From Paracoccaceae bacterium (GTDB lineage Bacteria; Pseudomonadota; Alphaproteobacteria; Rhodobacterales; Rhodobacteraceae), in NCBI GenBank assembly GCA_014654775.1, contig JACVZW010000014.1, forward strand, positions 1 to 64,000: 64,000 nt of DNA. Reading direction: 5' to 3'. This document shows positions 1 through 64,000 of this stretch, in pieces; position 1 is the stretch's first letter, and the number at the start of each line of letters is the position of its first letter. The translations under genes and the position numbers were made by a program. The notes below the pieces were generated by a model, which made no database searches, was not told the DNA's origin, and saw nothing but the letters and a program-made list of their open reading frames with translations.

Positions 1-168
1 CAAACCCGCCGCATCGCGCGCCGTCAGAAGCGCAGGAGTGACACCGCCACCCGTGGCGTCCCCTCCATTCAGGATGACGGCCCCGGCACCACCGTCGATG
101 GCGTGCTGGTCCGAGATCGTGATCTGGTTGAGAATGACATCGGGGTCCTGGCTGTTGTCGGTGACCAT
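1..168 (-). CDS. Hypothetical protein, N-terminal fragment (runs off left edge)
   Basis: An ATG at 168 (minus strand) opens a frame of 56 codons that stays open to base 1, so only the N-terminus is present. The peptide begins MVTDNSQDPD and continues as a Gly/Ala/Thr-rich stretch (residues 25-45) with no signal peptide or membrane segment. I do not recognise a family. The Gly/Asp-rich, beta-prone composition would suit the start of a secreted or repeat-rich surface protein, but that is a guess. It is divergent from the response regulator at 825, separated by about 650 bases. Confidence is limited because the remainder lies outside the window. Confidence 0.45.
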   Translation of the reverse strand, partial: MVTDNSQDPDVILNQITISDQHAIDGGAGAVILNGGDATGGGVTPALLTARDAAGL

Positions 169-824
169 TGTGCTAATCCTGTGTACGAAGTTGAGCCGCG
201 CGCGGGCGCACGGCGCGAGTGGTAATGACTTACGTTCGCAACTGGGGGGCCTTTCGACAAATGGCGGGAGTCCAACAATCCATCGGCCAGCAGTCCACTT
301 GACGGTCAGACCTAGGTCCGACGAAGTCTGAGAAGCGGCGCGCGGTTCACGCAGCGCGAGGCATGGCAGGGTGGGTTTGGGGCATCCACCTTTGGTTTAA
401 ATGGCCTTTTCGGGCGAGATTCCGCCTGATGCCTTCCGAACCCTGAAAGACCGCTTCGGCGCGGAGGCAAACCAAGGCGCCGCTGTACGAATCAGTTTAC
501 GTTGCGTGAATAACCGACGGTTACCGACCGCCCCTCGCATTCAACCTGAGGGAGAATGCCATCGGCTCTCGCGCCCAAGTTCTGCCCCAATTTCGACCAA
601 GTGCCGTACAGGGAAAACTTTCCTTGTTTGCAACCTGGAAACGAAACCCGGCCAAACGCTTGAATTATCAAGTGCCTGTAGGGGCAATCGTGGCCAAACT
701 ATGTCCGAAAGCCGACAAGATATAAACTTTCGTTTAGACCTCCGGCCAAATTAAGGTAGGTTAACAAGTGGGGGCATTGGGAAGCGACCGGGATAACCGG
801 TCCGACTCTGCAAGTGGGACTGAC
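169..824. other. Long intergenic region between divergent genes
   Basis: About 650 bases with no convincing gene. Its GC content is visibly lower than that of the flanking coding DNA, and the open frames inside it lack family resemblance and normal codon bias. A short dyad with arms CTTGA and TCAAG (659-663 and 668-672) and an AAGGTAGG purine run just before a GTG at 768 are the only signals I see. The region presumably carries promoters for both divergent genes. Confidence 0.4.
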
Positions 825-1487
825 ATGCTGAAACTCGTTCTTATCGACGACCATCCGATCGTTCTTGCCGGTCTGGTGGATATCCTGCGCTCTCATGCGC
901 AGTACCAGGTTGTGAACACCGGATCGACGGCGGATGCTGCACTCCGCCTCGTTCGGGAAGAGGAATGCGACGTACTGGTCGCGGACCTTAACCTGCCGGG
1001 GGACATGGTCGAGACGATCCGCCAGATCCGCGCGGAAAAGCCGGAAGTGAAGATCCTGGTCTTTACCGCCAGCGCCAGCCCGGACTCTTGCCTGCAGGTG
1101 ATGGCGGCGGGTGCCAACGGGTTCGTCCTGAAGGGCAGCTCGGGCGGGGACCTGTTCTACGCGATCGAAGAGGTTGCGGCGGGCAAGGAGTTCATCTCCT
1201 CCTCGATGGCGTCGAAGGTGATCCGCGAGATGCGGATGGCCGAGCAGCGCAAGCAGGAACGCGCTTCTGTTGCGCTGAACTCGCGCGAGGATCAGGTGGT
1301 TCGGGAGCTGCTGAACGGCGCGTCGAACAAAGAGATCGCGAACAAGCTGAACCTCTCTGACAAGACGGTGAAGCACTACATGACGCAGATCATGCAGAAG
1401 TTCAACGCGCGCAACCGGCTGGAAGTCGTGCTGGAAGTGCAGCGGATGAACGGTTCGCCCACGACCCAGCCGCGCTACTACGCCTGA
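825..1487 (+). CDS. LuxR/NarL-family response regulator
   Basis: Two-component response regulator of 220 residues, a cytoplasmic DNA-binding protein. The receiver domain (about 1-120) starts MLKLVLIDDHP with the acidic pair D8/D9, the probable phospho-acceptor D54 in VADLN, and the conserved lysine in FVLKGSS. A C-terminal LuxR helix-turn-helix (about 150-205) contains SNKEIANKLNLSDKTVKHYM. The length is typical of the NarL/FixJ class. ATG 825 is chosen because it begins exactly at the receiver fold. A GTG at 768 has a better ribosome-binding sequence (AAGGTAGG) and would add 19 residues, so the start is uncertain. No histidine kinase lies beside it, so it is an orphan here. Target genes cannot be inferred. 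Confidence 0.9.
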   Translation: MLKLVLIDDHPIVLAGLVDILRSHAQYQVVNTGSTADAALRLVREEECDVLVADLNLPGDMVETIRQIRAEKPEVKILVFTASASPDSCLQVMAAGANGFVLKGSSGGDLFYAIEEVAAGKEFISSSMASKVIREMRMAEQRKQERASVALNSREDQVVRELLNGASNKEIANKLNLSDKTVKHYMTQIMQKFNARNRLEVVLEVQRMNGSPTTQPRYYA

Positions 1488-1588
1488 TCCGGCACGGCCG
1501 CCAGCGGCTAGAAGCTTGGTCTGGCACGGTGGCCGGGATGCAGGTCTGAACACCGCAGAGTTCCACTGAATACAATGAGTTAGGACCT

Positions 1589-1602
1589 ACCCCCTAGGGG
1601 GT
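1589..1602. repeat. Perfect 14-base palindrome ACCCCCTAGGGGGT
   Basis: A self-complementary sequence about 100 bases after the response-regulator stop and 120 bases before the next start. It has no loop and no T-run, so it is not a typical terminator. It could be a protein-binding dyad for the downstream gene. Nothing else is seen in the gap from 1488 to 1725. Confidence 0.35.
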
Positions 1603-1725
1603 GGGATTGGAGCCTGATGCCTTAAACGCCGGGGGGCGGGTGATCCGGGGCAGCAGGATGGCAGACAGAGATGAACACTTCCGCGCGGCAGGGATCGGCG
1701 GGGTGCAGGATCGGAGGACACAGAC

Positions 1726-2244
1726 ATGACAAGCCGGGCTCAGGACGTGGCGATCTATCTTTCGCACCATTTCCACCACGCATGGGAAGGGTTTGGCTTC
1801 TTCGACCTGCAGCGCCTGCTCTATCTGGCGCAGGGGTGGCATCTGGCCTCGGGGCGGGGGATCCTGTTCACCGAGACGATCGGGGCACACAAGGCGGCAC
1901 CGCTGACCTATTCGGTCAAGGGCCTGCTGCCGATGGAAGAAATGCTTCCGCATCCAGAGCTTGCGCCGGCGGATGAAGATTTTCTCGACAGCTTCTGCCT
2001 GACCTATGGCGTGGCCGACCGGGAGGCCGTCAAGCGGCAGGTGGACCGCGAGGACAGCGCGTGGCGCTTGGCCCAGCTGGTGGGCGGTGAAGGCGCAACT
2101 ATCCCGCCGCAGCTGATGGAAGCGACCTTCCGGCTGATGCTGCTGGATCACGCAGAATCCAACCGCAAGATGCGCAGCACCCAGATCGGCGTGCAGATGC
2201 ACCGCGCGGCGGGCGGGAATGTGGTGGCGTTCCGGTCGCGTTGA
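1726..2244 (+). CDS. Panacea-domain (SocA/DUF4065-like) protein
   Basis: A 172-residue cytoplasmic protein. Residues 25-45 read FDLQRLLYLAQGWHLASG, which matches the family core in which a leucine-rich helix is followed by YxAQGWHLA. The family includes SocA, a proteolysis-promoting antitoxin of Caulobacter, and the broader Panacea antitoxin group that pairs with many unrelated toxins. GGAGG lies 8 bases before the ATG. Typical Panacea proteins are 150-180 residues, so this looks complete. No toxin-like gene is adjacent: the neighbours are a response regulator and, after a terminator, a glutamine-synthetase homologue. It may be an orphan or have another role. The family call is from motif resemblance only. 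Confidence 0.6.
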   Translation: MTSRAQDVAIYLSHHFHHAWEGFGFFDLQRLLYLAQGWHLASGRGILFTETIGAHKAAPLTYSVKGLLPMEEMLPHPELAPADEDFLDSFCLTYGVADREAVKRQVDREDSAWRLAQLVGGEGATIPPQLMEATFRLMLLDHAESNRKMRSTQIGVQMHRAAGGNVVAFRSR

Positions 2245-2385
2245 GCGATTGGGCCGCACAGCGTTAACTTTGTTGTTTATCAAGTATTTGGTCGGTCAGG
2301 ACTAGTGCCCTGTGTTGTGCCGCCTTTTGTGCAGCAAACTGTGGCCACGCACGGTGACGTAAGTTTTCAGCAGCTATTGGTTAAT

Positions 2386-2411
2386 GGGGGGCCTCTGTGC
2401 CCCCCTTTTTT
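2386..2411 (+). terminator. Rho-independent terminator
   Basis: A six-G arm (2386-2391), an 8-base loop, a six-C arm (2400-2405) and a run of six T (2406-2411). It ends the transcript of the Panacea-domain gene and isolates it from the glutamine-synthetase-like gene downstream. Confidence 0.8.
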
Positions 2412-2482
2412 GTCCCCCTTTGCCCGCCCGATGGGCCATGCTAGGGCCGCCCTTGCGGGCGATGGGGCGAAAGGATGCCGGA

Positions 2483-3868
2483 ATGCGCGACGATTTCACG
2501 GGACCGGGCGGTGCATCGCTTGCCGAGGCGCGGGCCTTCCTTGACGCTCATCCAGAGGTGCAGGGGATCGACCTTGCTCTGATCGACTGCCACGGCATCG
2601 CGCGCGGCAAAACCATCCGGCGGCATGAGCTGGACAGCCTGTTCACCCGCGGCCGGGGGATACCCGGTTCGATCTTCGCGCAGGATGTGACCGGGGATGA
2701 CGTAGAGGAGACGGGTCTGGTCTGGGCAGGTGCGGGCGGGGATTGCGTCTGCTGGCCCTTGGGCGGGACGCTTGGCCTGATGCCTGCCACGGGGCGGGGG
2801 CATGTGCTGATTTCCATGTGGGGGCCGGATGGCCAGCCCTTTGCGCCCGAGCCGCGCAATGCGCTGCGCGCGCAGGTCGCGCGGGCCGAGGCGATGGGGT
2901 TCACGCCCATGGGGGCGCTGGAGCTGGAATTCTACCTGATCGACCGCGAGCGTGACGGGGACGGGCGCCATCGCCCCGCCCGCTATGTGTTAAGCGGGCG
3001 CAAGACCACGGCCAACAACTGCATGTCGGTCGATGAGTTGGACGAGATGTCGCCCTTCTTCGATGCGGTCTATGCCGGGGCGAAGTCTTTGGACCTGCCG
3101 ATGGAGACGCTGATTTCGGAATATGCGGCGGGGCAATACGAGCTGACGCTGCGCTATCGCGGGCTGATGCGGGCGGCGGATGATGCGGTGATTGCCAAGC
3201 GGTTGATCCGGGCCACGGCACGGCGCTTTGGGATGGAGGCCTGTTTCATGGCCAAGCCCTTTGGCCATCAGGCGGGATCGGGGATGCATCTGCATCTGTC
3301 GCTGGCCGATGGCGCCGGGCGGAACCTGTTCGCCGATCCGTCCGAGGGGGTGTTGTCGCCCCTGATGTTGCAGGCCATCGCGGGCATCCGGGCCACCATC
3401 GGGGATACGATGCTGGTGCTGGCGCCGTTCCAGAATTCATGGCGGCGCTTTGCAAGCGCGGTCTATTCGCCTGCGGATGATACATGGGGCGTGGAAAACC
3501 GTACGGTGGCCCTGCGCGTGCCGGGGGGGAACCCGGCGGCACGGCATTTCGAACATCGGGTCGCGGGGGTGGATGCCAACCCCTATCTGGTGGCGGCGAT
3601 CACGCTGGGCGCGGCGCTGGATGGGATCGCGGCGGAGGCCGATCCCGGCCCGCCCGTGACGGGGGTTGCCTCGGAGTCGGGGCATGTGCCCGATCTGCCG
3701 CGCGGCTGGCTGGAGGCGATCGAACGGTTTGAGCGGTCGGAATTCTGTCACCGCATCCTTGGCCCCGCGCAGCATCGCGGCTTTGCTGCTGTGAAGCGGG
3801 CGGAATACATGCGCCTTGCCCTGACCGTGACCGAAGCCGAGTGGGAGCTTTACGGTTTCACTGTCTGA
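2483..3868 (+). CDS. Glutamine synthetase family protein (gamma-glutamylpolyamine synthetase-like)
   Basis: ATP-dependent glutamate-amine ligase of 461 residues. It has the beta-grasp N-domain (about 15-110) and the catalytic domain (about 115-455) with metal ligands in LELEF (E147, E149), the HLHLSL strand (H269, H271), a nucleotide/ammonia-site region NSWRRFAS near 318-325, and ENRTVALRV (338-346). The length and the lack of the adenylylation-loop tyrosine context resemble PuuA/GlnT-type enzymes rather than GlnA, which suggests glutamylation of putrescine or another amine. The substrate is inferred. ATG 2483 is preferred over in-frame ATGs at 2384 and 2462 because the upstream residues have no family counterpart and overlap the terminator. 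It stands alone, 60 bases before an unrelated gene. Confidence 0.85.
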   Translation: MRDDFTGPGGASLAEARAFLDAHPEVQGIDLALIDCHGIARGKTIRRHELDSLFTRGRGIPGSIFAQDVTGDDVEETGLVWAGAGGDCVCWPLGGTLGLMPATGRGHVLISMWGPDGQPFAPEPRNALRAQVARAEAMGFTPMGALELEFYLIDRERDGDGRHRPARYVLSGRKTTANNCMSVDELDEMSPFFDAVYAGAKSLDLPMETLISEYAAGQYELTLRYRGLMRAADDAVIAKRLIRATARRFGMEACFMAKPFGHQAGSGMHLHLSLADGAGRNLFADPSEGVLSPLMLQAIAGIRATIGDTMLVLAPFQNSWRRFASAVYSPADDTWGVENRTVALRVPGGNPAARHFEHRVAGVDANPYLVAAITLGAALDGIAAEADPGPPVTGVASESGHVPDLPRGWLEAIERFERSEFCHRILGPAQHRGFAAVKRAEYMRLALTVTEAEWELYGFTV

Positions 3869-3927
3869 GGGGTGCGACTCGCCTTTTGGTGCTAGGCTGG
3901 CACCCTGTGCATCGGGGAGGGTGGCGC

Positions 3928-5076
3928 ATGGGCGGGGCGGTGACGGTGCTTCTTGGCACCTCGAAGGGGGTGTTCCTGCTGCGGTCGGATACGGCGCGGC
4001 GGGTCTGGGGGGTGGAGGGGCCGCTTTGCGATGGCTGGCCCATCAACCATGTGATCGGCGATGCGGCGACCGGGATGCTCTGGGCCGCCGGGGGCAGCGA
4101 CTGGCATGGCGCGGGCGTCTGGCGCAGCGCGGATGGCGGGGCGACATGGGCGCTATCGCTGCTATCGAATGGCCAGATGGATGCGATGCTGGCCGCCGAT
4201 CCGGATGTGGCGGCCTATCTGGGGCGCGGGCCTGCGCCAGAGGCCCCCTTCAAGGGGAAGGTGGCGGCGCTGTGGTCGCTGGGTCTGGCGGGCGAGGTGC
4301 TTTATGCTGGGGGCAAGCCCGGGATGCTGTTTGCCAGCCGCGATCTTGGGGAAAGCTGGGAGGAGGTTACCGCCCTGACTGAACACCCGTCGCGCGAGAC
4401 ATGGGTGCCGGGGGGCGCGGGGCTGGTGGCGCATACGATCGTGGCCGATCCGGGCGATGGGCAGAAGCTGTGGGTGGGCATCTCGGCCGCCGGGGTCTTT
4501 GCAACGGAAGATGGCGGCGCGACATGGGAGCGGCGCAACCGCATGTCAAACGAGGCGGCAGAGGCGCATGGGCATGACCATGGGGCCTGCGGGCATGAGG
4601 TGGGCCATTGCGTGCACAACATGGTGCGCGCGCCGGGGGGTGGGGACCTGATGTATCAGCAGAACCACCACGGCGTGTTCCGCAGCCCGGATGGCGGGAG
4701 GAGCTGGCAGGAGGTAACGGCGGGGTTGCCGTCTTCCTTCGGCTTTCCCATCGCCGTCGATCCGGCGGATGCACGGCGCATCTGGACCTTTCCCCTGAAC
4801 GGCGACACGCAGGGGCGATTTCCGCCCGACGCCTCGGCTGCCGTGTGGCGGTCAGAGGATGGCGGGGACACTTGGCAGGCGCTGCAAGAGGGTCTGCCTG
4901 CGCGGAACTGCTTTTTCACCGTGCTGCGGCAGGCGATGGCGGTGGATCGTGCCACGCCCTCGGGCATCTATTTCGGGACGAACAGCGGTTCGGTCTTTGC
5001 CAGCACCGACCATGGCGACCATTGGCAAGAGATCGCGCGGCATCTGCCGACCGTGCTGAGTGTGGAGACGGTGTGA
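3928..5076 (+). CDS. BNR/Asp-box repeat beta-propeller protein (sialidase/VPS10-like)
   Basis: A 382-residue predicted beta-propeller. Six Asp-box motifs of the S-x-D-x-G-x-x-W type are readable at about 67-74, 137-144, 193-200, 253-260, 309-316 and 359-366. Such repeats occur in sialidases, photosystem assembly factors and sortilin-like receptors. No sialidase catalytic arginine triad is evident, so enzymatic activity should not be assumed. Residues 214-230 form a His/Cys-rich insert (HGHDHGACGHEVGHCVH) between repeats three and four, a plausible metal site. No signal peptide is seen, so it is probably cytoplasmic. ATG 3928 follows GGGGAGGG; the upstream in-frame extension is not supported. 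A strong hairpin follows the stop codon. Confidence 0.75.
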   Translation: MGGAVTVLLGTSKGVFLLRSDTARRVWGVEGPLCDGWPINHVIGDAATGMLWAAGGSDWHGAGVWRSADGGATWALSLLSNGQMDAMLAADPDVAAYLGRGPAPEAPFKGKVAALWSLGLAGEVLYAGGKPGMLFASRDLGESWEEVTALTEHPSRETWVPGGAGLVAHTIVADPGDGQKLWVGISAAGVFATEDGGATWERRNRMSNEAAEAHGHDHGACGHEVGHCVHNMVRAPGGGDLMYQQNHHGVFRSPDGGRSWQEVTAGLPSSFGFPIAVDPADARRIWTFPLNGDTQGRFPPDASAAVWRSEDGGDTWQALQEGLPARNCFFTVLRQAMAVDRATPSGIYFGTNSGSVFASTDHGDHWQEIARHLPTVLSVETV

Positions 5077-5097
5077 GGGGGGCCTTGGCGGCCCCCC
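5077..5097. terminator. Bidirectional hairpin between convergent genes
   Basis: GGGGGGCC (5077-5084), a 5-base loop and GGCCCCCC (5090-5097) fill the whole gap between the convergent stop codons of the propeller gene and the SCO1-cytochrome gene. The long GC stem suits termination in both directions although no T-run is present. Confidence 0.6.
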
Positions 5098-5098
5098 G

Positions 5099-6121
5099 TC
5101 ATTCCGAAAGACCATGCGCCTTTTCGAAGGCCTCGAAAGAGGCGGCGGCCTCTTCCTCGGCCACGGCGAGGCGGGCGTCGGCGGCCTTGAGGTAGCTGAG
5201 CATGTCTTCGACATCGACCGGGTTCAGGCCCAGATTGGGCATGACCACGCCGGGATAGGCATCGTTCAGCGCCACCGCGGTGGGATCGCCCGCCTTGAGC
5301 GCGAGGTCAGGGTTCATGATATAGGCCTTGAGCCAGTCTTCTTCGCGCCGCAGGGTGACGGCGGCAAGGTCGGGGGCGTAGCGTTCGCCGTAGCCGATGG
5401 TGTGGCAGGAGGCGCAGGCCCGCAGGAAGATCGCCTCGCCCGGATGGGCCGACAGGTCATAGACCGTGTTGATCTTCAGCGCGGCTTGCAATGCCTCGGC
5501 ATTGGTCTGGGCGCTTTTGCTGTGCTCGGGGTCAAGTTCAAGGATCGACTGCAGCGCGATGGTCAGGCTGCCCATGACGGAGGAGCGCCGCCAGACGCCG
5601 GTCTTGGCGTTGCCGATCACCATGTCGGTGCGGTGCAGGTTCAGGGCACGGGCCTTTTCGCCAAGCTTGAAGCGGATGGTGTCGATGTTCTCGCGCGAGC
5701 CGGTGAGGAAGGTCCAGCCCTTGTCGGCATCGAAGCCTTCCTTGAAGGTCTGCAGCTTTTCGGGCGTGTCGTTTTCCGGGTCTAGGGTGATGGACACGAA
5801 GAAGATGTCCTCGCCCATCCGTTCGCCCAGCCATTGATAAACCTGCGCAAGGCGGGCCACGGTCAGAGAGCAATAGTCGGTGCATTCGCTGTAGAAGAAA
5901 CTCACCACGACGATCTTGTCCTTCAACATGTCGTCGAAGAAGGCGATCTCTTCGCCCTCGCTGGTCACGAGGGGAAGGTTGGTGAAGTATTCCTCGCCGC
6001 GCACATCGGCGCTGCGGCCTTCGGTGGCCACAAGCACGGCGAAGATCGCCACGGCGCAGGCCAGAAGGGCGTGGGGAAGGAGGCGCATCGCCTCCTTCGT
6101 TGTTGTGATGGCCCAGAGCAT
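5099..6121 (-). CDS. SCO1/SenC-cytochrome c fusion protein
   Basis: A 340-residue exported protein. Residues 13-38 form a signal sequence or membrane anchor. A thioredoxin-fold SCO domain follows (about 40-200) with the copper-binding CTDYC (C80, C84) and the expected distal histidine H163. A C-terminal class I cytochrome c domain (about 220-315) carries CASCH (C236, C239, H240) and a probable axial Met294 in VVMPNLG. SCO proteins deliver copper or act as thiol reductants; the fused haem domain suggests electron transfer to or from the copper site. It starts 15 bases after the multicopper oxidase stop, so the two are almost certainly cotranscribed. An internal ATG at 6088 is an alternative start, but its AGGAGG is only 2 bases away. 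Confidence 0.87.
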   Translation of the reverse strand: MLWAITTTKEAMRLLPHALLACAVAIFAVLVATEGRSADVRGEEYFTNLPLVTSEGEEIAFFDDMLKDKIVVVSFFYSECTDYCSLTVARLAQVYQWLGERMGEDIFFVSITLDPENDTPEKLQTFKEGFDADKGWTFLTGSRENIDTIRFKLGEKARALNLHRTDMVIGNAKTGVWRRSSVMGSLTIALQSILELDPEHSKSAQTNAEALQAALKINTVYDLSAHPGEAIFLRACASCHTIGYGERYAPDLAAVTLRREEDWLKAYIMNPDLALKAGDPTAVALNDAYPGVVMPNLGLNPVDVEDMLSYLKAADARLAVAEEEAAASFEAFEKAHGLSE

Positions 6122-6136
6122 GGTTTCCCCCGTTCC

Positions 6137-8473
6137 TTACGTGCTGATCTTCGGGAAGGGTTTGAAGCTGCGGTGGAACGGATTCCCCTCGGGCATGATC
6201 TCGGGCATGACATAGGTCACGCCGTCGGGTGTCGTGTGGGGCGTCGGGATCACCTGCACATGGGTCTGCGACGTCTTCGGGTTGTTCGGGTCCGTCAGCA
6301 CGTCAAAGCGCACCAGCATCGCGGCATCTTCATGCACGGTGTTGTGGCAATGGGTGACATAGGCCCCGCCATATTCGCCGAAGCGGACCTGAATCTTGAC
6401 CGACCCGCCTTCGCCCAGCCACCACACGTCCTTGCGCGCACCCTTTTCCGCCGCGCCCATCGGGAACTTGGTGCGCGAAATGGTGACGCCTTCCTCGAAG
6501 TGCAGGTGGGCGGGATGGTCCCAGCCGCCGCCGCCATTGACGAGGATCCAGTGCTCCACCTCGCCGGGGCGGGGAACGAGCATGGAAATGCGGTTGGCGT
6601 TGAGCGAATGCGTATCCTCGCCGTTGATCCGCATACCCCATGGGGTTTCGCGTTCCATCGGGCAGGAGGGGAAGCATCCGGTCGGCGTGTCGTCGCGGGC
6701 GTCATTGGCGCCACGCTTGAATTCGATCACGCGTTCGCGCACCGGGGCCACGATCGGGATCTGTTCGGTCAGCTTGGACTTGACCTTGCTGCGGTCGGCA
6801 TCGACGCCGTGCTTGTAGGTGTAGCCGGGCCGGTCCACGCTTTGCATCGTGTTCTGCACGCGGAATTCGAGGATGCGGCCCACGGCGGGATCGTAGGTCT
6901 TGCCCTGCAGCGCATCCTTGAGCGACAGCTTGTCCTTGGGGCCGCGGCCGTTCTCGAATTCCAGCAGGTTGACGAGGTAGAGCCGGTCACCCTGACGGAA
7001 GCCCGAGAAATCGACGATCACGTCGAGCCGTTCCCCAGTTGACAGCGTGTCGAGCTGGTTCACCGTGACCGGGGTCGGGATCAGGTTGCCGTCATTGGCG
7101 ATGATCGTCATCGGCACCACGCGACCGGCAGAGTTGACCAGCGCAAGGCGATACCAGCGCGCCATCGAGGCGCAAAGGATGCGGAAGCGGAACTTGCGCG
7201 GCATCACCTCGAAGAAGGGTCTGTAGGCGAAGTTCACGAAGACCATGTCGCCCAAGAAACCTTCGGTATCGAAGATGTCGAAGAAATACTGGCCGTCCGG
7301 ATCGGTGGCACCGTCCGAGATCATCAGGTTGATGTCGAAATCGGTATTGCCCCAGTCGAGATGCCAGCCCGAGGGCAGTTGCAGGTTGACCCCGTCATCC
7401 ATCCGTTCGTTGCCGCGGTCGGGGCCAGAGTAGTAGTTCATCATGCCCACATGGCCCTTGTACACGTTTTCGGCCGTGTAGAAGGAGCGGTGGTCGTGGA
7501 ACCAGAGCGTGCCCTGCAATTCGCGGAAGTCGCCCGCGACCTTGGTCAGGCCACCGTTGCCGTCCGGACCAGAGGCGCGCGGGTCGTTTCCTTCGACGTT
7601 GATCATGTCAGCGCGGGCCAGCGTGGTGGACCAGTGATAATCATAGAACTGGCCGGGGTAGAAATGCGCGTTCGACGCCCCGTCAGAAGTAGAGGCGTTG
7701 TGGCCGTTATGGTTATGCGTGGTCTGGCTGATGGAGCCGAAGCCGCCGTTGTTCGCCTGATCCAGCGAGACGTTGTTGTAATGCCGGAAGATGACCGGTT
7801 CGCCGTAGCGCAGCTTGAGCAGCGGGGGCGGTAGCACGCCTGCGGAAAGGCGGCCCGTCCCAAAGGACCAGATCTTGTCTTCCCCTTGGGGGGCAAGGCC
7901 GGGATGCAGGCGCACGTCGCCTTCGGGGCAACCCAGCGACATCACATAGCCCTTCTTGGGCAGGTATTCTTCCCAGCGTTGATGGGCGAAGTATTCCCCC
8001 GGCGGGCGGCCCTCCATCGGGCCACGCCCGGTGAGCGGGTTGGTGTACATCGGATCGCCGCCGGATTCCGAGTATTCGGTATGCCAGGAGGTGCGCTTGG
8101 AATAGGGTTCGTTGGGCAGGTCCTGCCATTCGAGCCAGCTTTCGCCGTTCATCGTGACCTTCTTCAGATCATGCGGCTTCACCTCGTTCAGACGCGGCAT
8201 GCGCTGGGTGAAGGGCTTGACCCCGAAAAGCGGGCTGGGTGGGGTGCCGGTCGGAATGGTCGGCAAAATCTGGCTATGGGCATAAGGGCTAAGCCCGTTG
8301 ACCATGGCGAGTGTGCCCGCCGAGGTGAAGATGCCCCATTTGAAAAGCTCGCGCCGTGTCACCTGACCCGTGGACAGCGCCTTGACGATTTCCGCCCGAT
8401 TGTTACGGGCATTCTGCGCCTCGCGGATGCGGGCACGGGATGCGTTCTTGCTGAGATACACTGTTGACCCCAT
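6137..8473 (-). CDS. Large Tat-exported multicopper oxidase
   Basis: A 778-residue periplasmic oxidase. A twin-arginine signal (TRRELFKWG, residues 39-47) lies 38 residues in and precedes a hydrophobic stretch. The four copper-ligand clusters are readable: HNHNGH (253-258), FHDH (H326, H328), HPAHLH (H653, H656, H658) and HCHNTVH (708-714) with type 1 Cys709 and probable axial Met719. It is longer than laccase or CueO (about 500-530), with long inserts between ligand pairs. The substrate (metal ion, phenol, other) is not evident. ATG 8473 follows AAAAGG; a longer frame to 8671 has no homology-like content. The SCO1-cytochrome c fusion directly downstream probably metallates it or receives electrons. 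Confidence 0.88.
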   Translation of the reverse strand: MGSTVYLSKNASRARIREAQNARNNRAEIVKALSTGQVTRRELFKWGIFTSAGTLAMVNGLSPYAHSQILPTIPTGTPPSPLFGVKPFTQRMPRLNEVKPHDLKKVTMNGESWLEWQDLPNEPYSKRTSWHTEYSESGGDPMYTNPLTGRGPMEGRPPGEYFAHQRWEEYLPKKGYVMSLGCPEGDVRLHPGLAPQGEDKIWSFGTGRLSAGVLPPPLLKLRYGEPVIFRHYNNVSLDQANNGGFGSISQTTHNHNGHNASTSDGASNAHFYPGQFYDYHWSTTLARADMINVEGNDPRASGPDGNGGLTKVAGDFRELQGTLWFHDHRSFYTAENVYKGHVGMMNYYSGPDRGNERMDDGVNLQLPSGWHLDWGNTDFDINLMISDGATDPDGQYFFDIFDTEGFLGDMVFVNFAYRPFFEVMPRKFRFRILCASMARWYRLALVNSAGRVVPMTIIANDGNLIPTPVTVNQLDTLSTGERLDVIVDFSGFRQGDRLYLVNLLEFENGRGPKDKLSLKDALQGKTYDPAVGRILEFRVQNTMQSVDRPGYTYKHGVDADRSKVKSKLTEQIPIVAPVRERVIEFKRGANDARDDTPTGCFPSCPMERETPWGMRINGEDTHSLNANRISMLVPRPGEVEHWILVNGGGGWDHPAHLHFEEGVTISRTKFPMGAAEKGARKDVWWLGEGGSVKIQVRFGEYGGAYVTHCHNTVHEDAAMLVRFDVLTDPNNPKTSQTHVQVIPTPHTTPDGVTYVMPEIMPEGNPFHRSFKPFPKIST

Positions 8474-8818
8474 CTGCCTTTTGCCCACGCCCGGGCAAAC
8501 CCGGCGCGGGATGAATGATCCTCTGGATCGGCGAAAAATCTGGACCGCCAACTCGTCACAGGGCACTTGCCTTGCCCTCTCGGCCCATACCCAAACATCT
8601 GGGGGCCGGACCCGCCGCAGGGTTTCAGGAGGAACATCCGAACCTGTGGCAGGCAAAAGAAAATATAGCACCGGGGTGGGGTGTTGACCTCTGACAGAGG
8701 TCCCTTCGATGAATCAGACTAAGGTCCGATGGATCAACTTCTGCGTGTGGGTTTTGGGGGAAAGGTCCCAAAATCAGCGAAAAAATGGGCATATTGAGAA
8801 GGAAAGGCTGAGTCGACT
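8474..8818. other. Intergenic region upstream of the multicopper oxidase
   Basis: A gap of 345 bases between the oxidase start and the gspE stop (both minus strand). It holds a 17-base dyad (8686-8702) and an AT-richer stretch (8655-8800) that should contain the oxidase promoter. No gene is supported here. Confidence 0.4.
8686..8702. promoter_or_regulatory. Perfect dyad GACCTCTG-A-CAGAGGTC
   Basis: Eight-base arms around a single central base, about 213 bases upstream of the multicopper oxidase start. TTGACC overlaps its left end. It could be an operator for a dimeric regulator. No regulator gene is adjacent, so its partner is unknown. Confidence 0.4.
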
Positions 8819-10237
8819 TCAGTCGAAGGTGACGAGGTCGGCCTCCAATCGGCGGGCAGAGGTGCCCGTGAAGCTGCAGCTGCGGCAGCCCGCGCCGCCG
8901 CATTCGGGGCAATCCGTCAGGGCGAGGCTTTGGGCGAGGACGCCGCGCAGAACGTCACCGACGATGTAGTCGGGAACGCCCAAATCGACGAGGCGGGTGC
9001 GGGCGCCCCGTGCATCGCGGGTGTGAAGGGTGGAGAGGACGAGGCGACCGACCTGTGCCGCACGGCAGGCGATTTCGGCCGTTTCGGGGTCGCGGATTTC
9101 GCCCACCATGATGACGTTCGGGTCATGGCGCAGGATGGACCGCAGGATGCGGGCGAAGGTGAGCCCGATCTCTTCCTGCACCTGCACCTGCTGCACGCCG
9201 GGGAGAGAGTATTCGATCGGGTCCTCCACCGTCACGATCTTGCGCCGGGGTTCGTTCAGATGCGCCAGCGCAGTGTAGAGCGTGGTGGTCTTGCCCGATC
9301 CGGTGGGGCCGGTGACGAGGAAGAGCCCCGAAGGCCGTTCGATGCAGGCGGTGATGCGGGCCACCATCTCGGGCGCGAAGCCGAGCTTGTCCCAGCCGAG
9401 GCGCAGCGATTGCGGGTCAAGCACGCGCAGCACGATGCTTTCGCCATGCTGGGTGGGCAGCGAGGACAAGCGGAAATCGATCCGGCGGCCCGAAAAGGTG
9501 GAGGAAAAGCGCGCATCCTGCGGCAGGCGGCGTTCGGCGACATTGGCGCGCGCCATCACCTTGAGCCGGGCGAAGACGGAGGCCGCCGGGATCGCCGGAT
9601 CGGTGTTCATCGGCACGAGAAGGCCGTTGATGCGCATCCTGACGGCAAGCCCGGCAGGCAGGGATTCGACATGGATGTCGGAGGCCCCGGAGGCGACGGC
9701 CTCGGCCAGCGTTTCGGCGACGAAGCGGATGACGGGGCCATCATCGGCGGCCTCGGTCGGGCCGGTTTCGGCGGTGGCGGTGGCTTCCCCGCCCGCGCCC
9801 GACAGCAGCGCGCGGATGGTGCGGAGCGTGGCGACGCGGGGCGCGACGGCGCGGTCGAGGTGGAAGGCCAGCTCCGACAGCAGCGCCGTATCGGACGGAT
9901 CGGCAAGCAGCACGGGTTGCGGCCCGGTTTCCGCGATCAGCGGCAGGGCAGCGCGGCTGCGCAGGAAGGCCGGGGTGAGTCGGTCGATGGCGGCGGTATC
10001 GACTGCGCCCGCCGACCAGGGATCGGCGACGAAGGGCAGGTTCAGGACAGCGGCAAGGGCAGGGAGGACGGTTTCCTCTTCCGCCAGACCGCGGTCGATC
10101 AGCAGGCGGTGCAGGGGCAGGCCTTCGGCTGCGGCCTGCGCCTGCGCGCGGTCAAGATCGGCGGTGAAGCCCGCGCGCGAGGCAAGATGGCGGGCCAGAT
10201 CGGCATCAAAGGGTGACACTGGCTTGCCCCCGGGCAT
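8819..10237 (-). CDS. gspE: Type II secretion ATPase GspE
   Basis: A 472-residue hexameric cytoplasmic ATPase that powers pseudopilus assembly. The N-terminal N1E/MshEN-type domain (about 1-145) is followed by the RecA-like ATPase with Walker A GPTGSGKT (310-317), the Asp box VEDPIEY (337-343), Walker B around 374-381 (NVIMVGEI) and the His-box LSTLHTRDA (401-409). The zinc element near the C-terminus has C443, C446, C451 and C454 but is compact. The length is typical. Unlike classical gsp operons it is transcribed divergently from gspL, across a 63-base gap at 10238-10300 that must hold both promoters. Confidence 0.93.
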   Translation of the reverse strand: MPGGKPVSPFDADLARHLASRAGFTADLDRAQAQAAAEGLPLHRLLIDRGLAEEETVLPALAAVLNLPFVADPWSAGAVDTAAIDRLTPAFLRSRAALPLIAETGPQPVLLADPSDTALLSELAFHLDRAVAPRVATLRTIRALLSGAGGEATATAETGPTEAADDGPVIRFVAETLAEAVASGASDIHVESLPAGLAVRMRINGLLVPMNTDPAIPAASVFARLKVMARANVAERRLPQDARFSSTFSGRRIDFRLSSLPTQHGESIVLRVLDPQSLRLGWDKLGFAPEMVARITACIERPSGLFLVTGPTGSGKTTTLYTALAHLNEPRRKIVTVEDPIEYSLPGVQQVQVQEEIGLTFARILRSILRHDPNVIMVGEIRDPETAEIACRAAQVGRLVLSTLHTRDARGARTRLVDLGVPDYIVGDVLRGVLAQSLALTDCPECGGAGCRSCSFTGTSARRLEADLVTFD

Positions 10238-10300
10238 TCATTTTCATTAACCTAGCCCAACTGACCGCAGGCGGGTGCGCCTCGTCAATGGGGGTTCTAC

Positions 10301-11242
10301 GTGATCGGACTGCGGGACGGACTGGAGGGCGCGTTGCCCGGTTGGCTGATCCGGGCGGGGTTGCCGCCCCGGACGGTGCGGCGGGTGCGGGTGGCGGCGC
10401 TGCCGTTAGAGCCGTCGGCCAAGGCTGCGCTGGACATCGCCGCGCGCGGCGGGGCGGCGGTGGAGGTGGCGCTGGCCCCCGAACTGTTCCTGAAACGGTC
10501 GGTGCCTTTGCCTGCTGCGGCGCGGCGGGATGCCGCGGGGGCGGTGGCGCTGCAGATGCGCCAATCCATGCCGGGGCAGGCCGAGGGGTTGATCTGGCGG
10601 CATGTGGACGCGCCCGGAGAGGCGGTGGATGTCCATGTCCTGAAAGAAGCGCGGCTGACCGAAGTGCTGCGTGACGCGGGCGTGCCGTTGCGGCGCGTGG
10701 TCATCGACGGGGTGGCGGCGGCGCCCTTGTTCGATGCGCGCTCCACGGTGGACCGGGCCGAGCGGTTCTGGAACCGCGCGGTGCCCATCGCAGTGGCAGG
10801 GGTGCTGGCGGCGGTGCTGGCGGGGCAGGCTTTCGTGCTGTGGCAGGCGGATCGCGCGGTGGCCGAGGGCGAAGCGCGGCTGGCCAGCCTGCGCGACGAG
10901 GCGGCGGCGGCGCGGGCGGCGGCAGAGACGCGCGATGCCGAAGGCGCGGCGCGGCAGGCGGATGCGCAGCGCATGGCGCGGGATGGGCGGCGCATGGCGC
11001 TTTTGTCCGATCTGACCGGGGCGCTGGGGGATGAGGTCTGGGCAACCTCTGTGATGGTGCAGGATGACGTGCTGCGGCTGTCGGGCTTCGTGGATGGCGA
11101 CGTGGCGCAGGTTCTGGCGGCGATCAAGGCGCTGCCTTGGGTGGCAGAGGTCGATCTGGACGGGGCAGTTGGCCTGAGCGAAGGGTCGGCGGAGCGGCGC
11201 TTTCAGGTGATCATCACCCTGCGGGCGGAGGATGCGGCATGA
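10301..11242 (+). CDS. gspL: GspL-like inner-membrane assembly protein
   Basis: A 313-residue bitopic protein expected to recruit GspE to the membrane. It has an N-terminal cytoplasmic region (1-160), a membrane helix (about 161-181), an Ala/Glu/Arg-rich coiled coil (about 182-235) and a C-terminal PilN/ferredoxin-like periplasmic domain (about 240-310). It is shorter than enterobacterial GspL (about 400), consistent with a reduced actin-like domain. The GTG start at 10301 is used because it follows GGGGGT with 6-base spacing and no in-frame ATG is suitable. The stop overlaps the next start in ATGA. Confidence 0.78.
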   Translation: MIGLRDGLEGALPGWLIRAGLPPRTVRRVRVAALPLEPSAKAALDIAARGGAAVEVALAPELFLKRSVPLPAAARRDAAGAVALQMRQSMPGQAEGLIWRHVDAPGEAVDVHVLKEARLTEVLRDAGVPLRRVVIDGVAAAPLFDARSTVDRAERFWNRAVPIAVAGVLAAVLAGQAFVLWQADRAVAEGEARLASLRDEAAAARAAAETRDAEGAARQADAQRMARDGRRMALLSDLTGALGDEVWATSVMVQDDVLRLSGFVDGDVAQVLAAIKALPWVAEVDLDGAVGLSEGSAERRFQVIITLRAEDAA

Positions 11243-11763
11243 GCGGGGTTCTGGGTCTGCCCGCTGCCGTTCTGGGCCTTGGCGCCGTGGCTGGGCTGTT
11301 CTGGCTGGCGACCACGCCGATGCAGGAGGCCATCGACGCGCGGCAGGCGCAACTCTCCGCAATCGCCGAGGAAGAGGTCGGCCTGCACCAGAGAATCGCG
11401 GATTTCGGGTCGGGCATGGCCGTGCCGGACCTGCCCGCGACGGCCCTTCTGGCCGGACCTACGGCCACCGAGGCGGGGCTGGCCCTGCAGGAAAAGCTTG
11501 CGGCCTTGGCCGAGCGGGAGGGTGTGCTGCTGCTGGCGCTGTCCGAAGGGGCACCGCCCGAAGGCGTGACCCATCCCACGGTGGCGGTCGAGGCGCAGGG
11601 CGAAGGCAGCTTTGCCGAAGTGGCCGCGCTGTTGGCTGCGCTGGAAGCCGAAACGCCGCCGCTTGGGCTGCGCGAAGTGGTGATCCGGCCCGTGGTGGAA
11701 GGGCAGCAGCGGGTGACGCTGCGCCTGATCGTCTGGGCCTTCATGGGCGGGGAGGCGGGATGA
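11239..11763 (+). CDS. gspM: GspM-like protein
   Basis: A 174-residue bitopic inner-membrane protein of the secretion platform. An N-terminal membrane helix (about 5-24, LPAAVLGLGAVAGLFWLA) is followed by a short helical linker (28-55) and an alpha/beta periplasmic domain of the PilO/GspM kind (about 85-170). GspM partners GspL. ATG 11239 overlaps the gspL stop by four bases, so translation is probably coupled. The assignment rests mainly on position, topology and size, because this family diverges strongly in sequence. Confidence 0.72.
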   Translation: MSGVLGLPAAVLGLGAVAGLFWLATTPMQEAIDARQAQLSAIAEEEVGLHQRIADFGSGMAVPDLPATALLAGPTATEAGLALQEKLAALAEREGVLLLALSEGAPPEGVTHPTVAVEAQGEGSFAEVAALLAALEAETPPLGLREVVIRPVVEGQQRVTLRLIVWAFMGGEAG

Positions 11764-12239
11764 TGCGCTGGTGGCCGCCGCTTTTGCATCTTCTGCTGCT
11801 GGCGCTGATCCTGCCCTTGGGCTGGCAGCGGCTGGAGGACCTGCGCGCCGGTCCGGAAATCGCGCCTGCCGGAGAGGTGACAGCGGCCCCGGCTGCCGCG
11901 CAGGACTTGGCCGCGCTGCTGGCGGCGGGCGAGGCTGTGGCCCCGGCGGCGCTGTTGGCGCGGCCGCTTTTCGCGCCCGGGCGGCAGGGAGAGGCGGCAC
12001 AGGCCCCCGTATCCCCGGCAAATGAAGAGGCGACCCGGGCAGAGGTTCCGCGTATGGTAGGATATGTGAATGATGGGACCAAACCGCGCGCCATCCTTGC
12101 CACCGAGTCCGGGGGACAAGAGGCGATCGTGCGGGAAGGTGATGAATTCATTGGCTTTACCGTGTTGCAGGTGCAGCCCGATTCGGTTGTCCTGCGGGGC
12201 GACGGGAAAGAAATAACTGTTAAAATGTTCCCCCAATAG
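11760..12239 (+). CDS. gspC: GspC-like protein
   Basis: A 159-residue bitopic protein linking the inner-membrane platform to the secretin. It has a membrane helix (about 7-21), an Ala/Pro-rich linker (25-90) and a C-terminal HR-type beta domain (about 97-159) with the pattern GYVNDGTKPRAIL...VREGDEF. There is no PDZ domain after it, so it is of the short GspC/PilP type. It overlaps gspM by four bases. The neighbour gspD encodes the expected partner. Confidence 0.75.
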   Translation: MMRWWPPLLHLLLLALILPLGWQRLEDLRAGPEIAPAGEVTAAPAAAQDLAALLAAGEAVAPAALLARPLFAPGRQGEAAQAPVSPANEEATRAEVPRMVGYVNDGTKPRAILATESGGQEAIVREGDEFIGFTVLQVQPDSVVLRGDGKEITVKMFPQ

Positions 12240-12272
12240 CTAATCGGGAACAGGGATTCGGGGTTGTCTGCC

Positions 12273-14276
12273 ATGCCCTTCCGGGGAATTGCCATCGTTC
12301 TATGCGCCTCTCTGGCGCTGCTTGCGGCTTGCGTCGAAACCGACCGCGGGCGCAGTGCGGGTGCCTTTGGCCCGGACGGCGCACGGTCGTCTGGCGGTGC
12401 CTCAAGCGGATCGAGCTTTGGTCTGGCCGATGGCGGCGACCGGGTGGCGACGCAGCGCGGATCGGACGTATTCTTCGACACCGATGCGATGGTCGACAGC
12501 GCCGCGCGGGCCGAGATCACGGCGACGGGCGGCGGCAATGTGCAGATCAGCCTTGTGAATGCCTCCATCGCGGCGGCGGCGCAGGCGGTTCTGGCCGATA
12601 CGCTGGGCCTGCGCTACGTGATCGAGGATGGGTTGCAGGGGCGGATCACCGTCCAGACCACCAGCCCCGTGCCGCGTGATGTGCTGCTGGACCTGTTCGA
12701 GGCGGCGCTGAATTCCAACGGCGCGCGGATGCAGAAAGCGGGCGACACGGTGCAGATCGTGGCGGGCGTGTCGGGCAGTTCCAGCTTCCGCCTTGCCGGG
12801 CAGGGCGGGCGCGGCGGATCGTCGATCATCGTGGCGCCGCTGCAATACGTGTCTGCCTCGGAAATGCTGAACCTGCTGAAGCCGCAGATCGATCAGGGGC
12901 TGAACGTGGTGCCGGATTCGCGGCGCAACATCCTGCTTTTGTCTGGGCCTGCAGAAGTGACGGAAAGCGCGCTGGATGCGCTGAACATTTTCGACGTGGA
13001 TGTGCTGTCGGGGAAATCGGTCGCCTTGGTGCGGCTGACCTCGGGCGAGCCGGAGGCAGTAGTGGAACAGGCGCAAGCCTTGTTCGAGACGCAGGAAGGC
13101 GGCGCGCTGCGCGGCGTGGTGGAGTTTGTGCCGAATGAACGGCTTGGCTCCGTCCTCGTGATCTCGTCGCGGGCGGCCTATCTGGACCGCGCCGTGGGCT
13201 GGATCCGTGAGTTGGACAAGCCCGGGCCGGGGGCGGGGATGTATCTGGCCACCTACAACCTGCAAAACCGCAGCGCGGTGGAAGTGGCCCCCATCCTTGC
13301 CGGGCTTCTGGGCGCGGGCGAGGTGGCCGAGGGCGAAGAGGCGCTGGCGGGATCGGGGGACGGCACGCGTGTGGCGGCGGATGATGCGCGCAATGCGCTG
13401 GTGGTGCGTGCGCCACGCGCCCAGCATGCCGAGATCGAAGGTCTCTTGCGCGAATTGGACAGCCCGGCGCGGCAGGTGCTGCTGGAGGCGACGATTGCCG
13501 AGGTGACGCTGAACGACCGGCTGGATATCGGGACGCGCTGGTTCTTTGAGAACGGCAATTTCGACTTCCGGTCGTCGGATCAGGCAGGCGCGATCGTGGG
13601 CAACGACACGGGCTTTACCGCCGTGTTCGGGTCCAACAGCGCGAATGTGGCGCTTTCGGCGCTGGCGGCGGTGACGGATGTGAAGGTGATCTCTGCCCCC
13701 ACACTCATGGTCATCGACAACAAGGAAGGCGTACTGCAGATCGGCGATCAGGTGCCGATCGTCACCTCGCAATCGCAGGACCAGACAGCCGACGCGCCGA
13801 TCCTGACGCAGGTGGAATATCGCGACACGGGCATCATCTTGCGGGTGCGGCCTCGTATCGGCAATGGCGGGCGCGTGACCTTGGACATCAGTCAAGAAGT
13901 CAGCGATGTGGCCGAGACGGACACGTCGGGCATCGACAGCCCGACGATCCGGCAGCGGAAGGTGCAGACCTCGGTCGCCTTGACCGACGGGCAGACGCTG
14001 GCGCTTGGCGGGTTGGTGCAGGAATCCGACAATCTGACGCGGTCGGAAGTGCCGGGACTGGGCCGGGTGCCGGTCGTTGGCAACCTGTTCCGCAGCAAGG
14101 ACAGCCGCCGGGGGCGGACCGAACTGTTGATCCTGATCCGGCCGCGCGTGATCCTGAGCGACGGGGATGCGAATTCGGCCACGGCCTATTGGCGGACAAA
14201 GCTGTCGGGGGCAAATTCCACGCTGGAATCGGGGCTTGGCCGCCCGCGCCACACGATCACCGACGTTATCGAGTGA
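12273..14276 (+). CDS. gspD: Type II secretion secretin GspD (lipoprotein)
   Basis: A 667-residue outer-membrane channel subunit. A lipoprotein signal ends LLAAC, with the acylated cysteine at residue 20, so the secretin probably reaches the outer membrane without a separate pilotin. The N0 domain (about 85-160) and repeated N1-N3 domains (about 185-435) precede the secretin core, whose signature includes QIGDQVPIVTS, VALTDGQTLALGGL and VPVVGNLFRS. The C-terminal S-domain tail is short. A TTG at 12264 would add three residues; ATG 12273 is preferred. It lies 33 bases after gspC and 10 bases before gspF. Confidence 0.93.
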   Translation: MPFRGIAIVLCASLALLAACVETDRGRSAGAFGPDGARSSGGASSGSSFGLADGGDRVATQRGSDVFFDTDAMVDSAARAEITATGGGNVQISLVNASIAAAAQAVLADTLGLRYVIEDGLQGRITVQTTSPVPRDVLLDLFEAALNSNGARMQKAGDTVQIVAGVSGSSSFRLAGQGGRGGSSIIVAPLQYVSASEMLNLLKPQIDQGLNVVPDSRRNILLLSGPAEVTESALDALNIFDVDVLSGKSVALVRLTSGEPEAVVEQAQALFETQEGGALRGVVEFVPNERLGSVLVISSRAAYLDRAVGWIRELDKPGPGAGMYLATYNLQNRSAVEVAPILAGLLGAGEVAEGEEALAGSGDGTRVAADDARNALVVRAPRAQHAEIEGLLRELDSPARQVLLEATIAEVTLNDRLDIGTRWFFENGNFDFRSSDQAGAIVGNDTGFTAVFGSNSANVALSALAAVTDVKVISAPTLMVIDNKEGVLQIGDQVPIVTSQSQDQTADAPILTQVEYRDTGIILRVRPRIGNGGRVTLDISQEVSDVAETDTSGIDSPTIRQRKVQTSVALTDGQTLALGGLVQESDNLTRSEVPGLGRVPVVGNLFRSKDSRRGRTELLILIRPRVILSDGDANSATAYWRTKLSGANSTLESGLGRPRHTITDVIE

Positions 14277-14286
14277 CGCTGGGGCC

Positions 14287-15495
14287 ATGCCCACCTATTC
14301 CTACAGGGCTTACGGCGCGCGTGGCACGGTCGAGACCGGGTCGCTGGACAGCCCGTCAGAGGCAGCGGCCTATCAGACGCTGAAGGCGCTGGGTCTCACC
14401 GTGGTCGAGCTGCGCGAGGGTGCGGCGGTGGCGGCGCTGCCGTGGTGGCGGCGCGACATTTCCCTTGGCGACGGGCGGTTGCCGCTGGCCGATCAGGCGG
14501 CGCTGGCCGAGCAGATGGCCACGATGCTGCGCGTGCGGCTGCCCGTGCTGGAAATGCTGCGAATTCTGGCGCAGGGCACGGCGCGGGCCGAGACTCGGGA
14601 AAAGCTGGAACGCACGGCGCGGCTGGTGGCGGAAGGCATGCCTTTGGCGCAGGCCTTCGCGCAGGCCGGGCCGAAGGTGGCACCGGTTTTCCTGTCGCTT
14701 TTGCGGGCAGGCGCCCTGTCGGATGCGCTGCCCGAGCAGCTGACCGATCTCGCCCGCCTGTTGCGGTTGCAAGAGCAGTTGCGCGGGCAGGTGGCGACGG
14801 CGCTGCTTTACCCCGCGATCCTTGTGGCGGCGGCGGTGGCGGTGATTCTGATCGTGGCGCTGACGCTGGCCCCGGCGCTGGCCCCACTGTTTCAGGGCGA
14901 AGGGCGAGAGATGCCGGGGTCGCTGGCCTTTTTCCTTGGCCTTGGCAATCTGATCCGGGGCTGGTTGTGGCTGATCCTGCCGGGGCTTTTGGCGCTGGGT
15001 TTGGCGGCCGTGTTGGGTTTGCGCGCGGGCTGGGGGCGGGTGGCGTTCCGGCTGCCGCTGTTCGGGCCGCTGATGCGGGATGCGGCGCTGCTGGCGCTGG
15101 TGCGGTCGCTCGCGCTGATGCTCAAGGCCGGGCGGCCCTTGGCCGAGGCGTTGCGCGGGATGGTGGACGCCGATCCGGCAGGCCCCTTCGCCCCCGATCT
15201 GCGCGCGGCTGTCGCGGCGCTGGAAGGCGGCGGGCGCGCGCATGCGGCGCTGGCCGAAGGGGGGCGGCTGCCGCCCTTGGTGCGCGAGTTGTTCCGGGTT
15301 GGGGAAGAGGCGAATGCGCTGGTCCCCGTGCTGGAGGCGCTGGCGCAATCGGTGCAAGGGCAGATGGACCAATCCACGCAGCGCCTGCTGCGGCTGCTGA
15401 CGCCGATCCTGACGCTGATCATCGGGGGGGCGGTCGGGGCGCTGGTCTATTCCATCATGGGGGCGGTGCTGTCGATCAATGACCTTGCCTTCTAA
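14287..15495 (+). CDS. gspF: Type II secretion inner-membrane platform protein GspF
   Basis: A 402-residue polytopic protein with the family start MPTYSYRAYGARG, a duplicated T2SSF domain (about 70-192 and 270-395) and three hydrophobic helices near 178-200, 218-245 and 370-395. It forms the inner-membrane core that converts GspE motion into pseudopilus growth. The length is the family standard. The start is taken at 14287 because it gives the conserved N-terminus; a longer frame reads into gspD. Its 3' end overlaps gspI by 17 bases. Confidence 0.92.
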   Translation: MPTYSYRAYGARGTVETGSLDSPSEAAAYQTLKALGLTVVELREGAAVAALPWWRRDISLGDGRLPLADQAALAEQMATMLRVRLPVLEMLRILAQGTARAETREKLERTARLVAEGMPLAQAFAQAGPKVAPVFLSLLRAGALSDALPEQLTDLARLLRLQEQLRGQVATALLYPAILVAAAVAVILIVALTLAPALAPLFQGEGREMPGSLAFFLGLGNLIRGWLWLILPGLLALGLAAVLGLRAGWGRVAFRLPLFGPLMRDAALLALVRSLALMLKAGRPLAEALRGMVDADPAGPFAPDLRAAVAALEGGGRAHAALAEGGRLPPLVRELFRVGEEANALVPVLEALAQSVQGQMDQSTQRLLRLLTPILTLIIGGAVGALVYSIMGAVLSINDLAF

Positions 15496-15841
15496 GCATC
15501 GGCGGCGGCGGGGGTTCAGCCTGCTGGAGGCGATGATCGCCATGGCGATCCTTGCGCTGGTCTTGGGGGCGGCCCTGTCGGGCGTCGGCTTCACCGTAGG
15601 CCGGGTGGCCGAGCGGGCCGAGGCGGCATGGGCCGCGGAACTGGCGCGATCGGTGCTGGACGATTATGCCGCGACCCGGGATGCAGGGCTGGCCGAGGGC
15701 GCGACGGGCGACTGGCGCTGGACGTTGACCGTGCGGCCCGTCGGCGGCGGTCTGGTCGAGGCAGAGGCGGTCGCTTGGCGCGCGGGCGGGCCAGAGCGCG
15801 AGGTGCGGCTTGCGGTCCTGCTGCCGGAGGCGGGGCCATGA
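15479..15841 (+). CDS. gspI: Minor pseudopilin, GspI-like
   Basis: A 120-residue type IV pilin-like protein. A basic leader MTLPSKHRRRRG is cleaved before FSLLEAMIAMAIL (predicted cleavage G12/F13), with the conserved Glu at mature position 5. The hydrophobic helix spans about 13-38 and a short C-terminal domain follows. Position between gspF and gspJ and size match GspI. It would be processed by the prepilin peptidase encoded at 16769. Overlap with gspF and with gspJ implies translational coupling. Confidence 0.82.
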   Translation: MTLPSKHRRRRGFSLLEAMIAMAILALVLGAALSGVGFTVGRVAERAEAAWAAELARSVLDDYAATRDAGLAEGATGDWRWTLTVRPVGGGLVEAEAVAWRAGGPEREVRLAVLLPEAGP

Positions 15842-16395
15842 GGCGGAATGCCCGCGCAGGCGTGACCCTGCTGGAAATGCTGATCGCCCTGTGGGTGATG
15901 GCAGCGGCGGCGGTGATCCTGTCGTCCTCGCTGGGCCTGACGGGCCGCGCCTTGCAGCGGGTGGGATCAGAGGCGGCGGATGTCAATGCGCTGGCCGCAC
16001 GGGCCGTGCTGCGGCGCTGGCTGGAGGAGATGCCGGTTGCAGCGCGGCTTTCGGGCGACGCCACGGGGATGGAGTTCGGCGCGCTGATCGACGCGCCGCC
16101 CCTGACGGCAGCACGGGTAGAGCGGGTGCGGCTGGCGATCGACGGCGCCGCGCTGCGGGCGGTTGCGGGTGACGGCGCGGTGGTGGCGGAATTGTCAGCG
16201 GATGGCGTGCTGGTGGGCATCCGCTATTTCGGTGACGGTGCTTGGCGCGATGATTGGGCGGGCACAGCACTGCCCGATGCGATACGGATCGAGTATTTGG
16301 ATCGGGGACGCGTGGTGCCGCCGCTGACGGTGATCCCCGCGCGGCGGGCGCGTCAGAGCGAAATGTCGCTGTCTTCGCCCGTCCCGCCCGGCTGA
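15838..16395 (+). CDS. gspJ: Minor pseudopilin, GspJ-like
   Basis: A 185-residue pseudopilin with the leader MRRNARAG cleaved before VTLLEMLIALWVMAAAAVIL and Glu at mature position 5. The larger C-terminal beta domain (about 45-185) fits GspJ, which forms the pseudopilus tip with GspI and GspK. ATG 15838 overlaps the gspI stop. Its last 43 bases overlap the 3' end of gspG on the opposite strand, so part of the C-terminus is encoded antisense to the gspG tail. Confidence 0.82.
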   Translation: MRRNARAGVTLLEMLIALWVMAAAAVILSSSLGLTGRALQRVGSEAADVNALAARAVLRRWLEEMPVAARLSGDATGMEFGALIDAPPLTAARVERVRLAIDGAALRAVAGDGAVVAELSADGVLVGIRYFGDGAWRDDWAGTALPDAIRIEYLDRGRVVPPLTVIPARRARQSEMSLSSPVPPG

Positions 16396-16772
16396 CCGTC
16401 GCGGCCAAGGGTGGACAACCCGAAGGGACCAGAGGCGCCCGGCGCGGTATAGGTGAAGGGATTGCCCCACGGATCGGTTAGATCGGTTTCACCGTCCAGA
16501 TAGGGGCCTTTCCAGTTCGCCACGCCTTCGGGCGCGGCAAGGAGGGCGGCCAGACCTTCGCCTTCGGTCGGGTAACGGCCGGTGTCGATGTAGAAAAGCT
16601 GCACCGCGCCCTTGAGGTTGGCCATCGCCACCTCGGCCGCCTGCGACTTCGCGCGCCCAAAGCTTTCCATCAGCCGCGGCGCGCCGAAGCCCACGATCAG
16701 GGCGATGACCGCCAGCACGATCATCACTTCCAAAAGCGTAACGCCGGATTGCGGATTGCGGCTGCGGGTCAT
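16353..16772 (-). CDS. gspG: Major pseudopilin GspG
   Basis: A 139-residue major subunit of the pseudopilus. The leader MTRSRNPQSG is cleaved before VTLLEVMIVLAVIALIVGFGAP with Glu at mature position 5. The C-terminal domain has the GspG features TGRYPTEGEGL, WKGPYLD and DPWGNPF, the last near the calcium-binding loop of known GspG proteins. Its start ATG overlaps the stop of the prepilin peptidase gene in ATGA, so the two form one unit on the minus strand, opposite to the rest of the pseudopilin genes. Confidence 0.93.
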   Translation of the reverse strand: MTRSRNPQSGVTLLEVMIVLAVIALIVGFGAPRLMESFGRAKSQAAEVAMANLKGAVQLFYIDTGRYPTEGEGLAALLAAPEGVANWKGPYLDGETDLTDPWGNPFTYTAPGASGPFGLSTLGRDGQPGGTGEDSDISL

Positions 16773-17320
16773 GGGAGGGCGGGTCCGGAGAGAGGGAAGT
16801 TCACAAGTATGAACAAGGCATAAGCGAGGAAGGGGCCGAAGGCGATACCCCTTGCGGCCTTTTCGCGCCGACGTGACAGGAGGAGGGCGAGAATGCCCCC
16901 GCTGGCGGCAAGGAAAAGCATCGCCCAGACGGCACCGGGACCAAGGCAGAGCGTGGCCGCGCCAATGAGTTTGGCATCGCCAATGCCGAGCGCTTCGATC
17001 CCTTTTCTGCGGAAATAGAGACTGCCAGCACCCCAGAACAGGGCAGTGAGGGCAGTCGCGCCGAGGATGGTCATAAGAAAGGGTGTTGTAAGGCCATAGA
17101 GATGCCACTGGAAAACCGCCCCGGCGAGGGCGATAGTCGCGGTGGCGAGGTCGGGGATTTCGTGACGGCCAAGGTCGGTGATCGACAGCCAGATCAGCGG
17201 CGCGGCAAGGGCGGCGGCGAGGATCAGGCGGTCGGTCGGGGTTGTGGTCAGGGCAAGGCCGAAGGTCGCCAGATAGGTGGCGGCAAGGGCAAGGGGCAAG
17301 AGGATGCGCGTGTCGGTCAT
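16769..17320 (-). CDS. gspO: Prepilin peptidase (A24 family)
   Basis: A 183-residue polytopic aspartyl protease with about six hydrophobic helices. The catalytic aspartates lie in ITDLGRHEIPD (D49) and in the GxGD motif GIGDAKLIG (D115). It lacks the N-terminal zinc/methyltransferase region of full GspO/PilD (about 270 residues), so it resembles the short CpaA/TadV form and N-methylation of pseudopilins may be absent. It heads the two-gene gspO-gspG unit. Its ATG shares bases with the start of gspK on the other strand (see findings). Confidence 0.85.
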   Translation of the reverse strand: MTDTRILLPLALAATYLATFGLALTTTPTDRLILAAALAAPLIWLSITDLGRHEIPDLATATIALAGAVFQWHLYGLTTPFLMTILGATALTALFWGAGSLYFRRKGIEALGIGDAKLIGAATLCLGPGAVWAMLFLAASGGILALLLSRRREKAARGIAFGPFLAYALFILVNFPLSGPALP

Positions 17321-17936
17321 GGGGGCGGATCATCGGCTGCGCCGGAACGGGCGGCAAGGGGTGGTTCTGCTGGCCGTGCTGGCGGGCGTCGTTTTGATCG
17401 CGGCGCTGGCGGGCACGCTGCGCGCGCGGGCGGGGGCTACGCAGGCCGCGCTGGTGCGTCTGACCGAGGCACATCGCGTGGCGTTGGCGGAGGTGTCGGT
17501 CATCCACCGGGTGCGGGCGGAGTGGTCTGCGCCACGTCTCGTGCCGCGCGTGGCAGACGGGTCGCCCGTGGTGGTGGAGCAAGACGGGATGCGCTGGGAG
17601 GTGCGGGTCAGCGATGTGGAGGGGTTGGTGGACCTGTACCTCGCGCCCGGGCCGGTGCTGGCGCTGGCGGGCCTGTCGGTGGGCGCGCGGGATGCGATGA
17701 TGGCCGGGCTTTCGCCGGGGGATCGCTATCTGACAGCGGCGCAGACGCTGGCGGCCATGGGGCTGGCGCCGGATGATCGGGCGCGGCTGCTGCCCTTGGT
17801 GACTCAGCGGTCGCGGACGGGCGAGATCAACCCAGACCTGACCCCGCCCGAGTTGCGGTCTGGGGCTGCGCTGCTGCAGGATGCGGATATTGCCGGGGGC
17901 GATCTGGCGCAGATCACCGCGCGGCGGGTGGATTAG
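17319..17936 (+). CDS. gspK: Minor pseudopilin, GspK-like
   Basis: A 205-residue pseudopilin-like protein. The leader MGADHRLRRNGRQG precedes VVLLAVLAGVVLIAAL. Mature position 5 is alanine rather than glutamate, which is typical of GspK, the tip protein. The C-terminal region (about 100-205) is helical, as in GspK, but shorter than the 300-residue enterobacterial form. ATG 17319 gives the usual leader length; ATG 17304 is an alternative. The start is divergent from and overlaps gspO, and the stop overlaps the fucD stop by four bases on the opposite strand. Confidence 0.72.
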   Translation: MGADHRLRRNGRQGVVLLAVLAGVVLIAALAGTLRARAGATQAALVRLTEAHRVALAEVSVIHRVRAEWSAPRLVPRVADGSPVVVEQDGMRWEVRVSDVEGLVDLYLAPGPVLALAGLSVGARDAMMAGLSPGDRYLTAAQTLAAMGLAPDDRARLLPLVTQRSRTGEINPDLTPPELRSGAALLQDADIAGGDLAQITARRVD

Positions 17937-19225
17937 GCCCGCCAGGCCGCCCCATCGGGCCAGAGATGGGCGGCGATGCTGTCGGGCTTCATCGTGATGG
18001 AATAGCCCGGTTCTTCGGGCGGCAGATAGTGGCCGGCCTTCATCCGCACGGGCGTTTCGAAATGTTCGTGAAGGTGGTCGACATATTCCAGCACGCGGTC
18101 CGTCAGGCTGGCCGAGACGCAGACATAATCGAAGATCGACAGGTGCTGGACATATTCGCATAGCCCCACGCCGCCCGCATGAGGGCAGACGGGGACGCCG
18201 AAATGATCGGCCATCAGGAAGACGCCGACGATCTCGTTCACGCCGCCAAGACGCGCGCTGTCCAGTTGCAGGATCTGCAGCGCGTCGGCCTGCAGGAACT
18301 GCTTGAACATCACCGCATTCTGACAATGTTCGCCCGTCGCGACCTTGATCGGGGCCACGCCCCGCGCGATGGCAGCATGGCCGAGGATGTCGTCAGGGCT
18401 GGTGGGTTCCTCGATGAACCACGGGTCAAAGGCGGCAAGGGGTTTCATATGGGCGATGGCTTGGCTCACGCCCCAGACCTGATTGGCATCCATCATCAGG
18501 CGGCGGTGGGGGCCGATTTCCTCGCGGATGATCCTTGCGCGGCGGATGTCGTCGTCCAGATTGCCGCCGACCTTCATCTTGAAATGGTTCCAGCCCTGCG
18601 CGATGGCGTCTTGGCAGAGGCGGCGCATCTTGTCATCGGAATAACCCAGCCATCCGGCCGAGGTGGTATAGGCCGGATAGCCATCCGCGCGCATCTCGGC
18701 GATGCGGGCGGCGCGGGTGGGGCGGTTTTCCTCCAGCCGTTCGCGGGCGCGACCGGGTTCCAGCGCGTCTGACAGATAGCGCCAATCGACGAGCGCGACG
18801 GTCTCAGCGGGGGTCATGTCGGTCAGAAGACGCCAGACAGGCTTGCCCTCCATCTTTCCCTTCAGGTCCCACAGCGCGTTGACAAGGGCGGCAGTGGCGA
18901 GGTGGATCACCCCCTTGTCGGGGCCGACCCAGCGCAACTGGCTGTCCCCGGTGATGCGCCGCCATGTGGCACCCATGTCTGACAGCAGGTCTTCGACGGG
19001 GATCTGTTCGATCAGGGGCGCAAGGGCGCGCAGGGCTGCGACGCAAAGCTCGTTTCCGCGACCGATGGTGAAGGTCAGGCCGTGGCCGTGGTGGCCGCCG
19101 TCGGTTTCGATAATGCAATAGGCGGCGGAATAGTCCGGGGCGAGGTTCATCGCATCCGACCCGTCAAGGCTGCGCGAGGTGGGAAAGCGGATGTCGAGCG
19201 CGCGGATGGCAGTGATGCGGGTCAT
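17933..19225 (-). CDS. fucD: L-fuconate dehydratase (enolase superfamily)
   Basis: A 430-residue enolase-superfamily enzyme predicted to convert L-fuconate to 2-keto-3-deoxy-L-fuconate in L-fucose catabolism. The signature N-terminal stretch DGSDAMNLAPDYSAAY (21-36) is characteristic of FucD. The barrel carries the base pair K216/K218 (KMK), metal ligands D246, E272 and E299, and H349 in PHAGGVGL. The length matches Xanthomonas FucD (about 440). No other fucose gene is adjacent, so the pathway must be completed elsewhere. A palindrome at 19251-19260 in the leader is a possible operator. The stop overlaps the convergent gspK stop by four bases. Confidence 0.9.
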   Translation of the reverse strand: MTRITAIRALDIRFPTSRSLDGSDAMNLAPDYSAAYCIIETDGGHHGHGLTFTIGRGNELCVAALRALAPLIEQIPVEDLLSDMGATWRRITGDSQLRWVGPDKGVIHLATAALVNALWDLKGKMEGKPVWRLLTDMTPAETVALVDWRYLSDALEPGRARERLEENRPTRAARIAEMRADGYPAYTTSAGWLGYSDDKMRRLCQDAIAQGWNHFKMKVGGNLDDDIRRARIIREEIGPHRRLMMDANQVWGVSQAIAHMKPLAAFDPWFIEEPTSPDDILGHAAIARGVAPIKVATGEHCQNAVMFKQFLQADALQILQLDSARLGGVNEIVGVFLMADHFGVPVCPHAGGVGLCEYVQHLSIFDYVCVSASLTDRVLEYVDHLHEHFETPVRMKAGHYLPPEEPGYSITMKPDSIAAHLWPDGAAWRA

Positions 19226-19250
19226 GGCGGCCTCCCTTTGCTGGGAGTGT

Positions 19251-19260
19251 ATGCTAGCAT
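19251..19260. promoter_or_regulatory. Palindrome ATGCTAGCAT upstream of fucD
   Basis: A perfect 10-base dyad 26 bases upstream of the fucD start. Short TA-centred dyads of this kind are common operators of GntR-family sugar-acid regulators. No such regulator is next to it, so the match is suggestive only. Confidence 0.35.
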
Positions 19261-19261
19261 G

Positions 19262-20206
19262 TCAGTTCGGGGAAGGATTGGTTTGCGCTGCAAGGAAAGC
19301 GCCGGTTGCGGGATCGTCAGTGAGGGCGAGGGCCTCTCTCAGCGCTGCCTCGGCACGGTCCGTGTCGCCCGCAAGACGGGCGATGCGATGACGGGCGACC
19401 CACCAAGGTTGATGCAGGGCAATGCGGGCGGGGTCCAGCGCGTCAAGCGCCGCCAGCCCCGCGACGGGATCGCCGCTTTCGGCAAGGATGACGGCGCGCC
19501 CGATCTGCGCGCCAATGCCATCCGTATGGGCGACAAGCAGGTCGTAGAGGGTACGCAGCGCCGCGAGGTTGAGCCGCCCGGTAATCGGGCGCTGGATATG
19601 CACGGACTGGATCGCCGCCTCGCATTGATACCTGCCAAAGCGGGTGGCGCGGGCGGCGTCGGTCAGCAGGCCCTCGGCCTCAATCACCATGTCGCGGTTC
19701 CACAGGCGGCTGTCCTGCGCCTCTAGCGGGACAAAAGCGCCAGAGGCATCGCGGCGCGCATCACGGCGTGCGGTGCAGGAGAGCATGAGGGCAAGCAGGC
19801 CCTTCGGTTCCGGTTCATCAGGCAGCAATGCGACAAGGAGGCGGGCAAGCCAGATCGCCTCGCCCGTCAGGGCATCGGGGGCGTCGGGTGCGTCGAGCCC
19901 ATCCCAGCCTTGGGTGAAGGCGGCATAGATGGCATCCAGAACGTCGGCCAGACGGTCGGGCAGATCGGCGGCATCGGGCAGGGCGAAGCGCAGGCCCGTG
20001 TCGCGGATGCGGGCCTTGGCGCGGACAAGGCGCTGCGACATGGCGGCCTGTTCGGCGGTGAGGCCGCTTTCCATCAGGCTGTCGGCGGTCGCGGTGACGG
20101 AACCTGCGAATTGCACAAGGCCGAAGATGTTCCACCCGATGCCGCCAAGCGCGGTGAGGGTGAGCCAGAGGGGGCGGCGGGTTTGGGTGGCGAGGGCGGC
20201 GGTCAT
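19262..20206 (-). CDS. Chimeric ORF: membrane-protein N-terminus fused to ECF42-type sigma C-terminus
   Basis: A 314-residue frame of mixed origin. Residues 1-55 read as the start of a small membrane protein, with a hydrophobic helix at about 12-33. From SQRLVRAKARIRDTG (about 57) onward it matches the C-terminal half of ECF42-type sigma factors: the end of region 4, the DUF6596-like core (PDRLADVLDAIYAAF, GEAIWLARLL, LMLSCTARRDARRDA) and the TPR-like tail. Sigma regions 2 and most of 4 are missing, so it cannot act as a sigma factor. The best explanation is a deletion that joined two neighbouring genes in frame. ATG 20206 starts the membrane part. It may be a relic or a repurposed protein. 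Confidence 0.7.
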   Translation of the reverse strand: MTAALATQTRRPLWLTLTALGGIGWNIFGLVQFAGSVTATADSLMESGLTAEQAAMSQRLVRAKARIRDTGLRFALPDAADLPDRLADVLDAIYAAFTQGWDGLDAPDAPDALTGEAIWLARLLVALLPDEPEPKGLLALMLSCTARRDARRDASGAFVPLEAQDSRLWNRDMVIEAEGLLTDAARATRFGRYQCEAAIQSVHIQRPITGRLNLAALRTLYDLLVAHTDGIGAQIGRAVILAESGDPVAGLAALDALDPARIALHQPWWVARHRIARLAGDTDRAEAALREALALTDDPATGAFLAAQTNPSPN

Positions 20207-20304
20207 GACGTGATCGTTCCGGGGTCGGACAGTGCCGGGATGGCAAGGTCTGACCGGATGACACGCGAGGGGTGGCGATTTCGACAAATGCGGCGAAGAA
20301 ATCT

Positions 20305-21177
20305 TCAGCCGCGCAGCAGGCTGGCCAGCATAGGGTTCGGAAAGCGGCGTTCACGGGTGATGGCGTAGAAGGTTTCGCGCATTCCTTCGATGCGCGCCAC
20401 CTGCACCAGAAGGCCGTTCGCCAATTCGTCCTGCACCACGATGGTGGGGATGACGGCCAGTCCCGCATCCTCGCGCGCCAGTAGGCGGAGCATGGCCATG
20501 TCATCCGCCTCGGCCGCGATGGTCGGGACGACGCCAAGTCTGGCTGCCAGCGCATCGAAGGCGGCACGCAGCGCGGTGTCGGGGGCGGGCAGGATCAGCG
20601 GTTCGGTGGACAGAAGGTCGGTCAGATCGCGCGACGGTCCAGCCACGCGGTCAGGGGTTCCGATCAGCGAAACGGGTTGTTCCGCGATGCGATGCACCAG
20701 CCACGGGCTGCCTTGTTCGCGCGAGGGGGCGAGGTTCGTAAGCACCACATCAAGGGCGAGCGCATCGAGATCGCGCAGCAGTTCGGTCTGCGAACCGGAG
20801 CGCAGGACCACCTCGACATCCGCGCGCCCGATCAGGGGGCGCAGGAACTGCATCTGGAAATTGCGCGACAGCGTGGCCAGCGCCCCCACCCGCAGGGGGC
20901 GTCGGGCACGTCCGGTTTCGCGCAAGGTCGCGGTCAGGTCGTCGGCGGTGCGAAAGATCGCCTCGGCATGGTCAAGCGCGATGCGCCCCGCCTCGGTCAG
21001 GGCAAGTCCGCGCCCGCGTCTTTCGAAAAGATCATGGCCCAAGGTCGCCTCCAGCGCCCTGATCTGGGTGGACAGCGCGGATTGCGACAGGTTCAGACCC
21101 CGCGCAGCCCCGGTGAGCGTGCCATCACTGGCCACGGCGCGGAAGAGACGGAGGTGGTGCAGGTTGATCTGAGCCAT
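20305..21177 (-). CDS. LysR-family regulator, divergent to dabBA
   Basis: A 290-residue LysR-type regulator. The N-terminal winged helix (about 1-60) contains LTGAARGLNLSQSALSTQI, and the effector domain (about 88-285) has the periplasmic-binding fold. ATG 21177 is used; an upstream ATG at 21186 would add three residues. It is transcribed away from dabB across 100 bases that contain matching dyads (21180-21228), the classical layout for a LysR regulator controlling its divergent neighbour. Control of the carbon-uptake genes is therefore inferred. CO2-responsive LysR regulators such as CbbR/CcmR are known, but I cannot assign it to that subfamily. Confidence 0.88.
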   Translation of the reverse strand: MAQINLHHLRLFRAVASDGTLTGAARGLNLSQSALSTQIRALEATLGHDLFERRGRGLALTEAGRIALDHAEAIFRTADDLTATLRETGRARRPLRVGALATLSRNFQMQFLRPLIGRADVEVVLRSGSQTELLRDLDALALDVVLTNLAPSREQGSPWLVHRIAEQPVSLIGTPDRVAGPSRDLTDLLSTEPLILPAPDTALRAAFDALAARLGVVPTIAAEADDMAMLRLLAREDAGLAVIPTIVVQDELANGLLVQVARIEGMRETFYAITRERRFPNPMLASLLRG

Positions 21178-21179
21178 GA

Positions 21180-21228
21180 CTTCCACAAAATAGAACGATT
21201 AGGCAGAAAATATGTAATTTTCTGGAAG
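21180..21228. promoter_or_regulatory. Paired inverted repeats in the LysR-dabB intergenic region
   Basis: Two nested dyads. The inner one is CAGAAAAT (21204-21211), five bases, then ATTTTCTG (21217-21224). The outer one pairs CTTCCACAAAAT (21180-21191) with the complement of 21217-21228 (CTTCCAGAAAAT), 11 of 12 bases matching. They lie between the divergent starts of the LysR gene and dabB and are AT-rich in an otherwise GC-rich window. They are good candidates for the LysR recognition and activation sites. Confidence 0.6.
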
Positions 21229-21277
21229 ATCGGCAAGGGCTATCTGCACGTCACCTCATATCTACAGGAGACGATAC

Positions 21278-22840
21278 ATGGCCTTCCTGCCCATCCTCAC
21301 CTTCCTAGCACCCTTGCCCTTGTTGCTGGTGGCGATCCTTGCCGCCCTGCGCCCCGGTCGCCGACCGGCGGCTGTACCCCTGTTGGCGGAAGGCGCGGCG
21401 GGCCTTGCCATGGTGCTGGCGCTGGGTGGGGTTGTTCAACTGGTCCTGATGGGGCCGCAGACGGCGGCCATGGGGCAGGGGGCGGGTCTTTTGGCGCTGC
21501 GCCTTGACGCAGTCAGCGCGACGATGGCGCTGTTGGTGGCCTTCGTGGGCTGGGTCGTGGTGCGCTATTCGCGCAGCTATCTGGATGGCGAGACACGCGA
21601 GGGGGCCTTTCACGGGCTGATGCTGGCGGTGCTGGCGGCGGTGCTGCTGCTGGTGCAGTCGGGCAGCCTTGTGGTGCTGGTGCTGGCCTTCGCATCGGTG
21701 GGCGTGGGTCTGCGGCATCTGTTGCTGTTCTATCCCGAACGGGCCGAGGCGCGGCGGGCAGCGGCGAAATTCACGCTGGTCTGGGGGGCGGGCGATGTGG
21801 CCCTTGTCGCGGCGGCGGGCCTGCTGTGGGTGGCCTTCGGGACGGCGGAAATCGCGGCGCTGACGCAGGCGGCGCAGGCCGGGTTGCCAGTCGCGGCGCA
21901 GGGGGCGGTGGCGCTTCTGGTGCTGGCGGCTTTGCTGAAGACCGCGGCCTTCCCGCTGCATGGCTGGCTGACCGAGGTGATGGAGGCGCCGACCCCCGTC
22001 TCGGCCCTGCTCCATGCGGGGATCATCAACGGCGGCGGCTTTCTTCTGGTGCGGTTGGCCGAGGTGGTGCAGGGCAGCCCCGGCGCGATGGCCGCGCTGG
22101 TGATGCTGGGCGGGTTCACGGCGCTGTTCGGCGCGGCGGTGATGCTGACGCAATCGGCGGTGAAGACGGCGCTGGCCTGGTCCACCGTGGCGCAGATGGG
22201 GTTCATGCTGCTGCAATGCGGGCTGGGCCTCTGGGCGCTGGCAGTGCTGCATATCGTGGCGCATTCCCTCTACAAGGCGCATGCCTTCCTGTCGTCGGGC
22301 GGCGCGGTGCGGGCGGTGGCAGCGGTGCGGCGGCCGGGTCCGGTGGCGGTGCCGGGGTTGGCGGCGGTCGGTCGGGCTTTCGCGCTGGCACTGATCCTTT
22401 ACGCGGTGGTGGCGCTCGCCTTCGGGGTGGTCGTCGGGCCGAAATCGGCGCAGGCGCTGGCCCTTGGTGCGATCCTGATCTTCGGGGTGGCCTATCTGGT
22501 GGCGCAGGGTCTGGCCGATGCCGCGCCTTGGGCGCTAACGCTGCGGACGGGCGCGGCATCGCTGGTGGCGGCGGTGGCCTATTTCGGCTTCCACGTGTTG
22601 GCCGGGGCGCTGTGGGGCCCGCATCTGCCTGCGGCACCCGAGGCGGGCGCGCTGGAATGGGCGTTGATCGTGCTGGCGGTCTTGTCCTTCGGCACGGTTG
22701 CGGTGGCGCAGGCGCTGTTCCCGCTCTGGGCCCATCATCCGGCGGCGGCGGGGCTGCGGGTGCATCTGGCCAACGGGCTTTATCTGAACGCAGTTCTGGA
22801 CCGGCTGATCGGCGGGTTCCGGGTTTCCAAATCCCTCTGA
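21278..22840 (+). CDS. dabB: DabB: proton-channel-like subunit of the DAC inorganic carbon transporter
   Basis: A 520-residue polytopic membrane protein of the NuoL/MrpA antiporter family, with about 14 hydrophobic helices. Charged residues within the channel region are visible, such as [28 protein letters not shown] (with the usual Lys, His and Glu). Together with DabA it forms the energy-coupled inorganic carbon accumulation complex, where DabB is thought to conduct cations that drive CO2 hydration. AGGAG lies upstream of the ATG. dabA follows after 13 bases. Without dabA next to it this would be annotated as NADH dehydrogenase subunit 5-like. Confidence 0.9.
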
Positions 22841-22853
22841 CGCACAGGAGTTG

Positions 22854-25235
22854 ATGGCGATGTTTTTGAAACATGCACAGATTGCACCGGCCCGCATCAC
22901 GGGCCTTCTGACGGCAGCAGAGGCGGCGGCGCGGGCGATCCCCCCGGCCTTTCCTCTGTCGGCCACGGTGGCGGTGAACCCTTTCCTCGGCCAAACGGGT
23001 GAGGATCTGGCCACAGCGCAGGCGCGGATGGCCCGCGTGGCGGGCGTGCGGCTGATGCGGCCGCGGGCGGAATTCGCGGCCATGGTCCGCGACGGGCGGA
23101 TCAGCGAGGATGATCTGGCGGCAGCCCTGATTGCGCAGCCTTCGGCGTTGAAGCCGGTGGATCTGGCCCTGTTGAAAGCCAAGGTGGCGCAGCCCGCGCC
23201 CACGCCGAAGGCCCTGCCCACGGTGGCAGAACTGGCGGCTGAGGTGACGGGGGTGGACTGGCCCTCCGTCATCGCACGCTGCATCGGGCTCTGGGCGGCG
23301 GGGCGGTTCGACCAGGGGCAGGCGCTGTGGTCGCCCGCAACGGGGCAGGGGGCCTTTTCCGCTTGGCGGGCTTGGGCCACGCATGACCTGACGCCCGAGA
23401 TCGCGGGGCTGGCCGGTTTCTGCGCCCATGTCGAGGCCGCGCCCGACACGGCAGAACGCGCGATCCTGCGCGCGGCAGAGCGGTTGGGGCTGTCCGAGGC
23501 GGCGGCGGAGACGGCCTTCCACCGGCTGCTGGTCGATCTGGGCGGCTGGGCGCAGCATGCGCGCTGGCTTTTGTGGCAGGCAGAGCTGGACGGGCAGTCA
23601 GATGCGACGCTGATCGACCTTCTGGCGATCCGTGCGATCTTTGACGAGGCGCTTCTCGCCATGGTGCCGCAGGTGGCCGAGGCTTGGATCAAGGTGGCGG
23701 CGACCCATGCCGAACCGCCGAAGCCCACGCCCGACATGGTGGTGGACGCGATCCTGCAAGAGGCGGCAGAGCGGGCGGCGCAGCGCGGCCTTGCGGCGCG
23801 GCTGACCGGGCCGCGCATGGCGGCGGGGCGGCCCGCGCTGCAGGCGGCCTTCTGCATCGACGTGCGGTCCGAGGTGATGCGGCGGGCGCTGGAAGGTCTG
23901 GACCCCGCGATCGAGACGATCGGTTTCGCCGGGTTCTTCGGCCTGCCGCTTGCCCACAAGGCGCATGGGACGGATGAGGTGGCCGCGCATCTGCCCGTGC
24001 TGCTGAACGCCAAACTGGACTCGGCCAGCCACGCCGCACCGGAGGTGGAGGCGCAGGCGCGCATCGCGGCGCGGGCCACACGGGCTTGGGGCCGGTTCCG
24101 GCAGGCGGCCGTGTCCTCCTTCGCCTTCGTCGAGGCGGCGGGTCCGGCCTATGGCTGGAAGCTGGTCAAGGACTCGCTGCATCTGGGCGGGTCGGCGCCG
24201 GTTGCCCCTGCGCCGCGGTTCGAAAGCGCGCTGGACGCAAGCGCAAAGGCCGCGACGGCGGCGGCGGTTCTGCGCGCCATGAGCATGACGACCGGCCATG
24301 CGCGGCTGATCCTTCTCTTGGGTCATGGGGCGCAGGTGACGAACAACCCGCATGAAAGCGCCTATCACTGCGGCGCCTGCGGCGGGCAGACGGGCGAGGT
24401 TTCGGCACGTCTTCTGGCCGATCTTCTGAACGATCCCGAAGCGCGGGCCGGCCTGCCCGGGCAGGGGATCGACTTGGCCCCAGACACGATCTTTGTCGCG
24501 GGGCTGCATGACACGACGACCGACAAGGTCACGCTCTATTCTGACGCGCTGCCCATCAGTCACATGACCGATCTGGCGCAGGCGAAGGGATGGCTCGCCA
24601 AAGCGGGTACCGTGGCGCGGGGCGAACGGGCGCTGCGCCTACCGGGGGCGACAGGGGACGGTCTGCTAAAGCGGGCGGTGAACTGGTCCGAGGTGCGCCC
24701 GGAATGGGGTCTGGCGGGCTGCGCCGCCTTCATCGCCGCGCCGCGCGCCGTGACGGCGGGGGCGGATCTGCAGGGGCGCGCCTTCCTGCACAGCTATGAC
24801 TGGCAGGCGGATCAAGGCTTTGGGACGCTGGAACTGATCATCACGGCGCCTGTGGTGGTGGCAAGCTGGATCAGCCTGCAATACTATGGGTCCTCTGTCG
24901 CGCCGGACCTGTTCGGCGGCGGCAACAAGCTGATCCACAATGTGGTGGGGGGGATCGGGGTGGTGGAAGGCAATGGCGGCATGTTGCGCCCCGGCCTGCC
25001 GATGCAGGCGGTGCATGACGGCGCGGCGCTGGCGCATGATCCGCTGCGCCTGTCGGTGATGATCGAGGCCCCGGTTGAGGCGATGACAGCGGTGCTGGAA
25101 AAGCATCCCGGCGTGCGGGCGCTGTTCGACAATGGCTGGCTGCATCTCTTCGCGCTGGAAGGCGGGCGGATCGCGGCGCGTTATCGCCCCGGCCTGCGCT
25201 GGGACGGCGAAGCGGCGGAGCGGTACGCAGCATGA
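22854..25235 (+). CDS. dabA: DabA: zinc subunit of the DAC inorganic carbon transporter (UPF0753/DUF2309)
   Basis: A 793-residue cytoplasmic, membrane-associated protein with a beta-carbonic-anhydrase-like zinc site. The zinc and catalytic residues are readable: C334 and D336 in FCIDVRSE, H491 in LLGHGAQ, and C506 in YHCGACGG. DabA hydrates CO2 to bicarbonate in one direction when coupled to DabB. The length is typical (about 800). Three near-adjacent starts exist (TTG 22851, ATG 22854, ATG 22860) after AGGAG; 22854 is chosen arbitrarily. Its stop overlaps the DUF6671 gene, so all three are likely one operon under the LysR gene. Confidence 0.93.
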
Positions 25236-26068
25236 GCCTGCCCAAGCGGGTGGCGCTTGGCACGATGCATGGGAAGGCGGCGGTGATCGCACCGCCGCTT
25301 TCGGCCTTGGGCGTTTCGGTAGAGGTGCCGAAGGGGCTCGATACCGACCGTTTCGGCACCTTCACGGGCGAAGTGGCGCGCCTCGGCACGATGGAGCAGG
25401 CGGCACGGGCCAAGGCGCGCGCGGCTGTGGAAGCGACCGGGCTGCCGGTCGGGATCGCCAGCGAGGGGGCCTATGGCCCGCACCCGGCGGTGCCCTTTCT
25501 GGCCATCGGCCAGGAACTGATCCTGTGGCACGAGGCGGCGACGGGGCGCGAGGTCGTGGAACTGCTGCGCGATGATCGGCCCGTCTATGATCAGGCTTTG
25601 GTGTCTTCGGTCGAAGAGGTGGAGGGGTTCCTGTCGCGCATTGCCTTTCCCACCGTGGCGGTGGTGGTGGCGGGCGAAGCTGCGGCGCGGCCCTTGGCCA
25701 AGGGCCTGACCGACACCCGCAGCGTAGAGCGGGCGGTGGCCGAGGCGCTGGCCCTGTCGGACAGCGGGCGCGCCTTGGTGACAACTGACATGCGCGCCCA
25801 TCTGAACCCGCGCCGGATGTCGGTGATCGGCGATCTGGCGCAGCGGCTGGCGGCGCGGCTGACCTGTCCCTGTCCGGCTTGCGCCGCCCCCGGATGGGGC
25901 CGCCTGCGCGTCGAGGCGGGACTGCCCTGCGGCGATTGCGGCACGCCGACCGGGCTGATCCGGACCGAAATTCTTGGCTGTACGGCCTGCGGCGCCGAGG
26001 CGGCGCAGCCTTTTCCTGGGGCGCCCATCTTTGCGGATCCCGGACAGTGCCCTATCTGCAATCCATGA
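25232..26068 (+). CDS. DUF6671-family protein with C-terminal zinc ribbons
   Basis: A 278-residue protein of unknown function. The N-terminal two thirds has conserved-looking stretches ([40 protein letters not shown]). The C-terminus carries two CxxC pairs plus more: CPCPAC (about 211-216), CGDC (234-237), CTAC (251-254) and CPIC (273-276), which would make rubredoxin- or zinc-ribbon-like knuckles. No membrane segment is seen. ATG 25232 overlaps the dabA stop by four bases, so it is translationally coupled to the inorganic-carbon transporter. It may therefore be an accessory or regulatory factor of DAC, which is inference from position alone. Confidence 0.75.
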
Positions 26069-26099
26069 ATCCCAACGACAGAGAAGGACAGACCCGATC

Positions 26100-27830
26100 A
26101 TGACCCTGCCGTTCGACAAGGCCCGCCTGCCCAGCCGTCACGTGACCGAGGGGCCGGCCCGCGCGCCGCATCGCAGCTATTTCTATGCGATGGGCCTGAC
26201 GGAGGAAGAAATCCACCGCCCGTGGATCGGTGTCGCCACCTGCTGGAACGAGGCCGCGCCCTGCAACATTTCTCTGAATCGTCAGGCGCAGGCCGTGAAA
26301 CTGGGCGTGAAGTCGGGCGGCGGCACGCCGCGCGAATTCACCACCATCACCGTCACCGACGGGATCGCCATGGGGCATGAGGGGATGCGGTCATCGCTCG
26401 CCTCGCGCGATGCCATCGCGGATACGGTGGAACTGACGATGCGCGGCCATTGCTATGACGCGCTGGTGGGTCTTGCGGGCTGTGACAAATCCCTTCCGGG
26501 GATGATGATGGCAATGGTGCGCCTGAATGTGCCGTCGGTCTTCATCTATGGCGGGTCGATCCTGCCGGGCCGCCTGAACGGGCAAGACGTGACGGTGCAG
26601 GATGTGTTCGAAGCCGTGGGCAAGCATCAGGCAGGCAGCCTGTCTGATGCGGAACTGGCGATCCTTGAACGCGTGGCCTGCCCCAGCGCCGGGGCCTGCG
26701 GCGCGCAATACACCGCCAACACCATGGCCTGCGTGTCCGAGGCGCTGGGTCTGGCGCTGCTCAATTCGTCGGGCGCGCCCGCGCCCTATGAAAGCCGCGA
26801 TCAGTATGGGATGGCCTCGGGCGAGGCCGTGATGAAGCTGATCGAAAAGAACATCCGCGCCCGCGATGTGGTGACGCGCAAAAGCCTTGAGAATGCCGCG
26901 CGCGTCGTGGCCTGCACGGGGGGCAGCACCAATGCCGCGCTGCACCTGCCCGCCATCGCGCATGAGGCGGGGATCGAATTCGATCTGTTCGACGTGACCG
27001 ACATCATGCGCGACACGCCCTATTTCGTGAACCTCCGCCCCGGCGGGGATTACGTCGCCAAGGACATGTACGAAGCGGGCGGCGTCCCTGTGGTGATGAA
27101 GGAACTGGCCAAGGCCGGTCTGCTGCATCTGGATTGCATGACGGCCAGCGGGCGCACCTTGGGCGAGGAGTTGGAGCAGATCAAGGGCGAGGCGGATGGG
27201 CGCGTGATCCATCCCATCGCCACGCCAATCACTGCAACGGGCGGCGTGGTGGGGCTGCGCGGCAACCTCGCGCCCGATGGGGCCATCGTGAAGGTGGCCG
27301 GGATGAAGCCGGAAGAGCAGGTCTTCACCGGCCCCGCCCGCGTCTTCGAATGCGAGGAAGAGGCCTTCGAGGCCGTACGCAAGCGCGCCTACAAGGCGGG
27401 CGAGGTGATCGTGATCCGCAATGAAGGCCCCGCAGGCGGGCCGGGCATGCGCGAGATGCTGGCGACCACCGCCGCGATTTCGGGCCAAGGCATGGGCAAG
27501 AAAGTGGCGCTGATCACCGATGGCCGCTTCTCGGGCGCGACGCGGGGCTTCTGCGTGGGCCATGTGGGGCCAGAGGCCGCGCATGGCGGACCCATCGCGC
27601 TGCTGAAGGATGGCGACATGATCACCATCAACGCGATCACGGGCGAATTGTCCGTCGCGGTGGACGAGGCCGAGCTGGCGCGGCGCAAGACCGAATGGAA
27701 AGGCCCGCGCGAGACAATCTATGCCACGGGTGCCGTTTGGAAGTTCGCCAAACTGGTGGGCGGCGCGCGCTGGGGCGCGGTCACCCATCCGGGCGCTGCG
27801 GCCGAGCGGCATATCTACATGGACCTGTAA
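26100..27830 (+). CDS. ilvD: Dihydroxy-acid dehydratase
   Basis: A 576-residue Fe-S dehydratase of valine, isoleucine and pantothenate synthesis, converting 2,3-dihydroxy-3-methylbutanoate to 2-oxoisovalerate. Fe-S ligand cysteines are in TCWNEAAPCN (C48 or C55), GCDKSLPGMMMAM (near 125) and CPSAGACGAQYTANTMAC (near 198-215). The C-terminal EGPAGGPGMREML and DGRFSGATRG loops are standard. The length matches IlvD rather than the sugar-acid dehydratases (about 590-600), although that relationship is close. GAAGGA precedes ATG 26100. It lies 31 bases after DUF6671 and could be read by the same transcript. Confidence 0.9.
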   Translation: MTLPFDKARLPSRHVTEGPARAPHRSYFYAMGLTEEEIHRPWIGVATCWNEAAPCNISLNRQAQAVKLGVKSGGGTPREFTTITVTDGIAMGHEGMRSSLASRDAIADTVELTMRGHCYDALVGLAGCDKSLPGMMMAMVRLNVPSVFIYGGSILPGRLNGQDVTVQDVFEAVGKHQAGSLSDAELAILERVACPSAGACGAQYTANTMACVSEALGLALLNSSGAPAPYESRDQYGMASGEAVMKLIEKNIRARDVVTRKSLENAARVVACTGGSTNAALHLPAIAHEAGIEFDLFDVTDIMRDTPYFVNLRPGGDYVAKDMYEAGGVPVVMKELAKAGLLHLDCMTASGRTLGEELEQIKGEADGRVIHPIATPITATGGVVGLRGNLAPDGAIVKVAGMKPEEQVFTGPARVFECEEEAFEAVRKRAYKAGEVIVIRNEGPAGGPGMREMLATTAAISGQGMGKKVALITDGRFSGATRGFCVGHVGPEAAHGGPIALLKDGDMITINAITGELSVAVDEAELARRKTEWKGPRETIYATGAVWKFAKLVGGARWGAVTHPGAAAERHIYMDL

Positions 27831-27845
27831 GCCCCGTCAGGGCTT
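27829..27845. terminator. Bidirectional hairpin between ilvD and the methyltransferase gene
   Basis: AAGCCC (27829-27834), five bases, then GGGCTT (27840-27845). The stem uses the last bases of the ilvD stop codon and extends into the 3' end of the convergent methyltransferase gene. It is the only terminator-like structure at the end of the long minus-strand operon. Confidence 0.5.
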
Positions 27846-28610
27846 GCGGGCCGCCAGATGCGTGGGGCAGTGTTCGCCGCTGTCCAGCACCGGGATCATC
27901 CGCGACCAGATGCCGACATTCTGGTCGACGAAATCCTGCCCCACGATCTGCGCGGCCTTGGCCCCCACATCGCCCTTCAGGCGCGCGAGTTCCTCGCGCG
28001 CCTTTTCCCTGTACCACGCATTGCGCGAGGTGGCGCTGGTCTCGGTGAAGCCCGCCTTGGCCATGGCATCCAGATAGCGCGAGGCGGTGGCCATCCCGAA
28101 ATCCAGCCCCTCGGCCGCGATGTAATCGGCCATCAGCGGGCTGATCGCTTCCGTCCCGATCAGCCAGTCAGACGCAAGAAACCACCCGCCGGGTTTCAGG
28201 ACGCGAAACACCTCTTCCATCAGGGCGTGCTTGTCGGGGATATGGATGATGGAATCCTTGGAGAACACCACGTCGAAGGTTCCCGGCGGAAAGGGCAGGG
28301 GGCCGGGGGCCACCTTGACCAGCCCGATCCGGGGGGTCAGGCCCGCCGCCTCCACCAGCCCGCGCGCATGGGTCAGGACCGGGTCTTCGACATCCAGCCC
28401 CGTCACATAGCCCGCGCCATGGGTCTGCACGAGGGCGATGTCGATCCCGCCCGCCCCGCAGCCGATATCGAGGACGGACTTCCCCGTCAGGTCATGCGCG
28501 CCGATCACCCGCGCCACCTCCTCCGGCCCGCCGGGAGAGAGGAAGCCCTGTCCCCAGATCGCCTCAAGCATCGCGATCATGCGGGGCGGGTAATGGTCGT
28601 GCTCGCTCAT
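27837..28610 (-). CDS. SAM-dependent methyltransferase (PMT/class I)
   Basis: A 257-residue cytoplasmic methyltransferase. SAM-binding motif I is SVLDIGCGAGGIDIAL (about 43-58), motif II is TGLDVEDP (about 69-76), and the acceptor region FSKDSIIHIPDKHALMEEV followed by VLKPGGWFLASDW (about 113-145) is the phosphoethanolamine N-methyltransferase-like pattern. The substrate is unknown. It is the last gene of the 13-gene minus-strand operon, 13 bases after the amidohydrolase, so it might act on an amine in the same pathway. ATG 28610 is chosen because the upstream frame extension lacks family sequence. Confidence 0.85.
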   Translation of the reverse strand: MSEHDHYPPRMIAMLEAIWGQGFLSPGGPEEVARVIGAHDLTGKSVLDIGCGAGGIDIALVQTHGAGYVTGLDVEDPVLTHARGLVEAAGLTPRIGLVKVAPGPLPFPPGTFDVVFSKDSIIHIPDKHALMEEVFRVLKPGGWFLASDWLIGTEAISPLMADYIAAEGLDFGMATASRYLDAMAKAGFTETSATSRNAWYREKAREELARLKGDVGAKAAQIVGQDFVDQNVGIWSRMIPVLDSGEHCPTHLAARKP

Positions 28611-28623
28611 CTTTCGGCTCCGG

Positions 28624-30231
28624 TCAGAGGGTGGGGGCCTGCCAGACAGGGCGGCCTTTAAAGAGGGTAAGAAGGACGGTCGTGTCGGACAGCTCATCCG
28701 CCGGACAGGCAAAGATGTCGCGGTCCAGAAGGATCAGGTCGGCGGAAAAGCCGGGGCGCAGGATACCACTGTAACCGTCGCGCCAGCAGGCGCGGGCGGC
28801 ATGGGCGGTGTAGCCAAGGACGGCTTCTTCGATGGTCAGGGCCTCGCCGGGCAGGAAAGGGGGTTTCGGGCCGTCGATACGGCGGGCTTGCCGGGTGAGG
28901 GCGGTTTCCATGATCTCAAACGGGTTGAGCGTGCTGACCGGCCAGTCAGAGGACAGGCACCAGTCGGCCCCGTGGTCGAGCAGCGTGCGGAAGGCGTAGG
29001 TCTGCGGGTGGCGGTCCGCCCCGATCATATCCAGCGCGATGTCGGGAACGACGGGATCATATCGCGCCCAGAGCGGTTGGATGTTCGCGGTGGCAAGCCG
29101 GGGCAGGCGGGCGGCATCCTCGGGTGCCACAAGTTGCAGATGGGTCAACTGGTGCTGCGCGGGCCACGGGCCGTTGGCACGACGGGCGGCGGCGAGGCCG
29201 TCAAGGGCGCGGCGCGTGGCGGCATCGCCGATGACATGGACATGGATCGCAAACCGCGCGGCATCAAGCGCGGTGAAAAGCGCCTCGGTCTGTGCGGCCC
29301 CGAACATAGAGGGGGCGTTGCCGCCGGGTGCATCGGCATAATCGGCAAGGCAGGCGGCAGTGCGGTTCTCGAACACGCCATCCATGAAGAACTTGGCCGA
29401 ATGGATGTGGAAATCCGGCCCCGGATGGGCGGTGCGCAGCGCGGTCAGGCGGGCGGTGGCGGTGTCGGGCGTGTCCGCCTCCGTCACCAGTGCCGCGCCG
29501 CAGATGCGCAGAGTCAGGTTGCCCGCTGCTTCGGCGGTGGCGTAGATGCGGGCTTCGGTCTCCGTGACTCGCGGGTCGAGGACACCGGTGATCCCGTGGC
29601 GGTTGGCATGGGCCATGGCGGCGGCAAGGCCCTGCCGCAGGTGATCGTCTGTCAGTTGCGGCAAACGAGCGACGGCCCAGGGGATGACCTCTTCATGCAG
29701 CATTCCGGTGGCGCGGCCCTTTTCATCGCGGACGATATGGCCGTTGGGCGGATCGGGCGTGTCGTCGATGATCCCGGCCATCTGCAGCGCGTGGGTGTTC
29801 AGGCAGGCATTGTGGAAGGAACTGTCATAGATCACCGCAGGCCGGTCGGGCAGGACACGGTCGAGCAAAGCGGCGGTCAGGTTGTGATCGCCAAAAATGC
29901 CCGGCTGCCAGCCGCTGCCCATCACGACGGGCAGGTCGGGATGCGCCTTGGCATGGGCGGCGAGGGTGGCGAGCAGCCCATCCTCATCCGTCACATCATA
30001 GAGCATGGCCGAGGTGGCAAGATCGGTGCCGCCCGACAGCAGGTGAATATGCGGGTCCTGAAAAGCGGGCAGGATCAGCCGGCCTTGGGCGTCCATCGTC
30101 TCGGATGCATCAGGCGGGCTCCCATGGCCCAACGCTGCGATGCGACCGTCGCGGATCAGGACCCAGTCGGCGGTCGGTCGGGCCGCATCCATCGTGCGGA
30201 TGCGGGCATTGTGGATCAGAAGGTCAGGCAT
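28624..30231 (-). CDS. YtcJ-like metal-dependent amidohydrolase
   Basis: A 535-residue amidohydrolase-superfamily enzyme (amidohydro_3/YtcJ group). The metal motif DPHIHLLSGG lies near residue 58-67, further ligands near HVHVIGDAA (about 335-343) and HLQL (about 365), and the late aspartate in LSSDWPVS (about 428-435). Such enzymes hydrolyse cyclic amides, formamides or N-acyl groups; the substrate cannot be told. The start overlaps the preceding cupin gene by eight bases. In context it could open a ring or remove a formyl or acyl group in the operon's catabolic pathway. Confidence 0.83.
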   Translation of the reverse strand: MPDLLIHNARIRTMDAARPTADWVLIRDGRIAALGHGSPPDASETMDAQGRLILPAFQDPHIHLLSGGTDLATSAMLYDVTDEDGLLATLAAHAKAHPDLPVVMGSGWQPGIFGDHNLTAALLDRVLPDRPAVIYDSSFHNACLNTHALQMAGIIDDTPDPPNGHIVRDEKGRATGMLHEEVIPWAVARLPQLTDDHLRQGLAAAMAHANRHGITGVLDPRVTETEARIYATAEAAGNLTLRICGAALVTEADTPDTATARLTALRTAHPGPDFHIHSAKFFMDGVFENRTAACLADYADAPGGNAPSMFGAAQTEALFTALDAARFAIHVHVIGDAATRRALDGLAAARRANGPWPAQHQLTHLQLVAPEDAARLPRLATANIQPLWARYDPVVPDIALDMIGADRHPQTYAFRTLLDHGADWCLSSDWPVSTLNPFEIMETALTRQARRIDGPKPPFLPGEALTIEEAVLGYTAHAARACWRDGYSGILRPGFSADLILLDRDIFACPADELSDTTVLLTLFKGRPVWQAPTL

Positions 30232-31075
30232 GGGCGGCGGCCTCCAGTTCCGGCCAGTCATCGGCGGGGATAACTTCGGCGATCTGGTTCACATCCCGCG
30301 TCCAGACGAAGAAGGCGAGGAAAGGGGTCGCCCCCGTCCGCGTCAGATGCGGGCGATGGGGCGGGTTCCAGACAGGGTCATGCGCAGGCTTTGCGTGCAG
30401 CGCGTCGCCGGGACCAAAGCGCCAGTGATGCGGGCCGGTGAGGGGCGCATAAAGCTCTGGCGCGGCGTGGTGGTGATCGCGGTAAAGCGTGCGGGGCGCG
30501 ATCAGGAAGAGGCCAAGGTCAAAATCGGCGGCGGTGAAGGGCGCATCCTCGCCCCGGATGGAGGCGAAGGCATGACCCGTGGCGAAGGCATCGCCGATCA
30601 GGGCGCGGGGGTATGCGTCATAGGTGACCCAATGCAGATGCTGCGCGGCGGCGCGGATCGCCTGCGCCAGCAGGGGATGGGTCCGTGCGACGCTATCCAG
30701 CGCGGGGTCTAGCCACGCCGCGACGACCGGGTTGGGCAGCGGCATGACCGCCCGCTCAGGCCCCGGATCGGCAGGCAGGCCCGCACGGACATCCGCCGCG
30801 CCGGGGTGAACCAGACCCAGCAGATAATACCGCGCGCTGTCATAGAGAGATCGGAGGGGTCCGCCCGCCTCCGCCCCCGGCACGGGCGGCAGGCCACGTT
30901 CGGCAAGGATCGGCGCGGGGTCGCGCCCGTCATGGGCAGAGGCTTCGCGATAGACCTCCAACTGCGCCTCGCTCATCCGCCCCTCGCGGAACAGGGCCAT
31001 GGCCGCGCCATAGCGCACCCGTCCCGACCCCGGCACGCCAAAGGGCGCATGCAGAAGGGCGCGCGCGTCAGTCAT
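30224..31075 (-). CDS. DMSP-lyase-like cupin protein
   Basis: A 283-residue protein with a helical N-terminal half and a C-terminal cupin (about 185-275). Candidate metal ligands are H201-H203 and E207 in LYRDHHHAAPELY, Tyr209, and H240 or H243 further on. This HHH-x3-E-x-Y arrangement is that of the DddL/DddQ dimethylsulfoniopropionate lyase family. In DddQ the metal and tyrosine perform beta-elimination to acrylate and dimethyl sulfide. Whether this protein cleaves DMSP is unclear, since it is longer than DddQ (about 200) and sits in an operon of N-demethylation-type genes. It may act on another onium compound. It overlaps its neighbours on both sides by eight bases. Confidence 0.65.
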   Translation of the reverse strand: MTDARALLHAPFGVPGSGRVRYGAAMALFREGRMSEAQLEVYREASAHDGRDPAPILAERGLPPVPGAEAGGPLRSLYDSARYYLLGLVHPGAADVRAGLPADPGPERAVMPLPNPVVAAWLDPALDSVARTHPLLAQAIRAAAQHLHWVTYDAYPRALIGDAFATGHAFASIRGEDAPFTAADFDLGLFLIAPRTLYRDHHHAAPELYAPLTGPHHWRFGPGDALHAKPAHDPVWNPPHRPHLTRTGATPFLAFFVWTRDVNQIAEVIPADDWPELEAAAHA

Positions 31076-31907
31076 TGCTGCGATAGGCCATGCGTTCGTC
31101 AGCCAGACGCCGCGCCTCGGCCCGGTTCAGGATGATGCCCGCGATGATGACACCCAGACCCACCGTCACCACCATCAGCGTCGCCAGCGCGTTGATATCG
31201 GGGGTGACGCCGAGTTTCACCTTCGACCAGATCAGCAGCGGCAAGGTCGTCGCCCCCGGCCCGGTGGTGAAGGTCGTGATGACCACATCATCCAGCGAGA
31301 TGGTGAAGGCCAACAGCCAGCCCGACAGGATGGCGGGACTGATCACCGGCAGCGTCACGTCGAACAGCACCTGCCACGGGCGTGAACCAAGGTCCATCGC
31401 CGCCTCTTCGATCGCGCGGTCGGCCTGCACCATGCGCGCCTGCACGATGGTGGTCACGAAAACCATGGAAAAGGTGATATGCGCCAAGGTGATTGTGGTG
31501 AAGCCGCGCTGTCCGGGCCAGCCGATCCATTCCGCCAGCAGGATGAAGAAGATCAGGCTGGAGATGCCGGTGATCACCTCCGGCATGATCAAGGGCGCGG
31601 TGACAAGGCCCGAGAACATCACGCGGCCTTTGAACCTGCGGAACCGCGCCAGCGCGATGCCCGCCATGGTGCCAAGGATGGTGGCGAAGGTGGCAGAGAC
31701 GACGGCGATCTTCAGCGACAGGATCAGCGCATCCATCACCTGCTTGTTCGACAGAAGCGAGACATACCACTTCGTCGAAAACCCGCCCCAGACCGTGGCA
31801 AGACGCGAGCCGTTGAAGCTGTAGACGATCATCGACAGGATCGGGATGTAGAGGAAGGCAAAGCCAAAGCAGAGGACGGTGATCAGGAAGACGGGGCTGC
31901 GCTTCAT
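31068..31907 (-). CDS. Spermidine/putrescine-type ABC permease (PotC/PotI-like)
   Basis: A 279-residue inner-membrane permease with six predicted helices. The EAA loop signature EEAAMDLGSRPWQVLFDVTLP (from residue 167) contacts the ATPase. The N-terminus MKRSPVFLITVLCFGFAFLY is the first helix. It follows the other permease gene with a four-base overlap and is the last transporter gene in the operon. The importer carries the operon's substrate, judged from the contiguous catabolic genes. PotC-class permeases also transport other cationic or zwitterionic amines, so polyamines should not be assumed. Confidence 0.9.
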   Translation of the reverse strand: MKRSPVFLITVLCFGFAFLYIPILSMIVYSFNGSRLATVWGGFSTKWYVSLLSNKQVMDALILSLKIAVVSATFATILGTMAGIALARFRRFKGRVMFSGLVTAPLIMPEVITGISSLIFFILLAEWIGWPGQRGFTTITLAHITFSMVFVTTIVQARMVQADRAIEEAAMDLGSRPWQVLFDVTLPVISPAILSGWLLAFTISLDDVVITTFTTGPGATTLPLLIWSKVKLGVTPDINALATLMVVTVGLGVIIAGIILNRAEARRLADERMAYRSND

Positions 31908-32821
31908 TTCGATCCCTCCGCCCGGCCTTGGAAATGGGTGTAGATCATCGTCGGGATCACCATCAGCACCAAAAGCGCCACAGCCACGGCTGACGCCATG
32001 GGCCAATCCCGCGCCGAAGCGAATTCGTCCGAGATGACGCGCCCGATCATCGGATCGGCAGCATTGCCCACCAGCGTGGGGATCACCAACTCCCCCGCCG
32101 CCGGGATGAAGACCAGCATCCCGCCCGCCACGATGCCGGGGATGGATTGCGGCAGCGTCACGTCGCGGAAGACCTGCGCGGGGGTGGAGCCAAGGTCCAT
32201 CGCCGCCTCGTCCAGCGTGGGGTCCAGCCGTTCGAGGCTGGCGTAAAGCGGCAGGATCATGAAGGGCAGGTAGGTATAGACCATCACAAGGATGACGGCG
32301 AAGTTGGAATTCATCATCGGGATGGACCGCACGGCCCAGTCGACGGGAACGATGAAGTTCCACCAGTCGGTCAGCATCACGTTGAACCAGCTGTTCCGCC
32401 CCATCAGCCCCATCCAAGCGTAGACGCGCAGCAGGAAGGACGTCCAGAAGGGCAGGATCACCAGCATCAGCATGATGTTGCGCCACCCCCGCGACATCCG
32501 CGTCAGGGCCAGCGCCATCGGATAGCCCAGCAGCAGGCAGAGAACCATCGAGATGGCCGCATTGGCCAGCGAGGTGAGGAAGGCACGCAGGTAGAGGTCA
32601 TCCGTCAGGATGCGCTGATAGGCGTCCAGATTGATCAGCGGATGGTCACCACCGAAGGAAAAGGGGGGCGCGGTCGGGGTCTTGGTCGCCACGCTCATCG
32701 CCACGACGATCAGGAAGGGCAGCAGGAAGAAGACCACCAGCCAGATATAGGGCGCGCCGATGATGATGTCCGACCAGCCCCGGCGATCCATGTATTTCGT
32801 GCGGGGCGCGCGGTCGGTCAT
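31904..32821 (-). CDS. Spermidine/putrescine-type ABC permease (PotB/PotH-like)
   Basis: A 305-residue inner-membrane permease with six helices. The first is WLVVFFLLPFLIVVAMSV (about 25-43), and the EAA loop DEAAMDLGSTPAQVFRDVTLP starts near 208. It pairs with the PotC-like subunit to form the channel. It starts four bases after the ATPase stop. ATG 32821 is supported by the typical short basic N-terminus MTDRAPRTKYMDRRG. Confidence 0.9.
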   Translation of the reverse strand: MTDRAPRTKYMDRRGWSDIIIGAPYIWLVVFFLLPFLIVVAMSVATKTPTAPPFSFGGDHPLINLDAYQRILTDDLYLRAFLTSLANAAISMVLCLLLGYPMALALTRMSRGWRNIMLMLVILPFWTSFLLRVYAWMGLMGRNSWFNVMLTDWWNFIVPVDWAVRSIPMMNSNFAVILVMVYTYLPFMILPLYASLERLDPTLDEAAMDLGSTPAQVFRDVTLPQSIPGIVAGGMLVFIPAAGELVIPTLVGNAADPMIGRVISDEFASARDWPMASAVAVALLVLMVIPTMIYTHFQGRAEGSK

Positions 32822-32825
32822 CGGA

Positions 32826-33941
32826 CTATTCCGCCAGAACGATCGCGGCGGCGGGATCGAAGGACAGCCAGACGGCATCGTCCCAATCCGCCACCCGCGC
32901 ACCTTCGTCGCCGCGTCGGGCGTTCACCGCATGGGCCTGCACCAGCGTGCCGGAGGGCAGGGCGATGCGATACAGGCTGTCCTTGCCGAAATAGGCAAGG
33001 TCCTTGACCGATCCGCGCAGCGCGTTCGGACCTTCGGGCGCATCGCGGCTGATGCGAATCTTCTCGGGCCGGATGGCCAGCGTCACCGATTGCCCCGCCG
33101 TGACATGCGGCACATCGCGCGCCGTGACCTCGGCCCCCAAGGCGGGCAGGGTCAGGCGCAGCTGTCCCGCGTCGCGCGCGGTGACGATGGCGTCGAACGT
33201 GTTGATCGACCCGATGAAACCCGCGACAAAACGGCTGTTCGGGAATTCGTAGATTTCCGTCGGGCTGCCGATCTGGCGCACCTCGCCCTTGTCCATCACC
33301 GCGATGCGGTCGGACAGGGTCATCGCCTCTTCCTGATCATGGGTCACGACAATGAAAGTGACGCCAGTCCTCTGCTGGATCGACATCAGTTCGAATTGGG
33401 TGTGCTCGCGCAGCTTCTTGTCCAGCGCCGCCAACGGTTCATCCAGCAGCAGCAGCTTGGGCTGCCGCGCAAGGGCACGGGCCAGCGCCACGCGCTGCCT
33501 CTGGCCGCCCGAAATTTGATGCGGCTTGCGCGCGGCGAATTGGGACAGTTGCACCAAGTCCAGCATCTCGCGCACGCGGTCGGCCCGATCCTTGGCCGAC
33601 ATATCTTCATGCTTCAGGCCATAGGCGACGTTCTTCTCCACCGTCATATGGGGGAAAAGCGCATAGCTTTGAAACATCATGTGGACAGGGCGCGACCATG
33701 GCGGAACCCCGGCCATGTCGCGCCCGTCAAGGAAGATACGGCCTGCCGTGGGTTCCTCGAACCCCGCAAGCATCCGCAAAAGCGTGGTCTTGCCGCAGCC
33801 GGACCCGCCCAAAAGCGAGAAGATCTCGCCCTTCTGCACGGTGAGAGAGACGTTCTTCACCGCCTGAAAGGTGCCAAAGACCTTGGATACCCCTTCGATC
33901 CGCAGGAAGGGTTCGCCCGCGCCGGGCGCGTCTGCGGGCAT
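32826..33941 (-). CDS. Spermidine/putrescine-type ABC ATPase (PotA-like)
   Basis: A 371-residue importer ATPase. Walker A GGSGCGKT spans 45-52, the Q-loop is near Q91, the signature ISGGQRQ spans 143-149 and Walker B LLLLDEP spans 163-169. The C-terminal TOBE domain (about 290-365) is typical of the PotA/MalK class. It begins two bases after the binding-protein stop. The whole transporter is complete, in the order binding protein, ATPase, permease, permease. Confidence 0.92.
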   Translation of the reverse strand: MPADAPGAGEPFLRIEGVSKVFGTFQAVKNVSLTVQKGEIFSLLGGSGCGKTTLLRMLAGFEEPTAGRIFLDGRDMAGVPPWSRPVHMMFQSYALFPHMTVEKNVAYGLKHEDMSAKDRADRVREMLDLVQLSQFAARKPHQISGGQRQRVALARALARQPKLLLLDEPLAALDKKLREHTQFELMSIQQRTGVTFIVVTHDQEEAMTLSDRIAVMDKGEVRQIGSPTEIYEFPNSRFVAGFIGSINTFDAIVTARDAGQLRLTLPALGAEVTARDVPHVTAGQSVTLAIRPEKIRISRDAPEGPNALRGSVKDLAYFGKDSLYRIALPSGTLVQAHAVNARRGDEGARVADWDDAVWLSFDPAAAIVLAE

Positions 33942-33943
33942 GA

Positions 33944-35047
33944 TCAGCCGCCCGTCTTGATTTCAGTCCAAGCGCGGGTCATGTCGGTTTCCTGCTGATC
34001 GGTCTGGGGCAGGGGGGTGTACATCCGCGACAGCGCCTCGCTGTCCGGATAGACCGCCGGATCGGCGGCAATGGCCGGATCGACGAAGGGCAGCGCCGCC
34101 TTGTTCGCGCTGGCATAGCCGGTGAAGTTGGTGCAGGCGGCGATCACCTCGGGGCGCAGCAGGTAATCCATGAAGCGATGCGCGTTGTCCACATTGCCTG
34201 CATCGGACGGCATGACCCAGACGTCGAACCACGCAGGCGCGCCGGTCTTGGGGATGAAATACCCAAGGTTCAACTCAATCCCCGCCTCGGCCGCGCGGGC
34301 CTTGGCCACGCCATAGTCACCCGACCATGTGTTGATGGCGCACAGCTCGCCATTCGGGATGGTGGTCAGGTAGTTGGCATTGTCGAAGGTGGCGATGTAC
34401 TCGCGGATCGGGCGGACAAGCTCCACCATCTTAGCCCATTCCTCGGGCCCTGCCGTGTTCGGGTCGATCCCCAGATGGCTGAGCAGCATGAACCCGATAT
34501 CGGTGGGGCTATCCAGAAGCGAGATGCCACAATCGGCCAGCAGCGCCGCATTTTCTGGCTTCAGGATCGTGTCGAGCGAGTGCAGATCGGCATCCGGCAG
34601 CCGTTCCTTCACCATGTCGAGGTTGTAGGTCATGCCGACCGAGCCCCACATATAGGGAACGCAATAGTCATAGCCCGGATCATAGGTTTCACCGATCCGC
34701 AGGATTTCGGGGTCAAGATTGCCCCAGCCCGTCAGCTTCGCCCTGTCGATCTTCTGCAGCACCCCCGCCTGAACGGACCGGGGCAGGCCCTGACCGGAAT
34801 GCAGCACAACATCATAGCCGGTGGACCCGGCCAACAGCTTGGCCTGCATCTCCTCCGAGCTTGCATAGACATCGTAGACCACCTCGATGCCGGTTTCGGC
34901 GGTGAAATCGGCCAGCGTGGTTTCGCCGATGTAATCCGACCAGTTGTAGACATTCACCACCCCACCCTGCGCCCAAGAGGGGCGAACAAAGGGGGCCGAC
35001 AGCGTGGCGCCCATCCCGAGAAGGGTGCTGCGACGGGTCAGTTTCAT
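33944..35047 (-). CDS. Pot-type periplasmic substrate-binding protein (PotD/PotF-like)
   Basis: A 367-residue binding protein. A twin-arginine-like signal (LTRRSTLLGMGATLSAPFV) directs export, with cleavage near PSWAQ (about residue 27). The mature N-terminus VVNVYNWSDYIGETTLADF matches the PotD/PotF family, where the tryptophan and aspartate contact the amine. Specificity could be a polyamine or a quaternary amine. It is preceded by the only sizeable gap in the operon (40 bases, 35048-35087), which might allow a secondary promoter or differential expression of the transporter. Confidence 0.9.
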   Translation of the reverse strand: MKLTRRSTLLGMGATLSAPFVRPSWAQGGVVNVYNWSDYIGETTLADFTAETGIEVVYDVYASSEEMQAKLLAGSTGYDVVLHSGQGLPRSVQAGVLQKIDRAKLTGWGNLDPEILRIGETYDPGYDYCVPYMWGSVGMTYNLDMVKERLPDADLHSLDTILKPENAALLADCGISLLDSPTDIGFMLLSHLGIDPNTAGPEEWAKMVELVRPIREYIATFDNANYLTTIPNGELCAINTWSGDYGVAKARAAEAGIELNLGYFIPKTGAPAWFDVWVMPSDAGNVDNAHRFMDYLLRPEVIAACTNFTGYASANKAALPFVDPAIAADPAVYPDSEALSRMYTPLPQTDQQETDMTRAWTEIKTGG

Positions 35048-35087
35048 GGCATTCTCCCTGTTGTTCATTTGTATCATTAGAATCAGC

Positions 35088-36305
35088 TTACGCCGGGGGG
35101 TGATTCCGGCAAGCCATTTGTGCGTTCAGTGCAGGAATCTGGCTTTCCTCCGGCGCTTCATCCAAGGCCAGCACGGGCAAAAGCGCGCGCAGCCCGTCAT
35201 GGTGCCGCCGCAGCCCGTATTCGAGATCGGAGAGGTGGAATCCTTCAAAGGATTGCGACTTCATCGACTCGTTCGACCAGATCGACAATTGCTGATCCTC
35301 GACCGAGGTGGCGCGGTCGATCCGCATCGCCAGATAGCGCGCCAACCGGGTTTCGCGGCTTTCATTCGCCCAGCGATAGGTACGGCCCGTCAGGCGGGTG
35401 TTGCCCACCGACAGGGGGATGTCCTGATAGAACTGCACCCCTTCCGGCGTCATCGAAAACACGATGCTGGGGAAGATGCCGTAATAGGTCCAGGCCTTTT
35501 GCAGATGCGGCGGCAGATCGGGGCGCTCGGGCGAATGCTTCACATATTGCCGGACCGACCAGCCCCGCCCCGGCGCATCGCCGTACCAGCCAATCGACAT
35601 CGACAGCCCGTTTTCCAGCTGATGGTCGCGATAGGTGCGCCCGTAAAGCTCCTGCAGCGCGGGATGGGCGAGGGCGACGTGATAGCCTTCGTTGTCCACG
35701 TCGCGGACGGATTTCCAGTTTACGGGAAGTTCGGTGGACCAGTCCGGTGTCTTGACCGGCAAAAGCTCGGTCATCCGATAGGCGGCGAAATCCCCGGCGA
35801 AGGGGGCCAGCAGATCAGCCACAGGCGGCTGCGGCCCCGGCTTGAATCGGATGAAGAGAAAGCCGTGCGCGATGGACAGCTCGATCGGTTTCAGCCCGAA
35901 CTGATCGCGGTTCATCTCGCCGAAGGTAGAGGGGCGGGCCGCCCCGCGCAGCGTGCCGTCAAGGTTATAGACCCAGCCGTGGAAAGGGCAGACGATGGCG
36001 CCCTTGCAGCTGCCCTCGGCCCCGTCCACCACCCGCGCACCACGGTGGCGGCAAAGGTTGTGGAAGGCCCGCACGACGCCATCCGCGCCGCGCATGACAA
36101 CGGCGCGTTCGCCCAGCAGGTCGAAGGACAGCCAGTCGCCCGGATCGGGGATGTCGCATTCATGGCCGACGATCTGCCAATGCGTGAGGAAAACCTCATC
36201 GCGTTCCAGATCGAAAAGCGCAGGCGAATGATAGGCCCAGGCGGGCAGGCCGCGACGGTCCCAATCATTCGGGACAGGCAGGGTGGCATAGGGCAGATCG
36301 GTCAT
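35088..36305 (-). CDS. Rieske non-haem iron oxygenase alpha subunit (first)
   Basis: A 405-residue oxygenase component. The [2Fe-2S] Rieske ligands are C85, H87, C106 and H109 (NLCRHRG, CPFHGW). The mononuclear iron histidines are H209 and H214 in NEGYHVALAHP, with D204 bridging. This pattern occurs in Rieske monooxygenases for carnitine, stachydrine and related N-methyl substrates as well as in aromatic ring hydroxylases. A reductase partner is needed and is not encoded nearby. It overlaps the second Rieske gene by four bases, so the pair probably act on successive intermediates. Confidence 0.88.
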   Translation of the reverse strand: MTDLPYATLPVPNDWDRRGLPAWAYHSPALFDLERDEVFLTHWQIVGHECDIPDPGDWLSFDLLGERAVVMRGADGVVRAFHNLCRHRGARVVDGAEGSCKGAIVCPFHGWVYNLDGTLRGAARPSTFGEMNRDQFGLKPIELSIAHGFLFIRFKPGPQPPVADLLAPFAGDFAAYRMTELLPVKTPDWSTELPVNWKSVRDVDNEGYHVALAHPALQELYGRTYRDHQLENGLSMSIGWYGDAPGRGWSVRQYVKHSPERPDLPPHLQKAWTYYGIFPSIVFSMTPEGVQFYQDIPLSVGNTRLTGRTYRWANESRETRLARYLAMRIDRATSVEDQQLSIWSNESMKSQSFEGFHLSDLEYGLRRHHDGLRALLPVLALDEAPEESQIPALNAQMACRNHPPA

Positions 36306-37438
36306 GGACGATCCTCCATTTCGGACAGAATCCAGCGGTGGAAATTGTGAATCTCGTATTCCTCGGGCATCAGCCGCGCGGCGGTGAAAGAGGGGGAGCG
36401 CATGCCGCGCTGGTTCATCTCCGCCGCCGCGCCGTCCTGTTCCAGCACGGTGATGGCAAAGGCCGCAACGGCAGCAGGGTCGATACCGGGCAACGCGTCG
36501 GGGGCGAAATGCCATTCGACGATCAGGCGGGTGCGTTCGGGCGCAATCGGTTCGATCCGGACGGAGCGGACGTAATCCGCATGGGCCACGACATAGGCCG
36601 TGGGCCAAAGCGTGACGAAGGTATAGCCCGCCGCGCGTTCGGCATCGCTCAGCCCGGGGAAGGGGGGCGCGCAGAGCGTGCCGTCGGGCGTCCATGTCTG
36701 GGCACCGGGGCGCAAGTTGGGCTGGGCCGGCTGGCCGGGTTGCCAATCATGCGCCTCGGTCACGCCCATGATACCGCGCCCATAGACGGGGACCATGTCG
36801 CAAAGCTCGGGGTGAATGCCCGGGCAGTGCAGGCATTCGGAATAGTTTTCCCAAAAGGTCTTCCAGTTGCAGGCCAGCTCCGCCTGCCAGCGGTGCCCGG
36901 TGACAAGGCCGTCCATCGGCCAGTTGTCCAGCGTGGACAGCGGCACATCGGCATGAAGGGGCGGGGGATCCTTGGCCAGCGACAGGAAAAGGAAACCGTT
37001 CCAGACCTGCGCCGCCACGGGCCGCAACCCATGCGCGTCACGGTCGAAATCCTCTGTCGGGCGGGCATGTCCGGTGGCGACCAGATGCCCGTCCTCGGCC
37101 GCAAAGGCAAAGGCGTGATAGGGGCAGCGGATCAGGCGACCGATCTCTTCCACCTCGGCCAGACAGAGTTCCGACCCACGATGAGGGCAGGAATTGTGAT
37201 AGGCGGACAGGGCGCCCTCTGCCGTTCGCGCCACGATCACCGGGGCATGGCCCACTGTGACGCGCCGCATCGTGCCGGGGGCGAAGTCAGACAGCCGCCC
37301 CGCCATGATCCAATGGCGGGCAAAGATCGTGGCCATTTCGCGCGCCTGCCAATCGGCGTCCATATAGGCCGCGCGCGGCAGCCCCTCGGGGCAATGCCCA
37401 AGGCGGGGGGAAAGCGGGTGGCGGTCTTCCTGTCCCAT
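36302..37438 (-). CDS. Rieske non-haem iron oxygenase alpha subunit (second, GbcA-like)
   Basis: A 378-residue oxygenase component distinct from its neighbour. Rieske ligands are C84, H86, C105 and H108 (CPHRG, CPYHAF). The mononuclear site is ENYSECLHCPGIHPEL, with H204 and H209. The E-N-Y-x-E-C-x-H-C-P pattern is that of glycine betaine monooxygenase GbcA and similar N-demethylating enzymes, which release formaldehyde from a quaternary amine. Its start shares one base with the stop of the GcvT-like gene. No ferredoxin reductase gene (GbcB-like) lies in the window. Confidence 0.88.
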   Translation of the reverse strand: MGQEDRHPLSPRLGHCPEGLPRAAYMDADWQAREMATIFARHWIMAGRLSDFAPGTMRRVTVGHAPVIVARTAEGALSAYHNSCPHRGSELCLAEVEEIGRLIRCPYHAFAFAAEDGHLVATGHARPTEDFDRDAHGLRPVAAQVWNGFLFLSLAKDPPPLHADVPLSTLDNWPMDGLVTGHRWQAELACNWKTFWENYSECLHCPGIHPELCDMVPVYGRGIMGVTEAHDWQPGQPAQPNLRPGAQTWTPDGTLCAPPFPGLSDAERAAGYTFVTLWPTAYVVAHADYVRSVRIEPIAPERTRLIVEWHFAPDALPGIDPAAVAAFAITVLEQDGAAAEMNQRGMRSPSFTAARLMPEEYEIHNFHRWILSEMEDRP

Positions 37439-38622
37439 CAGAACCTCGCCGGGGGGGTAAGCGTGCGGCGGGCGGGGGTGTAGAAGGGACGGTCCACCAC
37501 CCGGGCGCGCATCATCATCTTGGCATAATGCAACTCGCGCAGCGCATAGATTTCGGCCCAAAGATCGGGGCTTTTCACCAGATCGGCGCGCAACTGCGCC
37601 AGCGCGATGTTTCGTTTCAGCGTGGGCGACCAGCAGGCCCCCGTCACCACGCCCGCCTCATGCTTTTGCGCGCGGTACAGGATCGCGCCATCGGCGGGGA
37701 TGTTGCCGTCAATCTCAAGCCCGACGAAGGCCCAGTCCGGCCCCTTGGCGCGCTGTTTCATCAGCGCGTTGCGCCCGGTGAAGGCGCCCTTCTCCCAATC
37801 GATCAGCCAGCCAAGCCCCATGTCGAGCGGGGTTCGAAGCCGATCCTCGCGCAGGCAGACATGGGCGGGGATGAAATCATAGCCCGTGATGATGAACCCC
37901 GCCTCCAGCCGCGCGATGTTCAGCGCGTCAGACCCGATCGGGCGCAGGCCGTGCAATGCGCCCGCCTGCATCAGATGATCCCAAAGCGGCAGGGCAAGGT
38001 CCGGCGTCGTCCAAAGCTCGTATCCCAGATCGCCGGTGAACCCGGTGCGCGAGATCATCAGGCGCCCCATGCCGAAGGGCACCTCCATCATGCGGAAGGG
38101 TTTCAGGGCGTCGATGTCAACGCCCGCGCGGCGCAGGATTTCGGCCGAGGTCGGGCCTTGCAGGGACAGGGCAGCGATCTCCTCTGTCTCTTCCGTGACC
38201 GTCACGTCAAAGCCATGCGCGCTGTCCAGAAGCCAAGGCAGGTGGCGTTCCTGACAGCACAGGCGAAAACGCGTCTCGGTCAGACGAAACAGCGTGCCGT
38301 CATCCAGCAGATGCCCCGCATCATCGCACCAGACGGTGTACTGCACCGACCCCACGCGCAGCTTGGCCACGTTGCGGGGCGTGAGGCGGTCAAGAAAGGC
38401 CACCGCATCCGGGCCTTCGATCCGATATTTGATCATCGGGCACAGGTCGTAGACCGAAGCGGTATTGCGGATGGCCGAATGCTCCATCGCAAGGTCTTCG
38501 AAGGTGGTAACGGTGCGATAGCCGCCCCAGTTCGCCCAAGCATGCGTCTTGCAGGCGGCTTCGGTCCGGGCGTGGAAGGGCGTGGGCAGAAGCGGGGTTT
38601 CGTAATGGCGCAGGTCGTTCAT
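37438..38622 (-). CDS. GcvT-fold, tetrahydrofolate-type aminomethyltransferase/demethylase
   Basis: A 394-residue protein of the aminomethyltransferase fold. The core YTVWCDDAGHLLDDGTLFRL (95-114) carries the acidic catalytic residue, D107 or D108, equivalent to the GcvT aspartate, and GFTGDLGYELW (about 207-217) with GLGWLIDWEKGAFTGR (about 280-295) are typical. Relatives are glycine cleavage T-protein, the demethylase domains of dimethylglycine and sarcosine dehydrogenases, DMSP demethylase DmdA and LigM-type O-demethylases. Here it probably transfers a methyl group or formaldehyde equivalent to tetrahydrofolate. No FAD domain is fused to it; the adjacent flavoproteins may do that job. Confidence 0.85.
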   Translation of the reverse strand: MNDLRHYETPLLPTPFHARTEAACKTHAWANWGGYRTVTTFEDLAMEHSAIRNTASVYDLCPMIKYRIEGPDAVAFLDRLTPRNVAKLRVGSVQYTVWCDDAGHLLDDGTLFRLTETRFRLCCQERHLPWLLDSAHGFDVTVTEETEEIAALSLQGPTSAEILRRAGVDIDALKPFRMMEVPFGMGRLMISRTGFTGDLGYELWTTPDLALPLWDHLMQAGALHGLRPIGSDALNIARLEAGFIITGYDFIPAHVCLREDRLRTPLDMGLGWLIDWEKGAFTGRNALMKQRAKGPDWAFVGLEIDGNIPADGAILYRAQKHEAGVVTGACWSPTLKRNIALAQLRADLVKSPDLWAEIYALRELHYAKMMMRARVVDRPFYTPARRTLTPPARF

Positions 38623-40130
38623 CGGTCCGCCTCCATCGCCAGCGCGGCGTTCCATCCGGGCGTGCCCGAAACGCCACCGCCGGGGTTGCAGCCTGCGGAG
38701 GCCAGCCACAGCCCCGCGATGGGCGTGCGATATTGCGCGATGCCGGGCAGGGGTCGCAGGAACAGCATCTGTTCGACGCTGAGTTCCCCCGCATGCCAAT
38801 TGCCGCCGGGAAGGCCGGTTTCCGCTTCGATGTCATAGGGCATGCGCAGGCACGCTTCGGTGACCTTCGCGCCGATACCAGGGGCATGGCGTTCCAATTG
38901 CAAAAGGCAGGCCGCCAGCATCGCGGCGCGGGCGGCGGTGCAGTCCTTCGGCGCATGGGGCGCGTATTGCACGATGGCCGACAGGCGGTGCAGGCCATCG
39001 GGCGCGGGGGTGCGGGCGGTGGGGATCAGGATTTCCATCACCGGTTCCTCCGGCACCTCGCCGTATTTCACCGGGTTGAAGGCGCGTTCGACATGGTGCT
39101 CCGACGGCGCGATCAGCAGGCGATGCGTAGGGTCAGCCCCCCGGAAATCGGGCAGGGCGGACAGCGTCAGGTCCAACCGTGCCGCGCCACCCCGCGCCTT
39201 CTGCAGCCGGGCACGTGTATAGAGACCGTTGTCCAGATGCCGCGGCCCTACCAGAGACATCAGCGTGGTCTTGGGGGCGAGGGCCGAGACGATGCGCCTC
39301 GCCGCGATCTGTTCCCCGCTGGTCAGCGTCACGCCCGTGGCGGTGCCATCCGCCACGTCGATCCGTTCCACGCGGGCATTGCAGCGCAGGGTGACACCAG
39401 CGGCCGTCGCCGCTTTGACCATCGCCGCCGCCAACGCAGGCATCCCGCCTTCGGGCAGGCCAAGCGCGCCCTGCCGCCCCTCCGTTTGGCCCGACAGGCG
39501 ATAAAGCCACGGCAGCACGGAATTGGGCGACCGGGGGCCAAGCCACGAGCCGAGCGTCGCATCAAAGGCCAGCGCCCCTTTCAGAAGAGGCGAGCGAAGC
39601 TCGTCATCCAGCAGGTCGAAGACATTGGTGAGGAAGATACGACCCAGTTCACGGAACTCTGCCGCGCCCATCATCCGCGCCTTCAGCCCGATCATGGCCA
39701 GTTTCAACAGCGGGTTCTTCGGATCGGCAGCCGGACGCGGCGGCGTCATCGCGTTCAGGGGCGCAAGCACGGCAGCAAAGCGCAGAAGGCGCGCGCGCAA
39801 CTCCGCCCATGCGGCGATATCAGCAGGGTCAACAGCACCCGACAGGCGTTCGCCCAGAACCCCCTCCATCCGCAGATGGTTGCCATCGGCGGCCAGCGCG
39901 GTGGTGGGCAACGCGGTCGTCGCCCATCTCAGCCCATGCCGCGCAAGGTCCATCCCTTCGGCCACCCGTGGGTCAAGGTTATAGGACAGATGCGCCAGCG
40001 CCGCCGCCCCGCCCCCCGGCACGGCCCCCGCCTCCAGCACAAGGACCGACGCCCCGCCCTTGGCCAGCCGATGCGCGGCGGCAAGGCCATTGGGGCCCGC
40101 GCCGATGACGATGGTGTCAAACGATGGCAT
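38619..40130 (-). CDS. CrtI-like NAD(P)/FAD-dependent oxidoreductase (second)
   Basis: A 503-residue flavoprotein with the N-terminal Rossmann motif VIGAGPNGLAAAHRLAKGG (7-25) and a C-terminal FAD-binding closure GCNPGGGVSGTPGWNAA (near 478-494). The fold is that of phytoene desaturase/polyamine oxidase-like amine oxidoreductases. Carotenoid synthesis genes are absent, so oxidation or isomerisation of an amine-containing intermediate is more likely. It is a paralogue of the next gene, and the pair may form a heterodimer. It overlaps the GcvT-like gene by four bases and the other flavoprotein by 14. Confidence 0.82.
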   Translation of the reverse strand: MPSFDTIVIGAGPNGLAAAHRLAKGGASVLVLEAGAVPGGGAAALAHLSYNLDPRVAEGMDLARHGLRWATTALPTTALAADGNHLRMEGVLGERLSGAVDPADIAAWAELRARLLRFAAVLAPLNAMTPPRPAADPKNPLLKLAMIGLKARMMGAAEFRELGRIFLTNVFDLLDDELRSPLLKGALAFDATLGSWLGPRSPNSVLPWLYRLSGQTEGRQGALGLPEGGMPALAAAMVKAATAAGVTLRCNARVERIDVADGTATGVTLTSGEQIAARRIVSALAPKTTLMSLVGPRHLDNGLYTRARLQKARGGAARLDLTLSALPDFRGADPTHRLLIAPSEHHVERAFNPVKYGEVPEEPVMEILIPTARTPAPDGLHRLSAIVQYAPHAPKDCTAARAAMLAACLLQLERHAPGIGAKVTEACLRMPYDIEAETGLPGGNWHAGELSVEQMLFLRPLPGIAQYRTPIAGLWLASAGCNPGGGVSGTPGWNAALAMEADR

Positions 40131-41730
40131 AGGCGTCGCTCATATGGTCAACGGGCTGGCGCAGGTCGCGCAGCACCTCGCGCGCCGCGTTCCTTCCCGG
40201 CGCGCCCATCACGCCCCCGCCCGGATGGGTGGAAGACCCGCAGATCCACAGATCCTTCACCGGGGAACGGTAATTGGCATAGCCCGGCACGGGGCGGTTG
40301 AAGAACATCTGGTCAAAAGTCAGCTCGCCCTGGAAGATATTGCCTTCGGTCAGGCCCACCTCTGCCTCCAACTCGCGCGGGGTGCGCACCTCGACATGCA
40401 GGATCAGGTCGCGGAAACCGGGGGCATAGGCCTCGATCTGGTCGATGCAGGTCTTGGCAAAAGCGTCGCGGTCGGCATCCGTCCACGGCTTCCCTTCGAT
40501 CTGGGGCGGGGCGTATTGCACGAAGCAGGACATGAAATGCTTGCCCGGCGGCGTCATCGTCGGGTCGATCATCGTGGGGATCATCACATCTTGGAACGGA
40601 TGGCGGCTGAAGCGTCCCGCCTTCCAATCATCATAGGCGCGTTCCATCTGGTCGATCGTATCGGTGAAATGCAGATCGCCCTTGATGTTGGGCGCCCCCT
40701 CCGGCAGCGCGGTGAAGCGCGGCACCCCATCCAGCGCAATGTTCAGCTTGCCAGACGATCCACGGGTCTTGAACCGCTCCACCCGTTTCACGAAATCGGC
40801 GGGCAGTTCCTTGCGGTCGACATGGCCAAGGAAGGTGCGGCGGACATCCATGTTCGACAGCACGCGGCGGGCCGAAATCTCATCCCCATTGGCCAGCACC
40901 ACGCCCGTCGCGCGCCCGCCACTGATGCGCACCTCCTGCACCCCCACGCCCGCGCGGATCTCGCCCCCCGCGGCGCGGAAACTGTCGGCCAGCGCGCGGG
41001 TGATCGATCCCATGCCGCCCCGCGCATAGCCCCATGCGCCCACGTTCCCGTCCACATCCCCCATCGCATGATGCAGCAGGACATAGGCCGTCCCCGGCGA
41101 CATCGGCCCCAACGCCGTGCCGATGATCGACCCCACAGCCTGATAGGCCTTCACCGCCGGGTTCTCGAAATACTCGTCCAGAAAATCGGCAATCGACATG
41201 GTCCAAAAGCGCAGCATGTCACAAAGCGCGGCTTCGGACTGCCCGGTGATCTGGCGGCCAAGCCAAAGAAGCTCCGACAGGTCGCGCGGGTGGAAACTGG
41301 CCAGATCGGGCGGGCGACGCATCAGCATGGGCCGGATCAGGCGGCAGTTCCGCAGGATGTCGCGGGCATAGCGGTCATAGGCCTCGGCATCCCGGCGGGA
41401 ATGGCGGGCGATCTCGCGGCGGTTCGATTCATGGTCGCGGAACATGCCCAGATAGCCGCCGTCGCGGGTCATCAGCGCGCCACCCTCATAGGGCAGGATC
41501 TGCAACCCGTGGCGCGGCAGATCGAGATCGCGCATGATCTCGGGCCGGAACAGGCTGCTGACATAGGAACAGTTGGAATAGGTGAAACCGGGGTAAAGCT
41601 CGCGGCTGACCGCAGCGCCGCCGATCCAGTCGTTCTTTTCCACGATGACGGTCTTCAGGCCCGCCCGCGCCAGATAGCAGGCGGCGACAAGGCCATTATG
41701 CCCCGCCCCGATGACGACGGCATCATACAT
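40117..41730 (-). CDS. CrtI-like NAD(P)/FAD-dependent oxidoreductase (first)
   Basis: A 537-residue flavoprotein, paralogous to its neighbour. The FAD-binding motif is [19 protein letters not shown] (6-24), and the C-terminus has [17 protein letters not shown] (near 503-519). A middle stretch [12 protein letters not shown] (about 229-240) is also shared with the CrtI/CrtO-like group. Its start overlaps the aminotransferase stop by eight bases and its end overlaps the second flavoprotein by 14 bases. The function is unknown beyond flavin-dependent oxidoreduction. Confidence 0.83.
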
Positions 41731-43087
41731 GGGCCGGTTCCCCGGCCGCCTCGGCCGCCAGATCCTCCAGCGTCAGGTCGACGGCGGTTTCCACCGCGCG
41801 CAGCGTGTCGGTCAGGCAGGTCGGATCCAAACCATGCGCCTCGCACATGAACCATGGTTCGCGGCTGTCGGGTTCGCAGATGATGCCCAGATCGTGCAGG
41901 TAATGCGCCATCCGGTCGTAAAAGCTGTAATCCGACGTCTTCCACGCGCGATAATTGTCGGGCGGTTCCGGCGCGAAGAACAGGCCGAACATCGACGGAT
42001 GGCCGGAAAACGAATGCACGATCCCCCGCGCATTCAGAATGGCCGAAATGCCCGCCTTCAGCCTTTCGCCATAGCTGGCCAAAGTCTCCAACGCCGGGGT
42101 TTCGTCAAGGATGCGCAGGCATTCCTCGGCTGCGGCAAGGCTGACGGAATGAGCGGTATAGGTGCCGCCATGGCTCGCCCCGCCATAGCGGAAGGATCGC
42201 ATCACCTCTTCCCGGCCTGCGACGACGGCGATGGGATAGCCGTTCGCCACGGCCTTGGCGAAGGTGGTGATGTCGGGCGTCACGCCAAGGATGCCCTGAA
42301 TACCGCCCTTGCCAACGCGGAAGCCCGACTTCACCTCGTCGATAATCAGCATCACACCGTAACGGGTGCAAAGCTCGCGCGCGAGGCGAACGTATTCGGC
42401 ATTCGCCATGATCGAACAGCAATTGCCTTGGATCGGTTCGATCAGCATCGCGGCCAATTGATTGCCATGGCGGCGAAAGACATCTTCCAGCCGCTGCAGA
42501 TCGTTCATCGGCGTCAGATGGGCAAGGCTGCGGACGGTGGGCGGGATGCCCTTGCCATAGGGCACGACCTCGGGGTCGGCATTGCCGCCCTGCTGCCAGC
42601 CTTCGACATCGGCCTGCCACATCGCGGCATCGAACAGGCCGTGATAGCCACCCTCCACCAGCAGATAGGATTCCCGCCCCGTATGGGCGCGGGCAAGGCG
42701 CAGGGCGGCCATCACCGCCTCGGTCCCCGAATTGGAAAAGCGCACCAGTTCGGCGGCAGGCACCATCTTGGCGATCCGGTCCGCGACGATCAACTCGCGC
42801 TCGGTCGACAGGGCGAAGACGCCGCCCACCTCCATCCCCTTGCGGGCGGCGGCATCCACCCGATCATCGGCATAGCCAAGGATCGCAGGGCCATAGCCGA
42901 GGCGGTAGTCGACATAGCAATTGTCGTCGATATCCCATGTCCGCCCGCCCTTCCCGCGCGCGACATAGATCGTCCGATCCTCGCCCCAATAGCGGAAGGT
43001 GGAGGATACGCCCAAAGGCAGCCGCTTCACGGCGCGTTGGAACTGGGCGTTGGATTTGGTCAGGGTGCGCCGGGGCCGGAGGGTCAT
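41723..43087 (-). CDS. Class III PLP aminotransferase (glutamate-1-semialdehyde aminomutase-like)
   Basis: A 454-residue PLP enzyme of the HemL-like branch of class III aminotransferases. PLP contacts are in SNSGTEAVMAALRLARA (118-134), IIDEV (D250), and the Schiff-base lysine K278 in FAKAVANGYP. It is longer than HemL (about 430) and clustered with catabolic genes, so it is probably an amino- or amine-transaminase of the pathway. It is the first gene of the 13-gene operon. The upstream dyad at 43127-43146 lies 40 bases before the ATG, where a repressor would block transcription. Confidence 0.88.
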   Translation of the reverse strand: MTLRPRRTLTKSNAQFQRAVKRLPLGVSSTFRYWGEDRTIYVARGKGGRTWDIDDNCYVDYRLGYGPAILGYADDRVDAAARKGMEVGGVFALSTERELIVADRIAKMVPAAELVRFSNSGTEAVMAALRLARAHTGRESYLLVEGGYHGLFDAAMWQADVEGWQQGGNADPEVVPYGKGIPPTVRSLAHLTPMNDLQRLEDVFRRHGNQLAAMLIEPIQGNCCSIMANAEYVRLARELCTRYGVMLIIDEVKSGFRVGKGGIQGILGVTPDITTFAKAVANGYPIAVVAGREEVMRSFRYGGASHGGTYTAHSVSLAAAEECLRILDETPALETLASYGERLKAGISAILNARGIVHSFSGHPSMFGLFFAPEPPDNYRAWKTSDYSFYDRMAHYLHDLGIICEPDSREPWFMCEAHGLDPTCLTDTLRAVETAVDLTLEDLAAEAAGEPAHV

Positions 43088-43126
43088 GCGGGACTCGCGG
43101 TGTTGTGATGCCCAAGGCTGGCATTC

Positions 43127-43146
43127 GACTGACTGAGTTGTCAATC
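43127..43146. promoter_or_regulatory. Candidate TetR operator, GACTGAC-N6-GTCAATC
   Basis: An imperfect dyad (6 of 7 base pairs) in the 163-base divergent region between the aminotransferase and TetR genes. TGAC-N6-GTCA is exact at its core. Its position 40 bases from the operon start and about 105 bases from the regulator start suits a site controlling both directions. Confidence 0.5.
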
Positions 43147-43250
43147 AATTCTTTTCCCCAGCAGCTTTCTGCGATACGATCCCCCTTGTCTTGCGGGCCT
43201 TGGCCGCCGACATGTGTCCCGACCGAACCCTGTGCCGTGAAAGGTGTCCC

Positions 43251-43895
43251 GTGACCGAACCCGCCCTTCAGACCGACCCACGCCCGCCCCGCACCCTCAG
43301 CAAGGATGCGCGGCGCACGCAGCTGATCGAGGCGACGATCAGCACGATGGCCGAATTCGGCTATTCCCGCACCACGCTGACGGCGGTGGCGCGGCGGGCA
43401 GGGCTGTCTCATGGGCTGGTGCTGTTCCACTTCCACACGAAGGAAAACCTGCTGTCCGAAACGCTGGATCACCTGTCGGCCGAGTATCGCGCCAACTGGC
43501 AGGCGGCGCTGGCTTCGGCCGGGGATCGGCCCGAAGCACAGCTCGAGGCGCTGGTGCGCGCCGATTTCAACCTGTCGATCTGCACCCGCGACCGTCTGGC
43601 CGCCTGGTGCGCCTTCTGGGGCGAAAGCCAAAGCCGCCCCATCTATCAGGCCCGCTGCGGATCGAATGACGATCATTACAACCAGATGCTGGAAGGCATC
43701 TGCGCTCGGATGAACACGGTGCATGGCTATGCCCATGACCCGGCGCGCGTGTCGCGGCTGATCCGCATCTCCATCGAAGGGGTCTGGCTCGACCTGATGA
43801 CGATGGCCACGCCCTACCCGACCCAAGAGGCGATGGCGACGGTCTGGCTGGGTCTCTCTGCGCTCTATCCTCGGCACTTCCAGACGCGGCCCTGA
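43251..43895 (+). CDS. TetR-family regulator (BetI-like)
   Basis: A 214-residue one-component repressor. The HTH (about 35-70) reads SRTTLTAVARRAGLSHGLVLFHFHTKENLL. The C-terminal ligand domain has the BetI/TetR_C_6 feel (CAFWGESQSRPIYQ, IRISIEGVWLDLM). BetI represses choline-glycine betaine genes, which fits the methylamine theme of the divergent operon. GTG 43251 preceded by AAAGGTG is preferred over a TTG at 43191. It probably represses both the 13-gene operon and itself, releasing them when the pathway substrate is present. Confidence 0.87.
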   Translation: MTEPALQTDPRPPRTLSKDARRTQLIEATISTMAEFGYSRTTLTAVARRAGLSHGLVLFHFHTKENLLSETLDHLSAEYRANWQAALASAGDRPEAQLEALVRADFNLSICTRDRLAAWCAFWGESQSRPIYQARCGSNDDHYNQMLEGICARMNTVHGYAHDPARVSRLIRISIEGVWLDLMTMATPYPTQEAMATVWLGLSALYPRHFQTRP

Positions 43896-43991
43896 TCCGC
43901 AGGCGCACCCGCCCCCCGCCGATCGCATCTGGAGAATTCGCCCCGCATCTGTGAAGAACGGTCCGGACAGGATGCCGCGCCGAAAGGGTGG

Positions 43992-46196
43992 ATGATGGAT
44001 CGCTGCGAGATCGTGCATGAAAACTTCCTGCGCCGGGTGGCCGCGCGGGACTTGCCGGAGGGGCGGGCACCATCCGGGCCGATGACGCGCGACGAGGCCC
44101 TCGCCGCCTACCGTGCCGCCTGCCTGACCCGCGCGCTGGATCGGCAAAGCCGCGCGATGCAGCGGGCCGGGCAAGGGTTCTACACCATCGGGTCGTCCGG
44201 GCACGAGGCGATGGCGGCTGTTGCGCTGGCGTTGCGGCCCGATGACATGGCCTTCCTTCACTACCGTGATGCGGCCTTCCAGATCGCGCGTGCCGGGCAG
44301 GTGCCGGGGCAGGACCCGATGTGGGACATCCTTCTGTCCTTCGCCTCGTCCTCCGAAGACCCGATCTCGGGCGGGCGGCACAAGGTGCTCGGGTCGCGCG
44401 CGCTGATGATCCCGCCACAGACATCCACCATCGCCTCGCATCTGCCCAAGGCGGTGGGGGCGGCCTATTCGGTGGGCGCGGCGCGGCGGCATCGGCCCGA
44501 ACACGCGATCCTGCCCGAGGATGCGGTCATCCTGTGCAGCTTCGGCGATGCCTCTGCCAACCATTCCACGGCGCAAGGGGCCTTCAACGCCGCGCAATGG
44601 ACGGCCTATCAATCCATCCCATTGCCCCTGCTCTTCGTCTGCGAAGATAACGGGATCGGGATTTCCACCCGCACGCCCGCTGGTTGGATCGAGGCGACGT
44701 TCAGCGCCCGCCCCGGCCTGCGCTATATCAAGGCCGACGGGCTCGATCTCTTCGACACCTACCGCGCCGCGCGCGAGGTGGTGGATTGGGTGCGCAGCCG
44801 CCGCAAGCCCGCCTTCCTGCACCTGCGCACGATCCGCCTCTTCGGCCATGCCGGCGCGGATGTGCCAACGACCTATCTCCCGCGCGAGGTTGTTGAGGGC
44901 GAAGAGGCGCAGGACCCCCTGCTGCACGCCGTCCGTCTGCTGGATCAGGCCGGGGTGATGGACCCTGACGCAGCGCTGGCGATCTACACCGAAACCTGCG
45001 ACCGCGTGGCCCAAGTGGCGGAACAGGCCGTCACGCGGCCCCGCCTGCAGACAGCCACCGACGTGATGGCCAGCCTGATCCCCCCCCGGCGCACAAACCG
45101 CCCCAGCAACGGCCCCACGCCGCAGGCGCGGGCGGCGGCCTTCGGGGCCGACCTCAAGGCGATGGAAGACCCGCAAATCCTGTCGCGCCTTGTGAACTGG
45201 GCACTGACCGACCTGATGCTCGCCCATCCCGAGATCGTGCTGATGGGCGAGGATGTGGGAAAGAAGGGCGGCGTCTACGGCGTGACGCAGAAACTGCAAG
45301 CGCGGTTCGGCGCGGACCGGGTGATCGACACGCTGCTGGATGAACAGTCGATCCTCGGCCTTGCCATCGGCATGGCGCAGAACGGCTTTGTGCCGATGCC
45401 GGAAATCCAGTTCCTCGCCTATCTCCACAACGCCGAAGATCAGATCAGGGGCGAAGCCGCGACGCTGCCTTTCTTCTCCAACGGCCAGTTCAGCAATCCG
45501 ATGGTGCTGCGCATCGCAGGGCTGGGCTATCAAAAGGGCTTCGGCGGACATTTCCACAACGACAATTCGCTGGCCGTGCTCCGCGACATTCCCGGCGTGA
45601 TCCTTGCCGTGCCATCGGACGGGGCCGAGGCGGCGATGATGCTGCGCGAATGCGTCAGGCTGGCGCGGGAAGAGCAACGGGTGGTGGTCTTCCTTGAACC
45701 CATCGCGCTGTATCCGATGCGCGATCTTCATGCGGAGAAGGATGGCGGCTGGCTGCGTCCCTACCCCGACCCGTCGCGGCGCATCCCCTTTGGCGAGGTG
45801 GGGGTGACGGGCGAAGGCACCGACCTCGCCATCGTGACCTTCGGCAATGGCGTTTACCTGTCGCATCAGGCCCTGCCCGCACTTGCGGCCGCGGGGATCA
45901 AGGCGCGCATCGTCGATCTGCGCTGGATCGCGCCCCTGCCCAAGCCGGGGATCAGCGCGGCGGTGCAGGGCTGCGCCCATGTGCTCGTGGTCGATGAGAC
46001 GCGGCATTCCGGCGGGATGGCCGAGGCGGTGATGGCCCATCTGGCCGAAGTGTCGCCCGCCCGCATCGCGCGGATCACGGCCGAGGACAGCTTTATCGCC
46101 ACTGGCCCCGCATATGCTGCCACGATGCCGTCAAAGGATGGGATCGTTGCGGCGGCGCTGCGCCTGACCGGGCGCACCGGGCCGGGACCCCGCTGA
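43992..46196 (+). CDS. Fused E1 alpha-beta thiamine pyrophosphate dehydrogenase
   Basis: A 734-residue 2-oxo acid dehydrogenase E1 protein with both subunits in one chain. The alpha part (about 35-330) has the TPP motif starting FGDASANHSTAQG (184-196) and ending near CEDNGIGI (217-224). The beta part (about 395-720) has GEDVGKKGGVYGVT and the C-terminal transketolase domain (about 580-705). It resembles branched-chain 2-oxoacid or acetoin E1 enzymes. No E2 or E3 gene is near, so partners must be elsewhere. It shares the strand of the TetR gene, 96 bases downstream. The start may be ATG 43992 or 43995. Confidence 0.85.
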   Translation: MMDRCEIVHENFLRRVAARDLPEGRAPSGPMTRDEALAAYRAACLTRALDRQSRAMQRAGQGFYTIGSSGHEAMAAVALALRPDDMAFLHYRDAAFQIARAGQVPGQDPMWDILLSFASSSEDPISGGRHKVLGSRALMIPPQTSTIASHLPKAVGAAYSVGAARRHRPEHAILPEDAVILCSFGDASANHSTAQGAFNAAQWTAYQSIPLPLLFVCEDNGIGISTRTPAGWIEATFSARPGLRYIKADGLDLFDTYRAAREVVDWVRSRRKPAFLHLRTIRLFGHAGADVPTTYLPREVVEGEEAQDPLLHAVRLLDQAGVMDPDAALAIYTETCDRVAQVAEQAVTRPRLQTATDVMASLIPPRRTNRPSNGPTPQARAAAFGADLKAMEDPQILSRLVNWALTDLMLAHPEIVLMGEDVGKKGGVYGVTQKLQARFGADRVIDTLLDEQSILGLAIGMAQNGFVPMPEIQFLAYLHNAEDQIRGEAATLPFFSNGQFSNPMVLRIAGLGYQKGFGGHFHNDNSLAVLRDIPGVILAVPSDGAEAAMMLRECVRLAREEQRVVVFLEPIALYPMRDLHAEKDGGWLRPYPDPSRRIPFGEVGVTGEGTDLAIVTFGNGVYLSHQALPALAAAGIKARIVDLRWIAPLPKPGISAAVQGCAHVLVVDETRHSGGMAEAVMAHLAEVSPARIARITAEDSFIATGPAYAATMPSKDGIVAAALRLTGRTGPGPR

Positions 46197-46583
46197 CGAC
46201 TCCCCGCCCGAAAAAGCTGCTTTCTGCCCCTGCACAGGCTGCAGATTCGCCCTTCGACACGGCGTGATGTCCCGTCCGGGCATCAACCGAAGGTGGATGG
46301 CCGCGCCCGGCCGTGCCGCCCCGCATGCCCAAGCGGGAACCAGCCCATGCCCCGGACCGGGGCCATTCGGCAGGAAAGCCCTTATATCCTTGGCATTGCT
46401 GCATAAACCAAGGTTTGTCCGCGTCATCCTTCGGTGCAGAGCCTGCCTTCAAACCCTCGGTCTATGGCGGGACCGACTTTTCAACCCCATGACTTGACGC
46501 GTCGCGGGACAGACCCGCCGGCACACCTGTCGAGAGGGGAGGGGCAGAAGCCCCGCCCGGCAAAAGCAACAAAGGACAAGAGC
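46197..46583. other. Intergenic region
   Basis: A 387-base gap between the E1 gene and a small secreted-protein gene. No gene, repeat or strong hairpin is apparent. AAAGGACAAG close to 46584 is the ribosome-binding site of the next gene, whose promoter should also lie in here. Confidence 0.4.
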
Positions 46584-47024
46584 ATGAAGAAGACACATCG
46601 CATCCTCGCCATGACCGCAGCCGCTGTGGTCGCCGCGCAGGCGGGCTTTGCCCAGACGTCGACGACGACACCGACCGCGCCCGTGGCCCCGACCCCGGCC
46701 CCGATCAACCTTGATTTCCTCAGCTCGCTCTTTTCGGGTACGACCGCGCCGGATGAAGCGAGCATCCGCAGCGCCTTCTCCACCGCTGGCCTGACCGTCG
46801 AACGCTATCGCACCGGCTGGGATGGCGAGCTGCGCGTCCGCGCCACCACAGCCGATGGTCAAGAAGTCCGCGTCCGGGTGGAAGACGGCCAGGTCCGCTA
46901 TCGGGTTAAGTCCGGCGGCGACAGCACCGATGACAACGGCGCCGACAGCACCTCCGACGACAACGGCGCCAGCTCGGATTCGAATGGCGACAGCTCGGGC
47001 GGCAGCAACGGCGGCAACAGCTGA
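46584..47024 (+). CDS. Small secreted PepSY-like protein with acidic Ser/Asp/Gly tail
   Basis: A 146-residue exported protein. A Sec signal (MKKTHRILAMTAAAVVAAQAGFA) is cleaved near residue 23. A Thr/Pro-rich linker follows (25-45), then a compact domain (about 57-110) with the pattern GLTVERYRTGWDGELRVRA that looks PepSY-like, and finally a low-complexity tail rich in Asp, Ser, Asn and Gly (111-146). The tail DNA contains a near-exact tandem duplication (46920-46970). The function is unknown. The acidic tail could bind calcium or act as a flexible spacer. AAAGGA precedes the ATG. It has no obvious operon partner. Confidence 0.7.
   Translation: MKKTHRILAMTAAAVVAAQAGFAQTSTTTPTAPVAPTPAPINLDFLSSLFSGTTAPDEASIRSAFSTAGLTVERYRTGWDGELRVRATTADGQEVRVRVEDGQVRYRVKSGGDSTDDNGADSTSDDNGASSDSNGDSSGGSNGGNS
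46920..46970 (+). repeat. Imperfect tandem repeat in the acidic tail
   Basis: Two units, 24 bases (46920-46943) and 27 bases (46944-46970). Both begin GACAGCACC and end GACAACGGCGCC; they differ in the centre (GAT versus TCCGAC). In protein they give DSTDDNGA and DSTSDDNGA. This is a likely slippage-prone, length-variable site. Confidence 0.7.
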
Positions 47025-47056
47025 TCCGTCACGCGCCGAAACCCCTGCGGCATCGC

Positions 47057-47833
47057 CTAGCTTGGGCGGTGCCGCACCGGACCGCGGTTCTCGAACCAGC
47101 GGAAGGCCAGCACGATCAGCCCGGCCAGCGCCAGATAGGCCAAGGCCAGCAGCAAGAGCGGTTCATAGACGATGAACGTGTCCTGCCGCACCCGGCTGGC
47201 GACGGCATAGATCTCCACCACCGTGATCGTGGCCACCAGCGGCGTCGCCTTCATCTGCAGCACCGTCTCGCCCCCCAGCGTGGGCAGCACGGCGCGCACC
47301 GCCTGCGGCAGCCAAATGCGCCACAGGATCAGATGGCGCGGCATCCCCATCGCCCGCGCAGCCTCTAACTGCCCGCGCGGGACGGATCGGAAGGCCCCGC
47401 GCATCACCTCGCCCTCATATCCCGCGAAGGACAGGGTCAGCGCCAGCAAAGCGTAAGGCCATGCCTGCCGCAGGATCGGCCAGAGATCGCTTTCCCGGAT
47501 CCACGGATATTGCGGGAACAGCGACCCCAGCCCGTAATACAGCAACCAGATCTGCAACAGCAGCGGCGTGCCCCGGATCACCGTGCAGAAGACTTGCGCG
47601 GGCTTCGCCAGATACCACGGCCCCGCCGCCTGCGCCAAACCCAAGGGGATCGCCAGCGCCATCCCAAGGATCGACGACAGGATCAGCAGCCAAATCGTGC
47701 GCCACAGCCCTTCGGCCATCATCGGCGCGTATTTCGGCAGCCAGTCCCAGCGCATCTGCGTGACGCAGACATAGACCAGCCCCAGCCCGATCAGGATCAG
47801 GACGATGCGATGCGGCTGCAACCATCCCCGCAT
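47057..47833 (-). CDS. Polar amino acid ABC permease (HisM-like)
   Basis: A 258-residue inner-membrane permease with about five helices. The cytoplasmic loop ARAMGMPRHLILWRIWLPQAVRAVLPTLGG (from residue 164) is the HisM/GlnP family EAA motif. It is the last gene of a four-gene importer operon (ATPase, binding protein, two permeases). It begins four bases after the other permease stop. The substrate is a polar or basic amino acid or opine by family; the exact one is unknown. Confidence 0.88.
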   Translation of the reverse strand: MRGWLQPHRIVLILIGLGLVYVCVTQMRWDWLPKYAPMMAEGLWRTIWLLILSSILGMALAIPLGLAQAAGPWYLAKPAQVFCTVIRGTPLLLQIWLLYYGLGSLFPQYPWIRESDLWPILRQAWPYALLALTLSFAGYEGEVMRGAFRSVPRGQLEAARAMGMPRHLILWRIWLPQAVRAVLPTLGGETVLQMKATPLVATITVVEIYAVASRVRQDTFIVYEPLLLLALAYLALAGLIVLAFRWFENRGPVRHRPS

Positions 47834-47837
47834 CACG

Positions 47838-48554
47838 TCAGCCCCCCGCATTGCGCGGCTCGCCCCGCCGCGCCCACCGTTCGATGCGCGCAAATGCCCA
47901 GCCGGACAGAAGGGTGATGATCAGATAGATCACCCCCGCCGCCATGAAGAACGTAAAGAAGGCCTTGGTTGTACTGGCCGCCTGCCGCGTCGCGAAGGTC
48001 AGTTCGGAAAAGCCCACCACCGCCAGAAGCGCCGTATCCTTGGTGGCGATCAGCCACAGGTTCGCCAGCCCCGGCATGGCAAGGCCCAGCATAGAGGGAA
48101 AGATGATCCGCCGCGCCATCAGGAAGGGTGGCATCCCCATCGCCTTGGCCGCCTCCACCTGCCCCTGCGGCACGGCCAGCAGCGCACCGCGCAGCACCTC
48201 GGTCGCATAGGCGCCCTGCACCACGCCCAGAACGGCGATACCCGCAGCCACGCCGGAAATCTGAATCCGCTCATGCCCCAAGGCAATCAGGATCTGGTTC
48301 ACCAGATCGGTCACCCCGAAATACAGGATCAGGATCAGGATCAGTTCCGGCACCGCCCGGACGATGGTGGTGTACATCGCCAGCAGGTCGCGGGTGACCG
48401 GGCCGCCATGCAGCTTGCCCCACGCTCCCAAAGTGCCAAGGATCAGGCCGAGGCCGAAGGCCCCGACCGCGATCAGCAAAGAATTCCAAAGCCCGGCCAG
48501 AAGGGTGGCCCCCCAGCCGGGCGGGGAATAGGCAAGCAGGTGGAGGGTTTCCAC
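47838..48554 (-). CDS. Polar amino acid ABC permease (HisQ-like)
   Basis: A 238-residue inner-membrane permease with about five helices. The EAA-type loop is VEAAKAMGMPPFLMARRIIFP (from residue 136). It pairs with the HisM-like subunit, as in HisQM heterodimers. It follows the binding-protein gene by 25 bases. Confidence 0.88.
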   Translation of the reverse strand: METLHLLAYSPPGWGATLLAGLWNSLLIAVGAFGLGLILGTLGAWGKLHGGPVTRDLLAMYTTIVRAVPELILILILYFGVTDLVNQILIALGHERIQISGVAAGIAVLGVVQGAYATEVLRGALLAVPQGQVEAAKAMGMPPFLMARRIIFPSMLGLAMPGLANLWLIATKDTALLAVVGFSELTFATRQAASTTKAFFTFFMAAGVIYLIITLLSGWAFARIERWARRGEPRNAGG

Positions 48555-48579
48555 GCCCCTCTTCCCCTAGGACCCTGCC

Positions 48580-49356
48580 TCAGTTCCCGTAGATCGACGA
48601 GGCGAAATAGCCCGCCGTGACCTTGTCATAGGTGCCATCGGCCAGAACCCCGGCGATGCCCTTGTTGAAGGCGGCCTTCAGGTCGTCCTCGCCCTTGCGC
48701 AGACCCACGCCGACACCCAAGCCCAGAACCGCCGGATCATCCGCCACGGTGCCCTTCACTTCGCAGCAGGCCTGACCTTCCGGCGTGGCAAGGAAGGCAT
48801 CCAGAGCGATGCTGTCGGCCTGGATCGCGTCGATCCGCCCCGCCACGAGGTCTTGGTTCGCCTCATCCTGCGTCTGATAGGTTTTCACCTCGGCGGCGAC
48901 GGGGGCGAAATACTTCTCGACATAGGCCTGATGGACGGTCGACACCTGCACCCCGATGATCTTGCCGGTCAGGCCCTCGGGCGTGGCGTCCATCTCCATC
49001 CCCTTGGTGCCGACGACGACGGTGGGCGTGTTGTAATACTTGTCCGAGAAGTCGATGGTCTTCATCCGCTCTTCGGTGATCGACATCGACGCCATGATCG
49101 CGTCGATCTGGCCCGCCGTCAGCGCCGGGATGATGCCGTCCCATGCCACCGGCACGATCTCGCAGGTCAGGCCACCCGCGGCGCAGATCGCGCCGATCAT
49201 CTCCACCTCCCAGCCGACCCATGCGCCGCTGGCATCTTGGCTGGCGAAGGGCGGATAAGCCTCGGCGGCGATGCCCACCTTGACGGTTTCGGCGCTGGCG
49301 ACACCGGCCATCAGGCCGAAGGAAAGCGCAAGCGCGGCGGTCATTGCTTTTTTCAT
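48580..49356 (-). CDS. Amino acid ABC substrate-binding protein (SBP family 3)
   Basis: A 258-residue periplasmic protein. A Sec signal (about 1-22, ending GVASA) is followed by a family 3 solute-binding domain with VKVGIAAEAYPPFAS at the mature start and SMSITEERMKTIDFSDKYY around 94-112. The arginine in this second motif normally binds the ligand carboxylate. HisJ/ArgT/opine-type specificity is likely but not resolvable. It is encoded between the ATPase and permease genes. Confidence 0.9.
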   Translation of the reverse strand: MKKAMTAALALSFGLMAGVASAETVKVGIAAEAYPPFASQDASGAWVGWEVEMIGAICAAGGLTCEIVPVAWDGIIPALTAGQIDAIMASMSITEERMKTIDFSDKYYNTPTVVVGTKGMEMDATPEGLTGKIIGVQVSTVHQAYVEKYFAPVAAEVKTYQTQDEANQDLVAGRIDAIQADSIALDAFLATPEGQACCEVKGTVADDPAVLGLGVGVGLRKGEDDLKAAFNKGIAGVLADGTYDKVTAGYFASSIYGN

Positions 49357-49392
49357 GTGTCAGACTCCCTGATCTGGTTTCTTTTTCCCCTC

Positions 49393-50193
49393 TCAGCCCA
49401 CGGACCGGAGGAATTGTTGCAGGCGCGGCGATTGCGGTGCGCCGAACACCTGTTCGGGCGGGCCTTGTTCTTCGACCTGCCCATTGGCGAGGAAGATGAC
49501 ATGGCTCGCCACCTCCCGCGCAAATTTCATCTCATGCGTCACAAGGATCATCGTCCGCCCCTCGGCGGCCAATCCCCGGATCACCGCCAGCACCTCGCCC
49601 ACCAATTCGGGGTCAAGGGCCGACGTCGGTTCGTCAAACAGCATCGCGCGCGGTTCGATGCACAGCGCCCGCGCAATGGCCGCGCGCTGCTGCTGGCCGC
49701 CAGACAGGAAGGCGGGATAGCTGTCGGCCTTCTCGGCAAGGCCCACCCGGGCAAGCAGGGTCTTCGCGCGTTCCACCGCCTCGGCCTTTGATACGCCAAG
49801 GACGTGGACCGGCACTTCGATCAGGTTGTCCAGCACCGTCTTGTGGGTCCAGAGGTTAAAGCTCTGGAACACCATCCCCAGACTGCGGCGGATGCGTTCG
49901 ATCTGCCGCCTGTCCGCCGCGCCGCCACCATCGGGGCGCTGGCGCACCTCTTCCCCGGCGATCACGATCCGACCCGCGCTCGGGGTTTCAAGAAAGTTGA
50001 TGCAGCGCAGCATGGTGGACTTGCCCGAACCGGACCCGCCGATCACCGCGATCACGTCGCCCTCATGCGCGGTCAGATCGACGCCCTTCAGAACCTCGTG
50101 CGGGCCAAAGGATTTGCGCAGGCCTTCCACCCGGATCGCCTCGGCGGCGGTCTTGTCTGTGCGGGGAACCGTAACGCCCAAGCCCAAGCCCAC
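49393..50193 (-). CDS. Polar amino acid ABC ATPase (HisP-like)
   Basis: A 266-residue importer ATPase. Walker A GGSGSGKST spans 52-60, the signature LSGGQQQR follows near 164 and Walker B MLFDEPTSALDP near 184-195. It heads the four-gene operon, in which ATPase, binding protein and permeases lie in that order. The start used is a GTG at 50193 without a strong ribosome-binding site; a start a few codons inside is possible. The N-terminal extension of about 18 residues before the AIRVEGL strand is unusual. Confidence 0.88.
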   Translation of the reverse strand: MGLGLGVTVPRTDKTAAEAIRVEGLRKSFGPHEVLKGVDLTAHEGDVIAVIGGSGSGKSTMLRCINFLETPSAGRIVIAGEEVRQRPDGGGAADRRQIERIRRSLGMVFQSFNLWTHKTVLDNLIEVPVHVLGVSKAEAVERAKTLLARVGLAEKADSYPAFLSGGQQQRAAIARALCIEPRAMLFDEPTSALDPELVGEVLAVIRGLAAEGRTMILVTHEMKFAREVASHVIFLANGQVEEQGPPEQVFGAPQSPRLQQFLRSVG

Positions 50194-50449
50194 CTTGTTG
50201 TTCGTCCGAAGAACAGGTTAGCCGCGCCACGCCCCGGTCTGGCAAGCAAAATCGCACACCGCCCGGAAAGACCCCGGCACAGGCTCACTTCCGATGACGT
50301 CTGCGTGATCCCGGGCCGCATCCGGCCCGCAAAAGGGCCAAATCCGGCGCAGGCAAGCCACTGCGTCACGCTGCCGCACTTCCGCCGGACCGCGGCATGG
50401 CCACCTCGGACGCAAGCAAGCCAGAAAAGCAAAACGGAGGAGCAACAGG

Positions 50450-50866
50450 ATGTCAGGTCTGTTTCGCGGAACATGGATCGTCGTCGCCTGCCCCGATGGC
50501 GCAATGATCCTTGAGAATGCCGGATGCATGCGCCAGCCGGACTTGCGGCTGATCGACCGGATGGATGCGCCCGAAACGCCGCGCCCTGATGGCTGGGCAG
50601 ACCTTCCCGAAGTGACGGACCGCAACCGTCTGGCCATCACGGCGCTGGCCGCGCAGCTTGTCGGGCGTCTGGCGCGCGAAGCGGCGCGCGGGCGGGCGGA
50701 CCGGCTTGTCCTCGCCGCACCGGACCCCCTGCTTGATGCGATCCGCGCCCGTCTGGACGCCGATCTGGAACAGCGCGTTGTCCTTGCCCTGCCGCGCCGC
50801 CTGACGCAGGAACCGCTCGGCACCATCATGTCCGAAGTCAACGCCGCCCTGCAGCGGGCGGCCTGA
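50450..50866 (+). CDS. baeRF family 12 / host-attachment-type protein
   Basis: A 138-residue cytoplasmic protein. It has the family pattern TWIVVACPDGAMILEN at the start, a helix-rich middle (VGRLAREAARGRADRLVLAAPDPLLDAIRARL) and the end VVLALPRRLTQEPLGTIMSEV. The group is named host attachment in databases and belongs to the archaeo-eukaryotic release-factor-like fold. Some relatives are induced by stress, but the function is unproven. It stands alone, divergent from the amino acid importer. The name should not be read as a phage function. Confidence 0.75.
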   Translation: MSGLFRGTWIVVACPDGAMILENAGCMRQPDLRLIDRMDAPETPRPDGWADLPEVTDRNRLAITALAAQLVGRLAREAARGRADRLVLAAPDPLLDAIRARLDADLEQRVVLALPRRLTQEPLGTIMSEVNAALQRAA

Positions 50867-51026
50867 CCCCTGTCCCCATGGGGGTATTCCGCCAACAGGC
50901 CCCGGGATGTGGCGGAATGCTGCTCAACCCATGACGTCTTATACTTTCAGGTAGTAGCATGGCTTTCGTCGGTCTTGCACCCTGCACGTCCCTGCATAAA
51001 GTCGTCCCATTGCGGAGCGGTAGGCC

Positions 51027-51368
51027 ATGCTGATTGATGTCGATGTCGTTGAAGAGGTGCGCGAGACGCTGGGGGATGACACCTTCAACGCCTTCGTGCG
51101 TCGCATGCTGGACGAAGTAGCCGAGACGCAAGCCGCGCTGCTGCGCCTTCTGGCAGAGCGCGATTTCGAAACGCTGGCCCGGACGGCGCATCGCACCTCG
51201 GGATCGGCGGCCAGCATTGGGGCCAAGGGCCTACATGCCGCGCTGAAGGAAATCGAAAACGTCGCGCGCAGCGATGCGGCGGCACAGCGCCTGCCCGATC
51301 TGATCGCGGCCATTCCCTCTCGGGCGCAGGAAACATCGCTCGCCCTGTCGGCCGCCCTCGCAGGCTGA
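51027..51368 (+). CDS. Stand-alone Hpt (histidine phosphotransfer) protein
   Basis: A 113-residue all-helical protein with the phosphotransfer motif ARTAHRTSGSAASIGAKGL, whose probable phospho-histidine is H55. Hpt proteins shuttle phosphate between hybrid kinases and response regulators. A hybrid kinase is encoded at 60872 and a response regulator at 825, but both are distant and a link is speculative. It is convergent with the TetR gene at 51386, with only 17 bases between stops. Confidence 0.82.
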   Translation: MLIDVDVVEEVRETLGDDTFNAFVRRMLDEVAETQAALLRLLAERDFETLARTAHRTSGSAASIGAKGLHAALKEIENVARSDAAAQRLPDLIAAIPSRAQETSLALSAALAG

Positions 51369-51385
51369 CCTGCCCTTACTGGGGA

Positions 51386-51970
51386 TCAGCCAAGCGCGCG
51401 GGCGAACAGCGCAGCGAGACGCGCCTGACCTGCGCGATACTCTTCCATCCCCCGGACAGACGTCTTCAGTCCCTTGACCGAGGTGATGATCGTCCCCGCC
51501 ACGTCCCGCGCCGTGCCCAGCCCCGGCGGAATCGTTCGGCGCGCCAGCCAGTCGCCCAAGACCTCCACCATCCGCGCCTCGCCCGCCGCCGCCAGATCGC
51601 CGGTGACCGAAAAACCCGCATCCATCAGCTCTTCGCCATGCGGGGTGGTCAGCACCGCCTCCATGAACTTGCCATCCTTGGCGATAAAGGCCGCGAGCAA
51701 GGCCTGTTCCAGCGTCTGCCCCGGTTGGTCCAGAGCGGCGGTCATGTCGCGCAACGCCTCGTCAAAGTAACGCAGGGCGAGAGAGCGGAAGATGTCTTCC
51801 TTGTTGCGGAAGTGCAGATAAAGGGCGCTGCGCGAAATCCCTGCGCCCTTGGCGATGTCATCCATCGCGGTGCGCCGATAGCCATAGGTCGCGAATGCCC
51901 GAAAGGCGGCGTCAAGGATCACATCCAGACGCTCCGGCATGGTCACAGAGTGCGGCGCTGCTTCGGCCAT
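51386..51970 (-). CDS. TetR-family regulator, divergent to the molybdenum oxidoreductase
   Basis: A 194-residue one-component repressor. The HTH is at about 26-58 with YRRTAMDDIAKGAGISRSAL and YLHFRNKEDIF. The C-terminal domain is of the AcrR/TetR_C type and binds an unknown ligand. ATG 51970 is chosen because it begins the usual short N-terminus. The 88 bases between it and the ferredoxin-subunit gene carry a strong palindrome, so it probably represses both itself and the iorAB-like pair. Confidence 0.88.
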   Translation of the reverse strand: MAEAAPHSVTMPERLDVILDAAFRAFATYGYRRTAMDDIAKGAGISRSALYLHFRNKEDIFRSLALRYFDEALRDMTAALDQPGQTLEQALLAAFIAKDGKFMEAVLTTPHGEELMDAGFSVTGDLAAAGEARMVEVLGDWLARRTIPPGLGTARDVAGTIITSVKGLKTSVRGMEEYRAGQARLAALFARALG

Positions 51971-51997
51971 GCAGACACCCTGACGTTTCCTCTCCAG

Positions 51998-52021
51998 AAT
52001 GTCAATTGACATCCTGACATT
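51998..52021. promoter_or_regulatory. Nested palindromes, candidate TetR operator
   Basis: A perfect 14-base palindrome ATGTCAATTGACAT (51999-52012) overlaps a wider inverted repeat with arms AATGTCA (51998-52004) and TGACATT (52015-52021). It is centred between the divergent TetR and ferredoxin-subunit starts. TGACAT appears three times counting both strands, which suits a cooperative TetR site. Confidence 0.6.
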
Positions 52022-52058
52022 TCTCGCCCATTTTGTCAGCAACGCAGAGGAGAGTCGG

Positions 52059-52526
52059 ATGCCCATCACCCTCACCGTCAACGGACGCCCCGAAACGCTG
52101 GACCTGCCGCCCGAGATGCCGCTCCTCTGGGCGCTGCGCGATGGGCTGAACCTCACCGGAACGAAATTCGGCTGCGGCGTCGCCGCCTGCGGGGCCTGCA
52201 CCGTGCATGTGGACGGGCAGGCGGTCCGGTCCTGCCAGACGCTGCTTGGCGATGTGGCGGGCGCCGCCATCACCACGATCGAAGGCTTGGGCAATCCGGC
52301 GGCCCTGCATGCCGTGCAGGCGGCTTGGGCCGAAGGGCAGGTCGCGCAATGCGGCTATTGCCAGTCGGGCCAGATCATGCAGGCCGCCGCCCTTCTCGCC
52401 ACCAATCCCGCCCCGACAGAGGCCGAGATCGACGAGGCGATGTCGGGCAACCTCTGCCGTTGCGGCACCTATCCCCGCATCCGCGCCGCCGTGCAGGATG
52501 CCGCCCGCCGCCTGCAGGAGGTGTGA
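52059..52526 (+). CDS. [2Fe-2S] subunit of isoquinoline 1-oxidoreductase-type molybdoenzyme
   Basis: A 155-residue electron-transfer subunit. A plant-type ferredoxin cluster uses C39, C44, C47 and C59, and the second [2Fe-2S] cluster of the xanthine oxidase family uses C98, C101, C133 and C135. It passes electrons from the molybdenum subunit encoded directly downstream (start after 2 bases). AGAGGAGAG lies upstream of the ATG. No FAD subunit is present, as expected for the IorAB class, where an external acceptor such as a cytochrome takes the electrons. Confidence 0.92.
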
Positions 52527-52528
52527 TC

Positions 52529-54763
52529 ATGGCCCGCCTGATGAAAATCGCCCGCCGTGGCTTCCTCTTCGGCTCCGTCGCCCTGCTGGGCGGGGTGGCC
52601 TTCGGCTGGTGGCGCTACGCCACGCCGCAGGACAACCCGCTGGAAACCGGGCTGGCCGAGGGCGAAGTCACACTGAACCCTTACGTTCTGATCGATCAGA
52701 GCGGCGTCACCGTCATCGCCCCCCGGGCCGAGATGGGGCAAGGCATCCACAGCACGCTTGCCGCGCTGGTGGCCGAAGAAATGGATCTGGACTGGTCCAC
52801 GATCCGCGTCCTGCACGGCCCCGCTTCTGCCGCCTATTACAACGCTGCCGTCCTACAGGAAGGCGTGCCCTTCGCGCCGACCGATACAGGCTGGCTGGCC
52901 GAAACCGTGCGCGCCGGGATGGACATTCCGGCGAAATTCCTTGGCCTGCAGATCACGGGCGGCTCCTCTTCCATCCCCGATGCCTTCGACAAGATGCGCC
53001 TCGCCGGGGCCGCCGCCCGCGCCGCCCTTGTCGCGGCAGCGGCGGCACGGCTGAACCTGCCCGCCGATCAGCTGAAAACCGAAGCCGGGGCCGTGGTCGC
53101 CCCCGACGGCACCCGCATCCCCTACACCGATCTGGCCGAGGCCGCCGCAGGGGTGGAACTGGACCGCGAACCCGTCCTGAAGGCCAAGGCGGATTGGCGG
53201 CTTCTGGGCAAAAGCCTGCCGCGCCCCGACATGCTGGGCAAGGTGACCGGCACCGCCACCTTCGCCGTCGACCTGCGCCTTCCCGGTATGCGCTTTGCCA
53301 CCGTCCGCACCAACCCGCGCCAAGGCGCAGCCCTCCTGTCGCATGATGCCAGCGTGGCCGAGGCAATGCCGGGGGTGGAAAAGATCATCCCCGTCGAGAA
53401 CGGCCTTGCCGTGGTCGCGACCTCCACTTGGGTGGCGATGCAGGCCGCCGATGCCATCACCTTCGACTGGGCCCCCGCCCCCTATCCGGCCACCAGCGCC
53501 GAAATCGACGCCATCCTCGCCGCCAGCTTCACCGAGGATCGCCGCGACAGCGTCAACCGCAATGATGGCGATGTGGATGCCGTGCTGGCCGCCGATGACT
53601 GGCAGGCCGAATACTCCGTCCCCTACCTTGCCCATGCCACGATGGAACCGATGTCCAGCGCCGCGCTGCTGAAGGACGGGCGCCTTACCGTCTGGACCGG
53701 GCATCAACTCCCCTCGCAGATCGCCCCCGAGGCGGCCGCCATGACCGGCCTGCCGCAAGAGGCGATCACAGTCGAAGTGCTGCCCATGGGCGGCGGCTTC
53801 GGGCGGCGGGCCGAGATGGACGTGATCCGTCAGGTCATCACCATCGCCAAGGCGATGGAAGGCACCCCCGTTCTACTGACATGGAGCCGGGAAGAAGACA
53901 TGACCCATGACGGCTACCGCCCTGCCGCCCGCGCCAAGGTCCGCGCGCGGCTGGACGGGGAAAGCCTCGTCGCCTTCGACTTCGCCACCTGTTCCTCGTC
54001 GGTCGTGGAAAGTCAGGCCGGGCGGCTGGGCTACAATGTCCCGGGGCCGGATGGCGCCATCGTGCAGGGCGCATGGGAGCAGCCCTACCGCATCGCCAAT
54101 CACCGCGTGACGGGTTACCGCGCCCCAGCCATGGTGCCGGTGGGCAGCTGGCGGTCCGTCGGGGCGTCGCAAAACGCCTTCTTCCACGAAACCGCGATGG
54201 ATGAACTGGCGGCACAGGCGGGGGTGGACCCTGTCACCTTCCGGCTGAACATGATCGACCACGCCCCCTCCCGCGCCGTGATCGAAGCGGTGGCCGAAAT
54301 GTCCGGCTGGGGCAATGCCACCCCCGGCCGCGCCAAGGGCTTTGCCTTCTGCCTGTCCTTCGGCGTCCCTTGCGCGCAGGTGATCGAGGTGGAGGACACG
54401 CCCGCAGGCCTGCGCATGACCGGCGCTTGGGCGACAGCCGATGTGGGCACCGCGCTCGACCCCCGCAACCTTGAGGCACAGGTGCAAGGCGCGATGATCT
54501 ACGGCCTCTCTGCCGCGATCCGGGGCGAGATCACCATCGCCGACGGTCAGGCCGAACAGCGGAACTTCTGGGATTACGAACCGCTCCGCCTGTCGCAATG
54601 CCCGCCCATCGCGGTGCGCGTGCTGGAAAACCTCGACCGCATCCGGGGGATCGGGGAACCCGGCACACCGCCCGCCGCGCCCGCCCTTGGCAACGCGATC
54701 TTCGCCCTAACCGGGCAGCGCCTGCGCGACCTGCCCTTTGCGCGCACGGTGACCTTCGCCTGA
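52529..54763 (+). CDS. Molybdopterin subunit of isoquinoline 1-oxidoreductase-type enzyme
   Basis: A 744-residue molybdenum hydroxylase subunit (IorB/aldehyde oxidase-like). A twin-arginine-like N-terminus (ARRGFLFGSVALLGGVAFG, 8-26) suggests export or membrane attachment. The cofactor region has EMGQGIHSTLAAL, MGGGFGRRAEMDV and the catalytic glutamate in GIGEPGTPP near the C-terminus (about 709-717). The substrate could be an aldehyde or N-heterocycle. The two genes form an operon under the divergent TetR gene. No XdhC/maturation gene is adjacent. Confidence 0.88.
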   Translation: MARLMKIARRGFLFGSVALLGGVAFGWWRYATPQDNPLETGLAEGEVTLNPYVLIDQSGVTVIAPRAEMGQGIHSTLAALVAEEMDLDWSTIRVLHGPASAAYYNAAVLQEGVPFAPTDTGWLAETVRAGMDIPAKFLGLQITGGSSSIPDAFDKMRLAGAAARAALVAAAAARLNLPADQLKTEAGAVVAPDGTRIPYTDLAEAAAGVELDREPVLKAKADWRLLGKSLPRPDMLGKVTGTATFAVDLRLPGMRFATVRTNPRQGAALLSHDASVAEAMPGVEKIIPVENGLAVVATSTWVAMQAADAITFDWAPAPYPATSAEIDAILAASFTEDRRDSVNRNDGDVDAVLAADDWQAEYSVPYLAHATMEPMSSAALLKDGRLTVWTGHQLPSQIAPEAAAMTGLPQEAITVEVLPMGGGFGRRAEMDVIRQVITIAKAMEGTPVLLTWSREEDMTHDGYRPAARAKVRARLDGESLVAFDFATCSSSVVESQAGRLGYNVPGPDGAIVQGAWEQPYRIANHRVTGYRAPAMVPVGSWRSVGASQNAFFHETAMDELAAQAGVDPVTFRLNMIDHAPSRAVIEAVAEMSGWGNATPGRAKGFAFCLSFGVPCAQVIEVEDTPAGLRMTGAWATADVGTALDPRNLEAQVQGAMIYGLSAAIRGEITIADGQAEQRNFWDYEPLRLSQCPPIAVRVLENLDRIRGIGEPGTPPAAPALGNAIFALTGQRLRDLPFARTVTFA

Positions 54764-54790
54764 CCCACCCGCCCTGACTTGCCGCGCCAC

Positions 54791-54801
54791 TGGTATAACC
54801 A
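54791..54801. promoter_or_regulatory. Candidate GntR/FCD operator TGGTATAACCA
   Basis: TGGT-N3-ACCA is the classic half-site arrangement of FadR-subfamily GntR regulators, and GGTATA is the NanR half-site. It is 40 bases upstream of the sugar-acid kinase gene and can plausibly be bound by the regulator encoded at 56181. Its AT-rich surroundings (TATAACCACATAAT) suit a promoter. Confidence 0.5.
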
Positions 54802-54840
54802 CATAATCACCCATGGCGCGGCTGGACAAAGAGGCAGGCA

Positions 54841-56223
54841 ATGACCGGGGCGATGACCGGGGCTGTGACAAAGGGACCCCGGGTCGCGTGGCTGGGCGAC
54901 GATTTCACCGGGGCCGCCGCCGTGATGGAGGTGCTGGCCTTCGCAGGCCTTCCCGCCGTCCTGTTCACCGAAATCCCCTCCCCCGCTTTGATGGCCCGTT
55001 TCACCGGGATGCAGGGCATCGGGCTGGCCACCACCGCCCGCAGCCAACCGCCCGACGGCATGGCCGCCAGCCTTCCCCCTGCCTATGCATGGCTGGCGGC
55101 GCTGCAGCCGGACATCCTGCATTACAAGCTCTGCTCCACCTTCGATTCCGCCCCCCATCTGGGCAGCATCGGCCGCGCCATCGAAATCGGCCTCGCCCAT
55201 CGCGCCGCCCGTGCCGTGCCCCTCGTCACCGCCGCCCCGCAAATGCGGCGCTATCAGGCCTTCGGTCACCTTTTCGCAGGCGCGCCGGGGGGCGTGTTCC
55301 GCCTTGACCGCCACCCCGTCATGGCCCGCCACCCGGCCACGCCGATGACGGAGTCCGACCTCTTGCGCCATCTCTCTGCGCAGACCGACCTGCCCTCCGC
55401 CCTGATCGACCTGCCGACCCTCGCCACCGACCCCGACAGCGCCCTGGCGCTCCATCTCGCGGCGGGCGCGCGTCTCCTCTCGCTCGACATGATCGATGAC
55501 CGGTCCGAGGCGGCGGTGGGCCGCCTGCTCTGGCAGCATCGCGGCGACCTGTCCTTCGTCGCGGGCAGTCAGGGCGTGGAATACGCCCTCGTCCGCCACT
55601 GGCAAGAGGCGGGGATGATCCCGCCCGCCCCCCCCGTGCCCTCCGCCGGACCAACGGACCGCATCGCCGCAGTGTCCGGCTCCGTCTCGCCCATCACCGC
55701 CGCCCAGATCGCATGGGCCGGGGCGCATGGCTTTGCCCCCATCCCCTTCGACGCCGCCACTGCCTGTGGCCTTCCCGATGCTCTCGCCGATGCCGAGGCG
55801 CGCGCCCTTTCGCAGGCGCTGGTGGCGGCAGCCGAAGGGAAAAGCCCACTGATCCACACCGCGCTCGGCCCCGATGACCCGGGCGTCAGCCGTTTCCGCG
55901 CGGCGCTGTCGGCCACCACCCTGACGCCCGATCGCGTGCATGGTCGATTGGGGGCCGCGCTGGGACGCATCCTTGCTGCCCTGCTCGACAAGACGCGGAT
56001 AGGCCGTGCCGTCATCTCGGGCGGCGACACATCAGGCCATGCTCTGCGCGAACTGGGCCTTCCGGCCCTGACCGCGCTCGCCCCCACCATCCCCGGCGCA
56101 GCCCTGTGCAAGGGGCATGGCGAAGGGCCACGTGACGGTCTGGAAATCGCGCTGAAGGGCGGGCAGATGGGATCGGAGGATTACTTCGGCTGGGTCCGCG
56201 CCGGGGGCGGCGCGCGGTCCTGA
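54841..56223 (+). CDS. Four-carbon acid sugar kinase family protein (OtnK/DUF1537-like)
   Basis: A 460-residue two-domain kinase of the DUF1537 family. The N-domain (about 14-240) begins VAWLGDDFTGAAAVMEVLAFAG with the substrate-binding aspartates. The C-domain (about 280-440) binds ATP with SGSVSPITAAQI and the glycine-rich ISGGDTSGHAL. Known members phosphorylate D-threonate, D-erythronate or 3-oxo-tetronate. Partners OtnC/OtnI or PdxA2 are not nearby. ATG 54841 or the in-frame ATG 54853 may be used. The last 43 bases overlap the 3' end of the GntR gene on the other strand. Confidence 0.83.
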   Translation: MTGAMTGAVTKGPRVAWLGDDFTGAAAVMEVLAFAGLPAVLFTEIPSPALMARFTGMQGIGLATTARSQPPDGMAASLPPAYAWLAALQPDILHYKLCSTFDSAPHLGSIGRAIEIGLAHRAARAVPLVTAAPQMRRYQAFGHLFAGAPGGVFRLDRHPVMARHPATPMTESDLLRHLSAQTDLPSALIDLPTLATDPDSALALHLAAGARLLSLDMIDDRSEAAVGRLLWQHRGDLSFVAGSQGVEYALVRHWQEAGMIPPAPPVPSAGPTDRIAAVSGSVSPITAAQIAWAGAHGFAPIPFDAATACGLPDALADAEARALSQALVAAAEGKSPLIHTALGPDDPGVSRFRAALSATTLTPDRVHGRLGAALGRILAALLDKTRIGRAVISGGDTSGHALRELGLPALTALAPTIPGAALCKGHGEGPRDGLEIALKGGQMGSEDYFGWVRAGGGARS

Positions 56224-56951
56224 TCCATAGGCGCCAGCGCATTGCGCGACCGGTTCAGGTGGTCGCGCATCGCCTGCACCGCGCCCTCCGCATCACGCGC
56301 CTCAATCGCATCCACGATCGCCCCATGATCGGCCAGCGTCACCGCCTCGCGCCCCGACCAATGCAGCAACGCGGTATGGTATTCAAAGAGCCAGCGCAGC
56401 ATCGCCTGCGAGGCGGCGGTGATGATCGGATTGCCGCTGATCGCCGCGATGCGGGCGTGAAAGGCCATATCCGCCTCGATGAAGGGCACCGGATCGCCGC
56501 CCATCTGCGCCCGCTGCGCCTCCACCGCCGCGCGCAATGCCGCCACATCCGCTGCGGTCGCGTGCTCTGCCGCCAGCCGGACAAGGCCCAGCTCGAACAT
56601 CGTCCGCGCCTCTTTCAGATGCTGGCGGTTCGCCGGCACCAGATCGAGCAGCATCCGCGCCACATCATCGCTGCGGGCAAGAACCGTGGCCGCGTCGATG
56701 GGTTGCACCCGCGTCCGTTCCCCATGCGAAATGGAAATCAGCCCCTGCTGATGCAGCGCCTGCAACGCCTCGCGCACCGCCGGGCGGCCCACGCCAAAGC
56801 GATCCATCAAGGCGCGTTCCGACGGCATCGCATCGCCCGCCTGCAACTCGCCACTGCGGATCATCGCCCGCAGCCTGTCCAGCACCTGATCGGAAAGCTT
56901 GCGGCGGATGATCCGGTCGGTCCCCTCCGCCTGCCCCTTGGATTGCACCAT
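56181..56951 (-). CDS. GntR/FadR-subfamily (FCD) regulator, NanR-like
   Basis: A 256-residue regulator. The winged HTH (about 17-84) reads LSDQVLDRLRAMI, PSERALMDRFGVGRPAVREAL and LISISHGERTRV, closely echoing NanR. The FCD effector domain (about 110-240) has helical metal-binding features (EADMAFHARIAAISGN and the later H-containing helix). It lies between a convergent kinase gene and a divergent deiminase operon, and dyads resembling its expected site occur upstream of both (54791; GTATAC at 56980). It probably represses these genes in response to a sugar acid or amide metabolite. Confidence 0.87.
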   Translation of the reverse strand: MVQSKGQAEGTDRIIRRKLSDQVLDRLRAMIRSGELQAGDAMPSERALMDRFGVGRPAVREALQALHQQGLISISHGERTRVQPIDAATVLARSDDVARMLLDLVPANRQHLKEARTMFELGLVRLAAEHATAADVAALRAAVEAQRAQMGGDPVPFIEADMAFHARIAAISGNPIITAASQAMLRWLFEYHTALLHWSGREAVTLADHGAIVDAIEARDAEGAVQAMRDHLNRSRNALAPMDQDRAPPPARTQPK

Positions 56952-56979
56952 CCGGATGGCCCCCCTGCCCTTGCGCGCA

Positions 56980-56985
56980 GTATAC
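56980..56985. promoter_or_regulatory. GTATAC dyad upstream of the GntR gene
   Basis: A six-base palindrome 29 bases before the GntR start and about 100 bases before the divergent deiminase start. It shares the GTATA core with the TGGTATAACCA dyad at 54791. Too short to be convincing alone; listed as a possible second site of the same regulator. Confidence 0.3.
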
Positions 56986-57086
56986 GCCCCCGGACAGGCC
57001 CCGCAACGTTGGCCGCAGATGGCCCTTGGCGCGGCGTGGAAACCCTGCTTCACATGGGCCGCCCAATACCCGCAAGGATGCCCGCG

Positions 57087-58115
57087 ATGACATGGACGAT
57101 GCCCCCCGAAACCGCCCCGCAGGATCGCATCTGGATGGCCTTCCCCCGCGAAGGCCAGACGCTGGGCGACACCACGGCGGAACGCGAGGCAGGCTATGCC
57201 GCATGGACCGCCGTCGCCCATGCCGTGGCGGAATTCCAGCCCGTCTCGATGATCGTGGACCCCTCCGAAATGGCCCGCGCGCGACGGATGATCGGGGCTG
57301 GCATCGACCTGATCGAACGGGTGATCGATGATTTCTGGCTGCGCGATTCCGGCCCCACCTTCGTGCATGCCGCCGATGGGTCGCTGGCCGCCGTAGACTG
57401 GATCTTCAACGGCTGGGGCGGCGGCGACTGGACCAGCGCCACCCATGACCGGGGGCTGGCGCAATTCATCGCAGGCCTCTTGGACGTGCCGGTGATCCCT
57501 TCCCTTCTGGTGAACGAAGGCGGCGGCATCCATGTCGATGGCGAAGGCACGATCCTGCTGACCGAAACCGTTCAGCTGGGCGCCGAACGCAACCCCCATG
57601 CCGATGCCGCGCGGGTAGAGGCCGAGATGGCGCGCACCCTCGGCACCGAAAAGGCGATCTGGCTGCCCCGCGGCCTTGCGCGGGATTACGATGCCTTCGG
57701 CACCCGGGGCCATGTCGACATCGTCGCCACCTTCCCCTCGCCCGGCACCGTCCTCGTCCATCAGCAGGCCGACAGCAGCCACCCCGACCACGCCACGATG
57801 CAAGAGATCCGCGCCCTCCTCGCCGCCGCCACCGATGCCAAGGGCCGCAAGCTTGAGGTGATCGACCTGCCCGCCCCCGAAACCCTGACCGATGCGCATG
57901 GCTTCGTCGATTGGTCCTATGTGAACCACCTCGTCATCAACGACGCCGTCATCGCCTGCGCCTTTGGCGAGGCACAGGCCGATGCCCGCGCCGCCGACAT
58001 CCTCGCCGCCGCCTATCCCGGCCGCCGCATCGTCCCAGTGGATGCGCGCGAACTGTTCGCGCGCGGCGGCGGGGTCCATTGCATCACCCAACAACAGCCC
58101 AAAGCCCGCACATGA
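57087..58115 (+). CDS. Agmatine deiminase / peptidylarginine deiminase family protein
   Basis: A 342-residue guanidine-modifying enzyme. The deiminase core shows the substrate region FWLRDSGPTF (about 83-92), NEGGGIHVDGEG (143-154), H209 in RGHVD and the nucleophile C332 in GGGVHCITQQ at the C-terminus. These enzymes hydrolyse a guanidino group to ureido plus ammonia. The partner genes encode an amidase and a dehydrogenase, so the product may then be hydrolysed and oxidised. ATG 57087 gives the expected start of the domain. It overlaps the amidase gene by four bases. Confidence 0.87.
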   Translation: MTWTMPPETAPQDRIWMAFPREGQTLGDTTAEREAGYAAWTAVAHAVAEFQPVSMIVDPSEMARARRMIGAGIDLIERVIDDFWLRDSGPTFVHAADGSLAAVDWIFNGWGGGDWTSATHDRGLAQFIAGLLDVPVIPSLLVNEGGGIHVDGEGTILLTETVQLGAERNPHADAARVEAEMARTLGTEKAIWLPRGLARDYDAFGTRGHVDIVATFPSPGTVLVHQQADSSHPDHATMQEIRALLAAATDAKGRKLEVIDLPAPETLTDAHGFVDWSYVNHLVINDAVIACAFGEAQADARAADILAAAYPGRRIVPVDARELFARGGGVHCITQQQPKART

Positions 58116-60106
58116 CCATCGTAGAAGCCAGCCTCGCCGACCTGCAGGCCGCCTTGGCGCAGGGCAAGACCACCTCCGTCGCCCTGACCGCCGCCTATCT
58201 CACGCGCATCGCGGCGCTGGATCGGCAGGGGCCGCGCCTGAACGCCGTGCCGATCCTGAACCCCGCGATGTTCGACGACGCCCGCGCCTCGGACCTGCGC
58301 CGCGCGCGGGGGGAAAGCCTCGGCCCCCTCGACGGCATCCCCTACAGCGCCAAGAACAGCTACAAGGCGCGCGGGCTGACCGTCGCCTCCGGTTCTCCCG
58401 CCTTTGAGGGTCTGGTGGCCACCGATGACGCCTTCGCCATCGCCCGCCTGCGCGCGGCGGGCGCGGTGCTGGTGGGGCTGACCAACATGCCGCCCATGGC
58501 CAACGGGGGGATGCAGCGCGGCGTCTATGGCCGCGCGGAAAGCCCCTATAACGCCGATTACCTGACCGCCGCCTATGCCTCGGGCTCCTCCAACGGATCG
58601 GGCACGGCGACGGCGGCCAGTTTCGCCGCCTTCGGTCTGGGCGAAGAAACATGGTCCTCGGGCCGCGCGCCCGCCGCCAATAACGGGCTTTGCGCCTATA
58701 CCCCCTCGCGTGGGGTGATCTCGGTCCGGGGCAACTGGCCGCTTGTGCCAACGATGGATGTGGTCGTGCCCCACACCCGCACGATGGCCGACATGCTGGC
58801 GCTGCTTGACATCCTCGTGGCCGACGATCCCGAAACGCGCGGCGATCTGTGGCGCAGCCAGCCTTGGGTGACGATCCCCAAGGCATCGGACATCCGCCCG
58901 CCCTCCTACCCCGCACTGGCCAGAAATGCCTCGCTCAAAGGCAAGCGCATCGCCGTGCCCGCCATGTACATCAACGCCGACCCCCTTGCCGGCACCGCCG
59001 AAAACCCCGGCATCGGCGGGCCGACGGGGCAGCGCATCCACACCCGCCCCTCCATCCTCGCCCTCTGGGAACAGGCGCGGCAGGCACTTGAAGACGCAGG
59101 CGCCACCGTCATCGTCACCGATTTCCCCGTCATCACGCATTACGAAGGCGACCGTCCCGGCGCGCCCACGATCCGCACGCGCGGCCTCGTCCCGCCCGCC
59201 TATTTCAAACGCGAGATCGTCGATCTGTCGGTCTGGTCATGGGACGACTTCCTCGCCGCCAATGGCGACCCCACTCTCAACCGCCTTGCGCAGGTGGACG
59301 GCTCGAAAATCTTCCCCTTGCCCAAGGGCGCGCTGCCCGATCGCTATGACGGGTTCGACGACGATATCGGCACCTACCCCGCCTTCGCCCGTGCCAACCC
59401 ACCGGGCGACTTCCGCGATATCCCCCACCTCGGCGACGGCTTCCGCGCGCTAGAAGAAACCCGCCGCATCGATCTGGAGTCGTGGATGGACACCCACGCC
59501 CTCGATGCCGTGGTCTTCCCCGCCGTGGCCGATATCGGCCCCGCCGATGCCGACACGAACCCCGCCTCTTTCGACAAGGCTTGGGCGAATGGCGTCTGGG
59601 TGGCGAATGGCAACCTCGCCATCCGGCATCTGGGCATCCCCACTGTCACCGTCCCGATGGGGATCATGGACGACACCGGCATGCCCGCCGGCCTGACCTT
59701 CGCAGGGCGCGGCTGGGATGACAGCGCCCTCCTTCAACTCGCCTGCGCGTTTGAGGCGACGGGGCATTACCGCCATCCCCCGCCGCGCACCCCCGACCTG
59801 CCGCCCCTGCCCGTGGCGAAAGGCGACACCGTCACACCCGCCCCGCGCCTGACCGCAACGCTGCACCCCCTCCCCGGGGGGATGGATCGGCTGACCCTGC
59901 ACTGGCAGGCCGCCACACCCCTGATCCACCTCTCCGTGGACGGCACCGCGCTGCCTTTGCCGAATGGTGACAGCCTCACCCTCGACCTGCCGCGCAACAC
60001 CCATGTCCATAGCGAATGGCAACCGCCCTACCCACCCCTCGCCATCGCCCTCTTCGCCGATGGCACCGCCGCCTTCGCCGAAGGCCACATGGCGGCAGGG
60101 ACATGA
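58112..60106 (+). CDS. Amidase signature-family hydrolase with C-terminal extension
   Basis: A 664-residue amidase. The Ser-cisSer-Lys triad is readable: K81 in GIPYSAKNSY, the cis-serine region SGSSNGSG (158-164, S159 or S160), and the nucleophile S183 aligned with the GSIRxPA motif, here WSSGRAPA. It is longer than typical amidases (450-500). The extra C-terminal part after about 575 is predicted as a beta-rich domain of unknown role (TLHPLPGGMDRLTLHWQAA). It is translationally coupled to the deiminase and probably cleaves the ureido or amide product. Specificity is not known. Confidence 0.83.
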   Translation: MTIVEASLADLQAALAQGKTTSVALTAAYLTRIAALDRQGPRLNAVPILNPAMFDDARASDLRRARGESLGPLDGIPYSAKNSYKARGLTVASGSPAFEGLVATDDAFAIARLRAAGAVLVGLTNMPPMANGGMQRGVYGRAESPYNADYLTAAYASGSSNGSGTATAASFAAFGLGEETWSSGRAPAANNGLCAYTPSRGVISVRGNWPLVPTMDVVVPHTRTMADMLALLDILVADDPETRGDLWRSQPWVTIPKASDIRPPSYPALARNASLKGKRIAVPAMYINADPLAGTAENPGIGGPTGQRIHTRPSILALWEQARQALEDAGATVIVTDFPVITHYEGDRPGAPTIRTRGLVPPAYFKREIVDLSVWSWDDFLAANGDPTLNRLAQVDGSKIFPLPKGALPDRYDGFDDDIGTYPAFARANPPGDFRDIPHLGDGFRALEETRRIDLESWMDTHALDAVVFPAVADIGPADADTNPASFDKAWANGVWVANGNLAIRHLGIPTVTVPMGIMDDTGMPAGLTFAGRGWDDSALLQLACAFEATGHYRHPPPRTPDLPPLPVAKGDTVTPAPRLTATLHPLPGGMDRLTLHWQAATPLIHLSVDGTALPLPNGDSLTLDLPRNTHVHSEWQPPYPPLAIALFADGTAAFAEGHMAAGT

Positions 60107-60107
60107 G

Positions 60108-60863
60108 ATGAGCCTTGCCCTTTTCGATCTCACCGGACGCACCGCCTTGATCACCGGCGGCTCGCAGGGCATCGGCTTCGCCCTCGCCCAAGGCCTTGCT
60201 GCCGCCGGGGCGCAAGTCATCCTCAACGGGCGCGACCCTGCGAAACTCGCCGCCGCAGCCGCCCGCATCCCGGGCGCCGCGACCCTGCCCTTCGACGTGA
60301 CCGACCACGCCGCCACCCGCGCCGCCATCGATGGGCTGGAAGCCCAAGGCACAGCCCTCGACATCCTCGTGAACAATGCGGGCATCCAGCACCGCGCACC
60401 CTTAGAGGATTTCCCGCCCGACGCCTTTGAACGCCTTCTGCAGACCAATATCGCCAGCGTCTTTCACGCAGGGCAAGCCGCCGCCCGCCACATGATCGCC
60501 CGGGGCCGGGGCCGCATCATCAACATCGCCTCTGTGCAATCGGCCCTCGCCCGCCCTTCCATCGCCCCCTACACCGCCACCAAAGGCGCCGTCGCCAACC
60601 TGACCAAGGGCATGGCCACAGATTGGGCCCGCCACGGGCTGACCTGCAACGCCATCGCCCCGGGCTATTTCGACACGCCGCTGAATGCCGCCCTCGTCGC
60701 CGATCCAGCCTTCACCGCATGGCTGGAAAACCGCACCCCCGCCCGCCGCTGGGGCAGGGTGGAGGAATTGCAGGGCGCCTGCATCTTCCTCGCCTCCGAC
60801 GCCGCCAGTTTCGTGAACGGTCACATCCTTTATGTCGATGGCGGCATCACCGCCTCGCTCTAG
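60108..60863 (+). CDS. SDR oxidoreductase (gluconate 5-dehydrogenase-like)
   Basis: A 251-residue short-chain dehydrogenase. The NAD(P) motif TGGSQGIG spans 16-23, the NNAG motif lies at 89-92, and the catalytic S142, Y155 and K159 are present. The C-terminus LYVDGGITASL is family-typical. Gluconate 5-dehydrogenases (IdnO) and related 3-oxoacyl reductases are the closest types by eye. It follows the amidase with a 1-base gap and ends a three-gene operon. Confidence 0.87.
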   Translation: MSLALFDLTGRTALITGGSQGIGFALAQGLAAAGAQVILNGRDPAKLAAAAARIPGAATLPFDVTDHAATRAAIDGLEAQGTALDILVNNAGIQHRAPLEDFPPDAFERLLQTNIASVFHAGQAAARHMIARGRGRIINIASVQSALARPSIAPYTATKGAVANLTKGMATDWARHGLTCNAIAPGYFDTPLNAALVADPAFTAWLENRTPARRWGRVEELQGACIFLASDAASFVNGHILYVDGGITASL

Positions 60864-60871
60864 GCACCCGC

Positions 60872-62959
60872 TCAGGCCTTCCCGCGCAGCATCCCCGAGA
60901 CGGCCTTCATCAGATCGGCCCGCAGGATGGGTTTCGCCAGATGGGTGCCGAACCCGCCCGTGACATATTCCAACACCTGTTGCGGCATGACGTTGGCGGT
61001 CACCGCGACGGCAGGCACCTCGTCCAGACCCGCCGCCTCTTCCATCGCGCGGATCTCCCGCAAGGCGGTCAGCCCGTCCTTCACCGGCATGCGGATATCC
61101 AGCAGCAGCAGATCAAAGGGCCGCGCCTCGGCCTGCGCCGCTTGCCAGGCCGCCACCACCTCATCCCCATCCTGCGCCCCGACAATCTCCACCCCGGTGG
61201 GCACAAGCATTTCCTTCAGCACCATCAGGTTGGTCTGGTTGTCATCGGCGATCAGCACCCGCTTGTCCTTCAGCCAGTCCGTATCGGCGGCCAAAGACTC
61301 CGGTTGCGACACTTCCATCGCCGGGTCCACCTCGGGCAGCGGCAGGGTTACCCGCACTGTCGTCCCGCTGCCCAGCTCGCTTTCGATTTCGATCGTCCCG
61401 CCCATCAGATGCACCAGCTGCCGCACGATCGACAGGCCCAGCCCCGTGCCCCCAAAGCGGCGCGCGATGGAGCTTTCCGCCTGCTCAAAGCTTTCGAACA
61501 CCCGCTTGACCTGCGCCGGGTTCATGCCAATGCCCGAGTCCGTCACCTCGATCAGAACGGGGCGGCCTGGCTTGCAGGACACGATCACCCGCACATCGCC
61601 ACTTTCGGTGAACTTGATCGCGTTGCTCAAAAGGTTGTTCAGCACCTGCGTCAGACGGTGGGGATCGCCCAGACGCGCCTTCGACTTGCCGCCGCTGCAC
61701 AGCACCTCGAAATCCAGCGCCTTTTCCTCGGCCTTCACCCGGTGCAGCGCCTCGATCCCGAAAATCAGGTCGGGCACCCGGATCGGCACCTGATCCAGCG
61801 TCATCTTTCCCGCCTCGATCTTCGACATGTCGAGGATGGAATTCAGCACCGCCAGCAAGGTTTCCCCCGATTGCTGAATGGTGGCCACCATGCGCTTCTT
61901 CTCGGGTGTCGTGACCATGCTCTGCAGCACTTCCGCCATCCCCAGCACACCGTTCAGCGGCGTGCGGATCTCGTGGCTCATATTGGCGAGGAAATCAGAT
62001 TTCGCCCGGCTCACCTCTTCCGCCTTCTGCCGCGCCTCCTCGATCCGCTGGGTGGCGGCGACGCGTTCGGTGATGTCCTCAACGGCACAGACGACGGCGA
62101 CGGGGCCTTCCACCCCCGCCAATGGCGAGGCGTTGATGGACAGGATATGCCGCTGTCCATCCGGCCATGTGATCGTATGGCGCACGTCGCGCACCGGTTT
62201 GCCATCCCGCAGCACCCGCGCGACCGGCAGGTCATCGACAGAGAAGTCGCCCCCTTCGACATTCTCGATCTGCCAGCGCGAATCGTCGAACTGGCGATGC
62301 GTGATCTCGGCCTCCGACAGGCCCAACACGCGGCGGCACTCCCGATTGGTCAGGGTGATCCGCCCCTGACGGTTCACCGACAGCACCGCGACCGGCACCG
62401 TCTCAAGGATATTGGCCAACTGATCGCGTTCATTGGCAAGGTCGCGCCGGACCGTCTCCAGCGCCTGCGCCATTGATGTCAGGCGCAACTGATCGTTCAC
62501 GCTGCGTCCCAGCCGCTCCAGCGTGTCGATATCCTCGTCCGTCCAACTGCGCGGGACATGGTCGATGGCGCAGAAGGACCCGATCGTTTCACCCGTATCA
62601 GCGATGACCGGCACGCCCAGATAGGCGACGACACCCAGCAGATCGATCACCGGATTGCCCATCACCCGGCTGTCCTCGCGCGCATTCGTCACGCTCAGCG
62701 GCTTGCGCCCTTCCACCACCAAGCGGCAAAAGGATTGGTCAAGCGGCGTCTGCCGCGTCACCGCCCAGGGCTGTGGCAAGCCGCACTGGCTTTTGAAGAA
62801 TTGCCGCTCCCCTTCGAAATCGATGATCGACACCAGCGACACGGGCGCCTTCATCAGGCGCGAGGCCAGCCGCGTGAAATTGTCGAAAACATCCTCGGGC
62901 GCGGTATCAAGCAGGGCACGGGCGGCAGGGACTGTCGGGCTTTCGAACAGGACGTTCAA
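60872..62959 (-). CDS. Hybrid histidine kinase (GAF-PAS-HisKA-HATPase-REC)
   Basis: A 695-residue cytoplasmic sensor kinase with no membrane helix. GAF domain (about 22-158), PAS (about 180-300), HisKA with phospho-H329 in FLANMSHEIRTPLNG, HATPase with N446 (NNLLSNAIKF) and DSGIGM (474-479), G-box GGTGLGL (503-509), and a C-terminal receiver with phospho-acceptor D621 in LLLLDIRMP. The hybrid type needs an Hpt partner, and a lone Hpt protein is encoded at 51027. TTG 62959 preceded by GGAGG is the only reasonable start; the longer upstream frame is not domain-like. It is convergent with the SDR gene. Confidence 0.88.
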   Translation of the reverse strand: MNVLFESPTVPAARALLDTAPEDVFDNFTRLASRLMKAPVSLVSIIDFEGERQFFKSQCGLPQPWAVTRQTPLDQSFCRLVVEGRKPLSVTNAREDSRVMGNPVIDLLGVVAYLGVPVIADTGETIGSFCAIDHVPRSWTDEDIDTLERLGRSVNDQLRLTSMAQALETVRRDLANERDQLANILETVPVAVLSVNRQGRITLTNRECRRVLGLSEAEITHRQFDDSRWQIENVEGGDFSVDDLPVARVLRDGKPVRDVRHTITWPDGQRHILSINASPLAGVEGPVAVVCAVEDITERVAATQRIEEARQKAEEVSRAKSDFLANMSHEIRTPLNGVLGMAEVLQSMVTTPEKKRMVATIQQSGETLLAVLNSILDMSKIEAGKMTLDQVPIRVPDLIFGIEALHRVKAEEKALDFEVLCSGGKSKARLGDPHRLTQVLNNLLSNAIKFTESGDVRVIVSCKPGRPVLIEVTDSGIGMNPAQVKRVFESFEQAESSIARRFGGTGLGLSIVRQLVHLMGGTIEIESELGSGTTVRVTLPLPEVDPAMEVSQPESLAADTDWLKDKRVLIADDNQTNLMVLKEMLVPTGVEIVGAQDGDEVVAAWQAAQAEARPFDLLLLDIRMPVKDGLTALREIRAMEEAAGLDEVPAVAVTANVMPQQVLEYVTGGFGTHLAKPILRADLMKAVSGMLRGKA

Positions 62960-63203
62960 TACAGATGACCTCCGCTGTTTCACTGATCCGCCCCGATGGA
63001 ACTGCCGGAACAGTCCTCCACAGGAGTCGCCCCGAAAACCGCAAGCGGCCCCGGAATGAAGTGAAACGGGAGGGAAATGATTTAATTTAGAGATGCCTTT
63101 TTCTGCCCCACCGATGACACTCGAGAACCGTTGAAAGCGGTGGGGGGACTTGCCTCCAAGGGCACCGAGCAAAAGACGGTTACGACCCCCACAAACCATG
63201 CCT

Positions 63204-63437
63204 CTACGCTGGTCGGTACCCTCTCCGCTCCTTCCTCTGCTGCCAAATGCGCAGCATGACTTCCCCCTCTGACTGCTGAACAAGCACCGTTTCTTGCCAG
63301 CGCCCCTTGGTCCCAATCCGCCCCCAGCGCCGGATCAGGACCACCTCACCAAAGAGCGTTCGGCAAAGCTCCAGACTGTAGAACCGCGCCATGTTCCGGG
63401 CGGGATCGTATCGCAGAAGATGAACAGACTGGCTCAT
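63204..63437 (-). CDS. Small WGR-domain protein
   Basis: A 77-residue protein consisting almost entirely of a WGR domain, with the signature RRWGRIGTKGRW near 35-46. WGR domains bind nucleic acids in PARPs and MolR-like proteins; small stand-alone versions are common in alphaproteobacteria with unknown function. ATG 63437 is chosen because an upstream in-frame ATG at 63473 adds residues outside the domain. It lies upstream of the hybrid kinase on the same strand with a 244-base gap. Confidence 0.82.
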   Translation of the reverse strand: MSQSVHLLRYDPARNMARFYSLELCRTLFGEVVLIRRWGRIGTKGRWQETVLVQQSEGEVMLRIWQQRKERRGYRPA

Positions 63438-63521
63438 GGCACGAGTCTGGCTGTCACCCGCTCTCAGGTCCAATTCTGTTTCTGAATCAGTCCCGTACGG
63501 TCGATTCCTTCGCGTGATGAT

Positions 63522-64000
63522 CTAAACGGCCGCCGTCCAAATGCGATACCGCCCTTGCCCCGTGATCTCGCGGATCAGTCCCCGCGCGACCAGCAGGTCA
63601 AGGTTCCTCTGGACGGCGGCACGGCTGGCGCGGGTATGCTCATCCGCCATCGGCGCTGACACCATGGGCCAGCGCGCAAAGACCTTGACCAATTCGCCGG
63701 GCGTCCGGCCCGAGCAATCCTTCAGCACCTCGACCGAGCGCTCTTCCCAATCCGCCATCCGATCGATCAGCATAAGCGCCGAAAGCGACGCCTGCTCTGC
63801 CCCGCGGTAAAAGGCCGCCAGCCGCGCCGCAATCGCCCCCTGCCCTCGCAACGCAGTGCCGCTGCCCAAGGCGAGCGGCAGGAACAGCGCCCCACGGCCG
63901 AGCGTCTCACCGGCAAGGCGGGCTGCCGCCACGCCGCCTTCGATATCCCGTGCGCCACGTTCGGCACCCGCCATCTTCCAGGCGTGGAACAGAAAGGCCG
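63522..64000 (-). CDS. DUF1612/HTH (RHE_PE00001-like) protein, C-terminal part
   Basis: The frame is open from base 64000 to the stop at 63522, so about 159 C-terminal residues are present and the start is outside the window. The end has a winged-helix-like segment APMADEHTRASRAAVQRNLDLLVARGLIREITG followed by QGRYRIW, as in the HTH tail of the DUF1612/RHE_PE00001 family, a group first described on rhizobial plasmids. The proteins are presumed DNA-binding regulators. ATG 63974 is internal. Nothing after it can be said. Confidence 0.65.
   Translation of the reverse strand, partial: AFLFHAWKMAGAERGARDIEGGVAAARLAGETLGRGALFLPLALGSGTALRGQGAIAARLAAFYRGAEQASLSALMLIDRMADWEERSVEVLKDCSGRTPGELVKVFARWPMVSAPMADEHTRASRAAVQRNLDLLVARGLIREITGQGRYRIWTAAV

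Follow-up and report, generated by a model that had tools for sequence, protein, structure and literature searches.

A conserved thirteen-gene operon with two Rieske oxygenases, paired CrtI-like flavoproteins and a GcvT-type protein: a candidate pathway for N-methylated cationic amines

Introduction

N-methylated amines form a large pool of nitrogen and carbon in the sea and in soil and, to our knowledge, several of them have no known degraders. In sarcosine oxidase SoxBDAG and N-methylglutamate dehydrogenase MgdABCD, a flavoprotein is combined with a GcvT-type tetrahydrofolate (THF) module and a small subunit. A GcvT/THF partner also takes part in N-demethylation by the dimethylamine monooxygenase DmmDABC and the TMAO demethylase Tdm, according to PMC5520151. 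Rieske oxygenases of quaternary ammonium compounds are sorted by a single residue, aromatic in clade Va (carnitine, choline and benzalkonium; marked by Tyr) and Asn in clade Vb, and GbcA and Stc2 carry Asn (PMC7948474). Here we describe an operon in a 64,000-nucleotide stretch of a Paracoccaceae genome (the window), for which a first-pass annotation had proposed an undescribed demethylation pathway.

Results

Inspection of open reading frames and families showed that all 13 genes are present on the minus strand, from 43087 to 27837 (Table 1). With the chosen starts, eight of the twelve junctions overlap, by 8, 14, 4, 1, 4, 4, 8 and 8 bases, and the remaining four are gaps of 40, 2, 4 and 13 bases; the near-gapless arrangement reported in the first pass is thus borne out, with 40 bases as the largest gap. 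Most of its family labels also held, except for the HemL-like aminotransferase and the GbcA-type Rieske protein, while the DMSP-lyase-like cupin was confirmed as one part of a two-domain fusion. A TetR gene with a BetI-type C-domain and a fused E1 gene diverge from the operon, as had been described, but E1 is not retained as a pathway member: it lies beside none of the relatives, for which the sequence past TetR is limited, often to about 3 kb.

Table 1. Features of the operon and its upstream region
Feature	Position	Strand	Basis
Class III PLP transaminase, GntE/HemL-like	41723..43087	-	Pfam Aminotran_3; NCBIfam GntE
CrtI1, FAD amine-oxidase/CrtI-superfamily flavoprotein	40117..41730	-	Family search; 18-sequence alignment; FAD motif
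CrtI2, paired flavoprotein	38619..40130	-	Family search; 31% identity to CrtI1
Stand-alone GcvT/THF-type aminomethyltransferase	37438..38622	-	GCV_T, 202 bits
Ri1, Rieske oxygenase; bridging Glu, Tyr at CntA-203 position	36302..37438	-	Alignment with CntA
Ri2, Rieske oxygenase; bridging Glu, Asp at CntA-203 position	35088..36305	-	Alignment with CntA
PotF-like solute-binding protein	33944..35047	-	PDB match to PotF chains, E 1e-93
PotA/PotG-like ATPase	32826..33941	-	TIGR01187, 392.7 bits (cut-off 355.6)
PotB/PotH-like permease	31904..32821	-	NCBIfam profile
PotC/PotI-like permease	31068..31907	-	NCBIfam profile
Fusion of N-terminal ~65-residue helical domain and DMSP-lyase-type cupin	30224..31075	-	PF16867, residues 104-254
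Amidohydro_3 amidohydrolase, peripheral	28624..30231	-	Pfam
Class I SAM methyltransferase	27837..28610	-	Pfam
BetI-like TetR regulator	43251..43895	+	TetR_C_6
Palindromic putative operator TTGATTGAC-N6-GTCA	43130..43148	-	18-base pattern; same place in relatives

Conservation was evaluated in the best 80 of 584 confirmed relatives, picked by CrtI1 similarity; they are non-independent and biased toward the core, and some organisms occur twice (L028 with L106, L044 with L121, and also among the 24 binding-protein rows below). A search for conserved synteny, the check proposed in the first pass, showed that the order recurs in other genera. An annotated plasmid of Fuscovulum ytuae carries all 13 genes in identical order and most of this order is kept elsewhere; the cluster is therefore more than chance. 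The CrtI1-CrtI2-GcvT trio is consecutive in 70/70 eligible relatives (10 of the best 80 were dropped, with less than 3.3 kb downstream), and this, together with the order kept in other genera, rules out a chance cluster. For flank counts, 29 of the 80 were dropped, leaving 51 full-flank relatives; any tblastn hit in the locus (E 1e-5) counts as a match, which means that paralogues may be included, and Ri1 and Ri2 cross-match. From these comparisons, the core consists of CrtI1-CrtI2-GcvT, a Rieske oxygenase (mostly Ri2), a class III transaminase, the importer and the BetI-like TetR. Additional enzymes occur among the best 80 of 584: a flavin amine oxidase family in 24 relatives and an aldehyde dehydrogenase family in 4, one member of each having been examined; the top model of the aldehyde dehydrogenase was PuuC, with a score under its cut-off. 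A Kiloniella relative carries aldehyde dehydrogenase and CoA-ligase genes.

CrtI1 scored 295.6 bits with the NCBIfam CrtO model (cut-off 1000) and 112.8 bits with CrtI (cut-off 238.1); the values for CrtI2 were 156 and 97.1 bits. Carotenoid enzymes of the CrtI or CrtO type were therefore rejected as identities for both flavoproteins. Among NCBIfam models, the GcvT protein scores highest, below the cut-off, with that for the GcvT half of TMAO demethylase, and the DMSP demethylase DmdA was discarded (127.4 bits, equivalog cut-off 410).

The cupin gene encodes a fusion of two domains. PF16867, the only Pfam domain, covers residues 104-254 (77.1 bits, above 27) and contains the metal motif HxHxxxExY; the structure model (pLDDT 91.9) matches DddQ at about 20% identity. 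The first ~65 residues form an unnamed helical domain, which in rhizobia is a separate protein encoded after GcvT. The one such protein tested gave no Pfam match, and no fold match in the PDB (8 hits, best E 6.7). As the cupin-domain family occurs in only 7 of the best 80 of 584 relatives, DMSP was rejected as the core substrate.

The best NCBIfam score of the transaminase is GntE, 415 bits against a cut-off of 525; the HemL-like assignment was not sustained (TIGR00713, 325.5 bits vs 527.3). Among the best 80 of 584, the window-type transaminase family is present in 15 relatives, a different class III family in 43 and a SAM methyltransferase match in 37. The amidohydrolase, found in 1 of the 51 full-flank relatives taken from the best 80 of 584 and in 4 of 20 family loci outside the source genome, plus one short weak match, is peripheral.

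Ri1 and Ri2 are 31% identical over 211 columns, and in both the Rieske motif, the mononuclear-iron His pair and the bridging Glu (E201 in Ri1, E206 in Ri2) align with those of CntA. In a structure search, the best solved Rieske matches include CntA and 3vca/4qup, the latter presumably the stachydrine demethylase Stc2. The sorting residue, two before the bridging Glu, is Tyr in 26/26 distinct readable relatives of Ri1 (30 rows) and Asp in 44/44 of Ri2 (48 rows), counting relatives of at least 40% identity, with two fragments unread and two duplicate rows merged per Rieske; in a first count, limited to residues 151-260, 21/29 Ri1 and 42/47 Ri2 were readable. No studied enzyme with Asp at this position is known to us. 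Within the clades as defined in PMC7948474, the Tyr of Ri1 fits Va, while the Asp of Ri2 is neither the Va aromatic residue (Tyr/Phe) nor the Vb Asn. The GbcA-type label given to one Rieske protein was abandoned: the two score 153.4 and 128.3 bits with the GbcA model, far under the NCBIfam equivalog cut-off of 670, and carry Tyr and Asp instead of the Asn reported there for GbcA.

Ri2 is the commoner of the two, matched in 36 of the best 80 of 584 relatives vs 12 for Ri1 as such. A Rieske match lies within the fetched stretch of 29 of the 51 full-flank relatives from this set; among the remaining 22 genomes, a single Ri2 match is present in each of 21 (E 1e-60, 56-62% identity), and one genome, that of L183, has no Ri2 match at this threshold. 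The absence of a Rieske reductase from the operon, already remarked upon, was confirmed and extends to GbcB-type proteins over the cut-off genome-wide, a cut-off likewise reached in 0/14 control genomes.

The binding protein scores 330.5 bits with PotF, under the NCBIfam equivalog cut-off of 636. We take PotF D39, E185, D247 and D278 to be the acidic pocket residues for cationic groups. All four acids are kept in the window's protein, as compared with a PotF chain that is an engineered variant; across 24 rows, D39 is found in 23, D in place of E185 in 24, D247 in 24 and D278 in 23. Because rhizobial and some marine variants use a different importer, with a binding protein only ~20-27% identical, an argument for a dication holds for the window-type importer alone.

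The TetR start was chosen after the annotated length of the F. ytuae protein; the longest ORF would begin at 43191. The protein scored 98.1 bits with TIGR03384, under the BetI cut-off of 201.3. The palindrome upstream of the first gene overlaps TTGACA, which reads as a -35-like element. Its 18-base pattern has only one perfect match in the genome. Speaking against an operator, two mismatches give four further sites (control pattern 0) and three give at least one match in 17/100 window shuffles. It occurs at the same place in relatives, as scanned on one strand with a crude control (three block shuffles, 0 matches). Also on the negative side, a different palindrome is present in 18 of 50 rhizobial and neighbouring loci (L126-L175).

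Discussion

We propose, with a probability of about one half, that the operon is induced by its substrate and serves to break down a small N-methylated amine with two positive charges. The steps we infer are as follows. A diamine- or polyamine-like molecule with a quaternary or tertiary methylated nitrogen would enter through the PotF-type importer, and the two Rieske oxygenases would act on the methylated nitrogen, Ri1 holding a quaternary ammonium by a Tyr cation-pi contact and Ri2 a cationic amine by its Asp. CrtI1 and CrtI2 may combine with GcvT and the small helical domain into a multi-part amine dehydrogenase, like SoxBDAG, which would remove further methyls and pass the one-carbon unit to THF. 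The class III transaminase would convert the freed primary amine to an aldehyde, and the BetI-like TetR, bound to the palindrome, could repress the operon until it binds the substrate. This scheme is supported by the gene order across genera and the invariant trio, by Rieske occurrence, the CntA-aligned bridging Glu and Tyr/Asp conservation, by the importer pocket acids and the palindrome, and by the extra flavin amine oxidase and PuuC-like aldehyde dehydrogenase of relatives. It has no place for the methyltransferase, the cupin domain or the amidohydrolase, and the missing Rieske reductase, the different importer of rhizobial and some marine variants and the unprecedented Asp of Ri2 also count against it.

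Ri1 could alternatively be a CntA-like C-N lyase that hydroxylates the carbon beside a quaternary nitrogen so that tri- or dimethylamine is set free, to be used by a separate dimethylamine monooxygenase and by the GcvT modules. Its Tyr, the clade Va mark in PMC7948474, would suit such an enzyme, as would a cluster resembling dimethylamine monooxygenase on contig C83, which contains HODM_asu-like, DmmA-like and GcvT genes. However, C-N cleavage leaves the operon's own GcvT and two amine-oxidase-type flavoproteins unneeded, and Ri1 is rarer than Ri2; we consider this unlikely. Demethylation of glycine betaine, proline betaine or a comparable amino-acid betaine, suggested by the solved Rieske matches and the BetI-like regulator, appears a little less probable still, given that neither Rieske has the Asn described for clade Vb, that both fall far short of GbcA, and that the binding protein offers four acids for cationic groups. 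The frequent SAM methyltransferase matches could even point to biosynthesis or remodelling of a methylated amine, with methylation as the central step; the dedicated importer, the THF-type GcvT and the Kiloniella genes speak for breakdown, making this very improbable.

Returning to catabolism of a methylated cationic amine, synteny, Rieske residues and the THF-type GcvT support the part of the initial proposal that concerns a conserved, apparently undescribed N-demethylation unit; E1 membership, the GbcA label and DMSP as core substrate were dropped. More tentatively, and at odds clearly below even, CrtI1, CrtI2, GcvT and the small domain may form a new kind of multi-part, THF-coupled N-demethylase that works with a new Asp-type Rieske subclass, the two together providing a widespread, unrecognised route by which Rhizobiales, Rhodobacterales and certain other proteobacteria handle methylated cationic amines. 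In titles and abstract openings of the homarine, betaine, polyamine and demethylation literature (open-licence papers, preprints excluded), the gene set is not described, a weak kind of absence. New here are the helical domain of the fusion, the Ri1 Tyr and Ri2 Asp, the pocket acids, the palindrome and the lack of a GbcB-type reductase over the cut-off. With a single importer, a single regulator and a defined set of core enzymes, the unit opens a hitherto unnoticed pathway to direct testing, and CrtI1-CrtI2-GcvT and Ri2 can serve as its markers in Mesorhizobium, Rhizobium, Shinella, Rhodobacterales and other genomes.

Compared with the group V Rieske enzymes (CntA, Stc2, GbcA), Ri1 and Ri2 share the Rieske motif, His pair and bridging Glu, but Ri2 has Asp and the operon lacks a reductase gene. 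Its importer has the family and pocket acids of the putrescine importer PotFGHI, with a binding protein that differs from PotF at positions 87 and 88. The cupin domain shares its fold and metal motif with the DMSP lyases DddQ and DddK, unlike which the fusion has an extra N-terminal domain and only ~20% identity. With SoxBDAG and MgdABCD the operon shares the idea of a flavoprotein, a GcvT-type THF module and a small subunit; unlike theirs, its flavoproteins are CrtI-type and paired, its GcvT stands alone and the one small protein of its type tested matches no Pfam family or PDB fold. Finally, the GcvT/THF partner is common to DmmDABC and Tdm (PMC5520151; top GcvT model), whereas their oxidative enzymes differ from those of the operon, and the same genome carries a separate Dmm-like cluster.

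Conservation of the operon

The nearly gapless run of thirteen genes described in the first-pass annotation was confirmed on contig C14 of this 4.5 Mb, 93-contig genome: with gene starts picked by the analyst, 8 of the 12 junctions are overlaps of 1–14 bases and the other four are gaps of 2, 4, 13 and 40 bases. Pfam and NCBIfam assign the products to a class III transaminase, two CrtI-superfamily flavoproteins (CrtI1 and CrtI2), a GcvT protein, two Rieske oxygenases (Ri1 and Ri2), a Pot-type importer, a DMSP_lyase cupin, an Amidohydro_3 protein and a methyltransferase. Genes for a BetI-type TetR and a fused E1 protein run divergently.

Coordinates of the operon and associated features
Feature	Location	Strand	Remark
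Operon, 13 genes	43087 to 27837	minus	
SAM methyltransferase	27837-28610		recurs in the demethylation cluster: match in 37/80 relatives (best 80 of 584 loci)
Palindrome in transaminase-TetR space	43130-43148	minus	
Fused alpha/beta 2-oxoacid dehydrogenase (E1)	43992-46196	plus	right after TetR
Amino-acid-type ABC importer genes	47057-50193	minus	upstream of operon; two genes tested
ilvD-like, DUF6671, DUF2309 and proton-conducting subunit genes	21278-27830	plus	
GcvT, DmmA-like and HODM_asu-like genes (contig C83)	L201 2022-5868		
Parasedimentitalea marina plasmid pW43C	L105 7901-32920		

Among annotated plasmids, the best match is one of 169 kb from Fuscovulum ytuae, which carries the same 13 genes in identical order. 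Relatives of Ri1 (E ≤1e-40) occurred in 21 of 295 genomes of the family, the window's genome counted. Twenty stretches were fetched around those outside this genome, and in ten of them (L028-L034, L037, L043 and L044, F. ytuae being L028) the genes run CrtI1-CrtI2-GcvT-Ri1-Ri2-PotD-PotA, with TetR divergent; the remaining ten hold parts of this set or Ri1 alone. Eight of the order-keeping stretches also match the transaminase and nine continue with PotB, PotC and a cupin-gene match (the exception, L031, is short), the latter restricted to the N-terminal domain in L029 and L044.

Named genomes were also scanned with a CrtI1 alignment, and the best 80 of 584 confirmed loci were retained. They span Rhodobacterales, many Mesorhizobium, Rhizobium and Shinella, Phyllobacterium, Kiloniella laminariae, Aestuariispira insulae and gammaproteobacterial MAGs. 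In all 70 of these loci that extend at least 3.3 kb downstream, CrtI1 is followed by CrtI2 and then by GcvT. When a match anywhere in the stretch was counted, the 51 of the 80 with 9 kb on each side contained TetR (49), a class III transaminase (46), PotA with PotB or PotC (46), the cupin or its small N-terminal domain (37), the methyltransferase (31), a Rieske oxygenase (29), the amidohydrolase (1) and E1 (0). Among the 22 genomes behind the stretches without a Rieske match, 21 have one Ri2 match each (E 1e-60, 56–62% identical), some apparently just outside the fetched stretch, judged by position; the genome of L183 has none at this threshold. The CrtI1 profile matched 17 of 385 genomes of the class at E ≤1e-200, the window's genome counted, and 33 of 299 genomes of the phylum at E ≤1e-100, with about 40% identity in most. 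These counts, together with the synteny of relatives, show that the conserved unit is real yet patchy in distribution. A chance cluster is ruled out by synteny.

Two cluster types and their importers

The window type, with a GntE/HemL-like transaminase, a PotF-like importer, Ri1 and Ri2, is found mostly in Rhodobacterales-titled records, plus a few MAGs with other titles; Kiloniella and some gammaproteobacterial MAGs share its transaminase and importer. In rhizobial and certain marine clusters, Ri2, CrtI1, CrtI2, GcvT, TetR and often the methyltransferase are retained, but the class III transaminase is of a different family (one member, from L105, is above the NF005447 cut-off) and the binding protein is just 20–27% identical to that of the window. 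Since the two roles are thus taken by distant relatives of like kind, both functions are probably needed.

The window's binding protein matches PotF. At positions that we take to form the putrescine pocket, numbered on a PotF chain that is an engineered variant, the window and 23–24 of the 24 rows with at least 40% identity share W37, D39, D (for E185), W244, D247, D278 and Y314; the residues at 87 and 88 are different. For the window type, the shared residues point to a doubly positive ligand; they carry no information on the rhizobial type.

A flavin amine oxidase family is present in 24 of the best 80 of 584 loci, and the Kiloniella locus encodes a CoA ligase, an acyl-CoA dehydrogenase and an aldehyde dehydrogenase that scores best with the PuuC model (549.5 bits against a cut-off of 850); together these would form a plausible downstream route.

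On plasmid pW43C, four Rieske oxygenase genes, an OYE-type flavoprotein gene and a 3-keto-5-aminohexanoate cleavage protein gene surround the CrtI1-CrtI2-GcvT trio. The operon of L119, a MAG titled Exiguobacterium profundum, is of the Rhodobacterales type, so that the record name is likely wrong; its ORF table lists Ri1 and Ri2 twice each, perhaps as split frames.

The cupin-gene fusion

The "DMSP-lyase-like cupin" of the first-pass annotation stands for part of the product only: the Pfam DMSP_lyase match spans residues 104-254 of a fusion with an extra N-terminal domain. Residues 1 to ~65, which contain an S-G-R-x-R-Y-(A/G)-A-A-M ... L-E-(V/A)-Y-R stretch, align with a stand-alone protein of 69–99 residues. 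Among the best 80 of 584 loci, 33, mostly rhizobia-titled, encode this protein after GcvT. Pfam gave no match for the rhizobial small protein tested (L104). This domain occurs without the cupin in L029 and L044/L121 (one organism), and the cupin without it, in the called frame, in L116 and L123. Two structure predictions of high confidence, for the fusion (pLDDT 91.9) and for a Mesorhizobium small protein (pLDDT 90.8), are both helical in the small-domain part; the fusion model matched the DddQ fold (E 1e-12), and the small protein matched no PDB fold (best E 6.7). Its wider conservation than the cupin suggests that the small domain serves the CrtI/GcvT enzyme as a subunit or scaffold.

Regulation and neighbouring genes

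The transaminase-TetR intergenic space contains TTGATTGACAACTCAGTCA, whose TTGAC-N6-GTCA pattern is kept at the same place in aligned relatives. Scanning one strand of 103 sequences (2.05 Mb) gave 31 exact matches: 22, from 20 loci, precede the first operon gene, most adjoining a called TetR, and nine lie within genes or at gene ends. Genome-wide, the 18-base palindrome pattern is matched perfectly once and with 2 mismatches at four further sites. Of 50 mostly rhizobial loci, 18 have a different palindrome in the space before CrtI1, TTGTTGAACATTCATTCAA or near it, which resembles the BetI box.

The E1 gene, absent from the same place in F. ytuae and from the fetched flanks of relatives, is probably a lineage-specific neighbour. 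The ABC importer genes upstream, matched in position by a four-gene ABC set in F. ytuae, could serve a related substrate. On the other side of the operon, the DUF6671, DUF2309 and proton-conducting subunit genes, assigned from their lengths and arrangement in comparison with F. ytuae, are of the kind seen in DAB-type inorganic carbon pumps.

Proposed chemistry and comparison with known systems

Judging from families and residues, the operon would import a small methylated dication, N-demethylate it stepwise and then transaminate it; the substrate itself is a reasoned guess. The methyltransferase, cupin domain and amidohydrolase are unexplained by this scheme. As first proposed, the combination seems novel: no published description of a pathway with this gene set was found in the open-licence PMC literature searched.

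Both Ri1 and Ri2 keep the Rieske motif and a Glu aligned with the bridging Glu205 of the carnitine monooxygenase CntA. In PMC7948474, quaternary-ammonium Rieske enzymes are sorted by the residue two before this Glu, into clade Va (Tyr or Phe; carnitine, choline, benzalkonium) and clade Vb (Asn; glycine betaine, stachydrine). Among relatives at ≥40% identity (30 Ri1 and 48 Ri2 rows, each with 2 fragments unread and 2 duplicates merged), this residue is Tyr in Ri1 (window and 26/26 distinct readable relatives) and Asp in Ri2 (window and 44/44). The GbcA-type label initially given to one of them must therefore be dropped, neither having the Asn of Vb, and the Asp of Ri2 matches neither published clade. 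This Asp could pair with a cationic amine.

For the Rieske reductase reported as missing, no GbcB-type candidate was found elsewhere either: the two GbcB model matches in the genome, the C83 protein and one on contig C58, were both far below the cut-off, which no protein of the control genomes reached. PF00970, PF00175 and PF00111 are combined in a single protein genome-wide, on C83, and PF00111 has 9 ferredoxin-type matches. Candidate electron donors are a housekeeping ferredoxin plus reductase, the C83 protein and the CrtI pair. The C83 cluster, in which that protein's gene adjoins a HODM_asu-like (haem-dependent N-demethylase-like) gene and a GcvT gene, has a gene set like that of the dimethylamine monooxygenase cluster described in PMC5520151.
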